A DNA stretch of 64,000 nucleotides, taken from NCBI GenBank assembly GCA_028554795.2, contig CM068838.1, positions 87,114,944-87,178,943 of the forward strand. The letters are read 5' to 3'. Origin of the DNA: Sinohyriopsis cumingii. Lineage: Eukaryota > Mollusca > Bivalvia > Unionida > Unionidae. This document shows positions 1 to 64,000 of the stretch, piece by piece (the first letter of the stretch is position 1; each line of letters opens with the position of its first letter). Under the pieces are notes generated by a model. The model did no database searches, was not told the DNA's origin, and worked only from the letters and a program-made list of their open reading frames with translations. The translations under genes were made by a program, and so were the position numbers.

Positions 1-514
1 GGACAGTATGTACCTAGCATGTCAAAAACTAATACAGTCATGAATTAAAATATGAGATATAGGTTACTGTGACCTTTTCTACATGGGTGTAGATCTAATC
101 TTTGAGGTGAATAATGAAATCATGAATGGTGTAAACATCAATCTCAAGTCAATAAAGTATGAAATATGGGTCACAATGACAAGTTTTTAAGACAAGGGTG
201 TAGTACACTTCAGGATGCGTCATCTCACCAAGTAATCAGATTACATGTATAACATTATTATACAACAGATATAAAAAAGAATGTGGTCCTGATCTAAAAT
301 GTTAGATATAAGTAAAACAATAACCTTCTTTTGATGAAAGGATGTTTTACCAGTTGAGATGCATTCAGTCATCTAGTTTCATGATTCTGGCAGTAACAGA
401 GTATAATACTGAACTAAAGTCAGTGAAGCATGAAACATAAGTCACAGTGATCCACTTTTGTGATCAGATAGTAATAGTCATCAAGATGTATCTAATCACC
501 AAGTTTCTGATAGG

Positions 515-566
<52 letters not shown>

Positions 567-1250
567 GAGGGTGCAAAAAACCTATTTAGTAATGATCTAA
601 ATGAAGAACATTAACCCAAGCAAGAAAAATGTGACGTATATCATACTGACATTCTTTTGTGGCAAGGGTGTGGTACTAAGTGGGATGCATACAATCATTT
701 TGACAATTCTAGCATGAACAGGACCTGAGAAACAAAACAAAATATGTATGTATGGTCAGTAAAGGTGAAATATAGGTCACAGTGACATACTTTTACAAGA
801 ATGGTGTATTATTGATCAAGATGCACCCACTGACCAAGTTTCATCAATCTAGGTGTAAGAGTATGAACGGATGTTGAAAAAAACCAAGCCGCTCATCAGA
901 AAAATGCAAATACCTTACCTAAATAAAATGTAAAAGGTAGGTTACAGTGACCTTTCATGGTGATATGATGAAATCTTAAATGAAATGATATTAATCAGAA
1001 AAAAAGTGTGATGGATGTAATTTTCAAAATGAGGAGATAACTCCAAAAGTACTCCTGTGACAAAGTCAACTCATGTAATACAGGACATAAACTCTTATCA
1101 TGATACAAATGCATGTCATGTGTCATGAAGAAAGCTAAAAAAAGTTCAAGAGGTATTAATTAAATAAAAAGTGTGATGAATGGATGGATGAATCAACATA
1201 ATTGGTGACAAGAATCACTCAAAGGTATTAAAGGTTGCAAAAATTGTCCA
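1..1250. repeat. Degenerate roughly 180-bp repeat units
   Basis: The same phrase recurs several times in worn form: GTCACAGTGA, then CAAGGGTGT or similar, then a GATGCAT-like motif, then CCAAGTTT with TGAT/TAGG. Copies lie around 165-250, 430-520, 635-700 and 765-850. No coding exon is seen. Microsatellites TA and CA sit at 517-566. The pattern resembles low-copy degenerate repeats common in mollusc introns. Confidence 0.6.
517..566. repeat. TA/CA microsatellite
   Basis: A run of TA dinucleotides passes directly into CA dinucleotides. Confidence 0.95.
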
Positions 1251-1400
1251 GGAACCCAAGACAGGATAATTTCTTCATTTTAACTGGTGAGTGTTCAAAC
1301 TATCTTTGATATCTTTGATAAGATTTTCAAGATGGCAGCTGTGATGACTTTAAGATTGGCACCATTTTTACTCCAGACATTGTATGAAGATTTTTGTGTG

Positions 1401-1640
1401 CCCCAGGTGGCCAAGTGCTCTAAAGTGCTTGCCTTTACTATCAAGGTTATCTCACTCCTGTCCACATGGGTCCAAGTCAAAGGCTTGGCTAATTTGGATA
1501 TGTGAGAAAGCTGCCAGTAGCTTCCCATGGGTCATTGGTTCTTACTGGAGTTTTCCCAGGATTCTTCCTCCACCAGTTATACTGGCCACTATGTAAAGCC
1601 TATCTTGTGCTGAGAAATGGCATTAAGCCAAAAACAAGTT
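1401..1640 (+). mobile_element. tRNA-headed SINE, family B, copy 1 (old)
   Basis: The head CCCCAGGTGGCCAAGTGCTC with a later GGGTCCAAGTC resembles A and B boxes of a tRNA. The body shares TGTGAGAAAGCT, TTTTCCCAGG, TTCTTCCTCCACCA and AAATGGCATTAAGCC with the copy at 51487. It is diverged, and no clear target duplication is seen. Confidence 0.75.
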
Positions 1641-1659
1641 CAAGAAGATTTTTGGTGAT

Positions 1660-2249
1660 AACGCCATATCATTATGGAGGAGTAGCGTTAACAAGATTTC
1701 AAGATGACTGTCATGATAACTATATAAGATGCAAGATCAGCACTATTTTAAGACCAACCTGACATCATAAGAAGTCTTATTCTGATAACCCCATTTGCAT
1801 ATGACCATTCAGCAGCAATAACAATTTTTTCAAGATGGCGACCTTTGTGACCATATTGGATATCATATCAGCATCATATTCATTTAAGCGAAACTAAGCT
1901 CTTCTGGTGAGAACTCCGGTGAGAACTCCATGTCAATATGATTTTCTGTCTAAGAGTGTCGATGATAAATTTTTCAAGACTGATGCTATGAAAACCAATC
2001 TGGATGTCTGATATGAATAGTTTCATTGACATTGTAATAAGTCTTTCAGTGAAAATCTTTTCTTGATAACACTATCTGTCTGGTAGCACTAGTCTAACTA
2101 ATTTTTCAAAATGGCCACTATCGAGGGGGAGGGGCCATAATGGATATCTTGAACACCACCACTTTTGCTTCGGACCAAGAAGACCTTGGGATAAACATGT
2201 ATCAAATCTTACGTCAATCCTTTTATGAGAATTTGCAATAACTTGTGGT
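1660..2249. repeat. Dispersed degenerate repeat C, left part
   Basis: Units contain AAGAAGTCTT, TCAAGATGGCGACC-like text and GAGGAGTAG plus TAACAAGAT. The same phrases recur at 51930-52620. It resumes after the SINE at 2585 (ACAACCATCCCATAATGTCT, compare 52540), so the SINE split this repeat. Confidence 0.5.
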
Positions 2250-2570
2250 GTGTTGCAATCTGGTTTGGATTTTTAACGTAGCTTTAACAATTTTTCAGTC
2301 ATATCGCAAAGATGTCTGCAATGTGGCAGTTTATAGTAATGTCTAGCACTGAGGCATCATGCCACAGACATGCAGCATGATGTCCCACCCAGTCACATTA
2401 TCCTGACACCAGGCCGACCAATCCTAACACTAAACTCGTAATGCTGAGCACCAAGCGAGGCAGCTGTTAGTACCATTTTTGTAAGTCTTTGGTATGACTC
2501 GGCTGGGGATCAAACCCACAACCTCCAGCATCCGATGCGGACACTCTAACCACTAGGCCACTGAAGCGGT
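2250..2570 (-). mobile_element. tRNA-headed SINE, family A, copy 1, with 14-bp TSD
   Basis: On the minus strand the head runs GTGGCCTAGTGGTTAGAGTG and GGTTTGATCCCCAGCC (A and B boxes). A conserved body follows (TGTCAGGATAATGTGACTGG) and the tail TTAAAGCTACGTTAAAAATC. It is flanked by a perfect direct repeat CAATAACTTGTGGT at 2236-2249 and 2571-2584. Confidence 0.92.
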
Positions 2571-2906
2571 CAATAACTTGTGGTAATAGATGGATATATA
2601 AAGAAGAAAAAACAACCATCCCATAATGTCTTCTGGCTTATAACCATTAGAGCTAATAAAAATAACTCTAAAAAAGACGATCTGAGAGACCATTTTTTAT
2701 GTGACTTAATGTTTTGTCAAGATAGAAAATTGTTCAAAGTTTTCATGAAAACAGGAGAGCAGGAGAAGCTAATCCCAATATATCCCATGATTTGGTGGTG
2801 ATGGTGGTAGCAATTCTGGCAATCCTTTTCTACTGAATAGACTGAATTCTTCTCATACAAAATCAATGAAAATAATCCTGACAAAAATCCAATAGACTCA
2901 TATATA

Positions 2907-4561
2907 CAATAGTCTCTCTCTTGAATGGCCCCCTGACCAGCAGACACCCGCTCCTTACGGCCAGAATCTGTTGGCACTGACGAATTTGTGTTCAAAAGTA
3001 CCCCTCACAAAAGGCCACCCAGCTAATGTGACCAGCGGCCAGCATTTTAGTGCAATAATATAAAATTTACCCCTCACAAGCGGCCGCATTTTATTTTAAT
3101 ATGTATCCAGAACCAGTATTTTATTCATAACGTATGTTAAGTAATCCGATTTCTATTTCCCAATGTCAGGTTTTCATTACTGAAAGAAGTGTTGACTAAA
3201 GTACATGTACCACTAAGGTTAATATTATATCATTTACACCTCACGAGAAGCCAAATTTATTCCATAAAAACAGAGAAGGACTCAAATTTTAATCCATACA
3301 AAAGGGTAAGTACATGTAATCCAATTAGCCTTACTGTTGTGTTATCATAAGATGTCCAGTTTAGTCACTGATAATTGTTAAGATTACAATTATTGAATAG
3401 TAGTAACAGCTGAGAAGTGGAAGTATCGATGTATAATAACCAAGTCAGCAGGAAAATGGCTTCCCTTAGTAAGATGTTGAGCTTGTTCACTTTGATAATT
3501 AGTGGCTATTACTACCGACAATAATTGTCAAAATTATGAATCATAATGGCTGCGAGGTCAAATCTGCGTGATGTTAATGGTACATATCGAAGCCGTTTTG
3601 GCTTCTCTCACTTAGTGTAAAGAAATGTGTAAAAACAAAAGGGTACCAGACTGCGACTAACGAATCATGTGACAAGATCACTTCCTTTAAAAACACATGG
3701 CAACTTGTTTAGATGCATACAAAATTGTTTTATCAGTATTGTAGTTGGCAACATGAATAACTTACTGCAAAAAGATCAACATGTCATCAAGGAAAAGAAA
3801 AATTCTCAGTTTAGAAGAGAAAGTGAAAGTAATTCAACTGACGGGGGTGTGTGTGTGTGTGTGTGTCAAGGATCCTTGCAGAAAACTAATGTCGGGAAGA
3901 CTCGGATAAACAGTATCAGGAAAGTTAATGAAACAATTCTGCAGAAGTGGGAAGGTGAAATGGACGGAGAAAGGAAGATTGTTTGAGCCAGGAGACGTTT
4001 GTATCCTGATTTGAATGACAAGAAAAAGCAACAGTTTTGTCAGTTGAATTGTGATATGACGACTTTACCGCAAGTAATGGATGGTTGCACAGATTTCAAG
4101 TGCAACACAATATTAAATGTTCTGTCATTAGTAGAGAATCAGCTGATGTTAATAATTAAGTTGTCAAAGATTGGAACAAAAGACTAAACGATATATGCAT
4201 GGGATATGACAGCAAGAATACTTTTAATTGTGATGAGACTGGTTTGCTTTTTAGACTGTTACCAACAAAGTGACAGATGATTTGACCTATAACATAATTA
4301 TAAAGACAGTTTTAAAACTATATCAATGGTTATTCATAGCATTCTATTGAAAATGATAACACAGTTTGTTTTACATTTATTTCACAACATGCATGAGATT
4401 TTTTAATGAAAATATTAAATGTTTTAGAATTAAATGGATTTGTGACTTTCTTCATATGTATTTACTATTCGCATTTGTCATCCCCCTCTAGAAAAGCCAC
4501 CCTCGTTATAAGGCCACTTACCTGCTGCATTAGGGGTGGCTTTATAATAGGGGGACTACTG
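2907..4561 (+). mobile_element. Dead pogo/Tigger-type DNA transposon
   Basis: Ends CAATAGTCTCTCTCTTGAA and, reversed, CAGTAGTCCCCCTATTATAA form diverged inverted repeats, each next to a TA that would be the target duplication. Inside is a decayed Tigger transposase on the plus strand. The identification rests on that coding match and the TA-flanked ends. Confidence 0.82.
3781..4275 (+). pseudogene. Tigger/pogo transposase fragment, broken
   Basis: It starts with a helix-turn-helix opening (MSSRKRKILSLEEKVKVIQL), is interrupted by a GT microsatellite, continues VGKTRINSIRKV and ILQKWEG, and meets an in-frame stop. In shifted frames there follow DFTASNGWLHRF-like and VVKDWNKRL-like text and FNCDETGLFFRLLP, which carries the first Asp of the DDE/D triad. 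Frameshifts and stops exclude function. The second and third catalytic acids are not seen. Confidence 0.82.
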
Positions 4562-4832
4562 TATGTGGCATTAACTACTGCTGTTTTTCCAAAATCCCAT
4601 GGATCTAAGAATTATACAGTACACCCTAAAACATGAAACTGGAAGCTGAACATGGTAATCCTTTGAGTGCTACTTTCTTTTTCAATGCACACTTCAACAT
4701 GCCAACTCCACGTCTCATTTGACAACAGAAAGCAAAAAATATTTCCCCAGATGATGGGTGTGCTATGTAATGATTTCATCACATTATAAAAGACCATAGG
4801 AGCTCAACTAATATGAAGAATTTTAACCATAC

Positions 4833-4881
4833 CTAAAATATATCATATTTCCCGAGTCCAGATACAGCATCTCCTTCTGTC
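4833..4881 (-). CDS. Exon 27 seen: short connecting exon, module 5
   Basis: Phase 1 to 2, 49 nt, acceptor TTTACAG and donor GTATGG. It encodes [16 protein letters not shown] plus two bases of the next codon. The F-S-I exon that should follow is not recognisable in the remaining 4.8 kb, so the gene probably continues beyond the left edge. Confidence 0.72.
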
Positions 4882-7800
4882 CTGTAAAGAAAAAGCAATG
4901 TATTCTACTTCACAGGTTCAGTGGAAAATGCTCAGTGCCCACAGATAGCTGACAACTACACAAAGTTCAAGGAAAAGACAGATGAAATTATAAATGACAT
5001 AAGTTAACTCTAGTTGGGATCATGTTGCTGTTTGTCCTTGACCTTCAACTACTAACTGCAGGAGGGAATATTCACCTTGGATTGAAGACTAGGGTCAGGG
5101 AAAGAGAATGCTATGCCATAACAGCTGGGAATGTATTAATGCTATCAAAATTCCTTTTCCCTAAATCATAATAACCATGACCTTTTGATCCCAAAATCAG
5201 TAGGTCACTCTCTTAAATACAAACCCTCTGAAAACTTTGATGAAAGGTAAAAGCTCCGCAACTTAAACCATTTTGTTCTTTCAGTCATAGTGACCTTGAC
5301 CTTTTACCTTATGTGTTGAAAATCAAAAGGTTTTTTTCTTACCAAAAGTCTAAGCAATACATAAACTTGGGTAAAGGTACATGGCTGAGAAAAGTACTGT
5401 AGTTTTGTGCAGAGGCCCATATTTCATTTTCAAGCTACAGTGACACTGACCTTTTTGAGCACCTAAATAAACATACTTCTTCCTTACTGCAGGTGCAAGC
5501 CATCTACAAAGTTTAGCCCAAGTCTGTGATATAGAATGAAAATTATTGTGCACAAACAACCACTTTTGTTCTTTCTTCCTTAACCTTGGACATTTTGACT
5601 CAATAATTGACAGGCTTCTTTCTTGCCCCACCAATGCAAGCCATCAACAATGTTTGGTATAGGTCTGTGATGTAGAATCAATGTTACTGCCTATAAGCCA
5701 TTTTCTTCCTTTGTTCATAGTGACCTTGACCTTTGACCTTTTTTTATCATAAGGTAAATAATGTTTCCTAGGTGGTGGAAGTTACTGTGTTACAGACAGA
5801 TGGACATCACTGCATTCATCTGCCTCTTCAGTACTTAGGTCCATTTTGATCCCCACATGTTAAAACATTACTTTTAAATCCTATTTTCACCATTTTGTTT
5901 ATATAAAAAAACGAGCTGTCACTGCATACCTTCTACCTTTATTTTTCCTTTTTTTCAAAAGAGTACATTGTAAAAAAATGACCTACTACATGGTTAAATG
6001 CACAATTCTACAAAGTGGTAGACGGAATGTAGTGAACCAAAGTCATATATCGTATGAAATGGTAAAGTATGACTGGAATCATATCCTGCCTGAAATAATT
6101 TAATTGAAAAGCAATAATATGAATGCTCACAAATATCCTTTCAACATTTTTAGAGTGACAAGATATCAATTCAAGATAATTAACTTTAATGTTCATCTGT
6201 TTTCTGAAAGAAATTTTTTTACACAGAGGATGGTCAAGCAATTTAATTATTAAATAAACATTTTGCTTTTTCGCCTTCCTCTGCAATTCTTGCAACAGAT
6301 AAAACAAAAATTACAACACATTTTCTTACCCCAGTTGTAAGAAAAGATCTTCTGCAATCCCGTTAACTTTTCAATCCCATAAGAGATTTCAAAGTTGCAA
6401 AAGTCCAAGTTCAGGTAAGTATGCATGCTCAACCTTAGAGCATTCACCGTGACACAGCAATCGATAGAGGTGCATGTTTCAGACACTGAACAGACAACAC
6501 CAGATGGAAGTGTGGGAAGGGTAAGTTTCTTGTAGAAGCATTCTGTTAAAAAAAAAAAAAAATTATTTCAAAGCAGCAATAAATTACTGCAATATCAACA
6601 GTCTCTGTCAAAGATCTCCAGGTATGTATGTATGTATGCATGCATGTGCACATCAGCAAAATCCCACCTATTTAATGCAAAGTAAGTTAAGGAATCCCCA
6701 AAAGGCATACAATGCAACAGATACAGACAAAAGAAGGATAAAATCATCGTTAAAAGGAGTTGAAGTTTTGATATATGATTTTTCTGGATAATTGGTTATC
6801 TGGATAACTGATAAATATATAAAGAATAAGTTGTGTATTCTGGGAAGACTGCTGGTCCAGGTGCCTGAAAAGTCCACAAAAGTGACATCTCCATAATCAA
6901 TGTTTGACAGAATTGTATCAAGCTCCAATAAAAATGTGGCCCTGTATCTTCTCAGATCTAATATATAAGTGGTCCTATTATTTTATACCAGAATTGCTCA
7001 TTTTGTCCTAGAAATTCATACATTCTTCATCCGAAATTTTCTTTTCAATCATCTGCCATATTAGTTTAACAACTACTTCCCTTTGCAGCCTCCTGTTTTG
7101 TATGCCACATAAGGACATTGCAACATTATTTGGAAACGTAAACAGACTGTTGTCAATATGGCATGCATTGAATAACATATACTAGAATATTCAAATATGG
7201 TCAGGCAATCCTTATTTGGGTAAAATGAAATACCATAAGAGTCTTGTGTTATCAGCCATGGGTGACAAAGTGTGGTTAGCATAATTTATCTTATGTATAC
7301 TTACTTTTATCATCAGCCAAACTTCCTAAAACACATAACTCTACTTAGGTAGTAGATTATAAGTCAACGTCATCTTTTTGTCTTTGACAATATTTTTATT
7401 TGCTCCACTGTGAGGTATAGAATCACATCATAGCCCTGACCACATCAAGGCTATGATATCACAGCTACTGCCTCTCAAGCTCTGATACACAGCTAAGCTT
7501 GTATTGTCTAAAGCTGTTATACACACCTGGATCTGTATTGTCTCAAAGTCTAATACACACCTGGCCTTCTACTGTCTCTCAAGCTCTAACACCTGGCCGT
7601 CCTCTGTCTCTCAAGCTCTAACACTTGGCCTTCTACTGTCTCTCAAGCTCTAATACCCATCTCACCCCATATTGTCTCAAAAATCTCCAATATATACCTG
7701 ATCTTGCATTATATCAATTTCTAATACAACATGGCCCTCTACTGTCTCAAATTTTAATACACACCTGGCCCTACATTCACTCGTGCCTTTATACACATGC

Positions 7801-10800
7801 CTAGCTCTGTTATGTCTCAAACTCTAATACACACCTGGCCCTATATTTTCTCAACTCCAATACACACTTTGCCCTGTATTGTCTCAAGCCCTAATAACCA
7901 ACTGACCCCGTAATGTCTCAGCTTCTAATATACACTTGGCCCTGTATTCTCTACCTGGGTTGTTGGTTTGCTTTTATGAGGTGCAAAATTCCAGCTTCAA
8001 GTACCAACATACCAGAAAGTTGGACAATCTAAGAATCTGCATATAACTAGAATCAAATAACAGAACCTAATATAAATCATAATTATTATTTATAACACAT
8101 AGATGTGTTCAAAGTACCACAAGTCATATATACCAATGATGTGATGAAAGTAGAGAAATACATGCTAACTAAATAATTTTTCTAAAAAAATTTAACTTAT
8201 AAATAACAAGTTTTACTACTTGCAATTAAAACAGCAGATACAAACCTTTTAAGACAGTAAACAAAACTCAGCACTTATAATTCATGCCATAAATGAAAAA
8301 TTTACAAAAAATCTATGCTCACAATCTAGGATGCACAAAACTTAAAAATGTACCGTTTTTCCATCCACTGACTGCTCCTTCATATATTGTATCCTGTGCA
8401 GAACATGGAGGGTCTTGGATGTATGTATCAATTCCAAGCTGCTTCAAAAGAAAGTTCACTGCAGCATCAGTCATAGCAGTCAATGCATGATTTTTCATCC
8501 AGGTTGTCAGAGAGAAATCTGAAATGATTCCAGGCATATTGGTTTTTACTTTAAGTGGCATTTTCACAAGTAATACAATATTGTACATCATATTTAAGCA
8601 TCTATGTGATGGTATAATTCTGGTAAATAATTTTTTCAATATAAAATAATGAAATCAGTTTCAAAAAAAATTTAAAGTTTGATCTGTACTATGAAACCTG
8701 TTCATAAAGGACATACAAGGGATCACAAAAAAGTGCTCCAGTATAAGTATCTACAAAATGAAAGTAAAGTTTACAAACGAGATTATAACTGCTGTCACTG
8801 ATAAGCAGTCATCCATTATATCAGGAATATCCAACCTGCCGCCCATTGTCGCATGGGGCACTGTCCTTCACAGTGTGTGGCCCATGGCCACGTAGGCAGT
8901 CCTTTTTGAAAATATGCTTTAAATTAATATCCATCACTAGTGATAAAGAACTGTTCTTGCTCATGTGGACTGTGACCTTTGTGAAGTGGCAAATTTTATG
9001 TCGATCTAACAAGAATACATTAGTTGAGACCAGAGAACCATTAATTAGATTTATTGAGACAAGCGCATATCATATTGCCATACTACCGTGTATGGTAATG
9101 TCCTTTAGAGGGAGAATTTCGTTCCTAATTAAGCATTTGTTTATACAGCAGCCAGGCGGACTATTAGTGACACGGAAAACTTCATTTTTCATGGTAAAGT
9201 TGTCACAATTGAGCGAACGCAGAAACTCTGTTACTCAAACGACCAGGTCAAGCTGACCCTGACTTTGGCGCCTCTGGAAAAAGGCGGCAGAGATATTTGA
9301 TTCTGATTGGTTACGTTAAATAAGGGGCGTGTTTCCCACACAAAATATTCTAGCTTTTAAAATTGTCACAATGGAAATTCTAATCAGTCTAAGCTTTTCC
9401 TATAAGAGAAAACCCAAAAAAGTAGGACTCCTTGGGATTTGCAAGAAATCCCTCGTAAAAAGAACCGTTGTCCAAAGGGGACTGTAGTCGAAAGGAACCG
9501 ACGAAATAATTTGCCGATTAGAGGGAGGAACACTGAAAACAAAGGTAGTGTGACAATTCCATGTAATTTCTTGATGCCATATATAATGCTTTGCTTAAGT
9601 TATTTACTTGCAGTTGCATGAATTTTTTTCTACAATCATGTAATAATTTGTTTTATGAAGTATAACTGTGTTGAGTTTATGCATAGGAAGTCGTACATTA
9701 ATCTTCTTTAGATAAGTTTGACGAATTCTTTGAATTTGTCGTCTTGTTTACATAAGAATTATGCTCTAAGAATTTAATGCATTACATTACTTAATTTAAT
9801 TACGAGAATCCGTGTGAAATCACCAAATTTAGAAGATTCCACGTATGATTAAGAATAAGTGTGTATTGACTGAAATGATTTAGTAATTGATTGATGTGAT
9901 GTATCCTATTTATTCGCTGTGTAAATTGAGGCTGGCTCAGAACCCCAAGCCTCGCGTATGTGTTAATGTGTAAGGTCAAGGCGTAACGAATTAGCCATTT
10001 GACTAACTAGGGTCATTATAGGACATATGGAGTCGATTGATAGCCTTAGCATCTGTTTAGCACTGATAGTGAAATCTGATAACAAGGGAGAATAATGAAG
10101 AATTAACTGTTTCTTAAATAACGGGAAATTTAGGTTGTCTCTATTTATATTTATTTAAAAGGGAGAAAATAGCTCCTGAGACATATGACACGTGTTATCC
10201 TGAGACGTATGAGATGTATTATCCTGAGACATATGAGACGTATAATCCTGTGATGCAATCCTGCGACGTATTAATTTCTGAAACGTATTCTGAGAGTATC
10301 CTGAGACGGACGGTGGAAAGTATCATCCTGAGATCAATGGGTCTGAACAGCTACAGAGGAAGCAAGACAAACTGAGGACGAGCAGGTTATGCAATTGTAC
10401 AAGACGTTGATTTCGACTGTTCACTCGATACTATGATGAACTAAATCTATCAGTAAACAGATCGGATATTTTATTTAAATCTATTTGCATTTTTCTTTGT
10501 ATTTTGGTGAAAGTTAAATTTCTAAAAGCAGAGTATATTCCTGATGTAATGAATTTTCACAGTGCTCTTATGTAATTGATTAAATTGTTTGTTTACATGT
10601 ACGTGGGCTCGTGTTGGTTTGTTCTATATACCTGCTCAGATCTCTATTTCACCTATAAGTTTCACCACTTATATTTATATTTACTCAAACTGGGCAATAA
10701 CATCGAGGGCGGTCAACCCCTAGATAATGAAAACCAAATTTTGGAGGGACAATTCTCCACCCACCCCACCCCCCGTTTACAACCTTATGCATTTGATTTG

Positions 10801-13800
10801 TTTTGGCCCCCACCCCCAAAGGGTGAATGGCCAGACAATACCATCGTCAAAGTCTACTGGCCGACTAATAGTTATAATGACTGTCTGTTCATGTCCACTT
10901 TGCATAGGAATGTTTTCACATCAACATCTGCTGCTGGAAGATGGTTAGTGAATGGACCTTTATGATGGGTTTAATTAAACGTATCCAACTATAACATAAG
11001 ACTTTCCATACTCACATTAAAACTATTCATTAACACCAACATCAAAACTGTTCATTAACACCACTACCAAAACTGTTCATTAACACCAACATCAAAACTG
11101 TTCATTAACACCAACACCAAAACTGTACATTAACACCAACATCAAAACTGTTCATTAACACCAACATCAAAACTGTACATTAACACCAACACCAAAACTG
11201 TTCATTAACATCAACGCCAAAACTGTTCATTAACACCAACACCAAAACTGTACATTAACACCAACGCCAAAACGGTTCATTAACACCAACACCAAAACTG
11301 TTCATTAACACCAATGCTAAAACTGTTCTTTAACACCAACACCAAAACTGCTCATTAACACCAACACCAAAACCGTTCATTAACACCAAGAGTGACATTT
11401 GAAACAGTGGCTGACTACACCTGCACTGCTAATGTCCACTGCATGTAGATGATGAATATATTGTCATTTCTATCCTCAATGTGAAATTAAAGTCATGGGA
11501 ACTTTATGCAAATAGCAGACTTACTACCAAGCTACATGGTTGTCTCCTTGGCATCAAGCAAGATGCCTGATTAATATCTGATGCGTCACTCTTATAAATA
11601 CTGTATAGGGGGTTTCGAGTTTGTATTAAAAATATTCAAGAAAACACTTTCATAAAAGCAGTGAATTGTCACTTACTTTTGTATATACTAAGGGAGGCTG
11701 AAAGGTCACAAATCAGCTGCGGGACTTCAGTTCCTTTCATCACAGAAAACTCGATCGTGCAGTTGCCATCAGCCTCAAAACACGCCAGTATGTCGAGGTC
11801 TATCAAGAACTTTTTCTCAGCTTCAAGTTTTCTGATGGAGAATCTGACAGAGCAAAAAAATCAGTGTGAGACATAAAAATTAATAGGATATACCAGTAAT
11901 CAGTCTTGTATTTGAGGGTTTGAATACGAGTCTGGAGGATGCTACTGTCACCAATTCAGTTTTATAATAAATCTAGTAAAACCGATATTTGCAATAGTCG
12001 ACCTATTTTCTGTCTAAAATCCACTAATAAGTACTAAATATCCCCATTACAATGTATTTTATAGAATGTCACAAAGATACAAGATAATGAATTGTTCGTG
12101 TCTCTAAACGACAAAGAACATGACATTTCAATGGAATCAAAGTTTGAGGCAGTTACTGCAAAACAGTTGCCAGCTGACCAGTTCCATAGCCTTTTAACAT
12201 TGCATTTGTGCTGGAGAAACTTACTCTATAATCCTCCATTAAATCTGTCATAAATATTGACTTAGTGAGTTCTTTAATTAAACTGAATTTATACATATGT
12301 GCCATAGTATTGGTACCACATGTGATATCAGTCACAAATAAAGGCACAGATTTTGCTTAGATTCAGAAATACTTGATGTAGAGCAAAATAAAAACAACAG
12401 ATAAGAGTCTAACATTTTTAGCTGAAATGGATTCGATGTCTTTTACAGTTTCCATTGCAAAAGAAAATGCTGACAAAGCAACTAATTCGAGTGGAATTAA
12501 TCAATTAAACAAATATGTGCCTTGAAGAAGTAGTCAGCAAGATGTTTAAGACAAGTTAATCTGAGCAAAATGGATGTGAACATTAAGCCACAAACAAAAA
12601 TACTAATTAAACTAACCTCACCACTGAAAAGTAATACCCAAAACATTCTACAAAAGATAAAAAGCAAAAGATAAGACTGAAAATGGACACTCACTCAAAA
12701 GTTAGGAAGTCTAAAATGGTAAATCTTTCCTTCTTTCCTGCAAGAAAATAAGACATCATTGTAAAGTATTATACAACTGATACATGAAGTCATATGCGTA
12801 GAAATAGACAACTAAACCTTTGGTTTTTTAGAAACCTGACTACATGTCCATTCAAACTAGTTACTATTTATCTACACTGATACAAAGAGAAGATAAGTTT
12901 TGTTATATTATATTCTCTAATAATGGAAAGAACCAGGATGAGATGAAATTTTCTGTATTTTGTTATTAAATTGGATTCCTGATAAGAGGTATGCACATTC
13001 TGTCAGCAACACAGTCAACACAGCCAAATGCTAACATACTAATGAATAGTCCATCGGCAAAAGTCAAATGCTAACATACAAATGCATAGCATGTCAGCAA
13101 CACAGTTAAATGCTAACATACTAATGCATAGTCTGTCAGCAACAGTCAAACGCTAACATACTAATGCATAGCATGTCAGCAACAGTCAAATGCTAACATA
13201 CTAATGCATAGTCTGTCAGCAACACAGTCAAATGCTAACATACTAATGCATAGCATGTCAGCAACAGTCAAATGCTAACATACTAATGCATAGTATGTCA
13301 GGAACATAAATGCTAACATACTAATGCATAGCCTGTCAGCAACAGTCAAACGCTAACATACTAATGCATAGCATGTCAGCAACAGTCAAATGCTAACATA
13401 CTAATGCATAGTCTGTCAGCAACACAGTCAAATGCTAACATACTAATGCATAGCATGTCAGCAACAGTCAAATGCTAACATACTAATGCATAGTATGTCA
13501 GGAAAATAAATGCTAACATATTAATGCATAGTCTGTCAGCAACAGTCAAATGCTAACATACTAATGCATAGTCTGTCAGCAACACAGTCAAATGCTAACA
13601 TACTAATGCATAGTCTGTCAGCAACACAGTCAAATGCTAACATACTAATACAATAATGGGAGACTCAAAGATGATGGAACATAGGGCAAGAACTTGCCTG
13701 TAGACCGGAAGGAGGGTAACAATGGAACAAAAATAAATTCATAAAACAAACTACTGATGTAGTGTCTTGTCCCTTGGTCATTGTGTTAATTATGTGAAGG

Positions 13801-16800
13801 CATGTTTTGTATGCGACTTTATTTATTAATTTCTGACCCCAATCATTGTAGAGCAGAAGAGGGATTTCAAAGCTGGTTTTCTCAATGCTCCCAGACATTT
13901 TGTAGCTACACATGTCAATATCATAGGCCACATGGAAAGACAGGCCAAGCTTCTCAATGAAGATACAGCAATCCAGAGCTGTACAGGATTCTGGAATGTG
14001 GCAGTGGATGGGCATGTTTGCTGGAAACGAGGGCAGCTCAACAAAACTCAGTGGACATTCTGCAATAATAATGATAATTAATATTAATAATAATAATAAT
14101 AACAACAACAAATTCATGAATCAACGTCACTTGTTGAAAGTAGGCAAATATGGTTTTGTAGCGGAAGACAGACTATGTTGGCAAAATAGCAAATGAGTCA
14201 AGAATCATTACACATATTTTAAACATTTGTAAATCAATACACTTCTGTTAAGATGGGTGATATCTAGAAGATCTGGGGAGATACCAATTCCTGTATTATC
14301 AACTGTCCCTGTTATAATGCATTTTCAGACTTTCTGCAATTTATTGTGATTTCAGTAAAAATGTTTCCTGTGAAGGCTTGGACAAGCTTGCATATGACCT
14401 ATAATGATTACAATTCCTCCCTGGTAATTCCGCTTTAAATAAGCTGATTTATGTTTGGCACAGCGATCAGAAGACGCAGATCTATTTCTGGACCTTTCTG
14501 AAGTACGATGAATTAAAAGCAGTTCATAATAAAATCATAATGAATAGTCATATGCATTTCATTTAACAATGACTAACCTTAAGTGTCTAAGGCAGGTTGC
14601 TCAAATTTATAATTTCATTGCAACAAATCAAATTTCATCATCAAGGGAGACAATCAATGCAAGCATAAAGCATCAATAAAACAGCATGATGAAAACATTT
14701 GTTTGTCATTAGTCACAGAATACAATGTGTAGTAGCTCATAAAGTACTCACAATTCTGGAGGATGCACATGACCCATGTTGTATTAATTTTATCAAGTGG
14801 TCAGTGATGGATTGTCTTCGTACAGCCATTGTGTGATCCTGCACCTGGCTGCAGGGTTGCCATGCTTTTTAAAACAAAAATTTCCAGATTTTTTCCACAA
14901 GTCTTCTGGGTAAAATTATTTATTCTTTCAAGGACCAGTTATGACCATTACTTAACAGAATTTTAAAAAATTTGGTTTAGAAAACATATTTTTAAAATCA
15001 AAGGTGATTTCTATTTTTAGATGCTCCAATAACATCTAATTTATACATATGACCATGTACCAAAACACAGTATCACTGGAAGTACTGAAATACAGTCCAA
15101 CCTGTACTAATGGTCATCCAAGTTCAGCAGTCACCTGGCTACAATGGCCATTCTAATTTTTCCTGTCAAAATTCTTTATAAATTTCATGTAATTACAGTC
15201 ACCTGTCTTCTGTGATCTGCGGTTATGTTTCTTAACCAAGCAACAGTTTGATTCTACTTTCCATGATCAGCAGCCATGTGTTTCTAAACCAAGTAGTGGT
15301 TTCATCTTCTGTGGTTGGTAGCCATGTTTTACTTGAACAAGCAATAGGTTCACCCTGCCTTCCATGGTCATTGAAGCTTACCTGCAGTGACCACTCCAAG
15401 TATGCAAATTAAACTTTTTTTGTTTTATGAGCAAGGCATGGTACATATAAAAATATATTATGTGAATCAATGTTTACACAGTTCATATTTTGATTGTACC
15501 ATAATCCAGTAAAACTCCAAGGTGTCAACATGTTGACTTCAAAAGTGGATTTTATCCTTACAGGAGAGGATCAAAGCTTGATAGTGGACAAAGTAGTTGT
15601 TTGGTTCCAGCAGAAATGAGAGCCAGGCAAACTCAGGTCCAAAGGGCTTTAAAAAATATAATGTCCAATTTTGATAATATTAATCCTGAGTGTAAGAGAT
15701 CACACACTATAAAAAGAAATGACGAGATTAATGAACATGCTGGAAATGGTTCCAGGATGCCACATCCCAGAGAATCAATTTATCAAGTTGAGATAAAAAA
15801 TCTCACATTAGAGGTATACTGCAGTAGTTATGTCCCTTACAGTTTAGAGGCTACTAACAATAGCCTCAACAAGATTCTTGTCATTCTCCAAACATGAAAG
15901 GTTGCAAACAAAGGCCAACTGTCTTTTGATCTGCTGACTTTGAGCAACTGCTTTAAATTTCAATCGTTTAAAGTATGAACACCTGTTTTCACACCTAATT
16001 ATGCCAACTGCCCTAAAAAAAGTCAGTTGTGTGTATCACAATTACAGGCAACTAAAATGGGGATCGAGATATGTACAAAAAAACACAGATCAGTGACTCT
16101 TTCAAGACTTAGTTATGATTTAATGCACATGGTGGATCAAATATAGCACAGATACAGTACCATTTAATGCATATGGAGGATTAAATATAGTTAGGATACA
16201 CTTTCATTGTGCAGAAGTTATTTTATGAAATTTTTATTTTTATTTTTGCTAAGAAGGTAAACTAAATAAATCTACCTTGGCAGCATACTACTGCTGATAA
16301 TAATAATAATACATGTGAAATAATAATTATGTGCCAATCCTAATACAGAGACACATTATTTACTGCAGTCCACCTAGTGGGAATAGGGGAGGTAATTTAT
16401 AAGATATTTTTTCCCTGATAGAGACATCAAAATGTTTTTGTCTTTCTGGAAGGGCTGGATTCTACATGTAGCTGAAAATAATTTCTAATGTTAATATATC
16501 AGATAATGAATTTGATAGAGAAATTCTTATCTCTTATGTAACTTACAGAAGTTGAGATGCTGAGCACTTTAAAAACTCTTTTAACGTAACTGAAAATAAT
16601 TGTGTCAAATACCAGTATACCAAATCCCATCAACACAATATTATAACTGCAAAGGTCCTTTAAAGAAAGGGCAATTTTACTTTTGAAATGATCAAAAGTG
16701 TATCCTTCTAAACTACTCGACGAGTCTAATATTTTTCTAGTCCACCCTACCGTTCCTCCAACCGCTGACTGAGGGTGAGTATGGGTTTCTGGTGTAGTCA

Positions 16801-19800
16801 CACTGGGGTTTCAGGAGGTGTTCTGTTATTCCTAACTGGTCAAGGAGGAGTTGTGTAGCTGCAGAGGTCAGCTGGCCAGCCAGTTGTGCAGTTTTGTTGG
16901 CCGCCATCTCTGAAACCCAGTTGGCCAGTGAGAACTCTGCAAAACACAAATGTACATTACGATAAAAGTTCATATTATTGTAAAGTTTACAGTATTGCTA
17001 AAAACTTTGAAGTTCCCATTTTGATAAAGAATGAATTATTGATGGAAGTAAAAACAACATACATGCAATTTCTAAATGTATACTTAATCTGAAGGAAACT
17101 GAAAATATTGTATAAAAGTAACATTTCTTGTTTTCTAACTCTATGGTGACCACATAAAATATACACCTTGAAGCTTTCTAAAAGCACCCAACCCTTCTTG
17201 AGAGCTGCCCCATCTTAAATGCATAAGAAAACATGCTACATGAGCCTTTGAGCATCAGCATATCATCATGTAGGCCTTTCTTTTCACCTGCAGTGCATTA
17301 TATGTAACAGTGAACACATAAACATGCCATCCCTCCCAACACAGGGTGGCTTTTGTAGAGACTTCATCATGCTTAGAATACAAGTACTCTGACGTGTGGT
17401 CCATGGATGACACTGGTTCTGAATATAAACTACAGAAAATGGTGAACATTTTAAAGCTAAAGTCACAAATTCTAATCAACTAACCATACCTACAGATATT
17501 TAAAAGTGTCAGATTTAAGTGTGCATGAATTTATTGCTAGGATTTATTCTCTTCAATAAAACTTACTTTTAAAACTCTCATATGCACGGGCATTACATGC
17601 AGGTATTTCCTCGCCTTGCAGTAAGGGTATCCCATCCTCACTGGGTAAACACAGAGGTGGTTTGTCTCCATTAGGGATACATATCATTAGTTTCAAATCA
17701 ACAATAAATCCAAGATTATTTTCCATCTTGTTGACTGTAAATCTGTTACAGAAAGAAAATGTCTTTCAAACTTATAGTTCTCAGAAATGAAAACTCTATT
17801 CAATTTGAGTATATAGAGACAGCACAATAAAAAAGGATCTAAAGAGTGTGAAATGAATAAAATAAAATATAAAGGTGACAAATATAAACTCTTTAAATAT
17901 AGGATAAAAATTGTTTAAATAACTGCATACTTGGCGTGAAATGATACACCAGTGCCAGTTATCGATGATTCATGATGTATAACTTATGATACAGTACTGA
18001 TACACATATCAACTTCATGGTACCGCGTCATCCTTAGAATGTATGCCAGTGGTAGGGTGCCGCCATTTTTTATGTTGCCATCTTGGTTGTATTTCCAGTA
18101 ACAAGGTTATTGACAGACACTGACTTATCATCTATTCATATGCCATTCTCAACCATGACAAGATAAAAAGAAAAATACTTCCAATTATAATACCTGTTAG
18201 TTGTCAGTGATTTTAATTAAAAAATTTTGGCCATTTCAGGATGCTCCATTTGATCAGATGCAGGACTCATTTTGGTCACCACAGTCTAATTGTTCTGTGC
18301 TTCTTGAAAGCTTTAAAAACATCTAATTTTATGTCTTCATTTAAACTTGGATGGCATTACACTGTTATCTTCAAAACATAAGAACTATGCAATTTTCTTC
18401 GGCAAAGAAAATCTTATCTAGAACATGTTTAAGTGTACTCACTGCAGACACAAAATAACTGCTACGGACACATGCACTCATTACTATCAGTGAAAAATGA
18501 AATTATTGACAACACATATTCACCTTCAACAAATTAAGGCAAGGTCACTACAACTCATGCAAGGTCATCATGCAAGGTCACTATAACTCATGCAAGGTCA
18601 TCATGCAAGGTCACTATAACTTGGAACTAGCTCCCTTGCAAATTCTGTGCTCATGTTTGTTTTATCCCATCATGACGTTCAGTCACTGATTACAAATATC
18701 AACATAAAAGAAGACATTCCAAACTTATTCCCCAATTTAAATACTTTACTGGTCATTTAATAGAATATTTTGCACAAAACATATCTGTTACTTCGATTCT
18801 ATTTGGATTGAATTTTGATGCAATGTTTCAGTTGTGTCACACAGTCATTTATCTATAGTTATTTCTGAATGGTAGTTATTGTTTTATACTGGACTTGAAC
18901 AAACAATATCAAACAATGATAACTGAATGTAACATATTTCACTACATGACACACCAGAAGTGTAGCCTTCACATTCAATCCAGGAAGACAAGATACAAAT
19001 AACTTCTTTTAAAAGTGGTCATTAAATCATCAGTTAAGTATTAACTCATACATGAGGAACAAGTCTAGAATATGTCTCCTTTACTTTGATATATGTCATA
19101 GGATATAAGATTGACTAATCATTTCATACATGAGGAACAAGTCTAGAAAATGTCTCCTTTACTTTGATATATGTCATAGGATACAAGATTGACTAATCAT
19201 TTCATACATGAGGAACAAGTCAAGAATATGTCTCCTTTACTTTGATATATGTCATAGGATACAAGATTGACTAATCATTTCATACATGAGGAACAAGTCT
19301 AGAATATGTCTCCTTTACTTTGATATATGTCATAGGATACAAGATTGACTGATCATTTCACCCTTGCTGCATACCCTCAAAAACTACAAGATTTTGGCTG
19401 ACTGTACATCATTATCTTCCTTAACTGAGTTCACATAAAGAATGTGTTCCATGGTCAATGGACACTGGCAAGGTATGCACTCTGGTCAATGTTCACTGTT
19501 TAGGACATATGCACGAGTCCAATATGTGCATCCTATCTGTGATTACAACACTACCTCATCATCTCTGTAATTTGTTCTATCTGAAGAATGCCACTCTCAA
19601 AATGTGGCTTTGATGTTATCATATTAGTTTGCACTTTCATCTGACATATATTACCATGAAGAACATGCCAGTTTTTACAAAATTTAAGGTCAGTATATGG
19701 AATATGAAACAGGTAACTGCCGTGAAACTTTGAATGCTTTCTCTGCCCTTTCCTTATTTTTCAAACCAATGTGACTCGGTAGCCAACAGCAGTGAATACT

Positions 19801-22800
19801 TTTTGGATAAAGTATTAGCCAATCATGTTTCTTTGAGACCTGGAATGTTAAAGGGTTGTCAGCTTTTATGTTTGCAACGTTTTCAGTTTGAAATTAGAAT
19901 CTATAATTTTGAGGTGTCATTGCAGTTCAACCATTTCAGAATGGTTATAATTTGTGTGGTAAAAATGGATGCTTTCTCCAGAAACCAATTCAAGATGGTA
20001 CCATTAGGGTTCTGCAATGACAGCAACAAAATTCTCTATATCTTTCAATATGGCTCTACACAAGAAAGCATAGCCACAATAGGAAACTCTGTAAAATGAG
20101 AGGCTTTGCTGAGTACATTATAAATTGGCAAAGATCAAAAATTATTTTGGGGAATTCTGATAGACAATTTGGTGATTTGGGAACTAATAACTCAACAGTA
20201 TTTCCAGCATTGATATTTGCTGTTTCTAAGGCATGACACATTTGTGCACCAAAAAGTATAATGAAATTTGGTTTCAGAACACAAAAAGTTTGGCATCATA
20301 TGTGAGATTAGATGGATTAAAAGATGGTTTGCAAGTATACTTAAAAGCCAAGTTCATTCATCCAGAAAAAGTGATGGTTCATTTGCCTGAGGTTATCTGA
20401 AGAAGGAGTTCTAAATGCAGTCCCAACTGTGCATCAGATACAATTGGTAAGTTTTACAAGCTAACCCATACACAAATGAGCCATAGTCAGACCCTCTGGT
20501 CTGCTCCCCAATTTGTGTTGAAAATAACTTGTATTAAACCCCAGGGCTTTTTGACATTTGTCCCTGATGTATCTAATATATGGAAGGAAACCTGTTTTAT
20601 GAAACAATGTTTAATGGTGTCTTGCAGGCTGACGGCTATTGAAGAGCAAGTTTCTTTTATGTGTGATACTATTACTATCAGCAAGAATTACTTGAAAAGT
20701 GTAATCGATTTCAAAGTTCAGTACGTGTACCTGTTTCAAGTGTTGCCATTTTTGACATAATCCCTAAGCCTGGTAGCCTACTTGGGGAATAATTAAGATT
20801 GCAACTCTGAAAATAGGTAGTGATCTATTGAAACAGAATTTTTTTTCAAGTCATTCTATTTACACTGATTAATACAATCTGTCTCCCATTGTATGCTACA
20901 TTTTTCAAGTCATTCTGTTTAAACTGATCAATACAGTCTGTCACCTATTGTATGTTACATTTTACAAGCCATTCTATTTAAACTGATTGATACAGTTTGT
21001 CACTCACTGTATGTTACATTTTTAAAGTCATTCTGTTTAAACAGATTAATAGTCTAACAGATTAATACAGTCTGTCACCCATTGTATGTTACATTTTTCA
21101 AGCCATTCTTTTGAAACAGGTTAATACAGTGTGTCACACATTGCATGTTATATTTTTAAAGTCATTCCATTTAAACTGATTAATGCAGTCTGTCACACTG
21201 TATTTTACATTTTTAAAGTCATTCTATTTAAACTGATTTATACAGTCTGTCACACATTGCAAGCTACATTTTTCAAGTCATTCTATTTAACTGATTAATA
21301 CAGTCTGTCACACATTGCAAGCTACATTTTTAAGTCATTCTATTTAACTGATTAATACAGTCTGTCACTCATTGTATGTCCCTTTTTGCAATTCATTATC
21401 TCATGAATACACATGACAAAATAAACACCACTTACTTGATCTGGATAGCACCATCTGCCAGTGTCAGTATGTGTTCCTCACCTGAAAATAAAATTAAAAT
21501 GAAATACAACTTTAAGAAAGGTAACTTTGAAATTTTAAGACTAATTAACTGCAAGAAAAATTTGTTTTTATATCATCAAAGATCCAGGCTATTCAATATC
21601 ATTAAAAACTATTATCTGTTATGTATTTTTTTTAGTTGAATATCATATCCAAGGGTCATTACATTTAAAAAGATGGGCAAAGAGACCTTGTTGCAAACTG
21701 TCCAAAAATTAATAATAGCTCTCATAACATAGTCATGATCATGAATCTCATTAAACAGATTCCATTTTTAAATTAAACTTGTTTAATATTTATATTAGAC
21801 GTTAATTTACTTTTGACTCATGGGAAATCAATTTGACAGCATAATTTCCTATCATTAGACATCTTATATTTGTGTCACTATACAGTAACATGATAATCTT
21901 ACAGTCTTCAGTATAAGGTGGCCTAACTTTTAACATGGGACACTTTTAATACTACTACTACTAATAGTAATAATAAACTTTGTTTCATGAGGGTAACTCA
22001 TTTTAAATATATTATTCTCCCCAGATGCCCTTAGGATGAAAAAACTATTGTAAATACAAAATGTATAACAAAGCATACAAGTATATTAAGTACATCTAGC
22101 ACATGGTATTGATAATAATTGGAGTACATGCATTTCAAAACTAACAATGAAAATTACTTTTGAGATAATTCTCAATCGTTTTCAAAGGCATATAGATTTG
22201 TTTCTCATTTAATGTTTTATGGGAGAGTTTATTTCAATAAACACCTCCAAAGTAAATGAATGATTCTTGTTGTCTTTGTTTTTGGCAATCATGTTAGTAG
22301 ATAGTTCTTTGCTACTGATACAAATTAAATTCCTTGGTATTGTTTCTGACTTGATACAAAAGATGTTATGCAAATATGTTGACCAAATAGTTTCTTTGTT
22401 TTGAACATTATTACAGACTCAGAGTATAGTAACCTGTACTCAGTCATGTCAAAGCAGAGTATAAGAACCTGTACTCAGTCATGTCAAAGTAGAATTTTGG
22501 ATGATGCGTCCAAAAGCAAATTACAATAAGTGTGTGTGTGTGTGTTTTAGATTTTTAACACAGCTTTAACAATTTTTTCAGTCGTATCGCTATCATGTCT
22601 GCAGTGTGGCACTTAATAGTTATGTCTAGCACTGTGGCATCATGCTGCAGACATGTAGCATAATGTCCCACCCAGTCACATTATCCTGACACCAGGCCGA
22701 CCAGTCCTAACACTAACTTCTTAATGCTGAGTGTCAAGTGAGGCAGCTGCTAGTACAATTTTTATAAGTCTTAGGGTATGACTTAACCAGTGTTTGAACC

Positions 22801-22935
22801 TGATACCTCCTACATACAATGCAAATGCTCCAACATATTATGCCACAAGAGCAGTAGTTACAATAAATTGTTCAGGTTCTTTTTTTAAGTTTATGCATCC
22901 TTTCAATAATATTTTCAATCAAATATCTTCTGACT

Positions 22936-22969
<34 letters not shown>

Positions 22970-25900
22970 TTATGTCCATCTGTCCATCCATCCATCCATC
23001 ATAGTCTCTCCAAAGCTCCTGCACATATCTGCAGTGACCATTCCATGTATGTACATTCAGCTTATTCTGTTTGATGAGTAAGGCATGGTGTGTGTGTGTG
23101 TGATTTGGATTTGTAACGTAGCTTTAACAATTTTGTAGTCATATTTCTATGACATCTGCAATGTGACAGTTTATAGTGATGTCTAGTACTGGGGCATCAT
23201 GCCGCAGACATGTAGCAACATGTCCCACCCAGTCACATTATCCTGACACCAGGCCGACCAGTCCTAACATTAACCACTTAATGCTCAGCGCCAAACAAGG
23301 CAGCTGTTAGTACCATTTCTTTAAGTCTTTGGTATGACTCGGTTGGGGATCAAACCCACGATCTTCTGCTTCCGACACAGACGCTCTAACCACTAGGCCA
23401 CTGGAGCAGTTTGATCCAATCAGAACATTGCCATTGCAAGGCCTGGTGTTATTATAAAGGTATATTACCTGAATCAATGTTTAAACATTTCATATTTCTA
23501 TTGTACTCATGGTAAATACTGAAAGCACATAGCACATAAATGTGGTAGTCATGTGATGCAACAAAACCATTGCTGACACGTTCTATTCTTGATGAATCTG
23601 TCTCCAAGTTTCTGGTCCTTGTTCTCTAAATAATATCTTCAGAATTATGTCTTCATTCTTTGACAAACATTATGTGAGTTTATTACTTTTTTAATTTTGT
23701 ACATCATTGGAAAGGGGGTGTTGATATCACATGGCTATTGAACCTTGGATGTCATTAACAAGTAAGTTGCGAGATTTTTGTTGTCATGTGACTGGCAATG
23801 CAAATGGCAAGCACCAGGTAAATTTGATCAACCTGTAGTTTCATCTCAACTGTAACCAGATTAAATACATAACAATTATAATATTCACAATTTTCCAAAA
23901 AATTATTTTCCAATCAATTTCATGCAGATATGACTTGATGTAACATCATTTAAGTTTTCTAAGACTGCTGGTAAGTGGCTACCTTATGCTATGCCACCAC
24001 TGCATATCTACTCATGTGATAAATGGAATAGTGAATAGTATATCTTCTGGAACCTGAGACTCAAAATCTGGGAGAAACAAAGTTGTGCTGCACTATTATA
24101 TGACACACATGATAGAATTTTCAACTTTGTATTTTACGAGTTTCATAACACGAGTTGTAAAACGGTGTATTCGCAATGAGCCAAGTGAACTTTAGCTGTC
24201 ATAGCAATTCATGAAAATATCTACAATTTGGCACTACAGATATGGAATAATGTGATTACATTTGACTGAATAGAGAAATGTGGCACAATACTTGCTTGTT
24301 GAAATTATCTTGAACGTAGGTAAACAGCATTCTAAAATGCTAGGCCAGATCTCTGCAATTTGACCTTAGCTTTTGATCTGAAGGACACTTATCACCCCAA
24401 ACCTGTAAGGAAATTCTGTCACAACTTTGAAGGATAGTGAAGTTTTGGACAACACTAAGGCAGAAATAAAGATGCTTCAAACAAACTTTAAACAAACTAC
24501 TATTTAATATTACAAGATTGTTGGTCAGCAAGTAAAAGCTGACAATTTATCAAAATTAATTCGTAAAATTTTCATTATCACTAAGTGCTGTTGCAGTAAA
24601 AAAAAACATGGGACCCAGGGTAGGCACTTTTAATATAGAATAGTCACCCATAGATCCATTTAGAATTTTGTATTGTTTTCATATGAATCCTTTGGGTAAT
24701 CCGAGTAGCCTAAAATATATTTTGAAAAAAATGTGCCTTCCCCAGGTACCATGTATGTTTAAATGGAATAGCCCTAAGACAATCTGCAAACATTTGCAAC
24801 TACTGTACATGTCCAACTTGTGAAATAAACTAGTATTCTGTCTAGGGTAAGGATTTGGGGGGAGGGTGGTCGAAAACACGAACTTTAAAAAATGGAATAT
24901 GCTCCAACTCTATCTGCCATAAGCAGATCTTTTAGAGATGTAAAAACATTACCCTTTACAGTATAGTTACTTACCCCAGTCCAGTGTTATAAAGCGTTCA
25001 CTGAATCTATGTGGTCCAAATGCCATGTCAATATGGAAGTCACACGGATCTAGTTTAAACCAGAAAGGGATGTATCGTTGCACAACCAGGGTACTGAATG
25101 GAACAGGAATGGCAAAGTTAAGACAGCACTGCAGGCCAAAACAATTATCTGGCATCTGACACAACACAACATTCTTCAAGGACTTTGGTAATTTTGTGAG
25201 AAATGATGTTAGGTTCCACGGACAGCCTATAAAAGAATGAGAATAAAGTTTCCATCATATACAATTATTGCCAATTTAGCCAGTTAATTCACAAAGGCTT
25301 TATTCATTTGGAGAGCAGTCTATTGATGTAATCTACATGTTGTTTATAATAAATTTACTTAAATTATAAAACTTCTTGCTCTTAACCAGATATGTGTCAA
25401 TACAGTATGGATGCACCAAGCAACAATGTGCAAAGAAGTCAAACAAGGGCCATAATCCTATTTTAAAATGTTGGAGAATGATTAAAACAACTTGATCCAG
25501 ACCTTCATAATTTAACACCAATCCATCAAGTTACTGACGTAAACAAAATTCACAATTAAATGACAGAACAATTTGTGACATGACAAAACAGACAGGTAAG
25601 AGTAACCATGCTTTATACTACTGTGCTCCCTCACTATAAAGTCCCTCAATATACTGCTGCCCTCTTATACTGCAGGTATGCTCAAGGATCCCATAATAAT
25701 TGGTCATGTTTTGTTTGTCTTAGTAACTTAAACTATTTCACTTCATTTTATGCTAGGCCATGAATTACTGAATTTCCTCATGAAATAATTGTGATAATTC
25801 ACTGGGATGAAATAAGATAAATATTTTCACTGCTGCATCAATAAAATTACAACCAGAATTGTCTGAGCTACTTTTAGACACTTGCATGATCTAGTGGTAT

Positions 25901-28900
25901 TAAGGTCACCTCACATACAGATAAACTCAAATAGAATAAATTGGCATACATTTTTTTTCTTAAACTTTATGTTAGGAAGAAGAATTATGTTACTACTGAT
26001 ATTTTCTGTGTGAATATACACAAAACACAGCAAAATATAAATGAAACAGCTGATATTATCATGCAGGACTTCAATATTGCTAGCCAATATTTTTCAGCAA
26101 AATATAAAATGAAAATTTGAATAATGGATATATTTCATATCTTTGCCACTTGTGAAAATTGTAATGATAAAGTCTTGTTGACAGATCTCTCAATATAAGG
26201 CTTCCTCAAGTCTATTTATGGCATTTAAAAATAGCATTATAAAGAGAGAGTACTGTATCTTCATAATGTAATTTCTGGGTATAAATAGTGCACAAGCGTT
26301 AACAAGGGCAAATAAATAATTTGGCACATAGCTATTAATACTGTAAAACAACATACCTTCAGGAGGCTCTTGCAGCACACATTTACCTTCAGAGAAGTAT
26401 TTCTACAGACAAAATAAAATTGAAATTCTGAAGAGATAGTGGGACAATGTAAAAAAATTCTCATTCAGCAAATGGTATCATGAAGCTACTTTTTAGAAGG
26501 TTAATTGGCTTGAAAATGAGGTTCAATAGTTTCTAAACAATAATCATTTTATCTTGGGTCATTAAATCTATGGTTTACAGCAATATCATGAAGCTACTAA
26601 TTAAAAAGTTAATTGGCTTGAAAATGAGGTTCTAAACAAAGATCATTTTATCTTGGGTCATTAAATCTATGGTTTACAGCAATATCATGAAGCTACTAAT
26701 TAAAAGGTTAATTGGCTTGAAAATGAGGTTCTAAACAATGATTATTTTATCTTGGGTCATTAAATCTATGGTTTACAGCAAGCAAAAATCCACAAAACTG
26801 GTACTCCATGAAAATTATGAATTCACAATACTAGTTAATAACTAAAAGAACTAAATTTTATTTTGGTCAAATGAGACACAAGCTTACCTTAATTCCGAGT
26901 GCTTCTAGAAGCAAATTAAATGCTTCTTCAGTCAGAGCTCCACCAACAGCATTTTTCAGGCCTTCAAAAGTTAAAGCTGAAACAGAAAATGTCATAGAAT
27001 ATAATGAGATGGATCTCACTTCTGTCAGACGTGGAACTGGAGTAGTAGTAGTAGTAACAGAGTTTAATAATACGTCAGCACAATACTAGCTGTACAATGC
27101 AAATTAGAGGTCAAGCTATAAACATTCACATGTAAGGAACTGCACGCAAGTCTGGGACGATACTGCCTTCCTGATAAATATAAAAGGAGCTGCTAAATGA
27201 AGAAGGTAAAGACGTTGAAACGTGTAAATAAAATGACACCTAAAGACAAAAAATATAGAACAGAGTCAAGATGTTTTAACTGCTCTGGTGGTACACTATA
27301 CTGTTTCTTCATTGAGTTAACATCAAAAATTTTTGTATCAATGGGTGAAGTGACAAACTTTACAAGACTGCATTCCACTGTCAGTGTGCACACTCTGGTC
27401 AAGATCCACACTTCAGGAGGTATGCACAAAGTATGTACATGTTCCCAATATGCAATTAGCACATGGATAATTTGCTATTCATGGAGCCCATTTTTTCTTA
27501 ACAAACAATCTGAATATGTCAGACATGATATTTCATATGGATAAATGCCTATTCACTCTGCATTGTAGAGCATCTAAGAATGACATTTTCCGTCAAGGTG
27601 TGGATATCATATTAATGATATGACCTATGATGTCCTTGTTTGTCCTTTCCAGGTGAAGAGGAAATTCCATCATATTCGGATATTAGTTGGAGCTCGTCTT
27701 TGTGATCCACTGTTTCTCATGGACAATGCTCTTGCCATAAGTAGAACTACCTTTAAAGCTACCATTGAGGCTGTTTTGCTCAGGTCAGGTTATCATTCAC
27801 ATCACTATAATGTACATACCTGTCACATTGCAGCAGATACCAGTGCTGATAAGGCTGGAATTCCGTACCATAATAATAATAATAATAATGCTGAAAATAT
27901 TTATGGTAGGAAACATTATTAGGTCTTTAAGTTTGTTCTTGCAGTCGAATCTGATCCAGCCTTGGGTCGATGGTCCTTTAATGTATCTTGTAGATATATT
28001 CAGGTGCACTCTGATAGAATAGAGCTTGCTTTGTGTTGAGGCATATATCACAGCGTGTGCCTCACTTGTCGGTGCACACTTGTGTCGATCAATGCACTAT
28101 TCTGCTTCTTTACTTAGTGATACCATCATACAAATTTGGAACACATCAGAGACATTGTATAGCTTGTTCTTGCCAGTCATTCATTTTCACATCCTTTGCT
28201 ACATTGTCATTCCAGCTGTATTTTCTATTAGTGAACATGTGAATTCCTAACTGGTTATCAAATACATATATCTAATATTGTTACCTTTAGGCACATCTGG
28301 ATTATTATGCAGTTTGAAATCTAGTTCATCCATTTTCCATGTTATTGCATTCTCAGTCATTATTATGTTTCTTTATCTATACATTTCCTTAAATTGGGGG
28401 CATTTGTTACAGTTGCACTGTTCCATAGTCACAAGACTCCCTTCACTTTGTTTGGGCCATTGCCAAGTTTCATGCATTCACAACTTTGCTTTTGACCCCC
28501 AATTTGTGTCAGCTCTTAACTGTACTCAACTAATAAGCCCATATACTTCAAACACGCTACCTACAGTGCATGTATGGAGTACTGGCTGATGTTTGTTGTC
28601 ATAACAATTCTCAGAATCAGACTTATCGAGTTTCAGTTATCAGTGTCCCAATATACCTCGTATCAGACCCTTGCTGTTCCATATACAGGTGCTGGACACT
28701 CTTCACAGCCCTACAAACTCCCCCAAGTCTCTCTTCCTCAGGTGTTCCCATAGAAACCATTCAGAGCTCAGCTGGTGCAGTGTGCTGTGACAGGATTTGC
28801 CCTAATTATGCCAATTTTTTTATATATTAACTATAAAGTTTATATTGAACCTATGTATTGTGTATTATTTAAATTAGCACAAAGATACATTATCTTTGAG

Positions 28901-31900
28901 ATTTTCTTCTGAATGAGGGATGACAGTCTCTAACAACAGGTTTCATGTTATTAAGCTTGTTTATGGAGTTTTAATTCCATATATTTTACCAAGTATGAAG
29001 AACAACTCTACCCTGAATCAGGATATGGAATCTTTGAAACGGGTAAATGCAGGGCATGGAATCTTCCAAACAGGTAAATGCAGGGCAGCTCTGGCTGCTT
29101 TGTCTGTACTTTAATTACTCTTAATACAAATACTGCAAAGTAGCCAACAGCACAGAATACCTTTTCTAGATTCTATAAGTAAATCATGTTTCTGCCAGAT
29201 TCAGGATATTAAAGGATACTCAGATTTACTAAAGATTTACAAGGTTCTCAGTGTGGAAAGAGAATCCCAAAATATCAGTATCTGCTATAATTTCTGCAGT
29301 AGAAATGGAGGCTTACTGCTGCAACCAGATCAAGATGGTGCCATGGGGTGTTGCAGTGGGATCTACAAAGCATGTTTCCATCCTTCAAACAGTCTGTATA
29401 CATGGATGTAGAGGCACACAAAGAGATTTTGATTTCACTGAATATTCTTTGAAACTTGACAGGAACTGTTAAGGACTTTTTGAATTTGCAAAGGTCCAAT
29501 AGAGAGGTTTTGACAAATACAGTGGCATTTGGTATTACAGACTTTTGTTACAGTTGCTATATTTTTTTTATTGCAATGGTGTGGATGAACTTGTTTATCA
29601 AAACATGGAGACTAGAACTGGCAAAATATTTCAAGTTAAAAAATGAACTTTTACATTATTAAACTTTATAAATGGATGAAGTTAATTTCAACCAAAATAA
29701 AATGAAAAACCCAATTTCTAAGTTTTCATGGAACACTAAACCATTTTCAGACAAACCCTGGATTATATTTTCTTAAACAGTCATCTGTCAGAATGGCTTA
29801 CCTGGCAATTTGAAATCTTCATTGCAAATTGGGATAGGAATCTCCATCTTTTCTACAATGGCACCATTCCAGATACAATTCCCTGGTTCTATACATAATT
29901 TCAGGCTAGAATTGACAACAAACACTTTCTTTTCATCATCCTTGTCAATAGAAAACCTGAAAGGGAATAAAACAATTTTCACTGCCTAACTAGCTGTACA
30001 GATAAATGAAAAATGAGTATTCTTTATAAATGGATCTAACACTACGGGATAAATAGTTAATCTTAAATTGTTATTCTGAAGGGGTCCAGAAGATGTATTA
30101 TCAACATCTGACTATATCACAGCAGAACCTAAGAAAAGAGAAGCACCAGCATGCCATTATTTTCTGTTGGAATAAATAAGGCTGAGAGAGAACAAGGGTC
30201 AAAACTGGTCATTTTCTCACTATATTGTATTGTCTCTTGCTCTCGTCAACTAGGCCCTTACCAAGGTTCAAAGTTCTGAAACAGTTTCCCTGTTCAGAGT
30301 GTCGGAGTGGGTCTCTTCCTATTTATATAGACCCTCTTTGTAAATAAAGGCAAGGTTCTAGGTTGCTGGGCCTGTGCAATAATCTTACAGTGAAGTGGAT
30401 TCTAAGAAATTGAACAATTGCCAGAGAAAATTATAGAAATGATCTAAATACTGACAATAAGGTCAGGTACTGAGATGTAAATACTCCTGACCATTAAAAC
30501 GGAGAATTAAAATTAGTTTACTGTTTGATGAAACAGGCAAATGAGATGCAAAATATTTGTCTACAATAATGATGGAGCAATCTTCTACTGATATATAAAA
30601 AATCAAGGATTGCTCAAACTTGACAAAGGGCACAAAATGGAAGGTTTTTGTGAGTCCCTCGAAACAAAGACCTGACTAGGTGTAAGCAGAAGTAGTAACA
30701 GGTAAACAAAAATATCTGGCACCAATCCCTCCATCCAAGGGTATACCACTCTTTTCTGACTTCTGTCTCAGTAAAAAGACAATGTTCAATTGCTTTTATT
30801 GCTAAAACAAGCCAAAGAAATGTAATCAACATCTTTTCTCCATCCAGTCTTCATAGTATATTATGATAACATAATTTATCTGAAGAATCCAAAAATCACA
30901 TCATTATATTTAACACACAACCAGAAGTGTCCAAATTTTGCTTCTTCCAGTTCACAGTGACCATTGAAACCTAAATATGTAGAATTCTTCCCTGTATCTG
31001 AGGAAAGCCATTTTTAGCTGCCAACATTAGAACTAATTTTTATTTCACAAGATCAGAACCCATAAGCCTTGATTTTATTATTGAGTATATTTGTACGACT
31101 CTTTCTAGTGTTAATATCAATCTGCAAAAACGAATAAAAAGTTTCACAAAATTAATGTAAATAAAAACATTTAGCTGCACAGTACACCAAAATAAGACAA
31201 AATCAGGCCCACAAATAACTGGAAGGCAAATAGATTACAGAAAAAATTACACAAGTACTCAGGTTGTGATTTTGTATATTTGGGATTTAAAAATAATACC
31301 AACCTTATGATTGTATTCGCATTAAGCTCTAATACCTCTTCTCGACCTGAAAAGACAGGAATAATTCAAATATTTACATATTTAAAAACATGAGGATATA
31401 TCTATCTAAACACTAAATAGTGTTATGTGGCTTTATGTTCGTGCTGTGCTATCAATCCTAACATATGCAATGCCACTAAATAGTGTTCTGTGGCATTATG
31501 TTGGTGCTATGTTATCAATCCTATCATATGGAATGCCACTAAATAGTGTTCTGTAGCTTTATGTTGGTGCTATGCTATCAATCCTCTCATATGGAATGCC
31601 ACTAAATAGTGTTCTGTGGCTTTATGTTGGTGCTATGCTATCAATCCTCTCATATGGAATGCCACTAAATAGTGTTATGTGGCTTTATGTTGGTGCTATG
31701 CTATCAATCCTATCATATGAAATGCCACTAAATAGTGTTATGAAGTTTGATATTAGTGATGTGCTATCAATCCTATCATATGGAATAACACTAAGCAGTG
31801 TTATGTGGTTTGATATTGGTTCTGTTCTATCAATCCTATCATATGCAATGCCACTAAATAGTGTTAGGCAAATAAAAGTAACAATCAAGTGAGGTAGCTC

Positions 31901-34900
31901 ACTGGGATGTGAGCATTTGCCAACTATGTTTAATAAATTCTCTTTATAGGAAAGACTGTTTGGTACAGACAAATTGCCCCTCATACAAAGATGAGATATC
32001 ACTAGTCTTTCTGACTGCAACCCCCAACAAATTAGCACTGTAAACTAGACAACATCTTACCCCAATCGTAGTTGATGAGAAGCCTGGTGATATTCCATTT
32101 CTCAAAATGAATTGTGAGATAGAACTGGCAGACATCAAGTTTCAGGTATGCAGCAAGTGCTTTGGCGTAACCAAACTTGGCCATGGTGAAATCCATGCAG
32201 ACATCAAAACGCATGCAGTTCGGGGAGATGTAGTAATAAAGATGCTTCTTTAGTTTGGGGTCATGGATGGCTGGCACGATAAAATTCCTCTCAAACAACT
32301 TGCAATCTGTTGCAACAACATATCAAAGCTGTGTCAGTATTAAATTGTGGTTTCTTGGAAACAATTTCTCATATTAATTTTTTTTTAAGTGTCCTAAATT
32401 AAACTATTGTAAAAACACATGCTCATCAATTCAATGGCAGCATTTATTATTAATATGCCCTGAAGCACACAAAGTTATAATAATTCCAATGCAATCCCAT
32501 TTTACAATTTACTACATATTACCACCAAGAATAAATACGACTTCATTTTTTTTTTCCTCAGATGTTTATGCGTGACAATATTATCATCCTCATCCAATTC
32601 ATAATAAAATCAGTGCTAAATATTATTTCATGTTATATTTTAGTCAGGAAGAGAGAGAAGTAACTTTGCACCTGAAAAAAACATTTCAACTCCTATTCTT
32701 TTTTAAAGGCAAGTCTATCATTTGTACTATTACTGTACTTAGACTAAAACCACAGGACTAATCACTTCTTAATGTACTGGGTACTTTGTAACCATACCTA
32801 GATCATCTGTGCGAAGTGCAGCCTCAAGTTCTTCTCTGGTCCCAGTGGTCAGCAAACCTCTTTCCTCCAGAGTGGATTTCAGTGCCTGCAATGTCATATT
32901 CTCAGGGCGGGGACATGGAGGCGTCCCTGCTAGCAGATCCTGCAATGATAACAACTTTCCTTGTGAATTTTATACTAAGCGAAAACAATTTACCAAAGGT
33001 ACTTAAAAAACTATAGAATGTGTATTCTCAGACATTGCCAGACTCATTGCTCTAATCATTACTATAAATTAAAAAATGGTTACATGCATGCATTTAAGCT
33101 AACTAGACCTGATGTGTTTAGCATGAGCCGATGTCCATCTGCTATCAAACAAGATTTATACAATCACTGACATCATGTGACTGTAATGATAATGTGTTTA
33201 TTTTATACTGAAACATGTTTCTTATTATCCAAGAAAAAGACAATTTTTATGTTCTTGCCATGGTTTTACTCTGATTATACACCCAATGTACATTATGTCA
33301 CAATATTGCTAAACTGTTACATGTACATATCTACCATTGCTGGATACCAGTTATTTTTAAAAATAGTGTGACTGTATACTCCCAAAATATAAAAGTTGTT
33401 TGCTTCTTTTTTTTTTTAATTGCCTTTGACACATTAACCTCTGACAACCCACTATTTTCAAGAGTAGCATATGGTAAATTATGTATATCTCTTTCAAGAG
33501 GAAAAATTGTAGAATTTCAGAGACAATGAGACCAGGTTCTAAGACTATATTTACGTTTTCACACCTAGATTCAACTCAACATTTGGATGTTTGATGATTA
33601 ATACAAATCACCAATCATTCCAACATCAGACTTTGTAGCTGAGTTTGTGCATGAGAATGTTGTATAACCTCATGGCAAGGTCTGTTGAAATTTAAAGTTT
33701 TAGTATTACAAATGCAATACAAACCTCAGATAGTCCCAGCTCACTCAATATGGTACTGGTCACTGCAGTGGCAACTTTATTAGCCACCTTTTTACCAGCC
33801 TCTTTTAGATTCTCTACCATTTTATCTTTACTCAACATCTCAGACCAGTTTACTGAAAAGAATTAGCGTAAATCTCAATTTATATCTTACACATATAGGT
33901 CATTATATACCTAAATAATGTATTTTCTTCTTCTTGTGTCTCCCATTTTTAACATTCATTTTTCTCTTTATCATATATGCATTTCCAAAATATTGGAGTG
34001 CTTATCAACAATAGATGCAATGATTACATTACTGCAATGAAATACAAATCAAAACTAAAACTATTCCAATTAAAACTCAGCTTCATGTTATCTTTCCAAC
34101 TTTGTGTTTTTTTCTCCAATTAAATGAAAACATTTTTTTTTTACTTTTTCCTTCTTTTACACTTTTTTCTTTAATCTTTATAAAACAAAATGAATAAGCA
34201 ATTACTGTAGAAAATTCACAACTCTGAACAGTTAAAACAGATGCTATACTGCCTTCACAGGGGATATTGCTCAAATCAAAAAAGAAAGATAACTGATAGG
34301 TAACCTTTTGGCCAGGACATGGTTCCATCAGGATAGCAAATAGGAAGAGGCAGAATGGCTTCATTCAATATCTTGATGTCTACAATGCAGTTACTGGTAT
34401 CCTCAATCTCACAAACCCCCACCCCAAAAGTAAGTACTGACTCTCCACCATCCTCAAGTGTCTTCTTTGTGATGGAGTACCTTCAAGTGGAAATAAAATA
34501 TTCCTTTATAATGAGAAATGACAAATATCCAACCTTTGGACCCATTACCCATGTCTTCAGGTAAATTATGTCCAGTATTGTGACAGTTCAAGTATATTAA
34601 ATTTGGTATTAGTTGGAAAAATAAAATAATTACCATTTTTCATATTTTACAAAATTCATGGCATGCAAAAATAGGATAATTACTAAATGAGTCAAAATCC
34701 TGTGACTCACCTCTTTGATGAAAAATTTACCTTCGCTGCCATAAGACCAAAAAAGGCAGTGTGACATCTTTTCACATCCACATTGTCATGTGTTCTGAAC
34801 TAACAACTTTAACTCTTCTGTGTCACATGATGCTGTCAGTTTCATCCAATTCAAATACTTGTTACAAAGGCTCCGTAAAATTAGTACCATTATTATCTAA

Positions 34901-37900
34901 CTGCTGCAAGTCAAGGCAAACAGTATGTATCAGACTGTAGAAGATAATTAATGTCCGCCAATATTGATCAAAATGCACCTAAGTCCATATAAGAAAGGAC
35001 ATCAGATTGGCAAATATGACACAAATCCATAAAGATATAGAAATAAATTAATGCCTCATGCTGGTGTAGGCACAGCATTACAGTCATTTCAGATGAGTCA
35101 TTTCAGATGATCAAAAGGGTGTCAGGTCTTGTCAATCTAACCTGTACTTCTGAATCATTGGGCATGTAGCAGTCAACAGACATGCAATACACAAACTCTG
35201 CATCAGAAAACATTTGTACTGCCTGTAATTATGAATCATTAGGCATATATAAATCTACACGTGTGTAACAATCTATACACATGTAGCTGTCTACATCCAA
35301 CTAGTCATATGTATATATATAGCAGTCTATACACACGTAGGCATCTATACACATGTAGCAGTCTGCACACATGTAGCAGTTTATCCACATGTAGCAATTA
35401 ATACACATGTAGCAATCTGTATACATGTATCAGTTTATGCACATATAGCAGTTTATACACATGTAGCAGTCTGTACACTTGTAACAATTAATACACAAGT
35501 TGCAAATAATACACACTTAATAGTCTGTACACATGTCTGTACACGTGTAGCAGTTTATGCAATGTAACAGTGTATACACATGTAGCAGTCTGTACACGTG
35601 TAGCAGTCTATACACATGTTGCTGTCTGTACCCATATAGTAGTCTGTGCATATACAAGGCATGCAATAGCACTAATCAATTCAATCAGAGGTCTCATAAG
35701 ACTATTTTAATTCAATCTATGTCATCATATAAGTTATCTTAAAATAAGAAAAAGAGAATAAAATATTTAATAATTCTTCATGTACCTCAATTTGCAGATT
35801 GTTCTAGGACACATAAAATGGCAAATACAAAAATATTTGTGCAGTATGTTTAATGAAGTTATAGCTTCTTGAAATTGTGCACTGTCAAAAATACAAGGAA
35901 GCATAGTATTACATACCTGCCACATCATAATGTATCATACAGAAAACGAGAATTTTGACTCCCAAATCCCTAATTTGGTTGTTTCTACAAACAATATACA
36001 TCACGAAAAAACGAGGCCATGCTTGAACAGCACAGTAGTCCTGTAACCTGTATCCAATATAAGCAGTAAATAGTCATGTCGTGCTTAACACTCACTAATT
36101 AGTTTGAATGGCTAACCATCATGGAGGTGATTAAAAGCCAAAGACGGTCAGAGATAAACCACCACCACTCCACAGAGTGCATTCAATGATGATAGCCAAG
36201 GTGATTTTGTGTTTGATACTCATTTAAGCACTGCTACTGGAGACCCCATTTAGCTATACTGCACTGCTACCAGAGACCTGATTTAGCTATATTGCACTGC
36301 TCCAGAAACCAAATTTAGCTATACTTCACTGCTACTGGAGACCCCATTTAGCTATATTGCACTGCTACTGGAGACCCCATTTAGCTTTATTGCACTGCTA
36401 CCAGAAACCAAATTTAACTATATTGCACTGCTACCAGAGACCACATTTAGCTATGTTGCACTGCTCCAGAAACCAAATTTAGCTATACTTCACTGCTAAT
36501 GGAGACCACACTTAGCTATATTGCACTGCTACTGTAGACCCCATTTAGCTATATTGCACTGCTACCAGAGACCACATTTAGCTATGTTGCACTGCTACCA
36601 GAGACCTGATTTGGCTATATTGCACTTCTACCAGTGACCCCATTTAGCTATATTGCACTGCTACCGGAGACCCCATTTAGTACTGCTACCAGAGACCCCA
36701 TTTAGCTATATTGCACTGCTACCAGAAACCAAATTTAGCCATATTGCACTGCTACTGGAAACCCATTTAGCTATGTTGCACTGCTACCAGAGACCTGATT
36801 TGGCTATATTGCACTACTACCAGTGACCCCATTTAGCTATATTGCACTGCTACCGGAGACCCCATTTAGCTATACTGCACTGCTACCGGAGACCCCATTT
36901 AGTACTGCTACCAGAGACCCCATTTAGCTATATTGCACTGCTACCAGAAACCAAATTTAGCCATATTGCACTGCTACTGGAAACCCCATTTAGCTATATT
37001 GCACCGTTTACGGAGACCCCATTTATCTCTATTGCACTGCCACCAGAGACCCCATTTAGCAATATTGCACTGCTACCAGAGACCCCATTTATCTCTACTG
37101 CACTGCTACCGGAGACCCCATTTAGCTATATTGCACTGCTACTGGAGACCCCATTTAGCTATATTGCACTGCTACCAGAGACCCCATTTGGCTATATTGT
37201 ACTGCTACCGGAGACCCCATTTATCTCTACTGCACTGCTACTGGAGACCCTATTTAGCTATACTGCACTGCTACTGTAGACCCCATTTAGCTATATTGCA
37301 CTGCTACCAGACACCCCATTTAGCTATATTGCAAAAGTACGCAAAGTGAAACAACCCAATTCATTTGAAGTTCTTTAAGTTGGGTTATTACACTTCATTG
37401 TCTTTAATGAAAATGTTTATGATATCTTAATTCATATTTTCTGGCTAGTTTGGGGCCATCCATTTAGTATGCATGCAAAACTCTGGCAAAGCCTGACCCC
37501 TCCCCCCTTCTGTACACATCCATACTTTTTTACACACACCCCACCTACATACGCATGCTTGATGCACTCTCCCCCTGAATTCTAAAGAATGGCCTAAATT
37601 TAATCCATGCAGAAACAATCAAGGATTAATAATATTAAGGTATTTAATAAAACAGATAGTCCACCGATGTTGAATGCCTGGCTGCATCAAAGAAATAACC
37701 TGTGTAACTTTAAAAAGTTTGTCTAGTGTCTGCTAAAATTCAAACACCCACTGAACCCGGTTGAACAGGTTACATATTAGACAAATTATTATCGAGGTTT
37801 AAACCCCAACCCCCCCCGTTTCCTATGCATACATACCTTATCAGTAGATCCCCCCCATATGCAAGTGTATGAATTTGGGTTAACCACATCTCCATGTTTA

Positions 37901-40900
37901 CATACTAAAAGGACAGCCTCTTTGTGGTCAGCAGCAACATTTCTTTGAAACTGGATTTTACTCTATGCATAAAATGCAAAATGTGGCTATTTTTAGGTGG
38001 GTGAAATAGTAAAGACACCAGTGAGAAAGTGTGATTAATCTTTTTTACGGTAAATGTCAAAAGTCATGAAAAGGCTAGTGAAGTGAGCAAAGCCCAGGAA
38101 AAATAATTTTAGATCTACTGGTTGACAAAGTCTGACTTTATGAAATTCAGCAGCAAGCGGGATCATTTTATCCTTTTCCAAAACTTGCAAACACCCCAGT
38201 GACATTAGTTATTCTTGAGTAATATACATGACATTCATTAAAACAGCAACAGCATCCACCATCAAGACTGAAGCAGGAAGAACATTTTTAACGCTCAGAA
38301 AATTCAAACTGATCTCTGTGAAATTTTTGAACAACAGTACCACTCAGTCTGTAAGGAACACAGAGATGAGAAGCAATGACACTTGCACTACCTTCAAACT
38401 CTCCAAAGAACAAATGACACCATCAATGTCAGCAACCATAATACTGTATTCCACATTGTAAAGATAACTGACACCAGCAACTATAATTCTATATTCCGCA
38501 TTGTAAAGACAACAACCAACACCAGGAAAGTCAGCAACTATAATGCTATATTCCACATTGTCAAGATAACAACTGACACCAGGAAAGTCAGCAACTATAA
38601 GACTGTATTCCACATTGTCAAAACAACAACCAACACCAGGAAAGTCAGCAACTATAATACTGTATTCCACATTGTAAAGACAACAACTGACACCAGGAAA
38701 GTCAGCAACTATAAGACTGTATTCCACATTGTCAAGACAACAACTGACACCAGGAAAGTCAGCAACTATAATACTGTATTCCACATTGTAAAGACATGTA
38801 TAACTTGCATAATTTTGTATATTTAATGTCTGCATGGTTGTGATTTTGTGGGTGTATGCACTTGGGTGTATATATATGTGTGATATATCACAATGCAAAG
38901 TCAAATAATTTGTATTCATTAGTGTATTAAATGCTTCAATGAAAGCACATATTTATATTTTATTTTCTTCAAATTTTAATTTCCAGTTATCTTTTATATA
39001 TTTGGACCATGAGTGCTCACACACACACGTTTGGGAACACAAAAATGCTTTCTGGAGTATCAAGAAAATCCCAACTTTGTGCCAAAGACTGGCATTTATA
39101 GTATTAGATTTGTTATTATACATCCATGTTTTTTATGTCCATTATATAACCAGTTTGTCCGATAATGGTGCAACAGTAAAATATCATAAATCTGACAATA
39201 CAAAAAAAAACATTTTCATGCACATGTTATAGGCATTTTTAAGGCTTTATTTTTCTTTACAAATGGTACTTCTCTCCCTTAATAAGTTGTGCACAACAAA
39301 GTTCAAAAATCAAAGACCACACCTCACAAGTGAGGGCACGATTTACGAAGATTCCTCTAAAAAGATATTAAGAAGGAAAGGACATAGTCACTGAGAAAAT
39401 AGGTGGTGGATTGGGGGGGTAAATACTTGATTACCCATTTTATAATCTGGATGGTCATAACTGTTAAAAAAAAGCCTACTTCCAATGATATTGTTTGCTA
39501 TTCAGCATAAATTAAGTTTATATTCAAGAAAACCAATCTTCAAAACAATACTCCAGTAAGTTTTTGAAAACATATCACATGTAACACCAGCTAAAACACT
39601 GCTTGTGGTCTAACGTTGACATTGACCGAGGTGGGAGTGGGAGACAAGCGCCCCAATCCTAAAAAATGCCCCATACGGCTTGCATCTCTGATTGCCTCTG
39701 CTAACTAAAATCCAGCTCCTGGCCTTCGCGAGTGGATTAGATTTGAAGTCCTGCAGACCACGTTTTACATCTAACAGGAGAAGGGGCGAAGGCGGGTCAC
39801 TGGCGCCTTAAAACCAGTTGCTTCGGGTAGATGGGACTCGTAAACCTTGGATGGTAGCTCATCTAGAAGAAGGAAAACTCAGATTCCAAACCTCTGCTGC
39901 CTTGTGGCTATACCCACTCATGGGAAAGGCTAAGGGAGTAAACCCCGACAGAAAATCCGGAGATGGAGTCCCTAAGGCAGTCTGACATTGACTTTAACGT
40001 CATTCCGGCAACTCCTGCGATACCGTTGGTGCCAAGCTGTATCGGCATTCATCGTTCCCTTGGGCACACCAGCTGCATCGAGAGGGGGGATCTGCTGCAT
40101 GGACAACAGCTGATTCTCCATACCACCCTGCCCAGGCTTCATAGCTCCACTGGAGAGGACACTCCAGTGTCGTCGTACGGCGTCGGCACAACACAAGAAG
40201 TAGCAGTTTACCAGTTCTAAGTCAAAGCTCAATTGGCGTAGAGCTTGGCGCCAGGGGTTACTTCTGACGGTGGGAGAGATCACCAGGTCTCACTGGACAG
40301 CTACCGCCCACCTCAAGCTGGGCAGCCCCCAGTAAGGTGCTGCCCGCCATGGCCTGCCTGCTTCACTGGGTGCATGGAGCTTAGAGAACCATCTCAACAA
40401 GTGGGCCACAAAACTCCGCACCAGGAAAGACCAAAAGAAGTAATAAGAAGACTCCAACTCTTCGTTTTGCAACCTGGAACATCAGGACCATGTGTCCTGG
40501 ATTGACCTCTGACCTACAGCAGATCGACGATGCACAGAAGACTGCCATCACTGACAGAGAACTCTCCCGACTGAACATCGACACTGCCTGCCTCCATGAG
40601 ACCCGACTGGCTGACAGCAGCACCATCAGGGAAGCCAATTACACGTTCTTTTGGCAGGGGAAGCCCTCGGATGAACCTAGGCAGCATGGTGTAGGCTTTG
40701 CCATAAAGAACATGCTAATCGCCTTCATTAAACCTCCATCAACAGGTACTGAGAGAATCCTTGTCCTCCGGCTGTCAACATCCTTAGGCCAGGTCAACAT
40801 CTTCAGCATGTACGCCCCAACCCTCTGCTCCACCCACCAGGAGAAAGACAAGTTTTATGAGGCTCTGGATCAGGCAATATCCAGTATCCCCAACAATGAA

Positions 40901-43900
40901 AGCCTTTACTTACTAGGAGACTTCAATGCTAGAGTGGGAGCTGACCATGAGGCCTGGTCCACCTGTGTCGGCTTTTACAGAAGGGGCAAGATCAACAAGA
41001 ATGGTCAGCAACTGTGGAGATGTGCTGCTCCCACAGCCTATGTGTGACAAACACTTTCGTCAAATGCAAGGAGATCCACCAGGTGTCGTGGAGACACCCA
41101 CGTTCACGCCACTGGCACCAGCTAGACCTCATCATCACCAGGCATGCAGAACTGGCCAGTGTTCTCCTCACCCACAGCTACCACAGTGCCGATTGCGACA
41201 CAGACCATTCCCTCGTGGCCAGCAAGGTGTGAATATTACCCAAGAAGCTGCACCATGCCAAGAAGAAGGGTCACCCATGCATCAACACCTGCTGTGCAAG
41301 CAACCCAGAGAAAACACAGCAGTTCAACAGCAAACTGAAGGAAACCCTCACCAAAGTGACACCTAATGACACCATTGACTCCAAGTGGTCCCATATCTGT
41401 GACTCTGTGTACAATTCAGCCATCACAGCTTACGGGAAGAGGGAGCGAAAGAATGTCGACTGGTATGAGGCAAACTGGGAGGAGATGGAGCCCATGACTG
41501 AGGCAAAGAGGAAAGCCCTCCTGGCATACAAGGCTGCACCTAGCCCCAGAACACTACAAGCCCTCAGGATTGCAAGGAACAACGCCCAGAAGACTGCCCT
41601 CCGATGTGCCAACACCTACTGGCTGAACCTTTGCAACAGTATACAGACAGCTGCCGACACCGGGGATACAAGAGGAATGTATGAGGGTATCAAAAAGGCG
41701 ACAAGGGCCCCCCCAGCTACAAGACCGACCCCCTCAAGTCCAAGACGGGCAAAGTCATCACAGACCAGGGGAAACAACTGCAGCGATGGGTTGAGCACTA
41801 TCTCGAGCTATATGCAACCCAAAACAATGTCACTCGAACTGCACTGAACGCCATTCCAGACCTGCCTGTCATGGAGGAGCTAGACACACAGCCCACCCTG
41901 GAAGAGCTCGGAAAAGCCATCGATTGCCTTGCCTGTGGGAAGGCTCATGGAAGTGACGGCATTCCGCCTGAAGTCCTCAAGAGCGGAAAACCAGCACTGC
42001 TACAGCCGCTTCACATACTCCTCTGCCTTTGCTGGGAACAGGGATACATCCCACAGGACATGCATGATGCAAGCATCGTCACTTTGTACAAAAACAAAGG
42101 AGACCGTAGCGACTGCAACAAATATTGGGGCATCTACCTCCTCAGCATCGTTGGAAAGGCTTTCGCCCATGTTGCCTTGGCGCGTTTGCAGAACCTAGCC
42201 TCCTGCGTCTACCCAGAGTCCCAGTGTGGATTTCAAGCTGGCAGGTCAACTGTAGACATGATCTTCTCACTATGTCAGCTGCAGGAGAAGTGTCGCGAAC
42301 AGCAAATGCCCCTCTACACTGCCTTCATAGACCTGACGAAGGCATTTGACCTGGTTAGTCAGAGTGGACTCTTCAGACTCCTGCAGAAGATCAGCTGCCC
42401 CCCACGTCTGCTTGCTGTCATCATACCGTTCTACGAGAACATGCACAGCACAGTGTGCTTCAATGGCGCAACATCTGAAGCATTCCCAGTCATCAGCGGA
42501 GTCAAACAAGGCTGTGTTCTTGCGCCGACGCTCTTTGCCATCTTCTTCTCCATGCTTCTCCAGTACGCATTCAAGGACTGCAGCGAGGGAGTGTACATCC
42601 ATACCAGGGTTGACAGCAAGCTGTTCAACATCGCCCATCTCCGCGCTAAGACTGAAGTCACAGAGGTACTCATCTGTGAATTGCTCTTCGCCGACGATGC
42701 AGCCTTGACATCACACACAGACAATGGACTTCAGCAGCTGGTATGCTGCCTCTCCCATGCTTGTAAGGAATTTGGACTGACCATTAGTTTGAAGAAAACG
42801 AATGTCATGGCACAGGACACAGACTCCCCTCCCTCTGTCTCCATCGATGGGTACAACTTGGAAGTTGTCGAGAACTTCACATACCTTGGGTCTAACATCT
42901 CCAGCTCACTCTCCATTGATTCTGAGGTGAACGGCAGGATTGCCAAGGCAGCAGCAGTGATGGCCAGACTTAACCAGAGGGTCTGGAACAACCCCAACCT
43001 CACAGAGAAGACCAAACTGCGTGTCTACCAAGCCTGCATGCTCAGCTCACTTCTCTACAGCAGCGAAACATGGACCACCTATGCAAGACACGAGAGGAAA
43101 CTCAACAGCTTCCACCTGAGATGTCTCCGGCACATTCTGCACATCCAGTGGCAGGACAAAGTACTCAACACAGAGGTTCTAGAACGCGCCAACATGAACA
43201 GCATGTTCTCCATTCTCAGCAAGAGGCGCCTTCGCTGGCTTGGCCATGTCAAGAGAATGGACCCAGGCCGCATTCCCAAGGACCTGCTATATAGGTAGTT
43301 AGCAGAAGGTGCATGACCAACTGGACGACCATATCTGCGCTACAAAGATGTCTGCAAGAAGGATACGAAGACGGCAATCATCAATGTCAACGACTGGGAG
43401 AGCTGTGCAAACAACCATTCCAGCTGGCGTCTAGCTCTCAGGCAGGGAGTTCAAAACGCAGAGGAAGAGAGAAAAATAAAACAAGCTGAAAACAGAGCTA
43501 GAAAGAAGGATAAATAAAAGCTTACTTTGGAGCTACGCCATCGTCTCCCGCAGACGGACGGATGCCAAGAAGAGTAAAACACTGCACATTCCATCACTGC
43601 TTTTTGCAGCTGAATGTGGATATGTTCCAGCATTACTGTTGATTCAGAACAGAACTCCTATCAGTCTTGTATTTTTTCACACACAAAATAATAATTATTC
43701 ATATCATATGACAAAAAATTTAAATGCAAAAAAACTATTATTTTGGTATACTCACAGTGCATCAGACCCAAAAAGGTGACATGTGACATGATAGAACTAG
43801 AACTAACATTACAAAATAAACATAATGGTTTTGTTTCATTTTGAATCTAATTTCAAAGAACATGACTCTGTAAGACTATTGTTATTAGAAGGGGGAGGAG

Positions 43901-46900
43901 TATAGAAAGATGGATGAACCAATAACACTATCAGTGTGTAAGACTGTATGCATTCTGTACACATATCTTTGTAGCTGTTAGCCCTAGAAATCCGACTCCG
44001 CTCAACTAAATGAGAAGACAAAAAGAATCCAAGTTATATAACACACCTAACTCAACATGAATATTCCTGCTTCAAACATATTACCTGACCTGACACATCT
44101 GCTAAATGTTATTGTTTAAGCCAAAAGAAGCAACAAATTAATTATAGCCTCAAGCTTTTTGAAAAACAAATACTTGTAGTGGTTACTTACTTTAGTACTA
44201 CTTCAATCCCACCAAGTAAGTCGAGCTCGATTCCTGTCTTGACCTCATCCTGAAAACCCTCTAACCCTAAAATACGACATTAAAAACAAGATGAGACTCA
44301 TAGTACACACAATTTGTAAGAAACAATGAATGTGAAGATAAAATATTAGGTTCATCATTTTCCAATTTTCACTTCATGCATTTTCCAGTGAGACAAAAAC
44401 AACAAAGTTAAACATGTTACCATTTTTATTACCAAACAACTATCATTTTGTTGCTGTCTTTCAAGTATTTCATGAACTGTTTTATTGATAAGATCATTTT
44501 TAGATGGGAACAAAAGATGAAATATGTGTGCTGAATTAAAGAGTGGAAATATATTGGAGGCATGTAGACACAAACTGATCCTGCGTGTTGTGCTGTATAC
44601 ACACCAGTCTAAAATTACTGATTTTCTCTGGGGAGACAACTCCATCTCCAAGCGCTATGAATAGGTAGTGAGAGTATCAATTGCATGGAAATAAAAAGCA
44701 AATGGCAAAATCCTAACAAGACTTCTCAGTAAGGTACTTGATATAGTTCTTTAAATTAGGTGAACTCTGAATAAGCTTAACAAAATATTATGTATTGCTT
44801 TTGTCTACTTGAAAAGCATGGATTTAATAAGTTCAGAAGTGTGATTTGAGAATAATTAAGTGAAGGCAGATATGTTCAACTAATAAGTTTTTAAAGTACA
44901 TTTAGACCATAATTACATCAAGTACAGTTTCACAAACTACCATTCCAAAAGACCCATCGGGATTAAGAGCTTCTTTCTAGATCTCTAAACCTGATATTAT
45001 CTTTTGGGATTTTCTCAACAGACGTATAGACACATCACTCTCAGTACTGCTCTTTACACATTGAAGAACTCAAAAGGTCTGAGTCTTCAGAGTAAAACAG
45101 TCTATATTTAGAATGAATTTTTACAGTCACATGCAAATAATGCAGATTTAGACATGTTATATAAAAGTTATATAAAAATTTAGACCAGGAATATTCTTGT
45201 ATTTTCATCGCTTAAATAATTTTATGACAAATATGAATGAACATCCATCCCATTGAGAATATTATAATTCTATTTCAAAAGACCTCAGGCAAAAGGGATA
45301 TCACTTGTCCAAAGCATCAATAGATCCATTTTACATGGTGATGGCAATAATCTCCCCAGTCACCATACTCAACTTAAAACAACTCATGTCCAACTGATGT
45401 AATCGTTCTGTTCTGCGTTTTTTTCTTCTTCAAGAATCTGAATTCCCCTTTATATTTCTATACTTTTGGTTTAACTATTTTAAGAGACTTATTGTCACTT
45501 TTGCAATCAATGTGTTTCTGCTTGTTGAACACCATTTCTAGAAAATACTGTCAGCAACAGCTTGATCATGCAGGCATTTTGCATCAAATGTATGTGCTCT
45601 TTAAACCACTGAGGTAACTTTAGTCCAGCCGATTCCATTGACTCCAATACCCAGATCTGGATCAAACACAGTCAAGCCAGTATCTGGATTTGACCAAAAT
45701 GATTGAATTTTTGTAATCTTTACTATTATTCCTTAAGTCCATTTCAGCAAGACTAAATTCAAATTATATGGGTCTAGAATGAGTGCAAGACAGCTGAAGC
45801 TACTAATATACATAGTAAAAAGTAATATTAAGCATGACAATACCCCAAAAGTTGTTTTGGGCTGTTCCAATAAAACACACCTGGGACCCAGTGAAGGCAC
45901 ATTTGATGTGGGGTACTCACCCAAAGATACAATTTAGAATTCTCTTATCATTTTAATATGAACTCAATGAAATTAAAGTACCCTGGCATATATTTTTTAA
46001 ACACTGCCTTCCCCTGGTACCATGTATGTTTAAATGGAACTACCCTAATAAGCAAGCACCAAAATTTAATCATTCTTCCTTGTATTAACTTTAGTCTTCA
46101 TATCAACATTTGTTTTATTTTATCAAATGTTTCTTACAAACATTCTGTTCATACAAAAAGAGACCAAAGTGATAAGAGAAACCCCTCTACTATGGCTGAT
46201 GAGATAACAATAAAACAAATGCATTAAGTATTGCAATATCACAAAACAAAGGTACATATGACAATTTCATTTCAAACTTGTAAGAGAATAAGAGAATTCA
46301 TTTAAAACCTACCATTAAGAGGGTTTTCAAAGCGAATGGTGTGAGTCCATTTATCAACTCCCATCACAAGCTGAAATTGACATGGGTCAAACCGCATGAA
46401 GGACTTCATGGATTTGTGGAACATAGCTATCTTCACACTGAAACAACACTCAACTCCCAAGCACATCTCATCAAATTTGCACCGCAAACCCTCTGGCATT
46501 GTCAGAGACATCAGAGGGCAGCCTGAAAAACAAATCAGATTTGACACAATTAGTATTTAATCTTCAACAGACTGAAATAGCTGACTCAGCATAAATTTGT
46601 CCAATCTCTCATGCATACCTATCTAAAGTGGAAGCAGTAAAACTAATCTTTATGACAGGAAATCCACCAATAATTTTCTCAGACTCAAATAAAAAATTTT
46701 GTCAAGTAATATAAATGAAAAAACAATTATCTCCTGAACTCATTGTCATTATTTAGTGTCACAGTTATGATATTGGACTGATTATTTTCCTTTCGAATTT
46801 GTAATTGCTGACCAATCTGATTCAATTTCAAAACATTCATGAATTATAAATGGGGAATTTTATTACACCTCAGGTATGCTTCTAAATTCAAATAACCATT

Positions 46901-49900
46901 AGTTCTGAGGCCCAGTACATATAAAACTAAAATACTACAAGTTGTGCTCAAACATACTATTGTCCAGTGCTGTGAGGTTCCCTATTAACTCGTCTCTAGA
47001 TCCTATGGGATCTATGCCTTGCTTCTGCAACTCCATTTGTAGCTGTTCATCAGTCATTTGAGACAGGCTGATACAAGGTTCATCATCGATAATATCCTGC
47101 AGTAAATCCAAGGTTTAATAGTTGATTTATCGTGATATTCCAAAAACAAATTTTACATTTTTGGCTACTATTTTAGTTTCATGGAACTTAACCTGCAATG
47201 TGGTCATCGGCCATTCCATGAATATTCAATGAAAGTCATAGGATACATTCTCTTACTAGATCCCACTATGTTATCAAATTTATCTACAGTAAATAATTTT
47301 AATAACATACAATTTTCAAATCTTCAGTAAATGTGGCACACAAGATTACAATTTTCCTAATACAATATGCTCACTAAATCTGCTTCGCATAAGAATGAAG
47401 TTTTCTTAAAATTAAATTGTCTCTCTAGATTTCAAAACAAGATATTTTTACAGCATATTTAAAGGTCACCGGCCACCTATTTTGTACAAACGTGTGTTGT
47501 TATTATTATAGTTATAAACAAAACGCATTGGTTATGTATGCACACCATAAAAATGTTTAATTAGACTTAAAACTCCGCTTTATAAAATGAAAAAATTATT
47601 TGGCAATCTCCGTAAACAATCGGTAAAATTCCGCGTGCCAAAACCAGATATGACGTACATTTATCCCTTCTATTCAACCTAGCCATTCAAGTGCTTAATT
47701 TCCCCACGTAAATGTCTATGTGATATTGCGGACGATCATGCTTTTGTACAGCCAATATGGTGCACTGTGTTGCATACGGATGTAACCAAAAGAGTGATGA
47801 TGGGGAAAAGCGTTCTTTCTTTTTCCGAAAAACCATGTTTACCAGAAAAAAGTGTATTTAATCTGTGGGATCGAATAGGGGAGGGATGGGAAAGTTGTTA
47901 TCATTTATGCTGGATTATAGTGAATTTGGCCCAAAGAAAATTCGGCCCAACTCGAAATACATTTCGGCCAACTTAACAATAGTTTGTACATTCTTTCTCT
48001 TCAGCAAAAAAGTAGATGCTATGTAAGATAGGTTTTAGGAAAAAAACTAAATTTAAACAAACTATTTTGATATTCTTTTAAAGAAAATAATCATACTTCA
48101 TAACGTACATATTTATGAGAGAAAACACAAACTGACATATCTTGCTTGTCCTAATTAAAATATTTATATACACTTTTTATGCTAACAAATATATGCATCT
48201 GCACAACGACATTCTCAGTTTAAGTCTTCCAGTCAAATTATCAATAATCATTTATAAAATAAAAATACATAACAGATAATATTCTACATAATATGTATAC
48301 ATTTTGCTAAGGGTACTGTACATGAGATATTATAACAAATATACTTAATTTTAGGCTTCACGTTGTAACACAGCTGCATACAATACATACTAGATTACAC
48401 GAGAGAGAGAATAATGTTGAGCATTTTGTCAGTATTTAGTTGCTGCGATATGAAGCTCTTACCAGTTAATTTTATTGTTTGTTTTTATTTTTTAAGTTTT
48501 CTTAGTGTTTGCACGCATAAACTGAAAGCTTGTCATTACTGATCAATATCGTCAATCATATTTGCTCCATTATTCCGTACAAATTAGAAAGGAAATAATT
48601 TTGTGTTTAATTTGTTTCCCCACACACACACACAAACACACACACAGAGTACAAAATAAATTGATAAACATACACTTGTTTGAAAATAAAATGAAAGAAA
48701 ATAACCTTGCATTGTTATCATATATTCCTTCTTTTTTCATCATGCGAAAATTATTTTTAAAAAATATATATCCACGAACTCCGTTTATGTAGCGGATGCC
48801 AGCGTGCATATGCATCCTTAGTGTAGTGTGTATCGCTTATGTCAAATAACAAAATCGCAAATGAGATGAAAGTATCACCTGATTGCTTGAAGGCACCTGC
48901 CATTTACGCATGATAAGTTACTTCTTGCAAACTGACCCAGATTGTATTGTATCCAGGTTAACTATAAATCAGTGTCTCGCAAATAAAAAAAAAATCATTA
49001 TTTTAAAATACATTCAATGTGAGTGCAAATGATTATCTTTTTGCTAGCATGGGTTACAAAAGTATTATTAAAGCAAGTTATTATTGTGTATAATATTTGC
49101 CCTGCAAACATCAATTATGATTACGTATGGCAAACAAATAGAAGCCCAGGTGATAAACACAAATGGCATGGAGCAATAAACTCATTGTTTAAACTTACTG
49201 ACAGGATATCAAATACATAGGTTATTTTATTACAATGCAAACCAACTCCGGAAACGTGACTTTGGTATCTTTTTAGTGTGTCGATTTTTTCTTCTGAAAT
49301 CGGCCAACAAAAGGAAGTCAAGTTTGGTTTCTTTGTATTCTTAAAGTGTGCCGATTTCTTTCATATTTTTTTTAAATAAAGTCTGCCGACACAGGGAAGC
49401 CAGCATTGATTCTTTTTACCTGTATTAACAGGAATTTTCAAAATAAATTGAAACAATGGAAGTTTTCAAAACGACACAATCTAGTGCACCGTGCACGCAT
49501 ACCGATATACGGCTGAACAGTAAGCTAGTTTTCATTAGTTTCATCTAAAATATTCCCTATCTATAGTTTATAGTTTTATTTTTCGACAACAAGAAGCATG
49601 TACTTCGTCTTGTAGGGATAAATGTACGTTATTTCAGATTGCGTCCTCTATAGGTGGGAAATCATAACTAAGGGGATGTAACAGCGTTGTATACTTCTAT
49701 TTAGAGTAATTAAATTATTATTTCTTCTTTACACTTGATAATTTGTTTGTTTTTTTGGTGCAAGTTTAACTATTTTTAATCATGTAATGCAAATCTGATA
49801 TAAATAGGAAAATGTTGGAGTATGGCCGGTGACCTTTAACTAAACCAAATTGTTACCTTGACCATAATCATCACTTCAGCCATTTTATTCTTGCTTTCTA

Positions 49901-52900
49901 CCATGCCCAGGTTATCCAAAAATTCAATAATTTGACCAAGCTTCAGGCGTTTTATGGAGAATTTGCTCAGGAAAGCTCCAATACTGTCAACCAAAGTTGA
50001 AATGCCTCCTGAAATTATTCAGAAAATAGTACATAATTAGTTTCCAGTTGTAAGTTCTGCTAGTCTTTATACAATAGTCATATTTTACTGTTGTTTAGAT
50101 CATATTACTAAAGGGTCATTTAACTGCAGAGTAATAATAATGTTCTCTACTTTCTTATTCAAACGATAGATACATAGATGTGATCCTGCACACACCAGTT
50201 TGTCTTATAGCGGAAATCTACTGGCTTTAAATATCAAAAGATTAATGATAGGTAAAAAGAGGAAAAAGAAGAAAAAGATAATCTTATGCATTCTGTCCAC
50301 ACATTATAGAAACCAACTAGAACCAGTCTACAAGGGACCAGAACTGTTCCACCAATGCAATGACTGGTACAATGATGCATGCTGAAATGTGAACAATTGC
50401 TAACATGTATACAAAACAAACTGTAAACTGACCACCCTATTGTGATGATGTTTTATGAGTTGTTACACTAAAGCATTCAAAGGTAGTCTAAAATGACATT
50501 TTAGTCTTTGACTAAAATTTGTCTGACCTTTGGTGGAGACAAGATAAAATGGAAGACCATCCCAAAAACTATTTTGGCAACTGCACTTTCATAAGTAGCT
50601 TAACTTTGTAAGAGAAATATTTAACGGCAGTATTTATCTTTCTTTTGGTCCATTGATGTCAAAATTCTGAACCATGCACTATATTACAATGTTAAACAAC
50701 TACTAGCTAAGTAAAATTTCAAGTTCAGCAGTGCTTCGAAATCAGAGTTCAAGTGTTTTCAGACAAGTAGGAAAGGTTCTGAGTTTGCATTATGTGCTTC
50801 ATGCAAAGTGGAGGAAGAATGGTATCACCATGCATATGCTGACACCATCACATAGAGGCAATGATCCTTCTGAACAAGCACACTCACTCCGAAAGCCTCA
50901 TCTGAGGTTGGATCAAAAGTGGATAAATTGGCCTTCAGAAACTTTATTTGCAAATTTTGTGGCAGAACACAATTTAACATTCCTCACTGCAGGTCATGTT
51001 ACTAAACTGGTTAAAGTTAAGCTCCAGAATCAGAGACAGCACACAAATTTTCATCTCAATATATAAAGACAAAGCACACGGTCACTCAAGTCACAGCCCA
51101 AATCTTGGGTAGAAAAGTGAAAATATGTGTGGGATTCCAACGTTCTGTGTCTTGACTGAAAATACAAGGTGACCAAAAATGCATTTTTCTTTTCAATCCT
51201 TTTAAAACACATATAATTTATGTTCATGAAAAATTTGCAAGTTTAGAAGCCATTAAAGTGATCAAATTTTCAAAATCTACCAATCTGATGTCCTGTTTCT
51301 ATCATATGTATTAAGATGTATAGAGGATCATAAATAAGTGGTACATGTAATGAAATTTAAGATCTAAATAATTTCATCTTATACATTTACATTATAATAA
51401 ACATGCTTGCAGCAAGTCAAATACTGTACGATTTAACATATATTGTACTCTATAACATGGATACATACAGAATCTTACAAAAAGTATTGGGGCCCCAAGT
51501 GGCCGAGTGGTCTAAAGTGCTCTCCATTACAGATCACTGCCATCTCACCTCTGTCTGCGTGGGTTCAAGTCTAGGATTCGGCCAATGTGGGTATGTGAGA
51601 AAGCTTGCCTGTAGCTTCTTGTGGGTCGTTGGTTCTTCCTGTGGTTTTCCCAGGTTCTTCCTCCACCATTAATAATGGCTGCCATGCATAGCCTATCGTG
51701 TGCTGAAAAATGGCGTTAAACCCCACAACAACAACAAGAACAACAACAAAAAGTAGTTATTATATATGTAAGGTATAAAATTCAATACACCACAGGTTAT
51801 TTGTAGCACGTGGCATAATGCACTATTCAATGAGTTAATGATTTTACCACAATTATTCATGTTAGTATGTGATGTTTTAAAGTGTTAAGCCACAGTGTGT
51901 CTTATAATTATTACCATAAGATGTCATGAAACTCGTAAACACAAACCTTACAACCTCCCCGCCAAACTTTGTCTAGACATGTAAATTAGTATTAAAAACA
52001 TATTGCCAAAAACAAATTTAAGATATATATCAGCATGACATAATACTAAGTCCATTACAAAAAGTCTTTAATTGAGAAACCCATGTCAACATGACTTTCC
52101 ATTCAGGAAGTTTGTATAGTGATAACAAGATTATAAAGACTGTTACCATGGTGACCATAATGGGCATCAGACTGGTACACTTTTCATACTGGACAAACTT
52201 AACATTATAAGAAGTCTTCTAGCAAAAATCGCTGAAGATATGACATTCCACTTAGGAGGAGTAGTCATAACAAGATGTTAAAAATGGAGATCATACCGAC
52301 TATCAGATCTGCAAAATTTTCATTTAGGATCAATTAGACATTATAAAAGTCTTCAGGTGAAAACCTCATGTCGATATGCAACACATATATGATATCTAAG
52401 ATGCATCATTTTTAAGTAGGACCAACTAAACCTAGGCTTAATGAGAGTGCAAAATTTCATGGCAATCCTCCAAGTAGTTTAGGCAGAACTGGCAATCAAA
52501 AACTTATGCTTAAGGACACAAGGATGACAGAGAAAAGACCACCCAATAAGCTCTTATGGTATATGACCAACAGAGCTAAATACGAGGATGTGTTCAAAAT
52601 ACAGAGTTGCCAACTGAGAGTATGCTTATCAAGAACCCTAGTGCCAATTTATCAGAGTTTAAGCATCATGTATGGAATGGGTAATACATCCTTTGAAAAA
52701 AAATCAAACTTCCTGTCGAGTCATACCTGCATAGTCAGTAAAAATTTATGTCACATGATATTAAATATGTATCCATTTCTCCAAAGCTGATGCCCAGAAT
52801 TCCTTGCACATTTCAGCAAACCAGTAACCATAACCATTAGGTTTCTTCATCACCTGTTGGCATCTTTCTTTTCTTTTCATCTGTTTCCATTTTTCACAAA

Positions 52901-55900
52901 TTTCATCTAACTGACTGGTTTCTTGTTAATACATCCTGCTTTTTACATTGAAAACCATATTCTAAGTAACATTCTAAGATCCTGGTGCTGAAGTATTCAT
53001 CTCCCTACTTGTGTCCACTCAGAAAACTCCCATTAAAAATTATATCCCATCAAAATAGTAGTTTCTAGATGATTTAACAAGAGTCATACAATAGTACCTG
53101 CAGATATGATGTGAAATGTTCCTACATTCAATTTCTTCATGATTTCTGCAAAATCTGCATTAAATGCTGCAATTTCATACTCTGTGTCAGACCTACTTTG
53201 ACAACAGAATTCTGGTGATAACTGAATGTACAGTTTTTTTAAGAAGTAGAAGAAAAGTTTAAATGGATCCTGCAATCAGAAAGCATGTAACATTTAGATG
53301 TGTTAAAATAAGGGACAGCCTACCTAATATGCTCCGAACTGCAGTGCGTTTCCCAAGGCGCCCAGACCGAGACCTACCAATGCTCTTCACTTTGGAAAAC
53401 AATTTATTTGTTTCTGGAAAAAAAAAGAGGACATGTTAGCAATATCTCAGAGACTTACAAAACTAGGTGTGTCCATACAAAGACACCTCCAAGATTATGA
53501 TGCAATTAAAGGACAAAGTTCTAGATAAAGCAGGGGTCCTATACTCTGACTATACATCCCCGTTTGTTTGTACCCCCTACCGATATCAATTACAAAAACG
53601 TTTAATGTGATAAAAAGTGCACAGAACTAAGTCAACAGAATCACAGATTTGTAATTTCTAACCTGACTGTGACCAGAATGGCACTAATACAGGCATCCCT
53701 TGCACCTTTCATGCTTAACTGACTTTCCATACTAACATGGCACCATACTGCATACACTATGGGCTAGTTTATTTCTATCAGACAACATAATGACATAGTT
53801 GATCCTATTCGGTAACTGACAGATAATTCCGTAAATTACCATTATGTCGAGAATTTCGTATTATATCTCTTTGCACACATGAACACAGAAATTAAACCAC
53901 TTGTTAAATCCATGTGAAAGGCAAATCTGTTATTGTCATTCTTTTCCTTTGCTTGATTCAACATTGTAAATTTCGGAAGCAGACAACATATGTATGTACA
54001 TTGGTAGTCATGCACACACCCCTTTGCTGGAAATCGACTTGTCCAGGAAATGGAAATGGATCTTGAGCATGTCCGTTTATTATATTGAAAACTTCTGTTA
54101 AGCGAGAAATATGCAGACAAAAACGATGTTTGGGGCACTCTACTCAGTGTGCGGTTAGAAATTGTAAATCACTGAATGAATTAACTAAGTTCCTTGCACA
54201 TTGATCTTAACACGTTTCACCAACAACTACATTCTGCCCATGAACTGTGTTATTATGCAAACTGTAATGCAATGTGAATATGTAAAAAATTGTTGTAGAT
54301 GTAATGAAATATTTCCGGAGTAAAATGAAATCACTGTATTTTCATGACTGACAACGCAAAATATTTCCACTTCACAAGTGAAATATCTCCTCAGGTCTAA
54401 AATTTAAAAAGAACAGATTTTCTTTTTATTATATACTTTCTAAGGCTAAATCCATTGATTTGCAGTGATATTTTTATAAGTTTGGTGCCAATATAATTAA
54501 TAGCTGCATTATTACATCAATAAAAATAAGTTCCAAAATTTTAAAATACATTTATGATAGCATCCTTTTATAAATTTTGTTCATGCATGTAATACTTCAA
54601 ATTGTGCATTTTGTCAAATGAATGACTCATTTCATGTGCAAATAAAGTTATCTTTTTTTTGTTAATGCATTTCTTGTGTGGATTGGTACAGTGACCTTTG
54701 CTGGGGTCAGGGTTTTGTAGATACATAACAAAGGTTGCATCCAACAGATTTCAGAGAATAAAAACTTTAAACTAAAAAATTTAATGATTGTAGGTATACC
54801 TATAAGGATTTTGTTTCTTTATTTTCTTTATATCTATATTCAAGCATAAATTGTCTGGCCTTGGCAAGTTTGCAGTCCAGTTTGATAATAGATACTACAA
54901 ACACTTAATTTAAATCAACATTCACTTATCCACAATTTTTTTATATCATTTGCAAACATGATGATTGTTGTTTTTACGAATTAAACAATTTCATTATGCA
55001 TAGAAGAGAATAACATCTATATGATACTGTATGGGTAACAGTGAATATCAAATAGGAACAGGTTAATGTTCCGGTCACTGACAATCTGCATGATTATTAT
55101 GGAAAACTGATTTTTTTTCAAATAACACCTGAAGCCTACTTATTTTGGTGGAGTTCATTTTCTGGGCATTTGACCACAGCACTTCCCCACTGATTACATA
55201 AATGTATGCACTACCACAGTTCTGACATATTTCAAAATCTGTTCATCCTGAGAGAAAGAAAGCGAAAGAGAGAAAGAGGGAGGGAGGGAGGGAGGGAGGG
55301 AACAGAAGAAAAAATGTAATAGGCATTAATATGGAGATACAAGTCTGAATAACACATATAAAGGCAAATGTATTTCCTCAAAGGGAAAAGAAAGTAGTTC
55401 CAAAAGTGATATCACCACTGTGGTACTAAAAGTGGTATAGTCACTGTGGCAATATCGATTTTCCCCCATGATATATTCCGAAAACTCATTATGAAATGCA
55501 TGATAAAAACATGTATCACAAAACCTTAACCCTAACGATGATGAAGACAATGATACTGTGGCCACTGGAAATACGATACCTATGTCTTGTTATAAGCTAT
55601 CACAAATGAGGCAAAAAGTTTGAACCGAAGATGAATTAAAGAGTAAATGTGCTGTGCAATTTTTATAAACATAATTTATTGGGTATATTATTATCAACTG
55701 TAATAACTACAGTGAAACTATAAATTAGCAAAGATACAGAAAAATTTTTTTTTTATAATGATATCGATATTTAAACTCACCAGTCAATACATGATCTAAG
55801 CATTAGGCTAAAAATTTGAATTTCATAAAATTTGCTCACTCTAACATCTTTCAATTATGACGTCCATTACGTTTCAAAACCAGCTATATTTCCATGATGA

Positions 55901-58900
55901 ACACATTTTTCTAGTCCAAAGAATAATCAGACTAGAGAGGTCTCACTATTAATTCATTTGGGCCTAAGATATTTCTGTTTGGTTATATTTTCAATTACCT
56001 AACAACCCATACAAACCTTTGAAAGATTCACTACTGTAGGAGATAGCCAAATGTGATTTTATAGAACAATCAAGCAAAACTTAAAACAACATAAAAAAAT
56101 TTTTAAAAACAAGTTACTCCTCAAAGTTTCCAAATCTTTTGATGGATCTGCAGAAACATCTAAGTGAGCAACTTCTGGAGGGGTGTCGTTTTCCACATCT
56201 GGGGATGTGTCTTCAGCCTGAGTGCCACCCAGGCCCACAATGAAACCCTCTGCTATCGTCTTGAACTGAAAAATATAATCCACGTTTTTCACAGTTATTG
56301 TGTAAAGATTAAAATCATGCACTCCCCAAAAAAAATGTGTCTGTATTTTGTCTCATCTAATTAAATTAACACAAATCATTAAAAAATGTTTCATTATATA
56401 AGGTATTTCAACACAAAAATATAGATAACTTCCTTCTGAAGATTACTCAATTATGCAAGAGATGAATAGGTTTCTTTTATTCAACACAATATGTTGCCCA
56501 TGCCCTGTATCCAAGCACACATCAGTTTTGATAATGAGGACATTCACTGAGTGAAGTAAATTTATATACATACTGAAGCTATATACCAAATTTGCAAAGG
56601 GTGAGATAAATTGGCATTGATAATAGAAATGTAAAAACTATAAACATTGAAGTTAATTTAGGGTGTGGACCAGTGTATTTATGGATGTATAGACAGATAC
56701 ACATAGATGCAAAAGTGATCTCAAAGTCAAACAGGGTTCTACAAAACATTCATTACTGAATATAATTAAACATTTAAAAGTTAACAACATTACCACCCAA
56801 TTCAGCTTCCAAAACTATTATAGATCACTGTTCAAGGGTTCTACAGGGCAATGTCTGACCTGTGTGATATATGGCTATTTATCAAGGGTTCAACGGGGCA
56901 ATGTCTGAAATGTGTGATATATGGCTATTTATCAAGGGTTCTACGGGGCTATGTCTGACCTGTGTGATATATGGCTTTTTAACAGTTTTGACATTAGCAA
57001 TAATTACAATGCAAACCACCACCACCACCAGTCGGCAGTGATAACTACAGATGATTGTTATCTGATAATGTAGAAAAGACATCTATATGTTAAAAATGTA
57101 AAAGTAATTAAGGCTTTAAACTGAATCAAACTGCAATAGGTACAGTGGAAATTATACCTTCCAAACTAATCTGTAGTCATCACATTTCTGTCTCCACTCT
57201 GGCAGGATCATTTTACGTGACTCAAGGAAGCGAGTTGGGTCCATAGTACCTTCATCAACCCTAATAGCAAAGTGTATGTGGTTCTGTGAGCAGGGAGACT
57301 GTGTAGCTATTCCAATCACTTGGCCAGCTGCCACCTGAAAGTTGACAAACTGATGGACTTAACAAATACGACAAATGTATGCAAGTTATTTCTCTCTTGA
57401 TTTCATATGGGTAAAACAATTCATCAATATAACGATGCATTAATACTTTTGCTGTAATGATACAGATATTGATACAGGAGATGGAGAATCAATACAAAAC
57501 AATACTTACCATAAGTTATTTTAGTCTTCAGCAGCCATGAATAAATTATTATTAGTTTGACTTATTATTCTATAAATATAAAATTCATCACAGACAGTAC
57601 TTGCAGTCCTGAGCACTCTTTTTTCTTAGTTAAAACAAACTAATCCATTTAGAATACTCGTTTGGTGTCTGCAAATTAACATAAAAGTGACATGGTTTGT
57701 AACCTGCCCCCCCCCCCCCAATTCCATGTTCATATACACAAGGAAGTACTTTACTCATAATTTAATAACCACTTTTATGCAAAAATTTCTACAATGAATT
57801 GTATCTGGTCTACTTTGATCGATTTGAAAGCTACACTACTGGTGTGTCACACAGTGACATATGTTACAATGAAATCACTGCTAGTTCCAGTCCAGGTTAA
57901 ATAATAACTACAAATCAGGAATTGTGTAGCTGTGTGACAGACAGGAAGTACTAGCAATGCAACACAGAATCTTCATGCAAAAGTTATTAATTGATATGTA
58001 AAGTGCTTAAACACAGATGCTGTCAGGGTGTGCATTTGTGTGAATCATGCAAAATTTGAACAAATGTGCACACTTGGTGATGCACGAGAACTCCTGCAAA
58101 TTAGTTGCAAGTCCCGCATGTAAAAATATACTCAGCGAAACATAACATTTTTATTTAACTGTTCTTGTCATGACATTTGTGAGCTGTATTTGACATTTTA
58201 TCTGGAGTTTATTGTTTTCACATTTTCATGTTTCCAAATTTCATTGGATTGCATACATTTTTAACGAGTATTAATTATTATGACTGAATACAAAAAGTGC
58301 TTTGAGAAGTAAAAACTACACAAATCAGGTTTAATAGTGCATTTATTAGAATAACATGAGGGTCATTATACAGAGCTTTAAAGTTTAAAATTTATGAAAC
58401 TGCAAATTAAAATGTGATCAATCAACAACCTCACTTTTTTCATAAATGTATCAATTATACATATCGTTTAGCACTATAAGCAATATAAATACCATTGGTA
58501 TTAAATAAACAAGTGATTCTTTACCATTACATACACAACCGCTCTGGTGGCCTAGTGGTTAGAGCGTCCGCCTCGGATGCGGGAGGTCGTGGGTTCGATC
58601 CCCAGCCGAGTCATACCAGAGACTTACAAAATTGGTACTAACAGCTGCCTCGCTTGGCATTCAGCATTAAGAGGTTAGTGTTAGGACTGGTCCGCCTGGT
58701 GTCAGGATAATATGACTGGGTGGGACATCATGCTACAAGTCTGCAGCATGATGCCCCAGTGCTAGACATCACTATAAACTGGCACATTGCAGACATCGTA
58801 GCGATATGACTGAAAAATTGTTAAAGCTACGTTAAAAATCAAAATCACATCACATCACACCATTACATACAGTAAAGGATATGGGGGGTCACTTTGAATA

Positions 58901-60691
58901 TCATCTTGGTTCCTATCTTGTTCCGACTTTTAATTCATAGTCAAGGTTACCTACAAAAATATAAAAAACTGACACCCCTCAAATTTAAAGTGATTCACAG
59001 TGTTGTAATTTTGTTGGTGTCAAATCTAACAGCAAATTGCTCAAATCTGTGACATCTTTGTTTACAGCAGTCATACCAACCTCCTCACAGCTATGTTTCC
59101 CAGACTGGACACTGTTAATATGAGTGGGCAGAACACAGTTGATGCTAACTGTTGACAGGATCATACCATAATCCTAATTGATGTTAACTGTTAACAGGAT
59201 CATACCATAATCCTAAGTGATGCTAACTGTTGACAGGATCATACTATAATCCTAATTGATGCTAATTGTTGAATGGATCATACCATAATCGTAATTGATG
59301 TTAATTGTTAACAGGATCATTCCTTAATCCTAACTGATGCTAACTGTTGACAGGATCATACCATAATCCTAATTGATGCTAACTGTTGAATGGATCATAC
59401 CATAATCCTAACTGATGTTAACTGTTAACAGGATGATACCTTAATCCTAACTGATGCTAACTGTTGACAGGATCATACCATAATCCTAAGTGATGCTAAC
59501 TGTTGACAGGATCATACCATAACCATAACTGATGCTAACTGTTGACAGGATCATACCATAATCCTAATTGATGTTAACTGTTGACAGGATCATACAATAA
59601 TCCTAACTGATGCTAACTGTTGACAGGATCATACCATAATCCTAAATGGCCTTATGGCCAGGTGAATTAAATCAAACTCCATGTAAGACAGTGTCTCACA
59701 TGCCTCAGTAAGCTTATCAGTATAACCCACCAGTTTAAAACTTTCAAAAGCTTAATGCAAGGAATCAACATTGTTTATGGTGATCTCCTGTAAAAAAAAA
59801 TCAAAACATGTCTACCTGATTTTCAATATACAGTGGGTCTGATTGCTTCAGGATGGTGCTGTTTGGCTCCACATTCGTAATGACCAGTGTTGATCCCCCT
59901 AATGAACCACCACTGACAACAATCAAAACTTCATTTATCCCATCTTCTGGCAGCATGATGGATCCTGGAAATGGGGCTACAACCTAACAGAAAAAGTAGA
60001 AAATTGCAAAACAACAACTGTAAATCAACTTACAGTCTTGTCTCAAGAATCCAATATCAATATGCCCATCAAAACAATGTTAGAAAAACATGTTTGTAAA
60101 ATTAATTATAAAATGTCTCTGTTCAGTATATAATGATAAAAACTAGCAAACTAAATAGAAGTCTAATAAAGAAAACAACACAGCACCATGGCTGATTGAA
60201 ATTTATGCATTTTGGACAACTGATAAATTTTCTAAACTCTGCTAGCACTGGGATCACAGATTTTTCTATTTTAGAATTACTTTGATATCAGCAATTATCC
60301 ATTTTGCTGGTTCTACTGATGCATACTTTTAAAACCTAATTAGCAACATGAAAAAAAAATTCCATATCTAAAATTCTCAAAAACAATGCCTACCGTTTTG
60401 GGGCAAAATTAAAAAATAAAGTATTTTTATATATTCATAATCTTTATTTTATTAACATCGTCATTTTTTTGTCTTCTTTAAGTGGCTAAGAACTTGTCAC
60501 TTACGTTCTGATCCTGGTCAATCAATAGGTCCACACCCTCATCAGCGTACTCAGGGTCCCCAGACTTGAGGGAAGCTGGATAAAACCCAGAGCCCTGGCA
60601 GTTGCCATCAGCCAATCTCGTTGTTCTTGGGAAAAGCCTGTGGGCCGTGTAGCCAAACACCTGATCAATCAGGGACCTTGCCAAACGATAT
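4833..60691 (-). CDS. Giant multi-exon gene, partial: M23-like domain followed by at least five Cys-rich modules
   Basis: At least 27 exons read from right to left; each is listed separately. All joins agree in phase and give one open frame of about 1,297 codons. Order: M23/LECT2-like fold, acidic then basic linker, then five copies of a module. The same exon types recur in the same order with the same phases: helical exon, SAP-like or linker exon, Cys-rich exon, short exon, F-S-I exon. That repetition is strong evidence for real coding sequence. Neither the 5' end (signal peptide, promoter) nor the 3' end is in the window. Paired Cys and the M23 fold suggest an extracellular or secretory protein, but that is inference. 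I do not recognise a named family for the modules. Function unknown. Confidence 0.85.
4882..6329. repeat. Intron with roughly 180-bp units bearing TGACCTTGACCT motifs
   Basis: About 5010-5760 holds worn units built around CATAGTGACCTTGACCTTTGACC, followed by AAGCCATC and CAAAGTTT-like text and GTCTGTGATGTAGAAT. Clear motif copies are near 5285 and 5718, with variants near 5036, 5175 and 5446. The rest of the intron shows nothing recognisable. Confidence 0.6.
6330..6542 (-). CDS. Exon 26 seen: Cys-rich exon, module 5
   Basis: Phase 1 to 1, 71 codons, acceptor TTAACAG and donor GTAAGAAA. Landmarks: [47 protein letters not shown] and FSYNWG. It is a close structural match to exon 22. Confidence 0.9.
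6543..8353. repeat. Intron with degenerate CTCTAATACACACCTGGCC repeats
   Basis: Between about 7430 and 7960 short phrases such as CTCTAATACACACCTGGCC and TATTGTCTCAA recur roughly every 30-40 bp in a worn tandem array. A poly-A run and a GTAT run lie near 6545 and 6623. No exon is seen. Confidence 0.65.
8354..8518 (-). CDS. Exon 25 seen: fused helical and linker exon, module 5
   Basis: Phase 1 to 1, 55 codons, acceptor TTTCAG and donor GTACAT. Helix [20 protein letters not shown], then [16 protein letters not shown] and GAVSGWKNG. It aligns with exon 21 throughout, including the shared V-S-G-W-R/K-N-G end. Modules 4 and 5 are therefore closest to each other in structure. Confidence 0.9.
8519..11676. 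other. Intron, mostly unrecognised
   Basis: Between exons 25 and 24. A worn repeat with CCTGAGACGTATGAGA phrases lies at about 10165-10330, and a 25-bp minisatellite is listed separately. The open frame at 8846-9256 shows no domain. Nothing else is recognised. Confidence 0.5.
11018..11390. repeat. 25-bp minisatellite, about 15 copies
   Basis: The unit AAAACTGTTCATTAACACCA plus ACACC repeats at exact 25-bp spacing with point variants. Confidence 0.95.
11677..11843 (-). CDS. Exon 24 seen: F-S-I exon, module 4
   Basis: Phase 2 to 1, 56 codons, acceptor CTGTCAG and donor GTAAGTGA. It reads [18 protein letters not shown], then [18 protein letters not shown] and [12 protein letters not shown]. 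It is a typical copy of this exon type, with an amphipathic strand followed by C-x(7)-C. Confidence 0.9.
11844..12694. other. Intron, nothing recognised
   Basis: AT-rich sequence between exons 24 and 23. No repeat or coding similarity is seen. Confidence 0.5.
12695..12737 (-). CDS. Exon 23 seen: short connecting exon, module 4
   Basis: Phase 1 to 2, 43 nt, acceptor TTGCAG and donor GTGAGTG. It encodes [15 protein letters not shown] with the next exon. Same length as exon 14. Confidence 0.75.
12999..13650. repeat. 40/42-bp minisatellite, about 16 copies
   Basis: The unit contains AATGCTAACATACTAATGCA, then TAGTCTGTCAGCAACA(CA)GTCA. Two length forms (40 and 42 bp) alternate. A larger block of several units seems duplicated (13140-13310 against 13340-13510), a higher-order repeat. 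Confidence 0.93.
13838..14059 (-). CDS. Exon 22 seen: Cys-rich exon, module 4
   Basis: Phase 1 to 1, 74 codons, acceptor TTGCAG. Landmarks: [48 protein letters not shown] and LLLYNDWG. The donor at the conserved Trp-Gly position reads GTCAGA, a poor match, whereas most sister exons have GTAAG at this place. Confidence 0.88.
14060..16750. other. Intron with one dispersed repeat
   Basis: It contains an AAT microsatellite (about 14076-14102). At about 15095-15510 is a dispersed element starting ACAGTCCAACCTGTACTAAT. Its right part (GAGCAAGGCATGG, then GAATCAATGTTTA) recurs at 23027-23520. The open frame at 15601-15897 has no recognisable domain. The rest is plain AT-rich DNA. Confidence 0.5.
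16751..16936 (-). CDS. Exon 21 seen: fused helical and linker exon, module 4
   Basis: Phase 1 to 1, 62 codons, acceptor TTGCAG and donor GTAGGG. It joins in one exon what modules 2 and 3 split in two: helix [20 protein letters not shown], then [11 protein letters not shown], followed by a linker with [10 protein letters not shown] and SVSGWRNG. There is no SAP motif. The same fused form is found in exon 25. Confidence 0.9.
16937..17566. other. Intron, nothing recognised
   Basis: Sequence between exons 21 and 20. No repeat or coding signal is seen. Confidence 0.5.
17567..17742 (-). CDS. Exon 20 seen: F-T-V exon, module 3
   Basis: Phase 2 to 1, 59 codons, acceptor AACAG and donor GTAAGTTT. 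It begins [16 protein letters not shown], then [18 protein letters not shown] and [15 protein letters not shown]. It follows the pattern of exons 10, 15 and 24 with a longer loop between the Cys residues. Confidence 0.88.
18539..18620. repeat. 33-bp repeat with AGGTCA half-sites
   Basis: About 2.5 copies of a 33-bp unit in which CAAGGTCA occurs twice per unit (CAAGGTCACTATAACTCATG, then CAAGGTCATCATG). Confidence 0.85.
19047..19358. repeat. 78-bp tandem repeat, 4 copies
   Basis: Units begin CATACATGAGGAACAAGTCT at 19047, 19125, 19203 and 19281, exactly 78 bp apart and nearly identical. Confidence 0.96.
19775..20060 (+). repeat. Dispersed repeat D, copy 1
   Basis: It shares GTAGCCAACAGCA, an AATCATGTTTCT phrase, an AAAATGGATGCTTTC-like phrase and CAAGATGGTACCAT with 29140-29420, in the same order and orientation. 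The identity of the family is unknown. Confidence 0.55.
20848..21382. repeat. Roughly 60-bp tandem repeat, about 9 copies
   Basis: Units contain TCAAGTCATTCTATTTAAAC, then TGATTAATACAGTCTGTCAC and ATTGTATGTTACATTTTT, with small length changes. Confidence 0.9.
21436..21481 (-). CDS. Exon 19 seen: short connecting exon, module 3
   Basis: Phase 1 to 2, 46 nt, acceptor TTTCAG and perfect donor GTAAGTGG. It encodes [16 protein letters not shown] with the next exon, close to exon 14 in pattern (G-x-E-E-x-hydrophobic-x-L). Confidence 0.8.
21482..22532. other. Intron part, nothing recognised
   Basis: AT-rich sequence with a short duplicated phrase CCTGTACTCAGTCATGTCAA near 22432 and 22468. No gene is seen. 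Confidence 0.45.
22545..22855 (-). mobile_element. SINE family A, copy 2
   Basis: Minus-strand copy of the family at 2250, with the same body (CCCAGTCACATTATCCTGAC on the plus strand) and tail. The tRNA-like head is worn, and the B box reads GGTTCAAACACTGG. A GT run lies at its tail end. Confidence 0.88.
22939..22968. repeat. AAT microsatellite
   Basis: About ten AAT triplets in a row. Confidence 0.95.
23103..23412 (-). mobile_element. SINE family A, copy 3, inserted in another repeat
   Basis: Minus-strand copy with good A box (GTGGCCTAGTGGTTAGAGCG) and B box (GGTTTGATCCCCAACC), shared body and tail ending in a GT-rich run. It interrupts a dispersed repeat: GTAAGGCATGG before it and TGAATCAATGTTTA after it are contiguous in the uninterrupted copy near 15430. 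Confidence 0.92.
24585..24777. mobile_element. MITE-like element, copy 1
   Basis: About 193 bp. Inverted ends read CATGGGACCCAGGGTAGGCA at left and, reversed, CATGGTACCTGGGGAAGGCA at right. The element matches 45857-46048 from end to end. No coding capacity. Confidence 0.8.
24975..25226 (-). CDS. Exon 18 seen: Cys-rich exon, module 3
   Basis: Phase 1 to 1, 84 codons, acceptor TATAG and donor GTAAGTAA. Landmarks: [43 protein letters not shown] and ITLDWG. Six Cys are present. It has an extra stretch ([12 protein letters not shown]) between the Cys pair and D-P-C. Confidence 0.92.
25227..26356. other. Intron, nothing recognised
   Basis: AT-rich DNA between exons 18 and 17. No repeat family or coding signal is seen. 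Confidence 0.5.
26357..26402 (-). CDS. Exon 17 seen: short linker where SAP would be, module 3
   Basis: Phase 0 to 1, 46 nt, acceptor TGTAG and donor GTATGT. It encodes [16 protein letters not shown]. It occupies the slot of SAP exons 7 and 12 and has the same phases, but only a Cys/Pro loop is left. The call rests mainly on phase and position. Confidence 0.7.
26477..26780. repeat. Roughly 100-108-bp tandem repeat, 3 copies
   Basis: ATCATGAAGCTACT starts at 26477, 26585 and 26684. Copies share GGTTAATTGGCTTGAAAATG and TATCTTGGGTCATTAAATCT. Confidence 0.93.
26888..26976 (-). CDS. Exon 16 seen: helical exon, module 3
   Basis: Phase 1 to 0, 30 codons, acceptor GTTTCAG and donor GTAAGC. The peptide [15 protein letters not shown], then [14 protein letters not shown], is a shorter version of the module helix ending in L-x-x-L-G-I. 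Confidence 0.85.
27640..28022 (+). pseudogene. Tyrosine recombinase C-terminal remnant, broken
   Basis: The frame reads [19 protein letters not shown], then [20 protein letters not shown] and [20 protein letters not shown]. An AAT run then breaks the frame, and [20 protein letters not shown] follows in another frame. This matches the end of the tyrosine recombinases carried by DIRS, Crypton and related animal elements, where H-S-F-R-I-G-A-A-T-x-A, L-G-R-W and a catalytic Tyr occur in this order. Here the Arg of box II is His, and the frame is broken. The element type and its ends are not visible. Confidence 0.7.
28023..29139 (+). other. Intron part with open plus-strand frames, not recognised
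   Basis: Several overlapping plus-strand frames (28026-28830) follow the recombinase remnant and may be further decayed parts of the same element. No motif supports this. Confidence 0.35.
29140..29420 (+). repeat. Dispersed repeat D, copy 2
   Basis: It shares GTAGCCAACAGCA, AAATCATGTTTCT, AGAAATGGAGGCTTAC and CAAGATGGTGCCAT with 19775-20060 in the same order. Family unknown. Confidence 0.55.
29802..29956 (-). CDS. Exon 15 seen: F-S-I exon, module 2
   Basis: Phase 2 to 1, 52 codons, acceptor TTTCAG and donor GTAAGCC. It reads [15 protein letters not shown], then [14 protein letters not shown] and [10 protein letters not shown]. It shares with exons 10 and 24 the F/Y-S-I-x-K start, a C-x(5-7)-C pair and a Pro-x-x-x-Cys end. 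Confidence 0.9.
29957..31303. other. Intron, nothing recognised
   Basis: AT-rich DNA between exons 15 and 14. No repeat array or coding signal is seen. Confidence 0.5.
31304..31346 (-). CDS. Exon 14 seen: short connecting exon, module 2
   Basis: Phase 1 to 2, 43 nt, acceptor TTTTCAG and donor GTTGGT. It encodes [15 protein letters not shown] with the next exon. It has the same size as exon 23, and the same phases and position as exons 19, 23 and 27. Confidence 0.78.
31412..31864. repeat. 63-bp minisatellite, about 7 copies
   Basis: The unit ACTAAATAGTGTTCTGTGGC, then TTTATGTTGGTGCTATGCTA, TCAATCCTATCATATGGAAT and GCC. As 63 is a multiple of three it stays open on both strands (31572-31892 and 31685-32038), which does not indicate a gene. 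Confidence 0.95.
32061..32306 (-). CDS. Exon 13 seen: Cys-rich exon, module 2
   Basis: Phase 1 to 1, 82 codons, acceptor AACAG and donor GTAAGAT. Landmarks: [45 protein letters not shown] and INYDWG. It has a longer first loop than the other copies, and the usual Cys-Cys pair is a single Cys (FDVCM). It retains the D-x-C-x-F motif and the Trp-Gly end. Confidence 0.9.
32307..32797. other. Intron, nothing recognised
   Basis: Plain AT-rich intron between exons 13 and 12. Confidence 0.5.
32798..32939 (-). CDS. Exon 12 seen: SAP-like motif, module 2
   Basis: Phase 0 to 1, 47 codons plus one base, acceptor TTGCAG and donor GTATGG. After a Pro/Cys leader ([10 protein letters not shown]), residues [20 protein letters not shown] followed by REELEAALR are a very good SAP match. 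Leader Cys and motif placement match exon 7, so the SAP-like unit belongs to the module and is not an accident of one exon. Confidence 0.9.
32940..33724. other. Intron, nothing recognised
   Basis: Plain AT-rich intron between exons 12 and 11. The frame at 33177-33371 has no recognisable domain. Confidence 0.5.
33725..33852 (-). CDS. Exon 11 seen: helical exon, module 2
   Basis: Phase 1 to 0, 43 codons, acceptor TTTTCAG and donor GTTTGT. The peptide [18 protein letters not shown], then [11 protein letters not shown] and ILSELGLSE, is a long amphipathic helix. It aligns with exons 16, 21 and 25 through W/F near the start, scattered Ala and a final L-x-x-L-G-I/L. Confidence 0.87.
33853..34304. 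other. Intron, nothing recognised
   Basis: Intron between exons 11 and 10 with T-rich runs near 34130-34145. Confidence 0.5.
34305..34480 (-). CDS. Exon 10 seen: F-S-I exon, module 1
   Basis: Phase 2 to 1, 59 codons, acceptor TTGAAG and donor GTTACC. It begins KYSITKK, then [22 protein letters not shown] and [11 protein letters not shown]: the module plan of beta strands with C...C and P-x-P-x-C. It closes module 1. It sits about 9.7 kb from exon 9; the large intron holds the LINE and several arrays, yet the phases still match. Confidence 0.87.
35240..35660. repeat. Worn 16-20-bp repeat (ACACATGTAGCAGTCT)
   Basis: About 20 imperfect copies of ACACATGTAGCAGTCTGT or close variants in tandem. 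Confidence 0.88.
36225..37332. repeat. 33-bp minisatellite, about 33 copies
   Basis: The unit TAGCTATATTGCACTGCTAC, then CAGAGACCCCATT, at 33-bp spacing with occasional deleted units. Longer blocks repeat (36580-36720 against 36770-36930). The plus-strand open frames of 145 and 138 codons are by-products of the 33-bp period. Confidence 0.95.
37454..37919. mobile_element. Possible short TIR element
   Basis: The left end GGCCATCCATTTAGTATGCA resembles the reversed right end GGCTGTCCTTTTAGTATGTA. C-rich tracts lie inside both halves. No coding sequence. No target duplication could be fixed. Confidence 0.45.
37920..38420. other. Intron part, nothing recognised
   Basis: AT-rich DNA before the 57-bp array. 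No feature seen. Confidence 0.4.
38425..38795. repeat. 57-bp minisatellite, about 6-7 copies
   Basis: The unit ACTATAATACTGTATTCCAC, then ATTGTAAAGACAACAACTGA and CACCAGGAAAGTCAGCA. The period is 19 codons, so both strands stay open (147 and 191 codons); this is not evidence of a gene. Confidence 0.95.
38800..39600. other. Intron part, nothing recognised
   Basis: AT-rich DNA between the 57-bp array and the LINE. No feature seen. Confidence 0.4.
40445..41232 (+). pseudogene. LINE endonuclease (APE-like), frameshifted
   Basis: Motifs in order: [16 protein letters not shown] (the metal-binding Glu), [18 protein letters not shown] and, in a second frame starting near 41012, [11 protein letters not shown] with the Asp-His end. 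The shift between frames lies at about 41010-41020. A TGA at 41230 then stops the second frame just after the endonuclease. The catalytic residues are kept, so the damage looks fairly recent. Confidence 0.88.
41233..41710 (+). pseudogene. LINE region between endonuclease and RT
   Basis: It continues in the same frame after the [44 protein letters not shown] and [21 protein letters not shown] further frameshift at a run of C near 41708-41714 moves the coding frame into that of the RT. Confidence 0.8.
41715..43298 (+). pseudogene. LINE reverse transcriptase, catalytic motifs intact, cut short
   Basis: Uninterrupted from about 41715 to the TAG at 43296. Motifs: [31 protein letters not shown] (usually N-Y-R-G-I-S-L-L), motif [10 protein letters not shown], motif [14 protein letters not shown], motif C LLFADDAA, motif [12 protein letters not shown] and FTYLGSNIS. 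All three catalytic Asp are present. The TAG at 43296 and a TGA at 43314 cut off the last 70 or so codons ([10 protein letters not shown] onward). Confidence 0.92.
43581..44190. other. Intron part, nothing recognised
   Basis: AT-rich intron sequence between the LINE and exon 9. Confidence 0.45.
44191..44266 (-). CDS. Exon 9 seen: short connecting exon, module 1
   Basis: Phase 1 to 2, acceptor TTTTAG and perfect donor GTAAGTAA. It encodes about 25 residues ([20 protein letters not shown], then IEVVLK). It is longer than its equivalents in other modules (14-16 residues) but has the same phases and position between the Cys-rich and F-S-I exons. Confidence 0.78.
44267..45856. other. Intron part, nothing recognised
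   Basis: Plain AT-rich intron before the MITE copy. No array or coding signal is seen. Confidence 0.45.
45857..46048. mobile_element. MITE-like element, copy 2
   Basis: About 192 bp with 45-bp imperfect inverted ends: TTGGGCTGTTCCAATAAAAC at left, TTAGGGTAGTTCCATTTAAA at right when reversed, then CTGGGACCC against ATGGTACCA and GAAGGCA. It matches 24585-24777. Confidence 0.85.
46313..46522 (-). CDS. Exon 8 seen: Cys-rich exon, module 1
   Basis: Phase 1 to 1, 70 codons, acceptor TTTCAG and donor GTAGGT. It follows the module plan: CPL, a Pro-led loop (TMPEGLRC), [11 protein letters not shown] with the central Cys pair, [16 protein letters not shown], then a beta strand. Six Cys occur in this exon. 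Unlike the other copies it ends ...ENPLNG rather than ...DWG. Confidence 0.9.
46523..46957. other. Intron, nothing recognised
   Basis: Short AT-rich intron between exons 8 and 7. Confidence 0.5.
46958..47096 (-). CDS. Exon 7 seen: SAP-like motif, module 1
   Basis: Phase 0 to 1, 46 codons plus one base, acceptor CTGCAG and donor GTATGT. After [10 protein letters not shown], residues [20 protein letters not shown] followed by RDELIGNL match the SAP pattern: a helix, Gly-hydrophobic-x-x-x-Gly, basic residue, x-E-L, then a second helix. SAP motifs usually bind nucleic acid in nuclear proteins, so one beside Cys-rich modules is unusual; the fold may serve another role here. Confidence 0.85.
47463..49835. 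mobile_element. Kolobok-like DNA transposon, decayed, TTAA target sites
   Basis: The ends AGGTCACCGGCCA and TGGCCGGTGACCT are perfect 13-bp inverted repeats, and TTAA flanks both (47459-47462 and 49836-49839). A THAP-type fragment lies near the left end. TTAA duplication plus a THAP domain is the signature of the Kolobok superfamily; piggyBac also uses TTAA but lacks THAP. At 2,373 bp with no transposase core it is a deleted, non-autonomous copy. Confidence 0.82.
47757..47861 (+). pseudogene. THAP zinc-finger fragment
   Basis: A 34-codon frame: [20 protein letters not shown], then [14 protein letters not shown] and a stop. It has the THAP start (C-x4-C within the first ten residues) and the Phe-rich strand before a basic stretch. 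The later Trp and C-x2-H of a full THAP domain are missing. It probably is the first coding piece of the Kolobok transposase. Confidence 0.72.
49857..50008 (-). CDS. Exon 6 seen: helical region leading into module 1
   Basis: Phase 1 to 0, acceptor TTTCAG and donor GTAACA, 51 codons with the shared first base. The peptide is amphipathic: [20 protein letters not shown], then [16 protein letters not shown]. It holds the place of the helical exons of later modules, and its ...FLDNLGM resembles their ...LLxxLGI ending. Its splice donor lies only 21 bases from the end of the Kolobok-like element. Confidence 0.85.
50009..51476. other. Intron part, nothing recognised
   Basis: AT-rich sequence. A 111-codon plus-strand frame at 50731-51066 shows no recognisable domain. 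Confidence 0.4.
51487..51746 (+). mobile_element. SINE family B, copy 2, with TSD
   Basis: Head CAAGTGGCCGAGTGGTCTAA (A box) and GGGTTCAAGTCT (B box). The body has TGTGAGAAAGCTTGCCTGTA, then GGTTTTCCCAGGTTCTTCC. The 3' part AAATGGCGTTAAACCCC ends in a CAA-rich tail. The flanks share ACAAAAAGTA at 51477-51486 and 51746-51755. Confidence 0.9.
51930..52620. repeat. Dispersed degenerate repeat C, second copy
   Basis: It shares TTATAAGAAGTCTT, GGAGGAGTAG with TAACAAGATG, and ACCACCCAATAAGCTCTTAT with 1660-2680. As at the left edge, it follows a family B SINE. Confidence 0.5.
53098..53269 (-). CDS. Possible alternative exon between exons 3 and 6
   Basis: A 57-codon open segment with acceptor TTGCAG and donor GTACTA, running phase 0 to 1. 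Its phases do not fit between exons 5 and 6. They do fit exactly if it replaces exons 4 and 5 together (exon 3 ends in phase 0, exon 6 starts in phase 1). The peptide begins [17 protein letters not shown] and contains a Cys pair (PEFCCQS). It has no clear similarity to the other exons. It may be an alternative cassette, an old exon or chance. Confidence 0.4.
53324..53413 (-). CDS. Exon 5 seen: basic Arg/Lys-rich linker
   Basis: Phase 1 to 1, 30 residues, acceptor TTTCCAG and donor GTAGGC. The peptide is strongly basic: [25 protein letters not shown] contains a dibasic pair of the kind cut by furin-like proteases, and the stretch also resembles a nuclear localisation signal; the sequence cannot decide. 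The exon is symmetric in phase, so it could be skipped without a frameshift. Confidence 0.8.
53414..56117. other. Intron, mostly unrecognised
   Basis: A GGGA microsatellite is at 55271-55300. No transposon or gene is recognised in the rest. Confidence 0.45.
56118..56265 (-). CDS. Exon 4 seen: acidic linker
   Basis: Phase 0 to 1, 49 codons plus one base, acceptor TTTTCAG and donor GTAACTT. A hydrophobic start ([15 protein letters not shown]) is followed by an Asp/Glu/Pro-rich stretch ([17 protein letters not shown]) typical of a disordered linker, then [10 protein letters not shown]. It connects the M23-like domain to the basic exon 5. Confidence 0.85.
56832..56981. repeat. 50-bp tandem repeat, 3 copies
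   Basis: TCAAGGGTTCTACGGGGCAA, then TGTCTGACCTGTGTGATATA and TGGCTATTTA, starting at 56832, 56882 and 56932. Confidence 0.95.
57158..57334 (-). CDS. Exon 3 seen: M23-like C-terminal part with HxH
   Basis: Phase 0 to 0, 59 codons, acceptor TTTCAG and donor GTATAA. It holds [12 protein letters not shown], then NHIHFAI, the G-x-x-I-G turn and H-x-H metal motif that end M23 domains. After it, MDPTRFLES is the usual D-P-x-x-F/Y-L close. The last residues ([15 protein letters not shown]) lie outside the fold. Both His of HxH are present, so metal binding is possible although the first His ligand is replaced. Confidence 0.92.
57335..58535. other. Intron part, nothing recognised
   Basis: AT-rich intron with an 11-bp run of C near 57709. 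No gene is seen. Confidence 0.45.
58536..58858 (+). mobile_element. SINE family A, copy 4, young, with 13-bp TSD
   Basis: Complete copy: A box TGGCCTAGTGGTTAGAGCGT, B box GGTTCGATCCCCAGCC, body GTCAGGATAATATGACTGGG, tail AAAGCTACGTTAAAAATCAA followed by CACAT repeats. It is flanked by a perfect ACCATTACATACA at 58523-58535 and 58859-58871. The clean tRNA-like head and intact duplication point to a recent insertion. It is not a tRNA gene because the SINE body follows directly. Confidence 0.95.
59139..59643. repeat. 39-bp minisatellite, about 13 copies
   Basis: The unit CTAATTGATGCTAACTGTTG, then ACAGGATCATACCATAATC, with point variants. Confidence 0.95.
59816..59983 (-). CDS. Exon 2 seen: M23-like beta core
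   Basis: Phase 0 to 0, 56 codons, acceptor TTAG and donor GTAGAC. It opens with [10 protein letters not shown], matching the V-x-A-P-F/A-x-G strand that follows the first ligand pair in M23/LECT2 domains. Next come a Gly-Ser-rich beta region ([10 protein letters not shown]) and a strand LVITNVEP. It joins exon 1 directly: ...DQDQN then VVAPFPG. Confidence 0.9.
59984..60504. other. Intron, nothing recognised
   Basis: AT-rich intron between exons 2 and 1. Confidence 0.5.
60505..60691 (-). CDS. Exon 1 seen: start of M23/LECT2-like domain
   Basis: Bounded by acceptor ATAG at the right and donor GTAAGTG at the left. It begins with the last base of a codon and ends in phase 0 (62 codons). A helical start ([14 protein letters not shown]) leads into [12 protein letters not shown] and then YADEGVDLL. 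This resembles the first metal-binding strand of M23/LECT2 domains, where H-x-G-V-D is usual. Here the His position is Asp, while the GVD Asp is kept. The exon donating the first two bases lies further right, so the protein start is not seen. Confidence 0.88.
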
Positions 60692-60878
60692 CTATGATAC
60701 AAAAATATGACAAGGATTGAAAATGGAAGCCCTGCATAAATGTTCGTGGAGATGACTTTTTAAATTAATAAAATGTACACTGATGTATCCTTTAAAAATA
60801 GAGTTGAAAAACAAATGAGTTGTTAGATGTTAAACAAGTCACATTAAAGTGCATTGTAAGTCCTTAATAACCTGGAAA

Positions 60879-61932
60879 CATAATATTATAACCTTATTAT
60901 ACACATCATTGTTTTCACTCACTCCAACCCCTTCTGATAAAAGTGCTGACTTACATAATATTATAACTTTATAATACACATCATTGTTTTCACTCACTCC
61001 GACCCCTTCTGATAAAAGTGCTGACTTACATAATATTATAACCTTATTATACACATCATTGTTTTCACTCACTCCGACCCCTTCTGATGAAAGTGCTGAC
61101 TTACATAATATTATAACCTTATTATATGCATCATTGTTTTCACTCACTCCGACCCCTTCTGATGAAAGTGCTGACTTACATAATATTATAACCTTATTAT
61201 ACACATCATTGTTTTCACTCACTCCGACCCCTTCTGATGAAAGTGCTGACTTACATAATATTATAACTTTATTATACACATCATTGTTTTCACTCACTCC
61301 GACCCCTTCTGATAAAAGTGCTGACTTACATAATATTATAACCTTATTATACACATCATTGTTTTCACTCACTCCGACCCCTTCTGATAAAAGTGCTGAC
61401 TTACATAATATTATAACTTTATTATACACATCATTGTTTTCACTCACTCCGACCCCTTCTGATGAAAGTGCTGACTTACATAATATTATAACCTTATAAT
61501 ACACATCATTGTTTTCACTCACTCCGACCCCTTCTGATAAAAGTGCTGACTTACATAATATTATAACCTTATTATACACATCATTGTTTTCACTCACTCC
61601 GACCCCTTCTGATGAAAGTGCTGACTTACATAATATTATAACCTTATTATACACATCATTGTTTTCACTCACTCCGACCCCTTCTGATGAAAGTGCTGAC
61701 TTACATAATATTATAACTTTATAATACACATCATTGTTTTCACTCACTCCGACCCCTTCTGATAAAAGTGCTGACTTACATAATATAATAACCTTATTAT
61801 ACACATCATTGTTTTCACTCACTCCGACCCCTTCTGATAAAAGTGCTGACTTACATAATATTATAACCTTATTATACATATCATTGTTTTCACTCACTCC
61901 AACCCCTTCTGATGAAAGTGCTGACTTATTTC
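60879..61932. repeat. 75-bp minisatellite, about 14 copies
   Basis: The unit ACACATCATTGTTTTCACTC, then ACTCCGACCCCTTCTGATAA, AAGTGCTGACTTACATAATA and TTATAACCTTATTAT, at exact 75-bp spacing and over 90% alike by eye. Being 25 codons long, it stays open on both strands (352 codons on minus, three stretches on plus). The homogeneity suggests recent expansion. I treat the frames as by-products. Confidence 0.96.
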
Positions 61933-61936
61933 TTCA

Positions 61937-62509
61937 TTGAACTTGTTTAGAACCAGTAAGAACAGTCTAATGGAATGGATCAATGGCATTCTGGATAGTT
62001 ACACTGTTGTGGGTTGTTATGGCTATCACCATGTTACACCCTGGTCAAACAATGAAATATTCTATATTAAATGGATTGCATGGGAAAGGGGGTCCTATAT
62101 TCTCTATATGTACCAATGGGACTTTATATTTAAAACCATGAAATCCAGGACAACTGTAACCTTACAATTAAGAGTGAATTTACAGGATTCATCTCCTAAA
62201 GTACAGCTCACAATATTTTTCAATTTCCCACGCTTCACAGCAGGTTGAGGAGGGGTAGTGAGGATTAAGAAAAACCCTCATCTGTATCTAAAAATGTCCA
62301 GACAGAGTTGCTGCCTCATCTCACAGAGAGTAACTCTGCATACCACACTTTCTTGTGGAGTCACATTTGATGAACACCATGGAGTGGACATTGTCTCGAT
62401 AAAATGGGCATGGTTTACTGTTTATGACCCCTGCCAGCATGTTCCAAGTTCAGAGAAAGAGGGGCACCACATCATGAACTGCTTCAGGAGCAGTTTGATT
62501 ACTTTTTAG
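61937..62509 (+). other. Unrecognised open region with an M23-like phrase
   Basis: One frame is open over about 190 codons apart from a TGA at 62246. Near its end it reads CGVTFDEHHGVDIVS and, a few residues on, FTVYDPC. This resembles the LECT2/M23 pattern H-x-G-V-D-V...T-V-Y-A-P. No second HxH motif, splice sites or start context support a gene. It may be a relic or chance. Confidence 0.25.
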
Positions 62510-63268
62510 TACTGAAAACATGTGACAATTCAGTTAATTATTTGCTAGTTGTAACAAAGAAATGTAGCATACATAAAGTCAAATCAAAAGAGAATATTAA
62601 GAGAATGACAGTGACTCCTATACTACATTCTGCTCAATGCATCTGATGTTTTTCTCTATCAATACTTTGTCATTGGAATCTACATATGCATTCATGATTT
62701 TATTCATGTTGCTGTTGTTACTGCAGGTTTTGATGCCATTTTTCAGCACATGTATATGACGAACAGTGTATCCGTTGGAAGAACCTAAAAAATCCCAGGT
62801 AGAACAACAAATCCAAAGGAAGCAGCTGTCCAAGCCAAAGACTCGAACCACTCAGCACCATAGATACCTATTTCTGTTGACTGTGCAACATACTTTTTTA
62901 ATGAGAATATGAAAGCCAGTGATTTGGTACTCAGTGCTGTGAGAATAATGACAAACATGAACAAATAACAAAATCACATTCATTCATAGATGAATAAAGT
63001 GGAAAAAAATTTGCACAAGTTCTGATAGTTACCCCATGCACAAGTTCTAACATAATGCTTTATTTCTTCTGGCGTATGTTTATAGAGGGGTAATTAAAAC
63101 TTGAGAAATCACAATCTTAGTGATTGCTGCCTTAACATGCAAAAACAATTATTGTTAAAGGCTAACTGACCATGTACTGTTCCAGAATATAAAGACGATA
63201 ATAAAGTCAAGTTCATTCTCATACTAAATAATATCTATATCTTGTGAAGAAATAAAGATGTACTCAGG
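62510..63268. other. Nothing recognised
   Basis: AT-rich DNA right of the first visible exon. Upstream exons of the main gene are expected on the minus strand but none could be identified. Confidence 0.4.
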
Positions 63269-63446
63269 CACTTCATAACAGATCTGTGTGCACTTCATAA
63301 CAGATCTGTGTGCACTTCATAACATACCTGTGTGCACTTCATAACAGATCTGTGTGTACTTCATAACAGATCTGTGTGCACTTCATAACATATATGTGTG
63401 CACTTCATAACAGATCTGTGTGTACTTCATAACAGATCTGTGTGCA
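63269..63446. repeat. 22-bp minisatellite, 8 copies
   Basis: The unit CACTTCATAACAGATCTGTG plus TG at exact 22-bp spacing. Confidence 0.96.
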
Positions 63447-63777
63447 TGGGGCAGGGTAACTACATGAATGTAAGTTACTTTCAGATATATATGAGAGAGC
63501 TAGCTTTATTAAGTTTCTTAATTTTAAAATGTACTGTTAAATATTAATTATCGCCTCTACTTAAATGATGGAGAGAAGTCACTAGTGAGAAAAGTGCAAA
63601 AAAGTGCACATCTCTTCTGAAAGTGGTGTCAGTACAACAACTGGTCAAAATATGCATGATGGTGACCATAACAGTACTGATTTTCACTGCAATCCAATGT
63701 AACAGTATTTGTGTTCACGAAATTCTGTTATATTGGTTACCTTTTGTTAGCTTTATCTTTTATTTTACAGAATTTTA

Positions 63778-63842
63778 CGGGTTCCCCGAGTGGTCTAAAG
63801 CGCTGTCTGTTACGGATCACTACCATCTCACCTCTGTCTGCG
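63778..63842 (+). mobile_element. 3'-truncated SINE family B head with 15-bp TSD
   Basis: 65 bp matching only the tRNA-like head of family B (GTTCCCCGAGTGGTCTAAAG, then ATCTCACCTCTGTCTGCG). It is flanked by perfect copies of TTTTACAGAATTTTA at 63763-63777 and 63843-63857. The SINE body and tail are missing. Confidence 0.92.
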
Positions 63843-64000
63843 TTTTACAGAATTTTATCATCTTTATGTTGTAGACATTATCTAGTTGTAATTAATGGTT
63901 ATATTTATATGGAAGGGTTTGTTTTCCTAAACAACCAGTACTTTTATCTGTACAATCTTTATTGCATAAAATGAAATAAGAAATAAAATCTGCTGAAAAA

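Follow-up and report, generated by a model that had tools for sequence, protein, structure and literature searches.

In the genome of the bivalve Sinohyriopsis cumingii, the minus strand of a 64,000-nucleotide stretch of DNA (the window; contig CM068838.1) carries what is almost certainly a real gene, encoding an M23-like domain, two SAP motifs, and a series of cysteine-rich modules built on a strict cysteine code. The product would be read as a secreted disulfide scaffold that carries a degenerate M23-like binding head, an interpretation to which, taken as a whole, we give an even chance. Its parts differ in strength: a secreted scaffold built on disulfides is likely, and a head that binds microbes is a tentative and somewhat doubtful proposal.

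The DNA of the window is AT-rich and the introns are long. The gene was rebuilt from splice-site scores, open frames, and the likeness between the repeats, and spans 60691 to 4833 on the minus strand; its 27 exons amount to 3,891 nt, or 1,296 codons, free of stops (Table 1). All of the boundaries are AG/GT and all of the phases are compatible. The original prediction of a single large modular gene, with 27 phase-consistent exons and an open frame of about 1,297 codons, is thus borne out by the rebuilt series, the coordinates of which agree with it almost to the base. Within the modules, A exons enter in phase 2 and leave in phase 1, A' exons are 2/2, B exons 1/1, and C exons either 2/1, or 2/0 followed by a further 0/1 exon. 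The model is weakest in its linkers, in the short A' exons, and at a number of low-scoring splice sites, namely those of Lk1 and C4, the donors of B1, M23c, and S0, and the acceptor of A1'. For the first acceptor, 60660 is an alternative to 60691, and within the window neither end of the gene is closed.

Table 1. Exons of the rebuilt gene, in order of the coding strand (coordinates are positions in the window).
Exon	Coordinates	Strand	Remarks
M23a	60505..60691	-	Start of M23-like domain; ADEGVD replaces HxGxD
M23b	59816..59983	-	M23-like domain
M23c	57158..57334	-	HxH motif (NHIHF)
Lk1	56118..56265	-	Acidic linker; weak splice scores
Lk2	53324..53413	-	Basic linker with GKR dibasic site; modelled frame not preferred by codon bias
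C0	49857..50008	-	Not recovered by held-out profile
S0	46958..47096	-	SAP motif 1; alone under Pfam cut-off
A1	46313..46522	-	Recovered by held-out profile
A1'	44191..44266	-	Phase 2/2, as other A' exons
B1	34305..34480	-	Recovered by held-out profile
C1	33725..33852	-	Not recovered by held-out profile
S1	32798..32939	-	SAP motif 2; over Pfam cut-off
A2	32061..32306	-	Lacks Cys 2 and Cys 4; recovered by held-out profile
A2'	31304..31346	-	
B2	29802..29956	-	Recovered by held-out profile
C2	26888..26976	-	Marginal recovery by held-out profile
C2'	26357..26402	-	Short; occupies the place of the SAP exon
A3	24975..25226	-	Recovered by held-out profile
A3'	21436..21481	-	
B3	17567..17742	-	Recovered by held-out profile
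C3	16751..16936	-	Recovered by held-out profile
A4	13838..14059	-	Recovered by held-out profile
A4'	12695..12737	-	
B4	11677..11843	-	Recovered by held-out profile
C4	8354..8518	-	Weak splice scores; recovered by held-out profile
A5	6330..6542	-	Recovered by held-out profile
A5'	4833..4881	-	Ends in a donor; if unspliced, three further codons and then a stop

That the series is open counts for little in itself as evidence for the model, because some of the exons were picked for being open and in phase. Each exon of the repeated types was therefore held out of its own profile, which was then searched against 1,828 six-frame segments, each running from stop to stop over 22 codons or more. All five A exons outscored every non-family segment (E 1.6e-7 to 2e-14), as did all four B exons (E 0.016 to 2.2e-8). 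Three of the five C exons were recovered, C2 among them only marginally, at E 0.36 compared with 0.82 for the best unrelated segment. C0 (E 68) and C1 (E 13) were not recovered from the 1,828 segments, which leaves place, phase, and a short LG[IML] motif as the grounds for relating them to C2-C4. Furthermore, when each exon was scored in leave-one-out fashion by the codon usage of the remaining 26, the modelled frame was preferred in 23 of the 27, the misses being Lk2, A3, C3, and A5', and the summed codon score was 119.7, compared with a maximum of -32.9 in 200 random sets of intronic intervals scored in the best frame of each. A profile search of the window gave no sixth A exon: the best segment beyond the five known A exons had an E value of 0.065.

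Various repeats and elements lie in the introns and flanks. For example, the intron between A1' and B1 holds a non-LTR retrotransposon in antisense orientation (40385-43298, plus strand), where the GC content rises to 0.50 and matches to endonuclease and reverse transcriptase lie in separate frames. A tRNA-Pro (CGG) was called at 58541-58613 on the plus strand; the same stretch is repeated near 2212-2637 and 22560-23480, and for this reason the call probably marks the head of a tRNA-derived SINE rather than a functional tRNA. Large tandem arrays occupy 60878-61928, 36228-37333, 13016-13649, 59139-59645, and 11019-11389. The array at 60878, with a 75-base unit, lies within an open minus-strand frame of 364 codons, which is a repeat and not a gene.

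The ends of the gene were also searched. Between 60700 and 64000, none of 23 listed candidates for a first exon with a signal peptide was convincing, and seven of them fit the phase; the least poor (62894-62958, minus strand) is hydrophobic and in the right phase, with a weak donor. At the other end, a search of 1-4832 yielded no candidate exon for B5 or C5, and the matches to B there are at chance level (E 7.7 and 17). It is possible that the truncated fifth module is the true end, because of the early stop in the unspliced A5' frame.

The original prediction had the same exon series repeated five times. Exon A does recur five times; the complete modules (A-A'-B-C) number four, and the fifth, at the low end of the window, is truncated to A5 and A5'. 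Module 1 closes with the second SAP motif, S1, where module 2 has the short exon C2', and in modules 3 and 4 the C exon continues into a short tail without an intervening intron. A phase-0 intron follows the LG[IML] motif in C0/S0, C1/S1, and C2/C2' and is absent from C3 and C4, which suggests that it was lost together with the SAP exon during duplication of the modules. Pairwise identity between modules is 21-31% over the aligned residues. Modules 1, 3, and 4 each have exactly ten cysteines, at aligned positions, and the six cysteines of module 5 (A and A') are all in exon A, which is the A share of the ten. Module 2 has eight, with Cys 2 replaced by Tyr and Cys 4 by Val. Outside the modules there are 4 of the 48 cysteines of the protein. 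Neither this ten-cysteine rule, nor the histidine missing from the M23-like domain, nor the two SAP motifs had been part of the original prediction.

Since Cys 2 and Cys 4 are missing together in module 2, this one case suggests that they are disulfide partners. An arrangement of five disulfides per module, with the 2-4 bond lost as a pair in module 2, is suggestive only, as it too draws on one case. Fold models were made for half-domains from 4-5 sequences: that of exon A (with four relatives) has five strands, with a mean pLDDT of 79.4 and a pTM of 0.58, and that of exon B has three strands, with a mean pLDDT of 71.2 and a pTM of 0.44. Foldseek searches of the two against the PDB returned nothing at E 0.001, the lowest E values being 0.84 and 2.9; this is weak evidence because each model is half a domain. 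The whole protein has 11 N-glycosylation sequons, a number that is not diagnostic.

Repeated domains without names in the libraries are often hidden in large animal proteins. SAP and M23 are known domains, and searches with the module against Pfam and PDB sequences gave no credible match; NCBIfam was searched with the five A-exon segments and C4 only, and returned none. In Pfam, neither the A-exon and C4 segments nor the whole protein gave a credible match to the module, and module by module, across all five, the best non-SAP match had an E value of 0.16, below the cut-off. Among PDB sequences, there was no match to exon A3 or to the protein after the M23 domain, none at E 10 to the profile of the module alignment, and matches at chance level only to the A and B profiles; the hits of E 0.16 to profile A1 and E 0.85 to profile A2 were judged to be chance. 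Within the Pfam and PDB sequences searched, the view of the repeated cysteine-rich unit as one without a family name is supported. DUF4773, an insect family that we take to have a similar order of cysteines, was set aside as its identity, no such match being listed by Pfam. With exons A5 and A3 as queries, viral contigs gave 14 and 3 pattern-matching stretches, respectively, none of which was confirmed by tblastn. The literature search, which has most subscription journals outside it, gave no description of an architecture of M23, SAP, and cysteine modules among the matches listed. The module may be present in animal proteins, either uncharacterised or named. We consider it possible, at slightly below an even chance, that A-A'-B(-C) represents a domain family that has yet to be described, extracellular, mostly beta, and with ten cysteines, set apart from Pfam and the PDB only, and that it is built here into a modular receptor or scaffold with SAP-type hinges and a degenerate M23 head.

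The M23-like nature of the first domain, part of the original prediction, is supported at a borderline score: searched alone, residues 1-177 match Peptidase_M23 (Pfam PF01551) with an E value of 2.6e-6 and 28.0 bits, just below the cut-off of 28.7, and in a search with the whole protein the score is 23.1 bits. The match covers positions 4-96 of the 96 in the profile. The head was aligned by MAFFT with three bacterial M23 domains, from Cryobacterium, Rhodococcus, and Agrobacterium, the last of which is itself degenerate at both motifs. At the Hx3D zinc motif, the head has D-E-G-V-D in comparison with H-x-G-x-D in Cryobacterium and Rhodococcus. By spacing, the position of the first zinc-ligand histidine is Asp 50, whereas MAFFT sets the bacterial histidine opposite Ala 49 with a gap. 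Asp 54 is retained, as are both histidines of the HxH motif, and Gln stands opposite the histidine that the Cryobacterium and Rhodococcus sequences have some 30 residues ahead of HxH. Because there is no histidine as first zinc ligand in either alignment, the head is M23-like and probably not a normal peptidase. Asp too can bind zinc, and catalysis may therefore not have been lost.

In searches with the M23 domain, every one of the best 10 of 12 plasmid records bears an annotation as an M23-type or peptidoglycan peptidase (best E 0.04), phages gave 2 unannotated places (best E 0.7), and among contigs of prokaryote genomes none of 417 stretches matching the M23c pattern was confirmed. A resemblance to LECT2, as originally proposed, found no support: a phmmer search against PDB chains up to E 10 returned SpoIIQ (E 0.05 and 0.11), presumably a degenerate member of M23, together with unrelated proteins, and listed no LECT2, the presence of which among those chains is unconfirmed. 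Compared with the M23 family, the head keeps HxH and matches the profile over the whole domain, but it has no first zinc-ligand histidine and belongs to a giant animal protein of many modules. Degenerate members such as EnvC and NlpD likewise lack part of the active site. M23 proteins without catalytic motifs or zinc are described as interaction hubs in a review (PMC9662197), which also presents LECT2 as a degenerate M23 protein without the catalytic histidine; the degeneracy of the head differs from that of LECT2 as portrayed there.

After the M23-like domain, the order is an acidic linker, a basic linker, unit C0, SAP motif S0, and the modules. For SAP (PF02037), S1 scores 31.7 bits, above the cut-off of 23.9, S0 alone scores 21.1, below it, and the two together in the whole protein reach 39.9 bits (E 3e-10). 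The basic linker has ten Lys/Arg and no acidic residues; its GKR is a possible processing site between head and modules, and, speculatively, could let a convertase release the head. Secretion is suggested by the cysteines, and the SAP motifs argue against it, because such motifs are usually nuclear. Likeness to the SAP family lies in the pair of motifs, of which one passes the cut-off by itself; the difference is that they are placed between cysteine-rich modules and an M23-like domain in a protein that is not visibly nuclear. There is a precedent in MANF, which PMC6358605 describes as a secreted/ER protein with a SAP domain. Compared by description and not by alignment, MANF/CDNF share with this protein a SAP-type motif in a probably secretory, cysteine-bearing context, and no other common domain was seen.

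Several other explanations can account for parts of these observations. The main rival, which we regard as unlikely, is a structural or matrix protein, such as in the egg coat, mucus, or the matrix of shell or byssus, in which the M23-like head only aids assembly. A chain of strict-cysteine modules over 1,296 codons with both ends open speaks for such a protein, whereas none of this make-up was named in the literature, among the matches listed in the part covered. Improbable to a greater degree is an antibacterial enzyme, with a head that still cleaves peptidoglycan through an Asp-x3-Asp/HxH zinc site and is tethered by the modules. Retention of Asp 54 and of both HxH histidines speaks for activity, as does a match along nearly the full PF01551 profile, and these are set against a first ligand that is not His, the Gln that replaces the upstream histidine, and a score under the Pfam cut-off.

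The two SAP motifs and the basic stretch in Lk2 could instead point to an intracellular or nuclear protein with cysteines that are metal ligands or reduced. The regularity of the ten cysteines, their paired loss, and the M23-like head are at odds with this, and we hold it to be quite improbable. The least probable of the alternatives, to which we give very little weight, divides the locus into two adjoining genes, one with M23 and SAP and a separate one with the cysteine modules. In its favour, a 9.7 kb intron with a LINE splits module 1; against it, C0-SAP upstream and C1-SAP downstream have a common layout and phases, and the junction between S0 and A1 is in phase.

In the preferred reading, a secreted scaffold with a degenerate binding head, each module would consist of a mostly beta domain, locked by disulfides, with a short helical hinge after it, and the whole would act as an extended extracellular scaffold. 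The head, without its first zinc-ligand histidine, would no longer be a normal peptidase and would serve in binding, its ligand most likely being the bacterial cell wall or a partner protein. The chain of modules may then display the head at a surface, in mucus, or in a matrix.

The strict cysteine code, phase-locked exons, and coupled loss of cysteines make the module a clean starting point for a new profile. Its fusion to a degenerate M23-like domain and SAP motifs is a testable case of an animal re-using the fold of a bacterial wall enzyme for binding. If the reading of the module as a new domain family is true, it would mean that an animal has recruited this fold for recognition, at the head of a new kind of disulfide chain.
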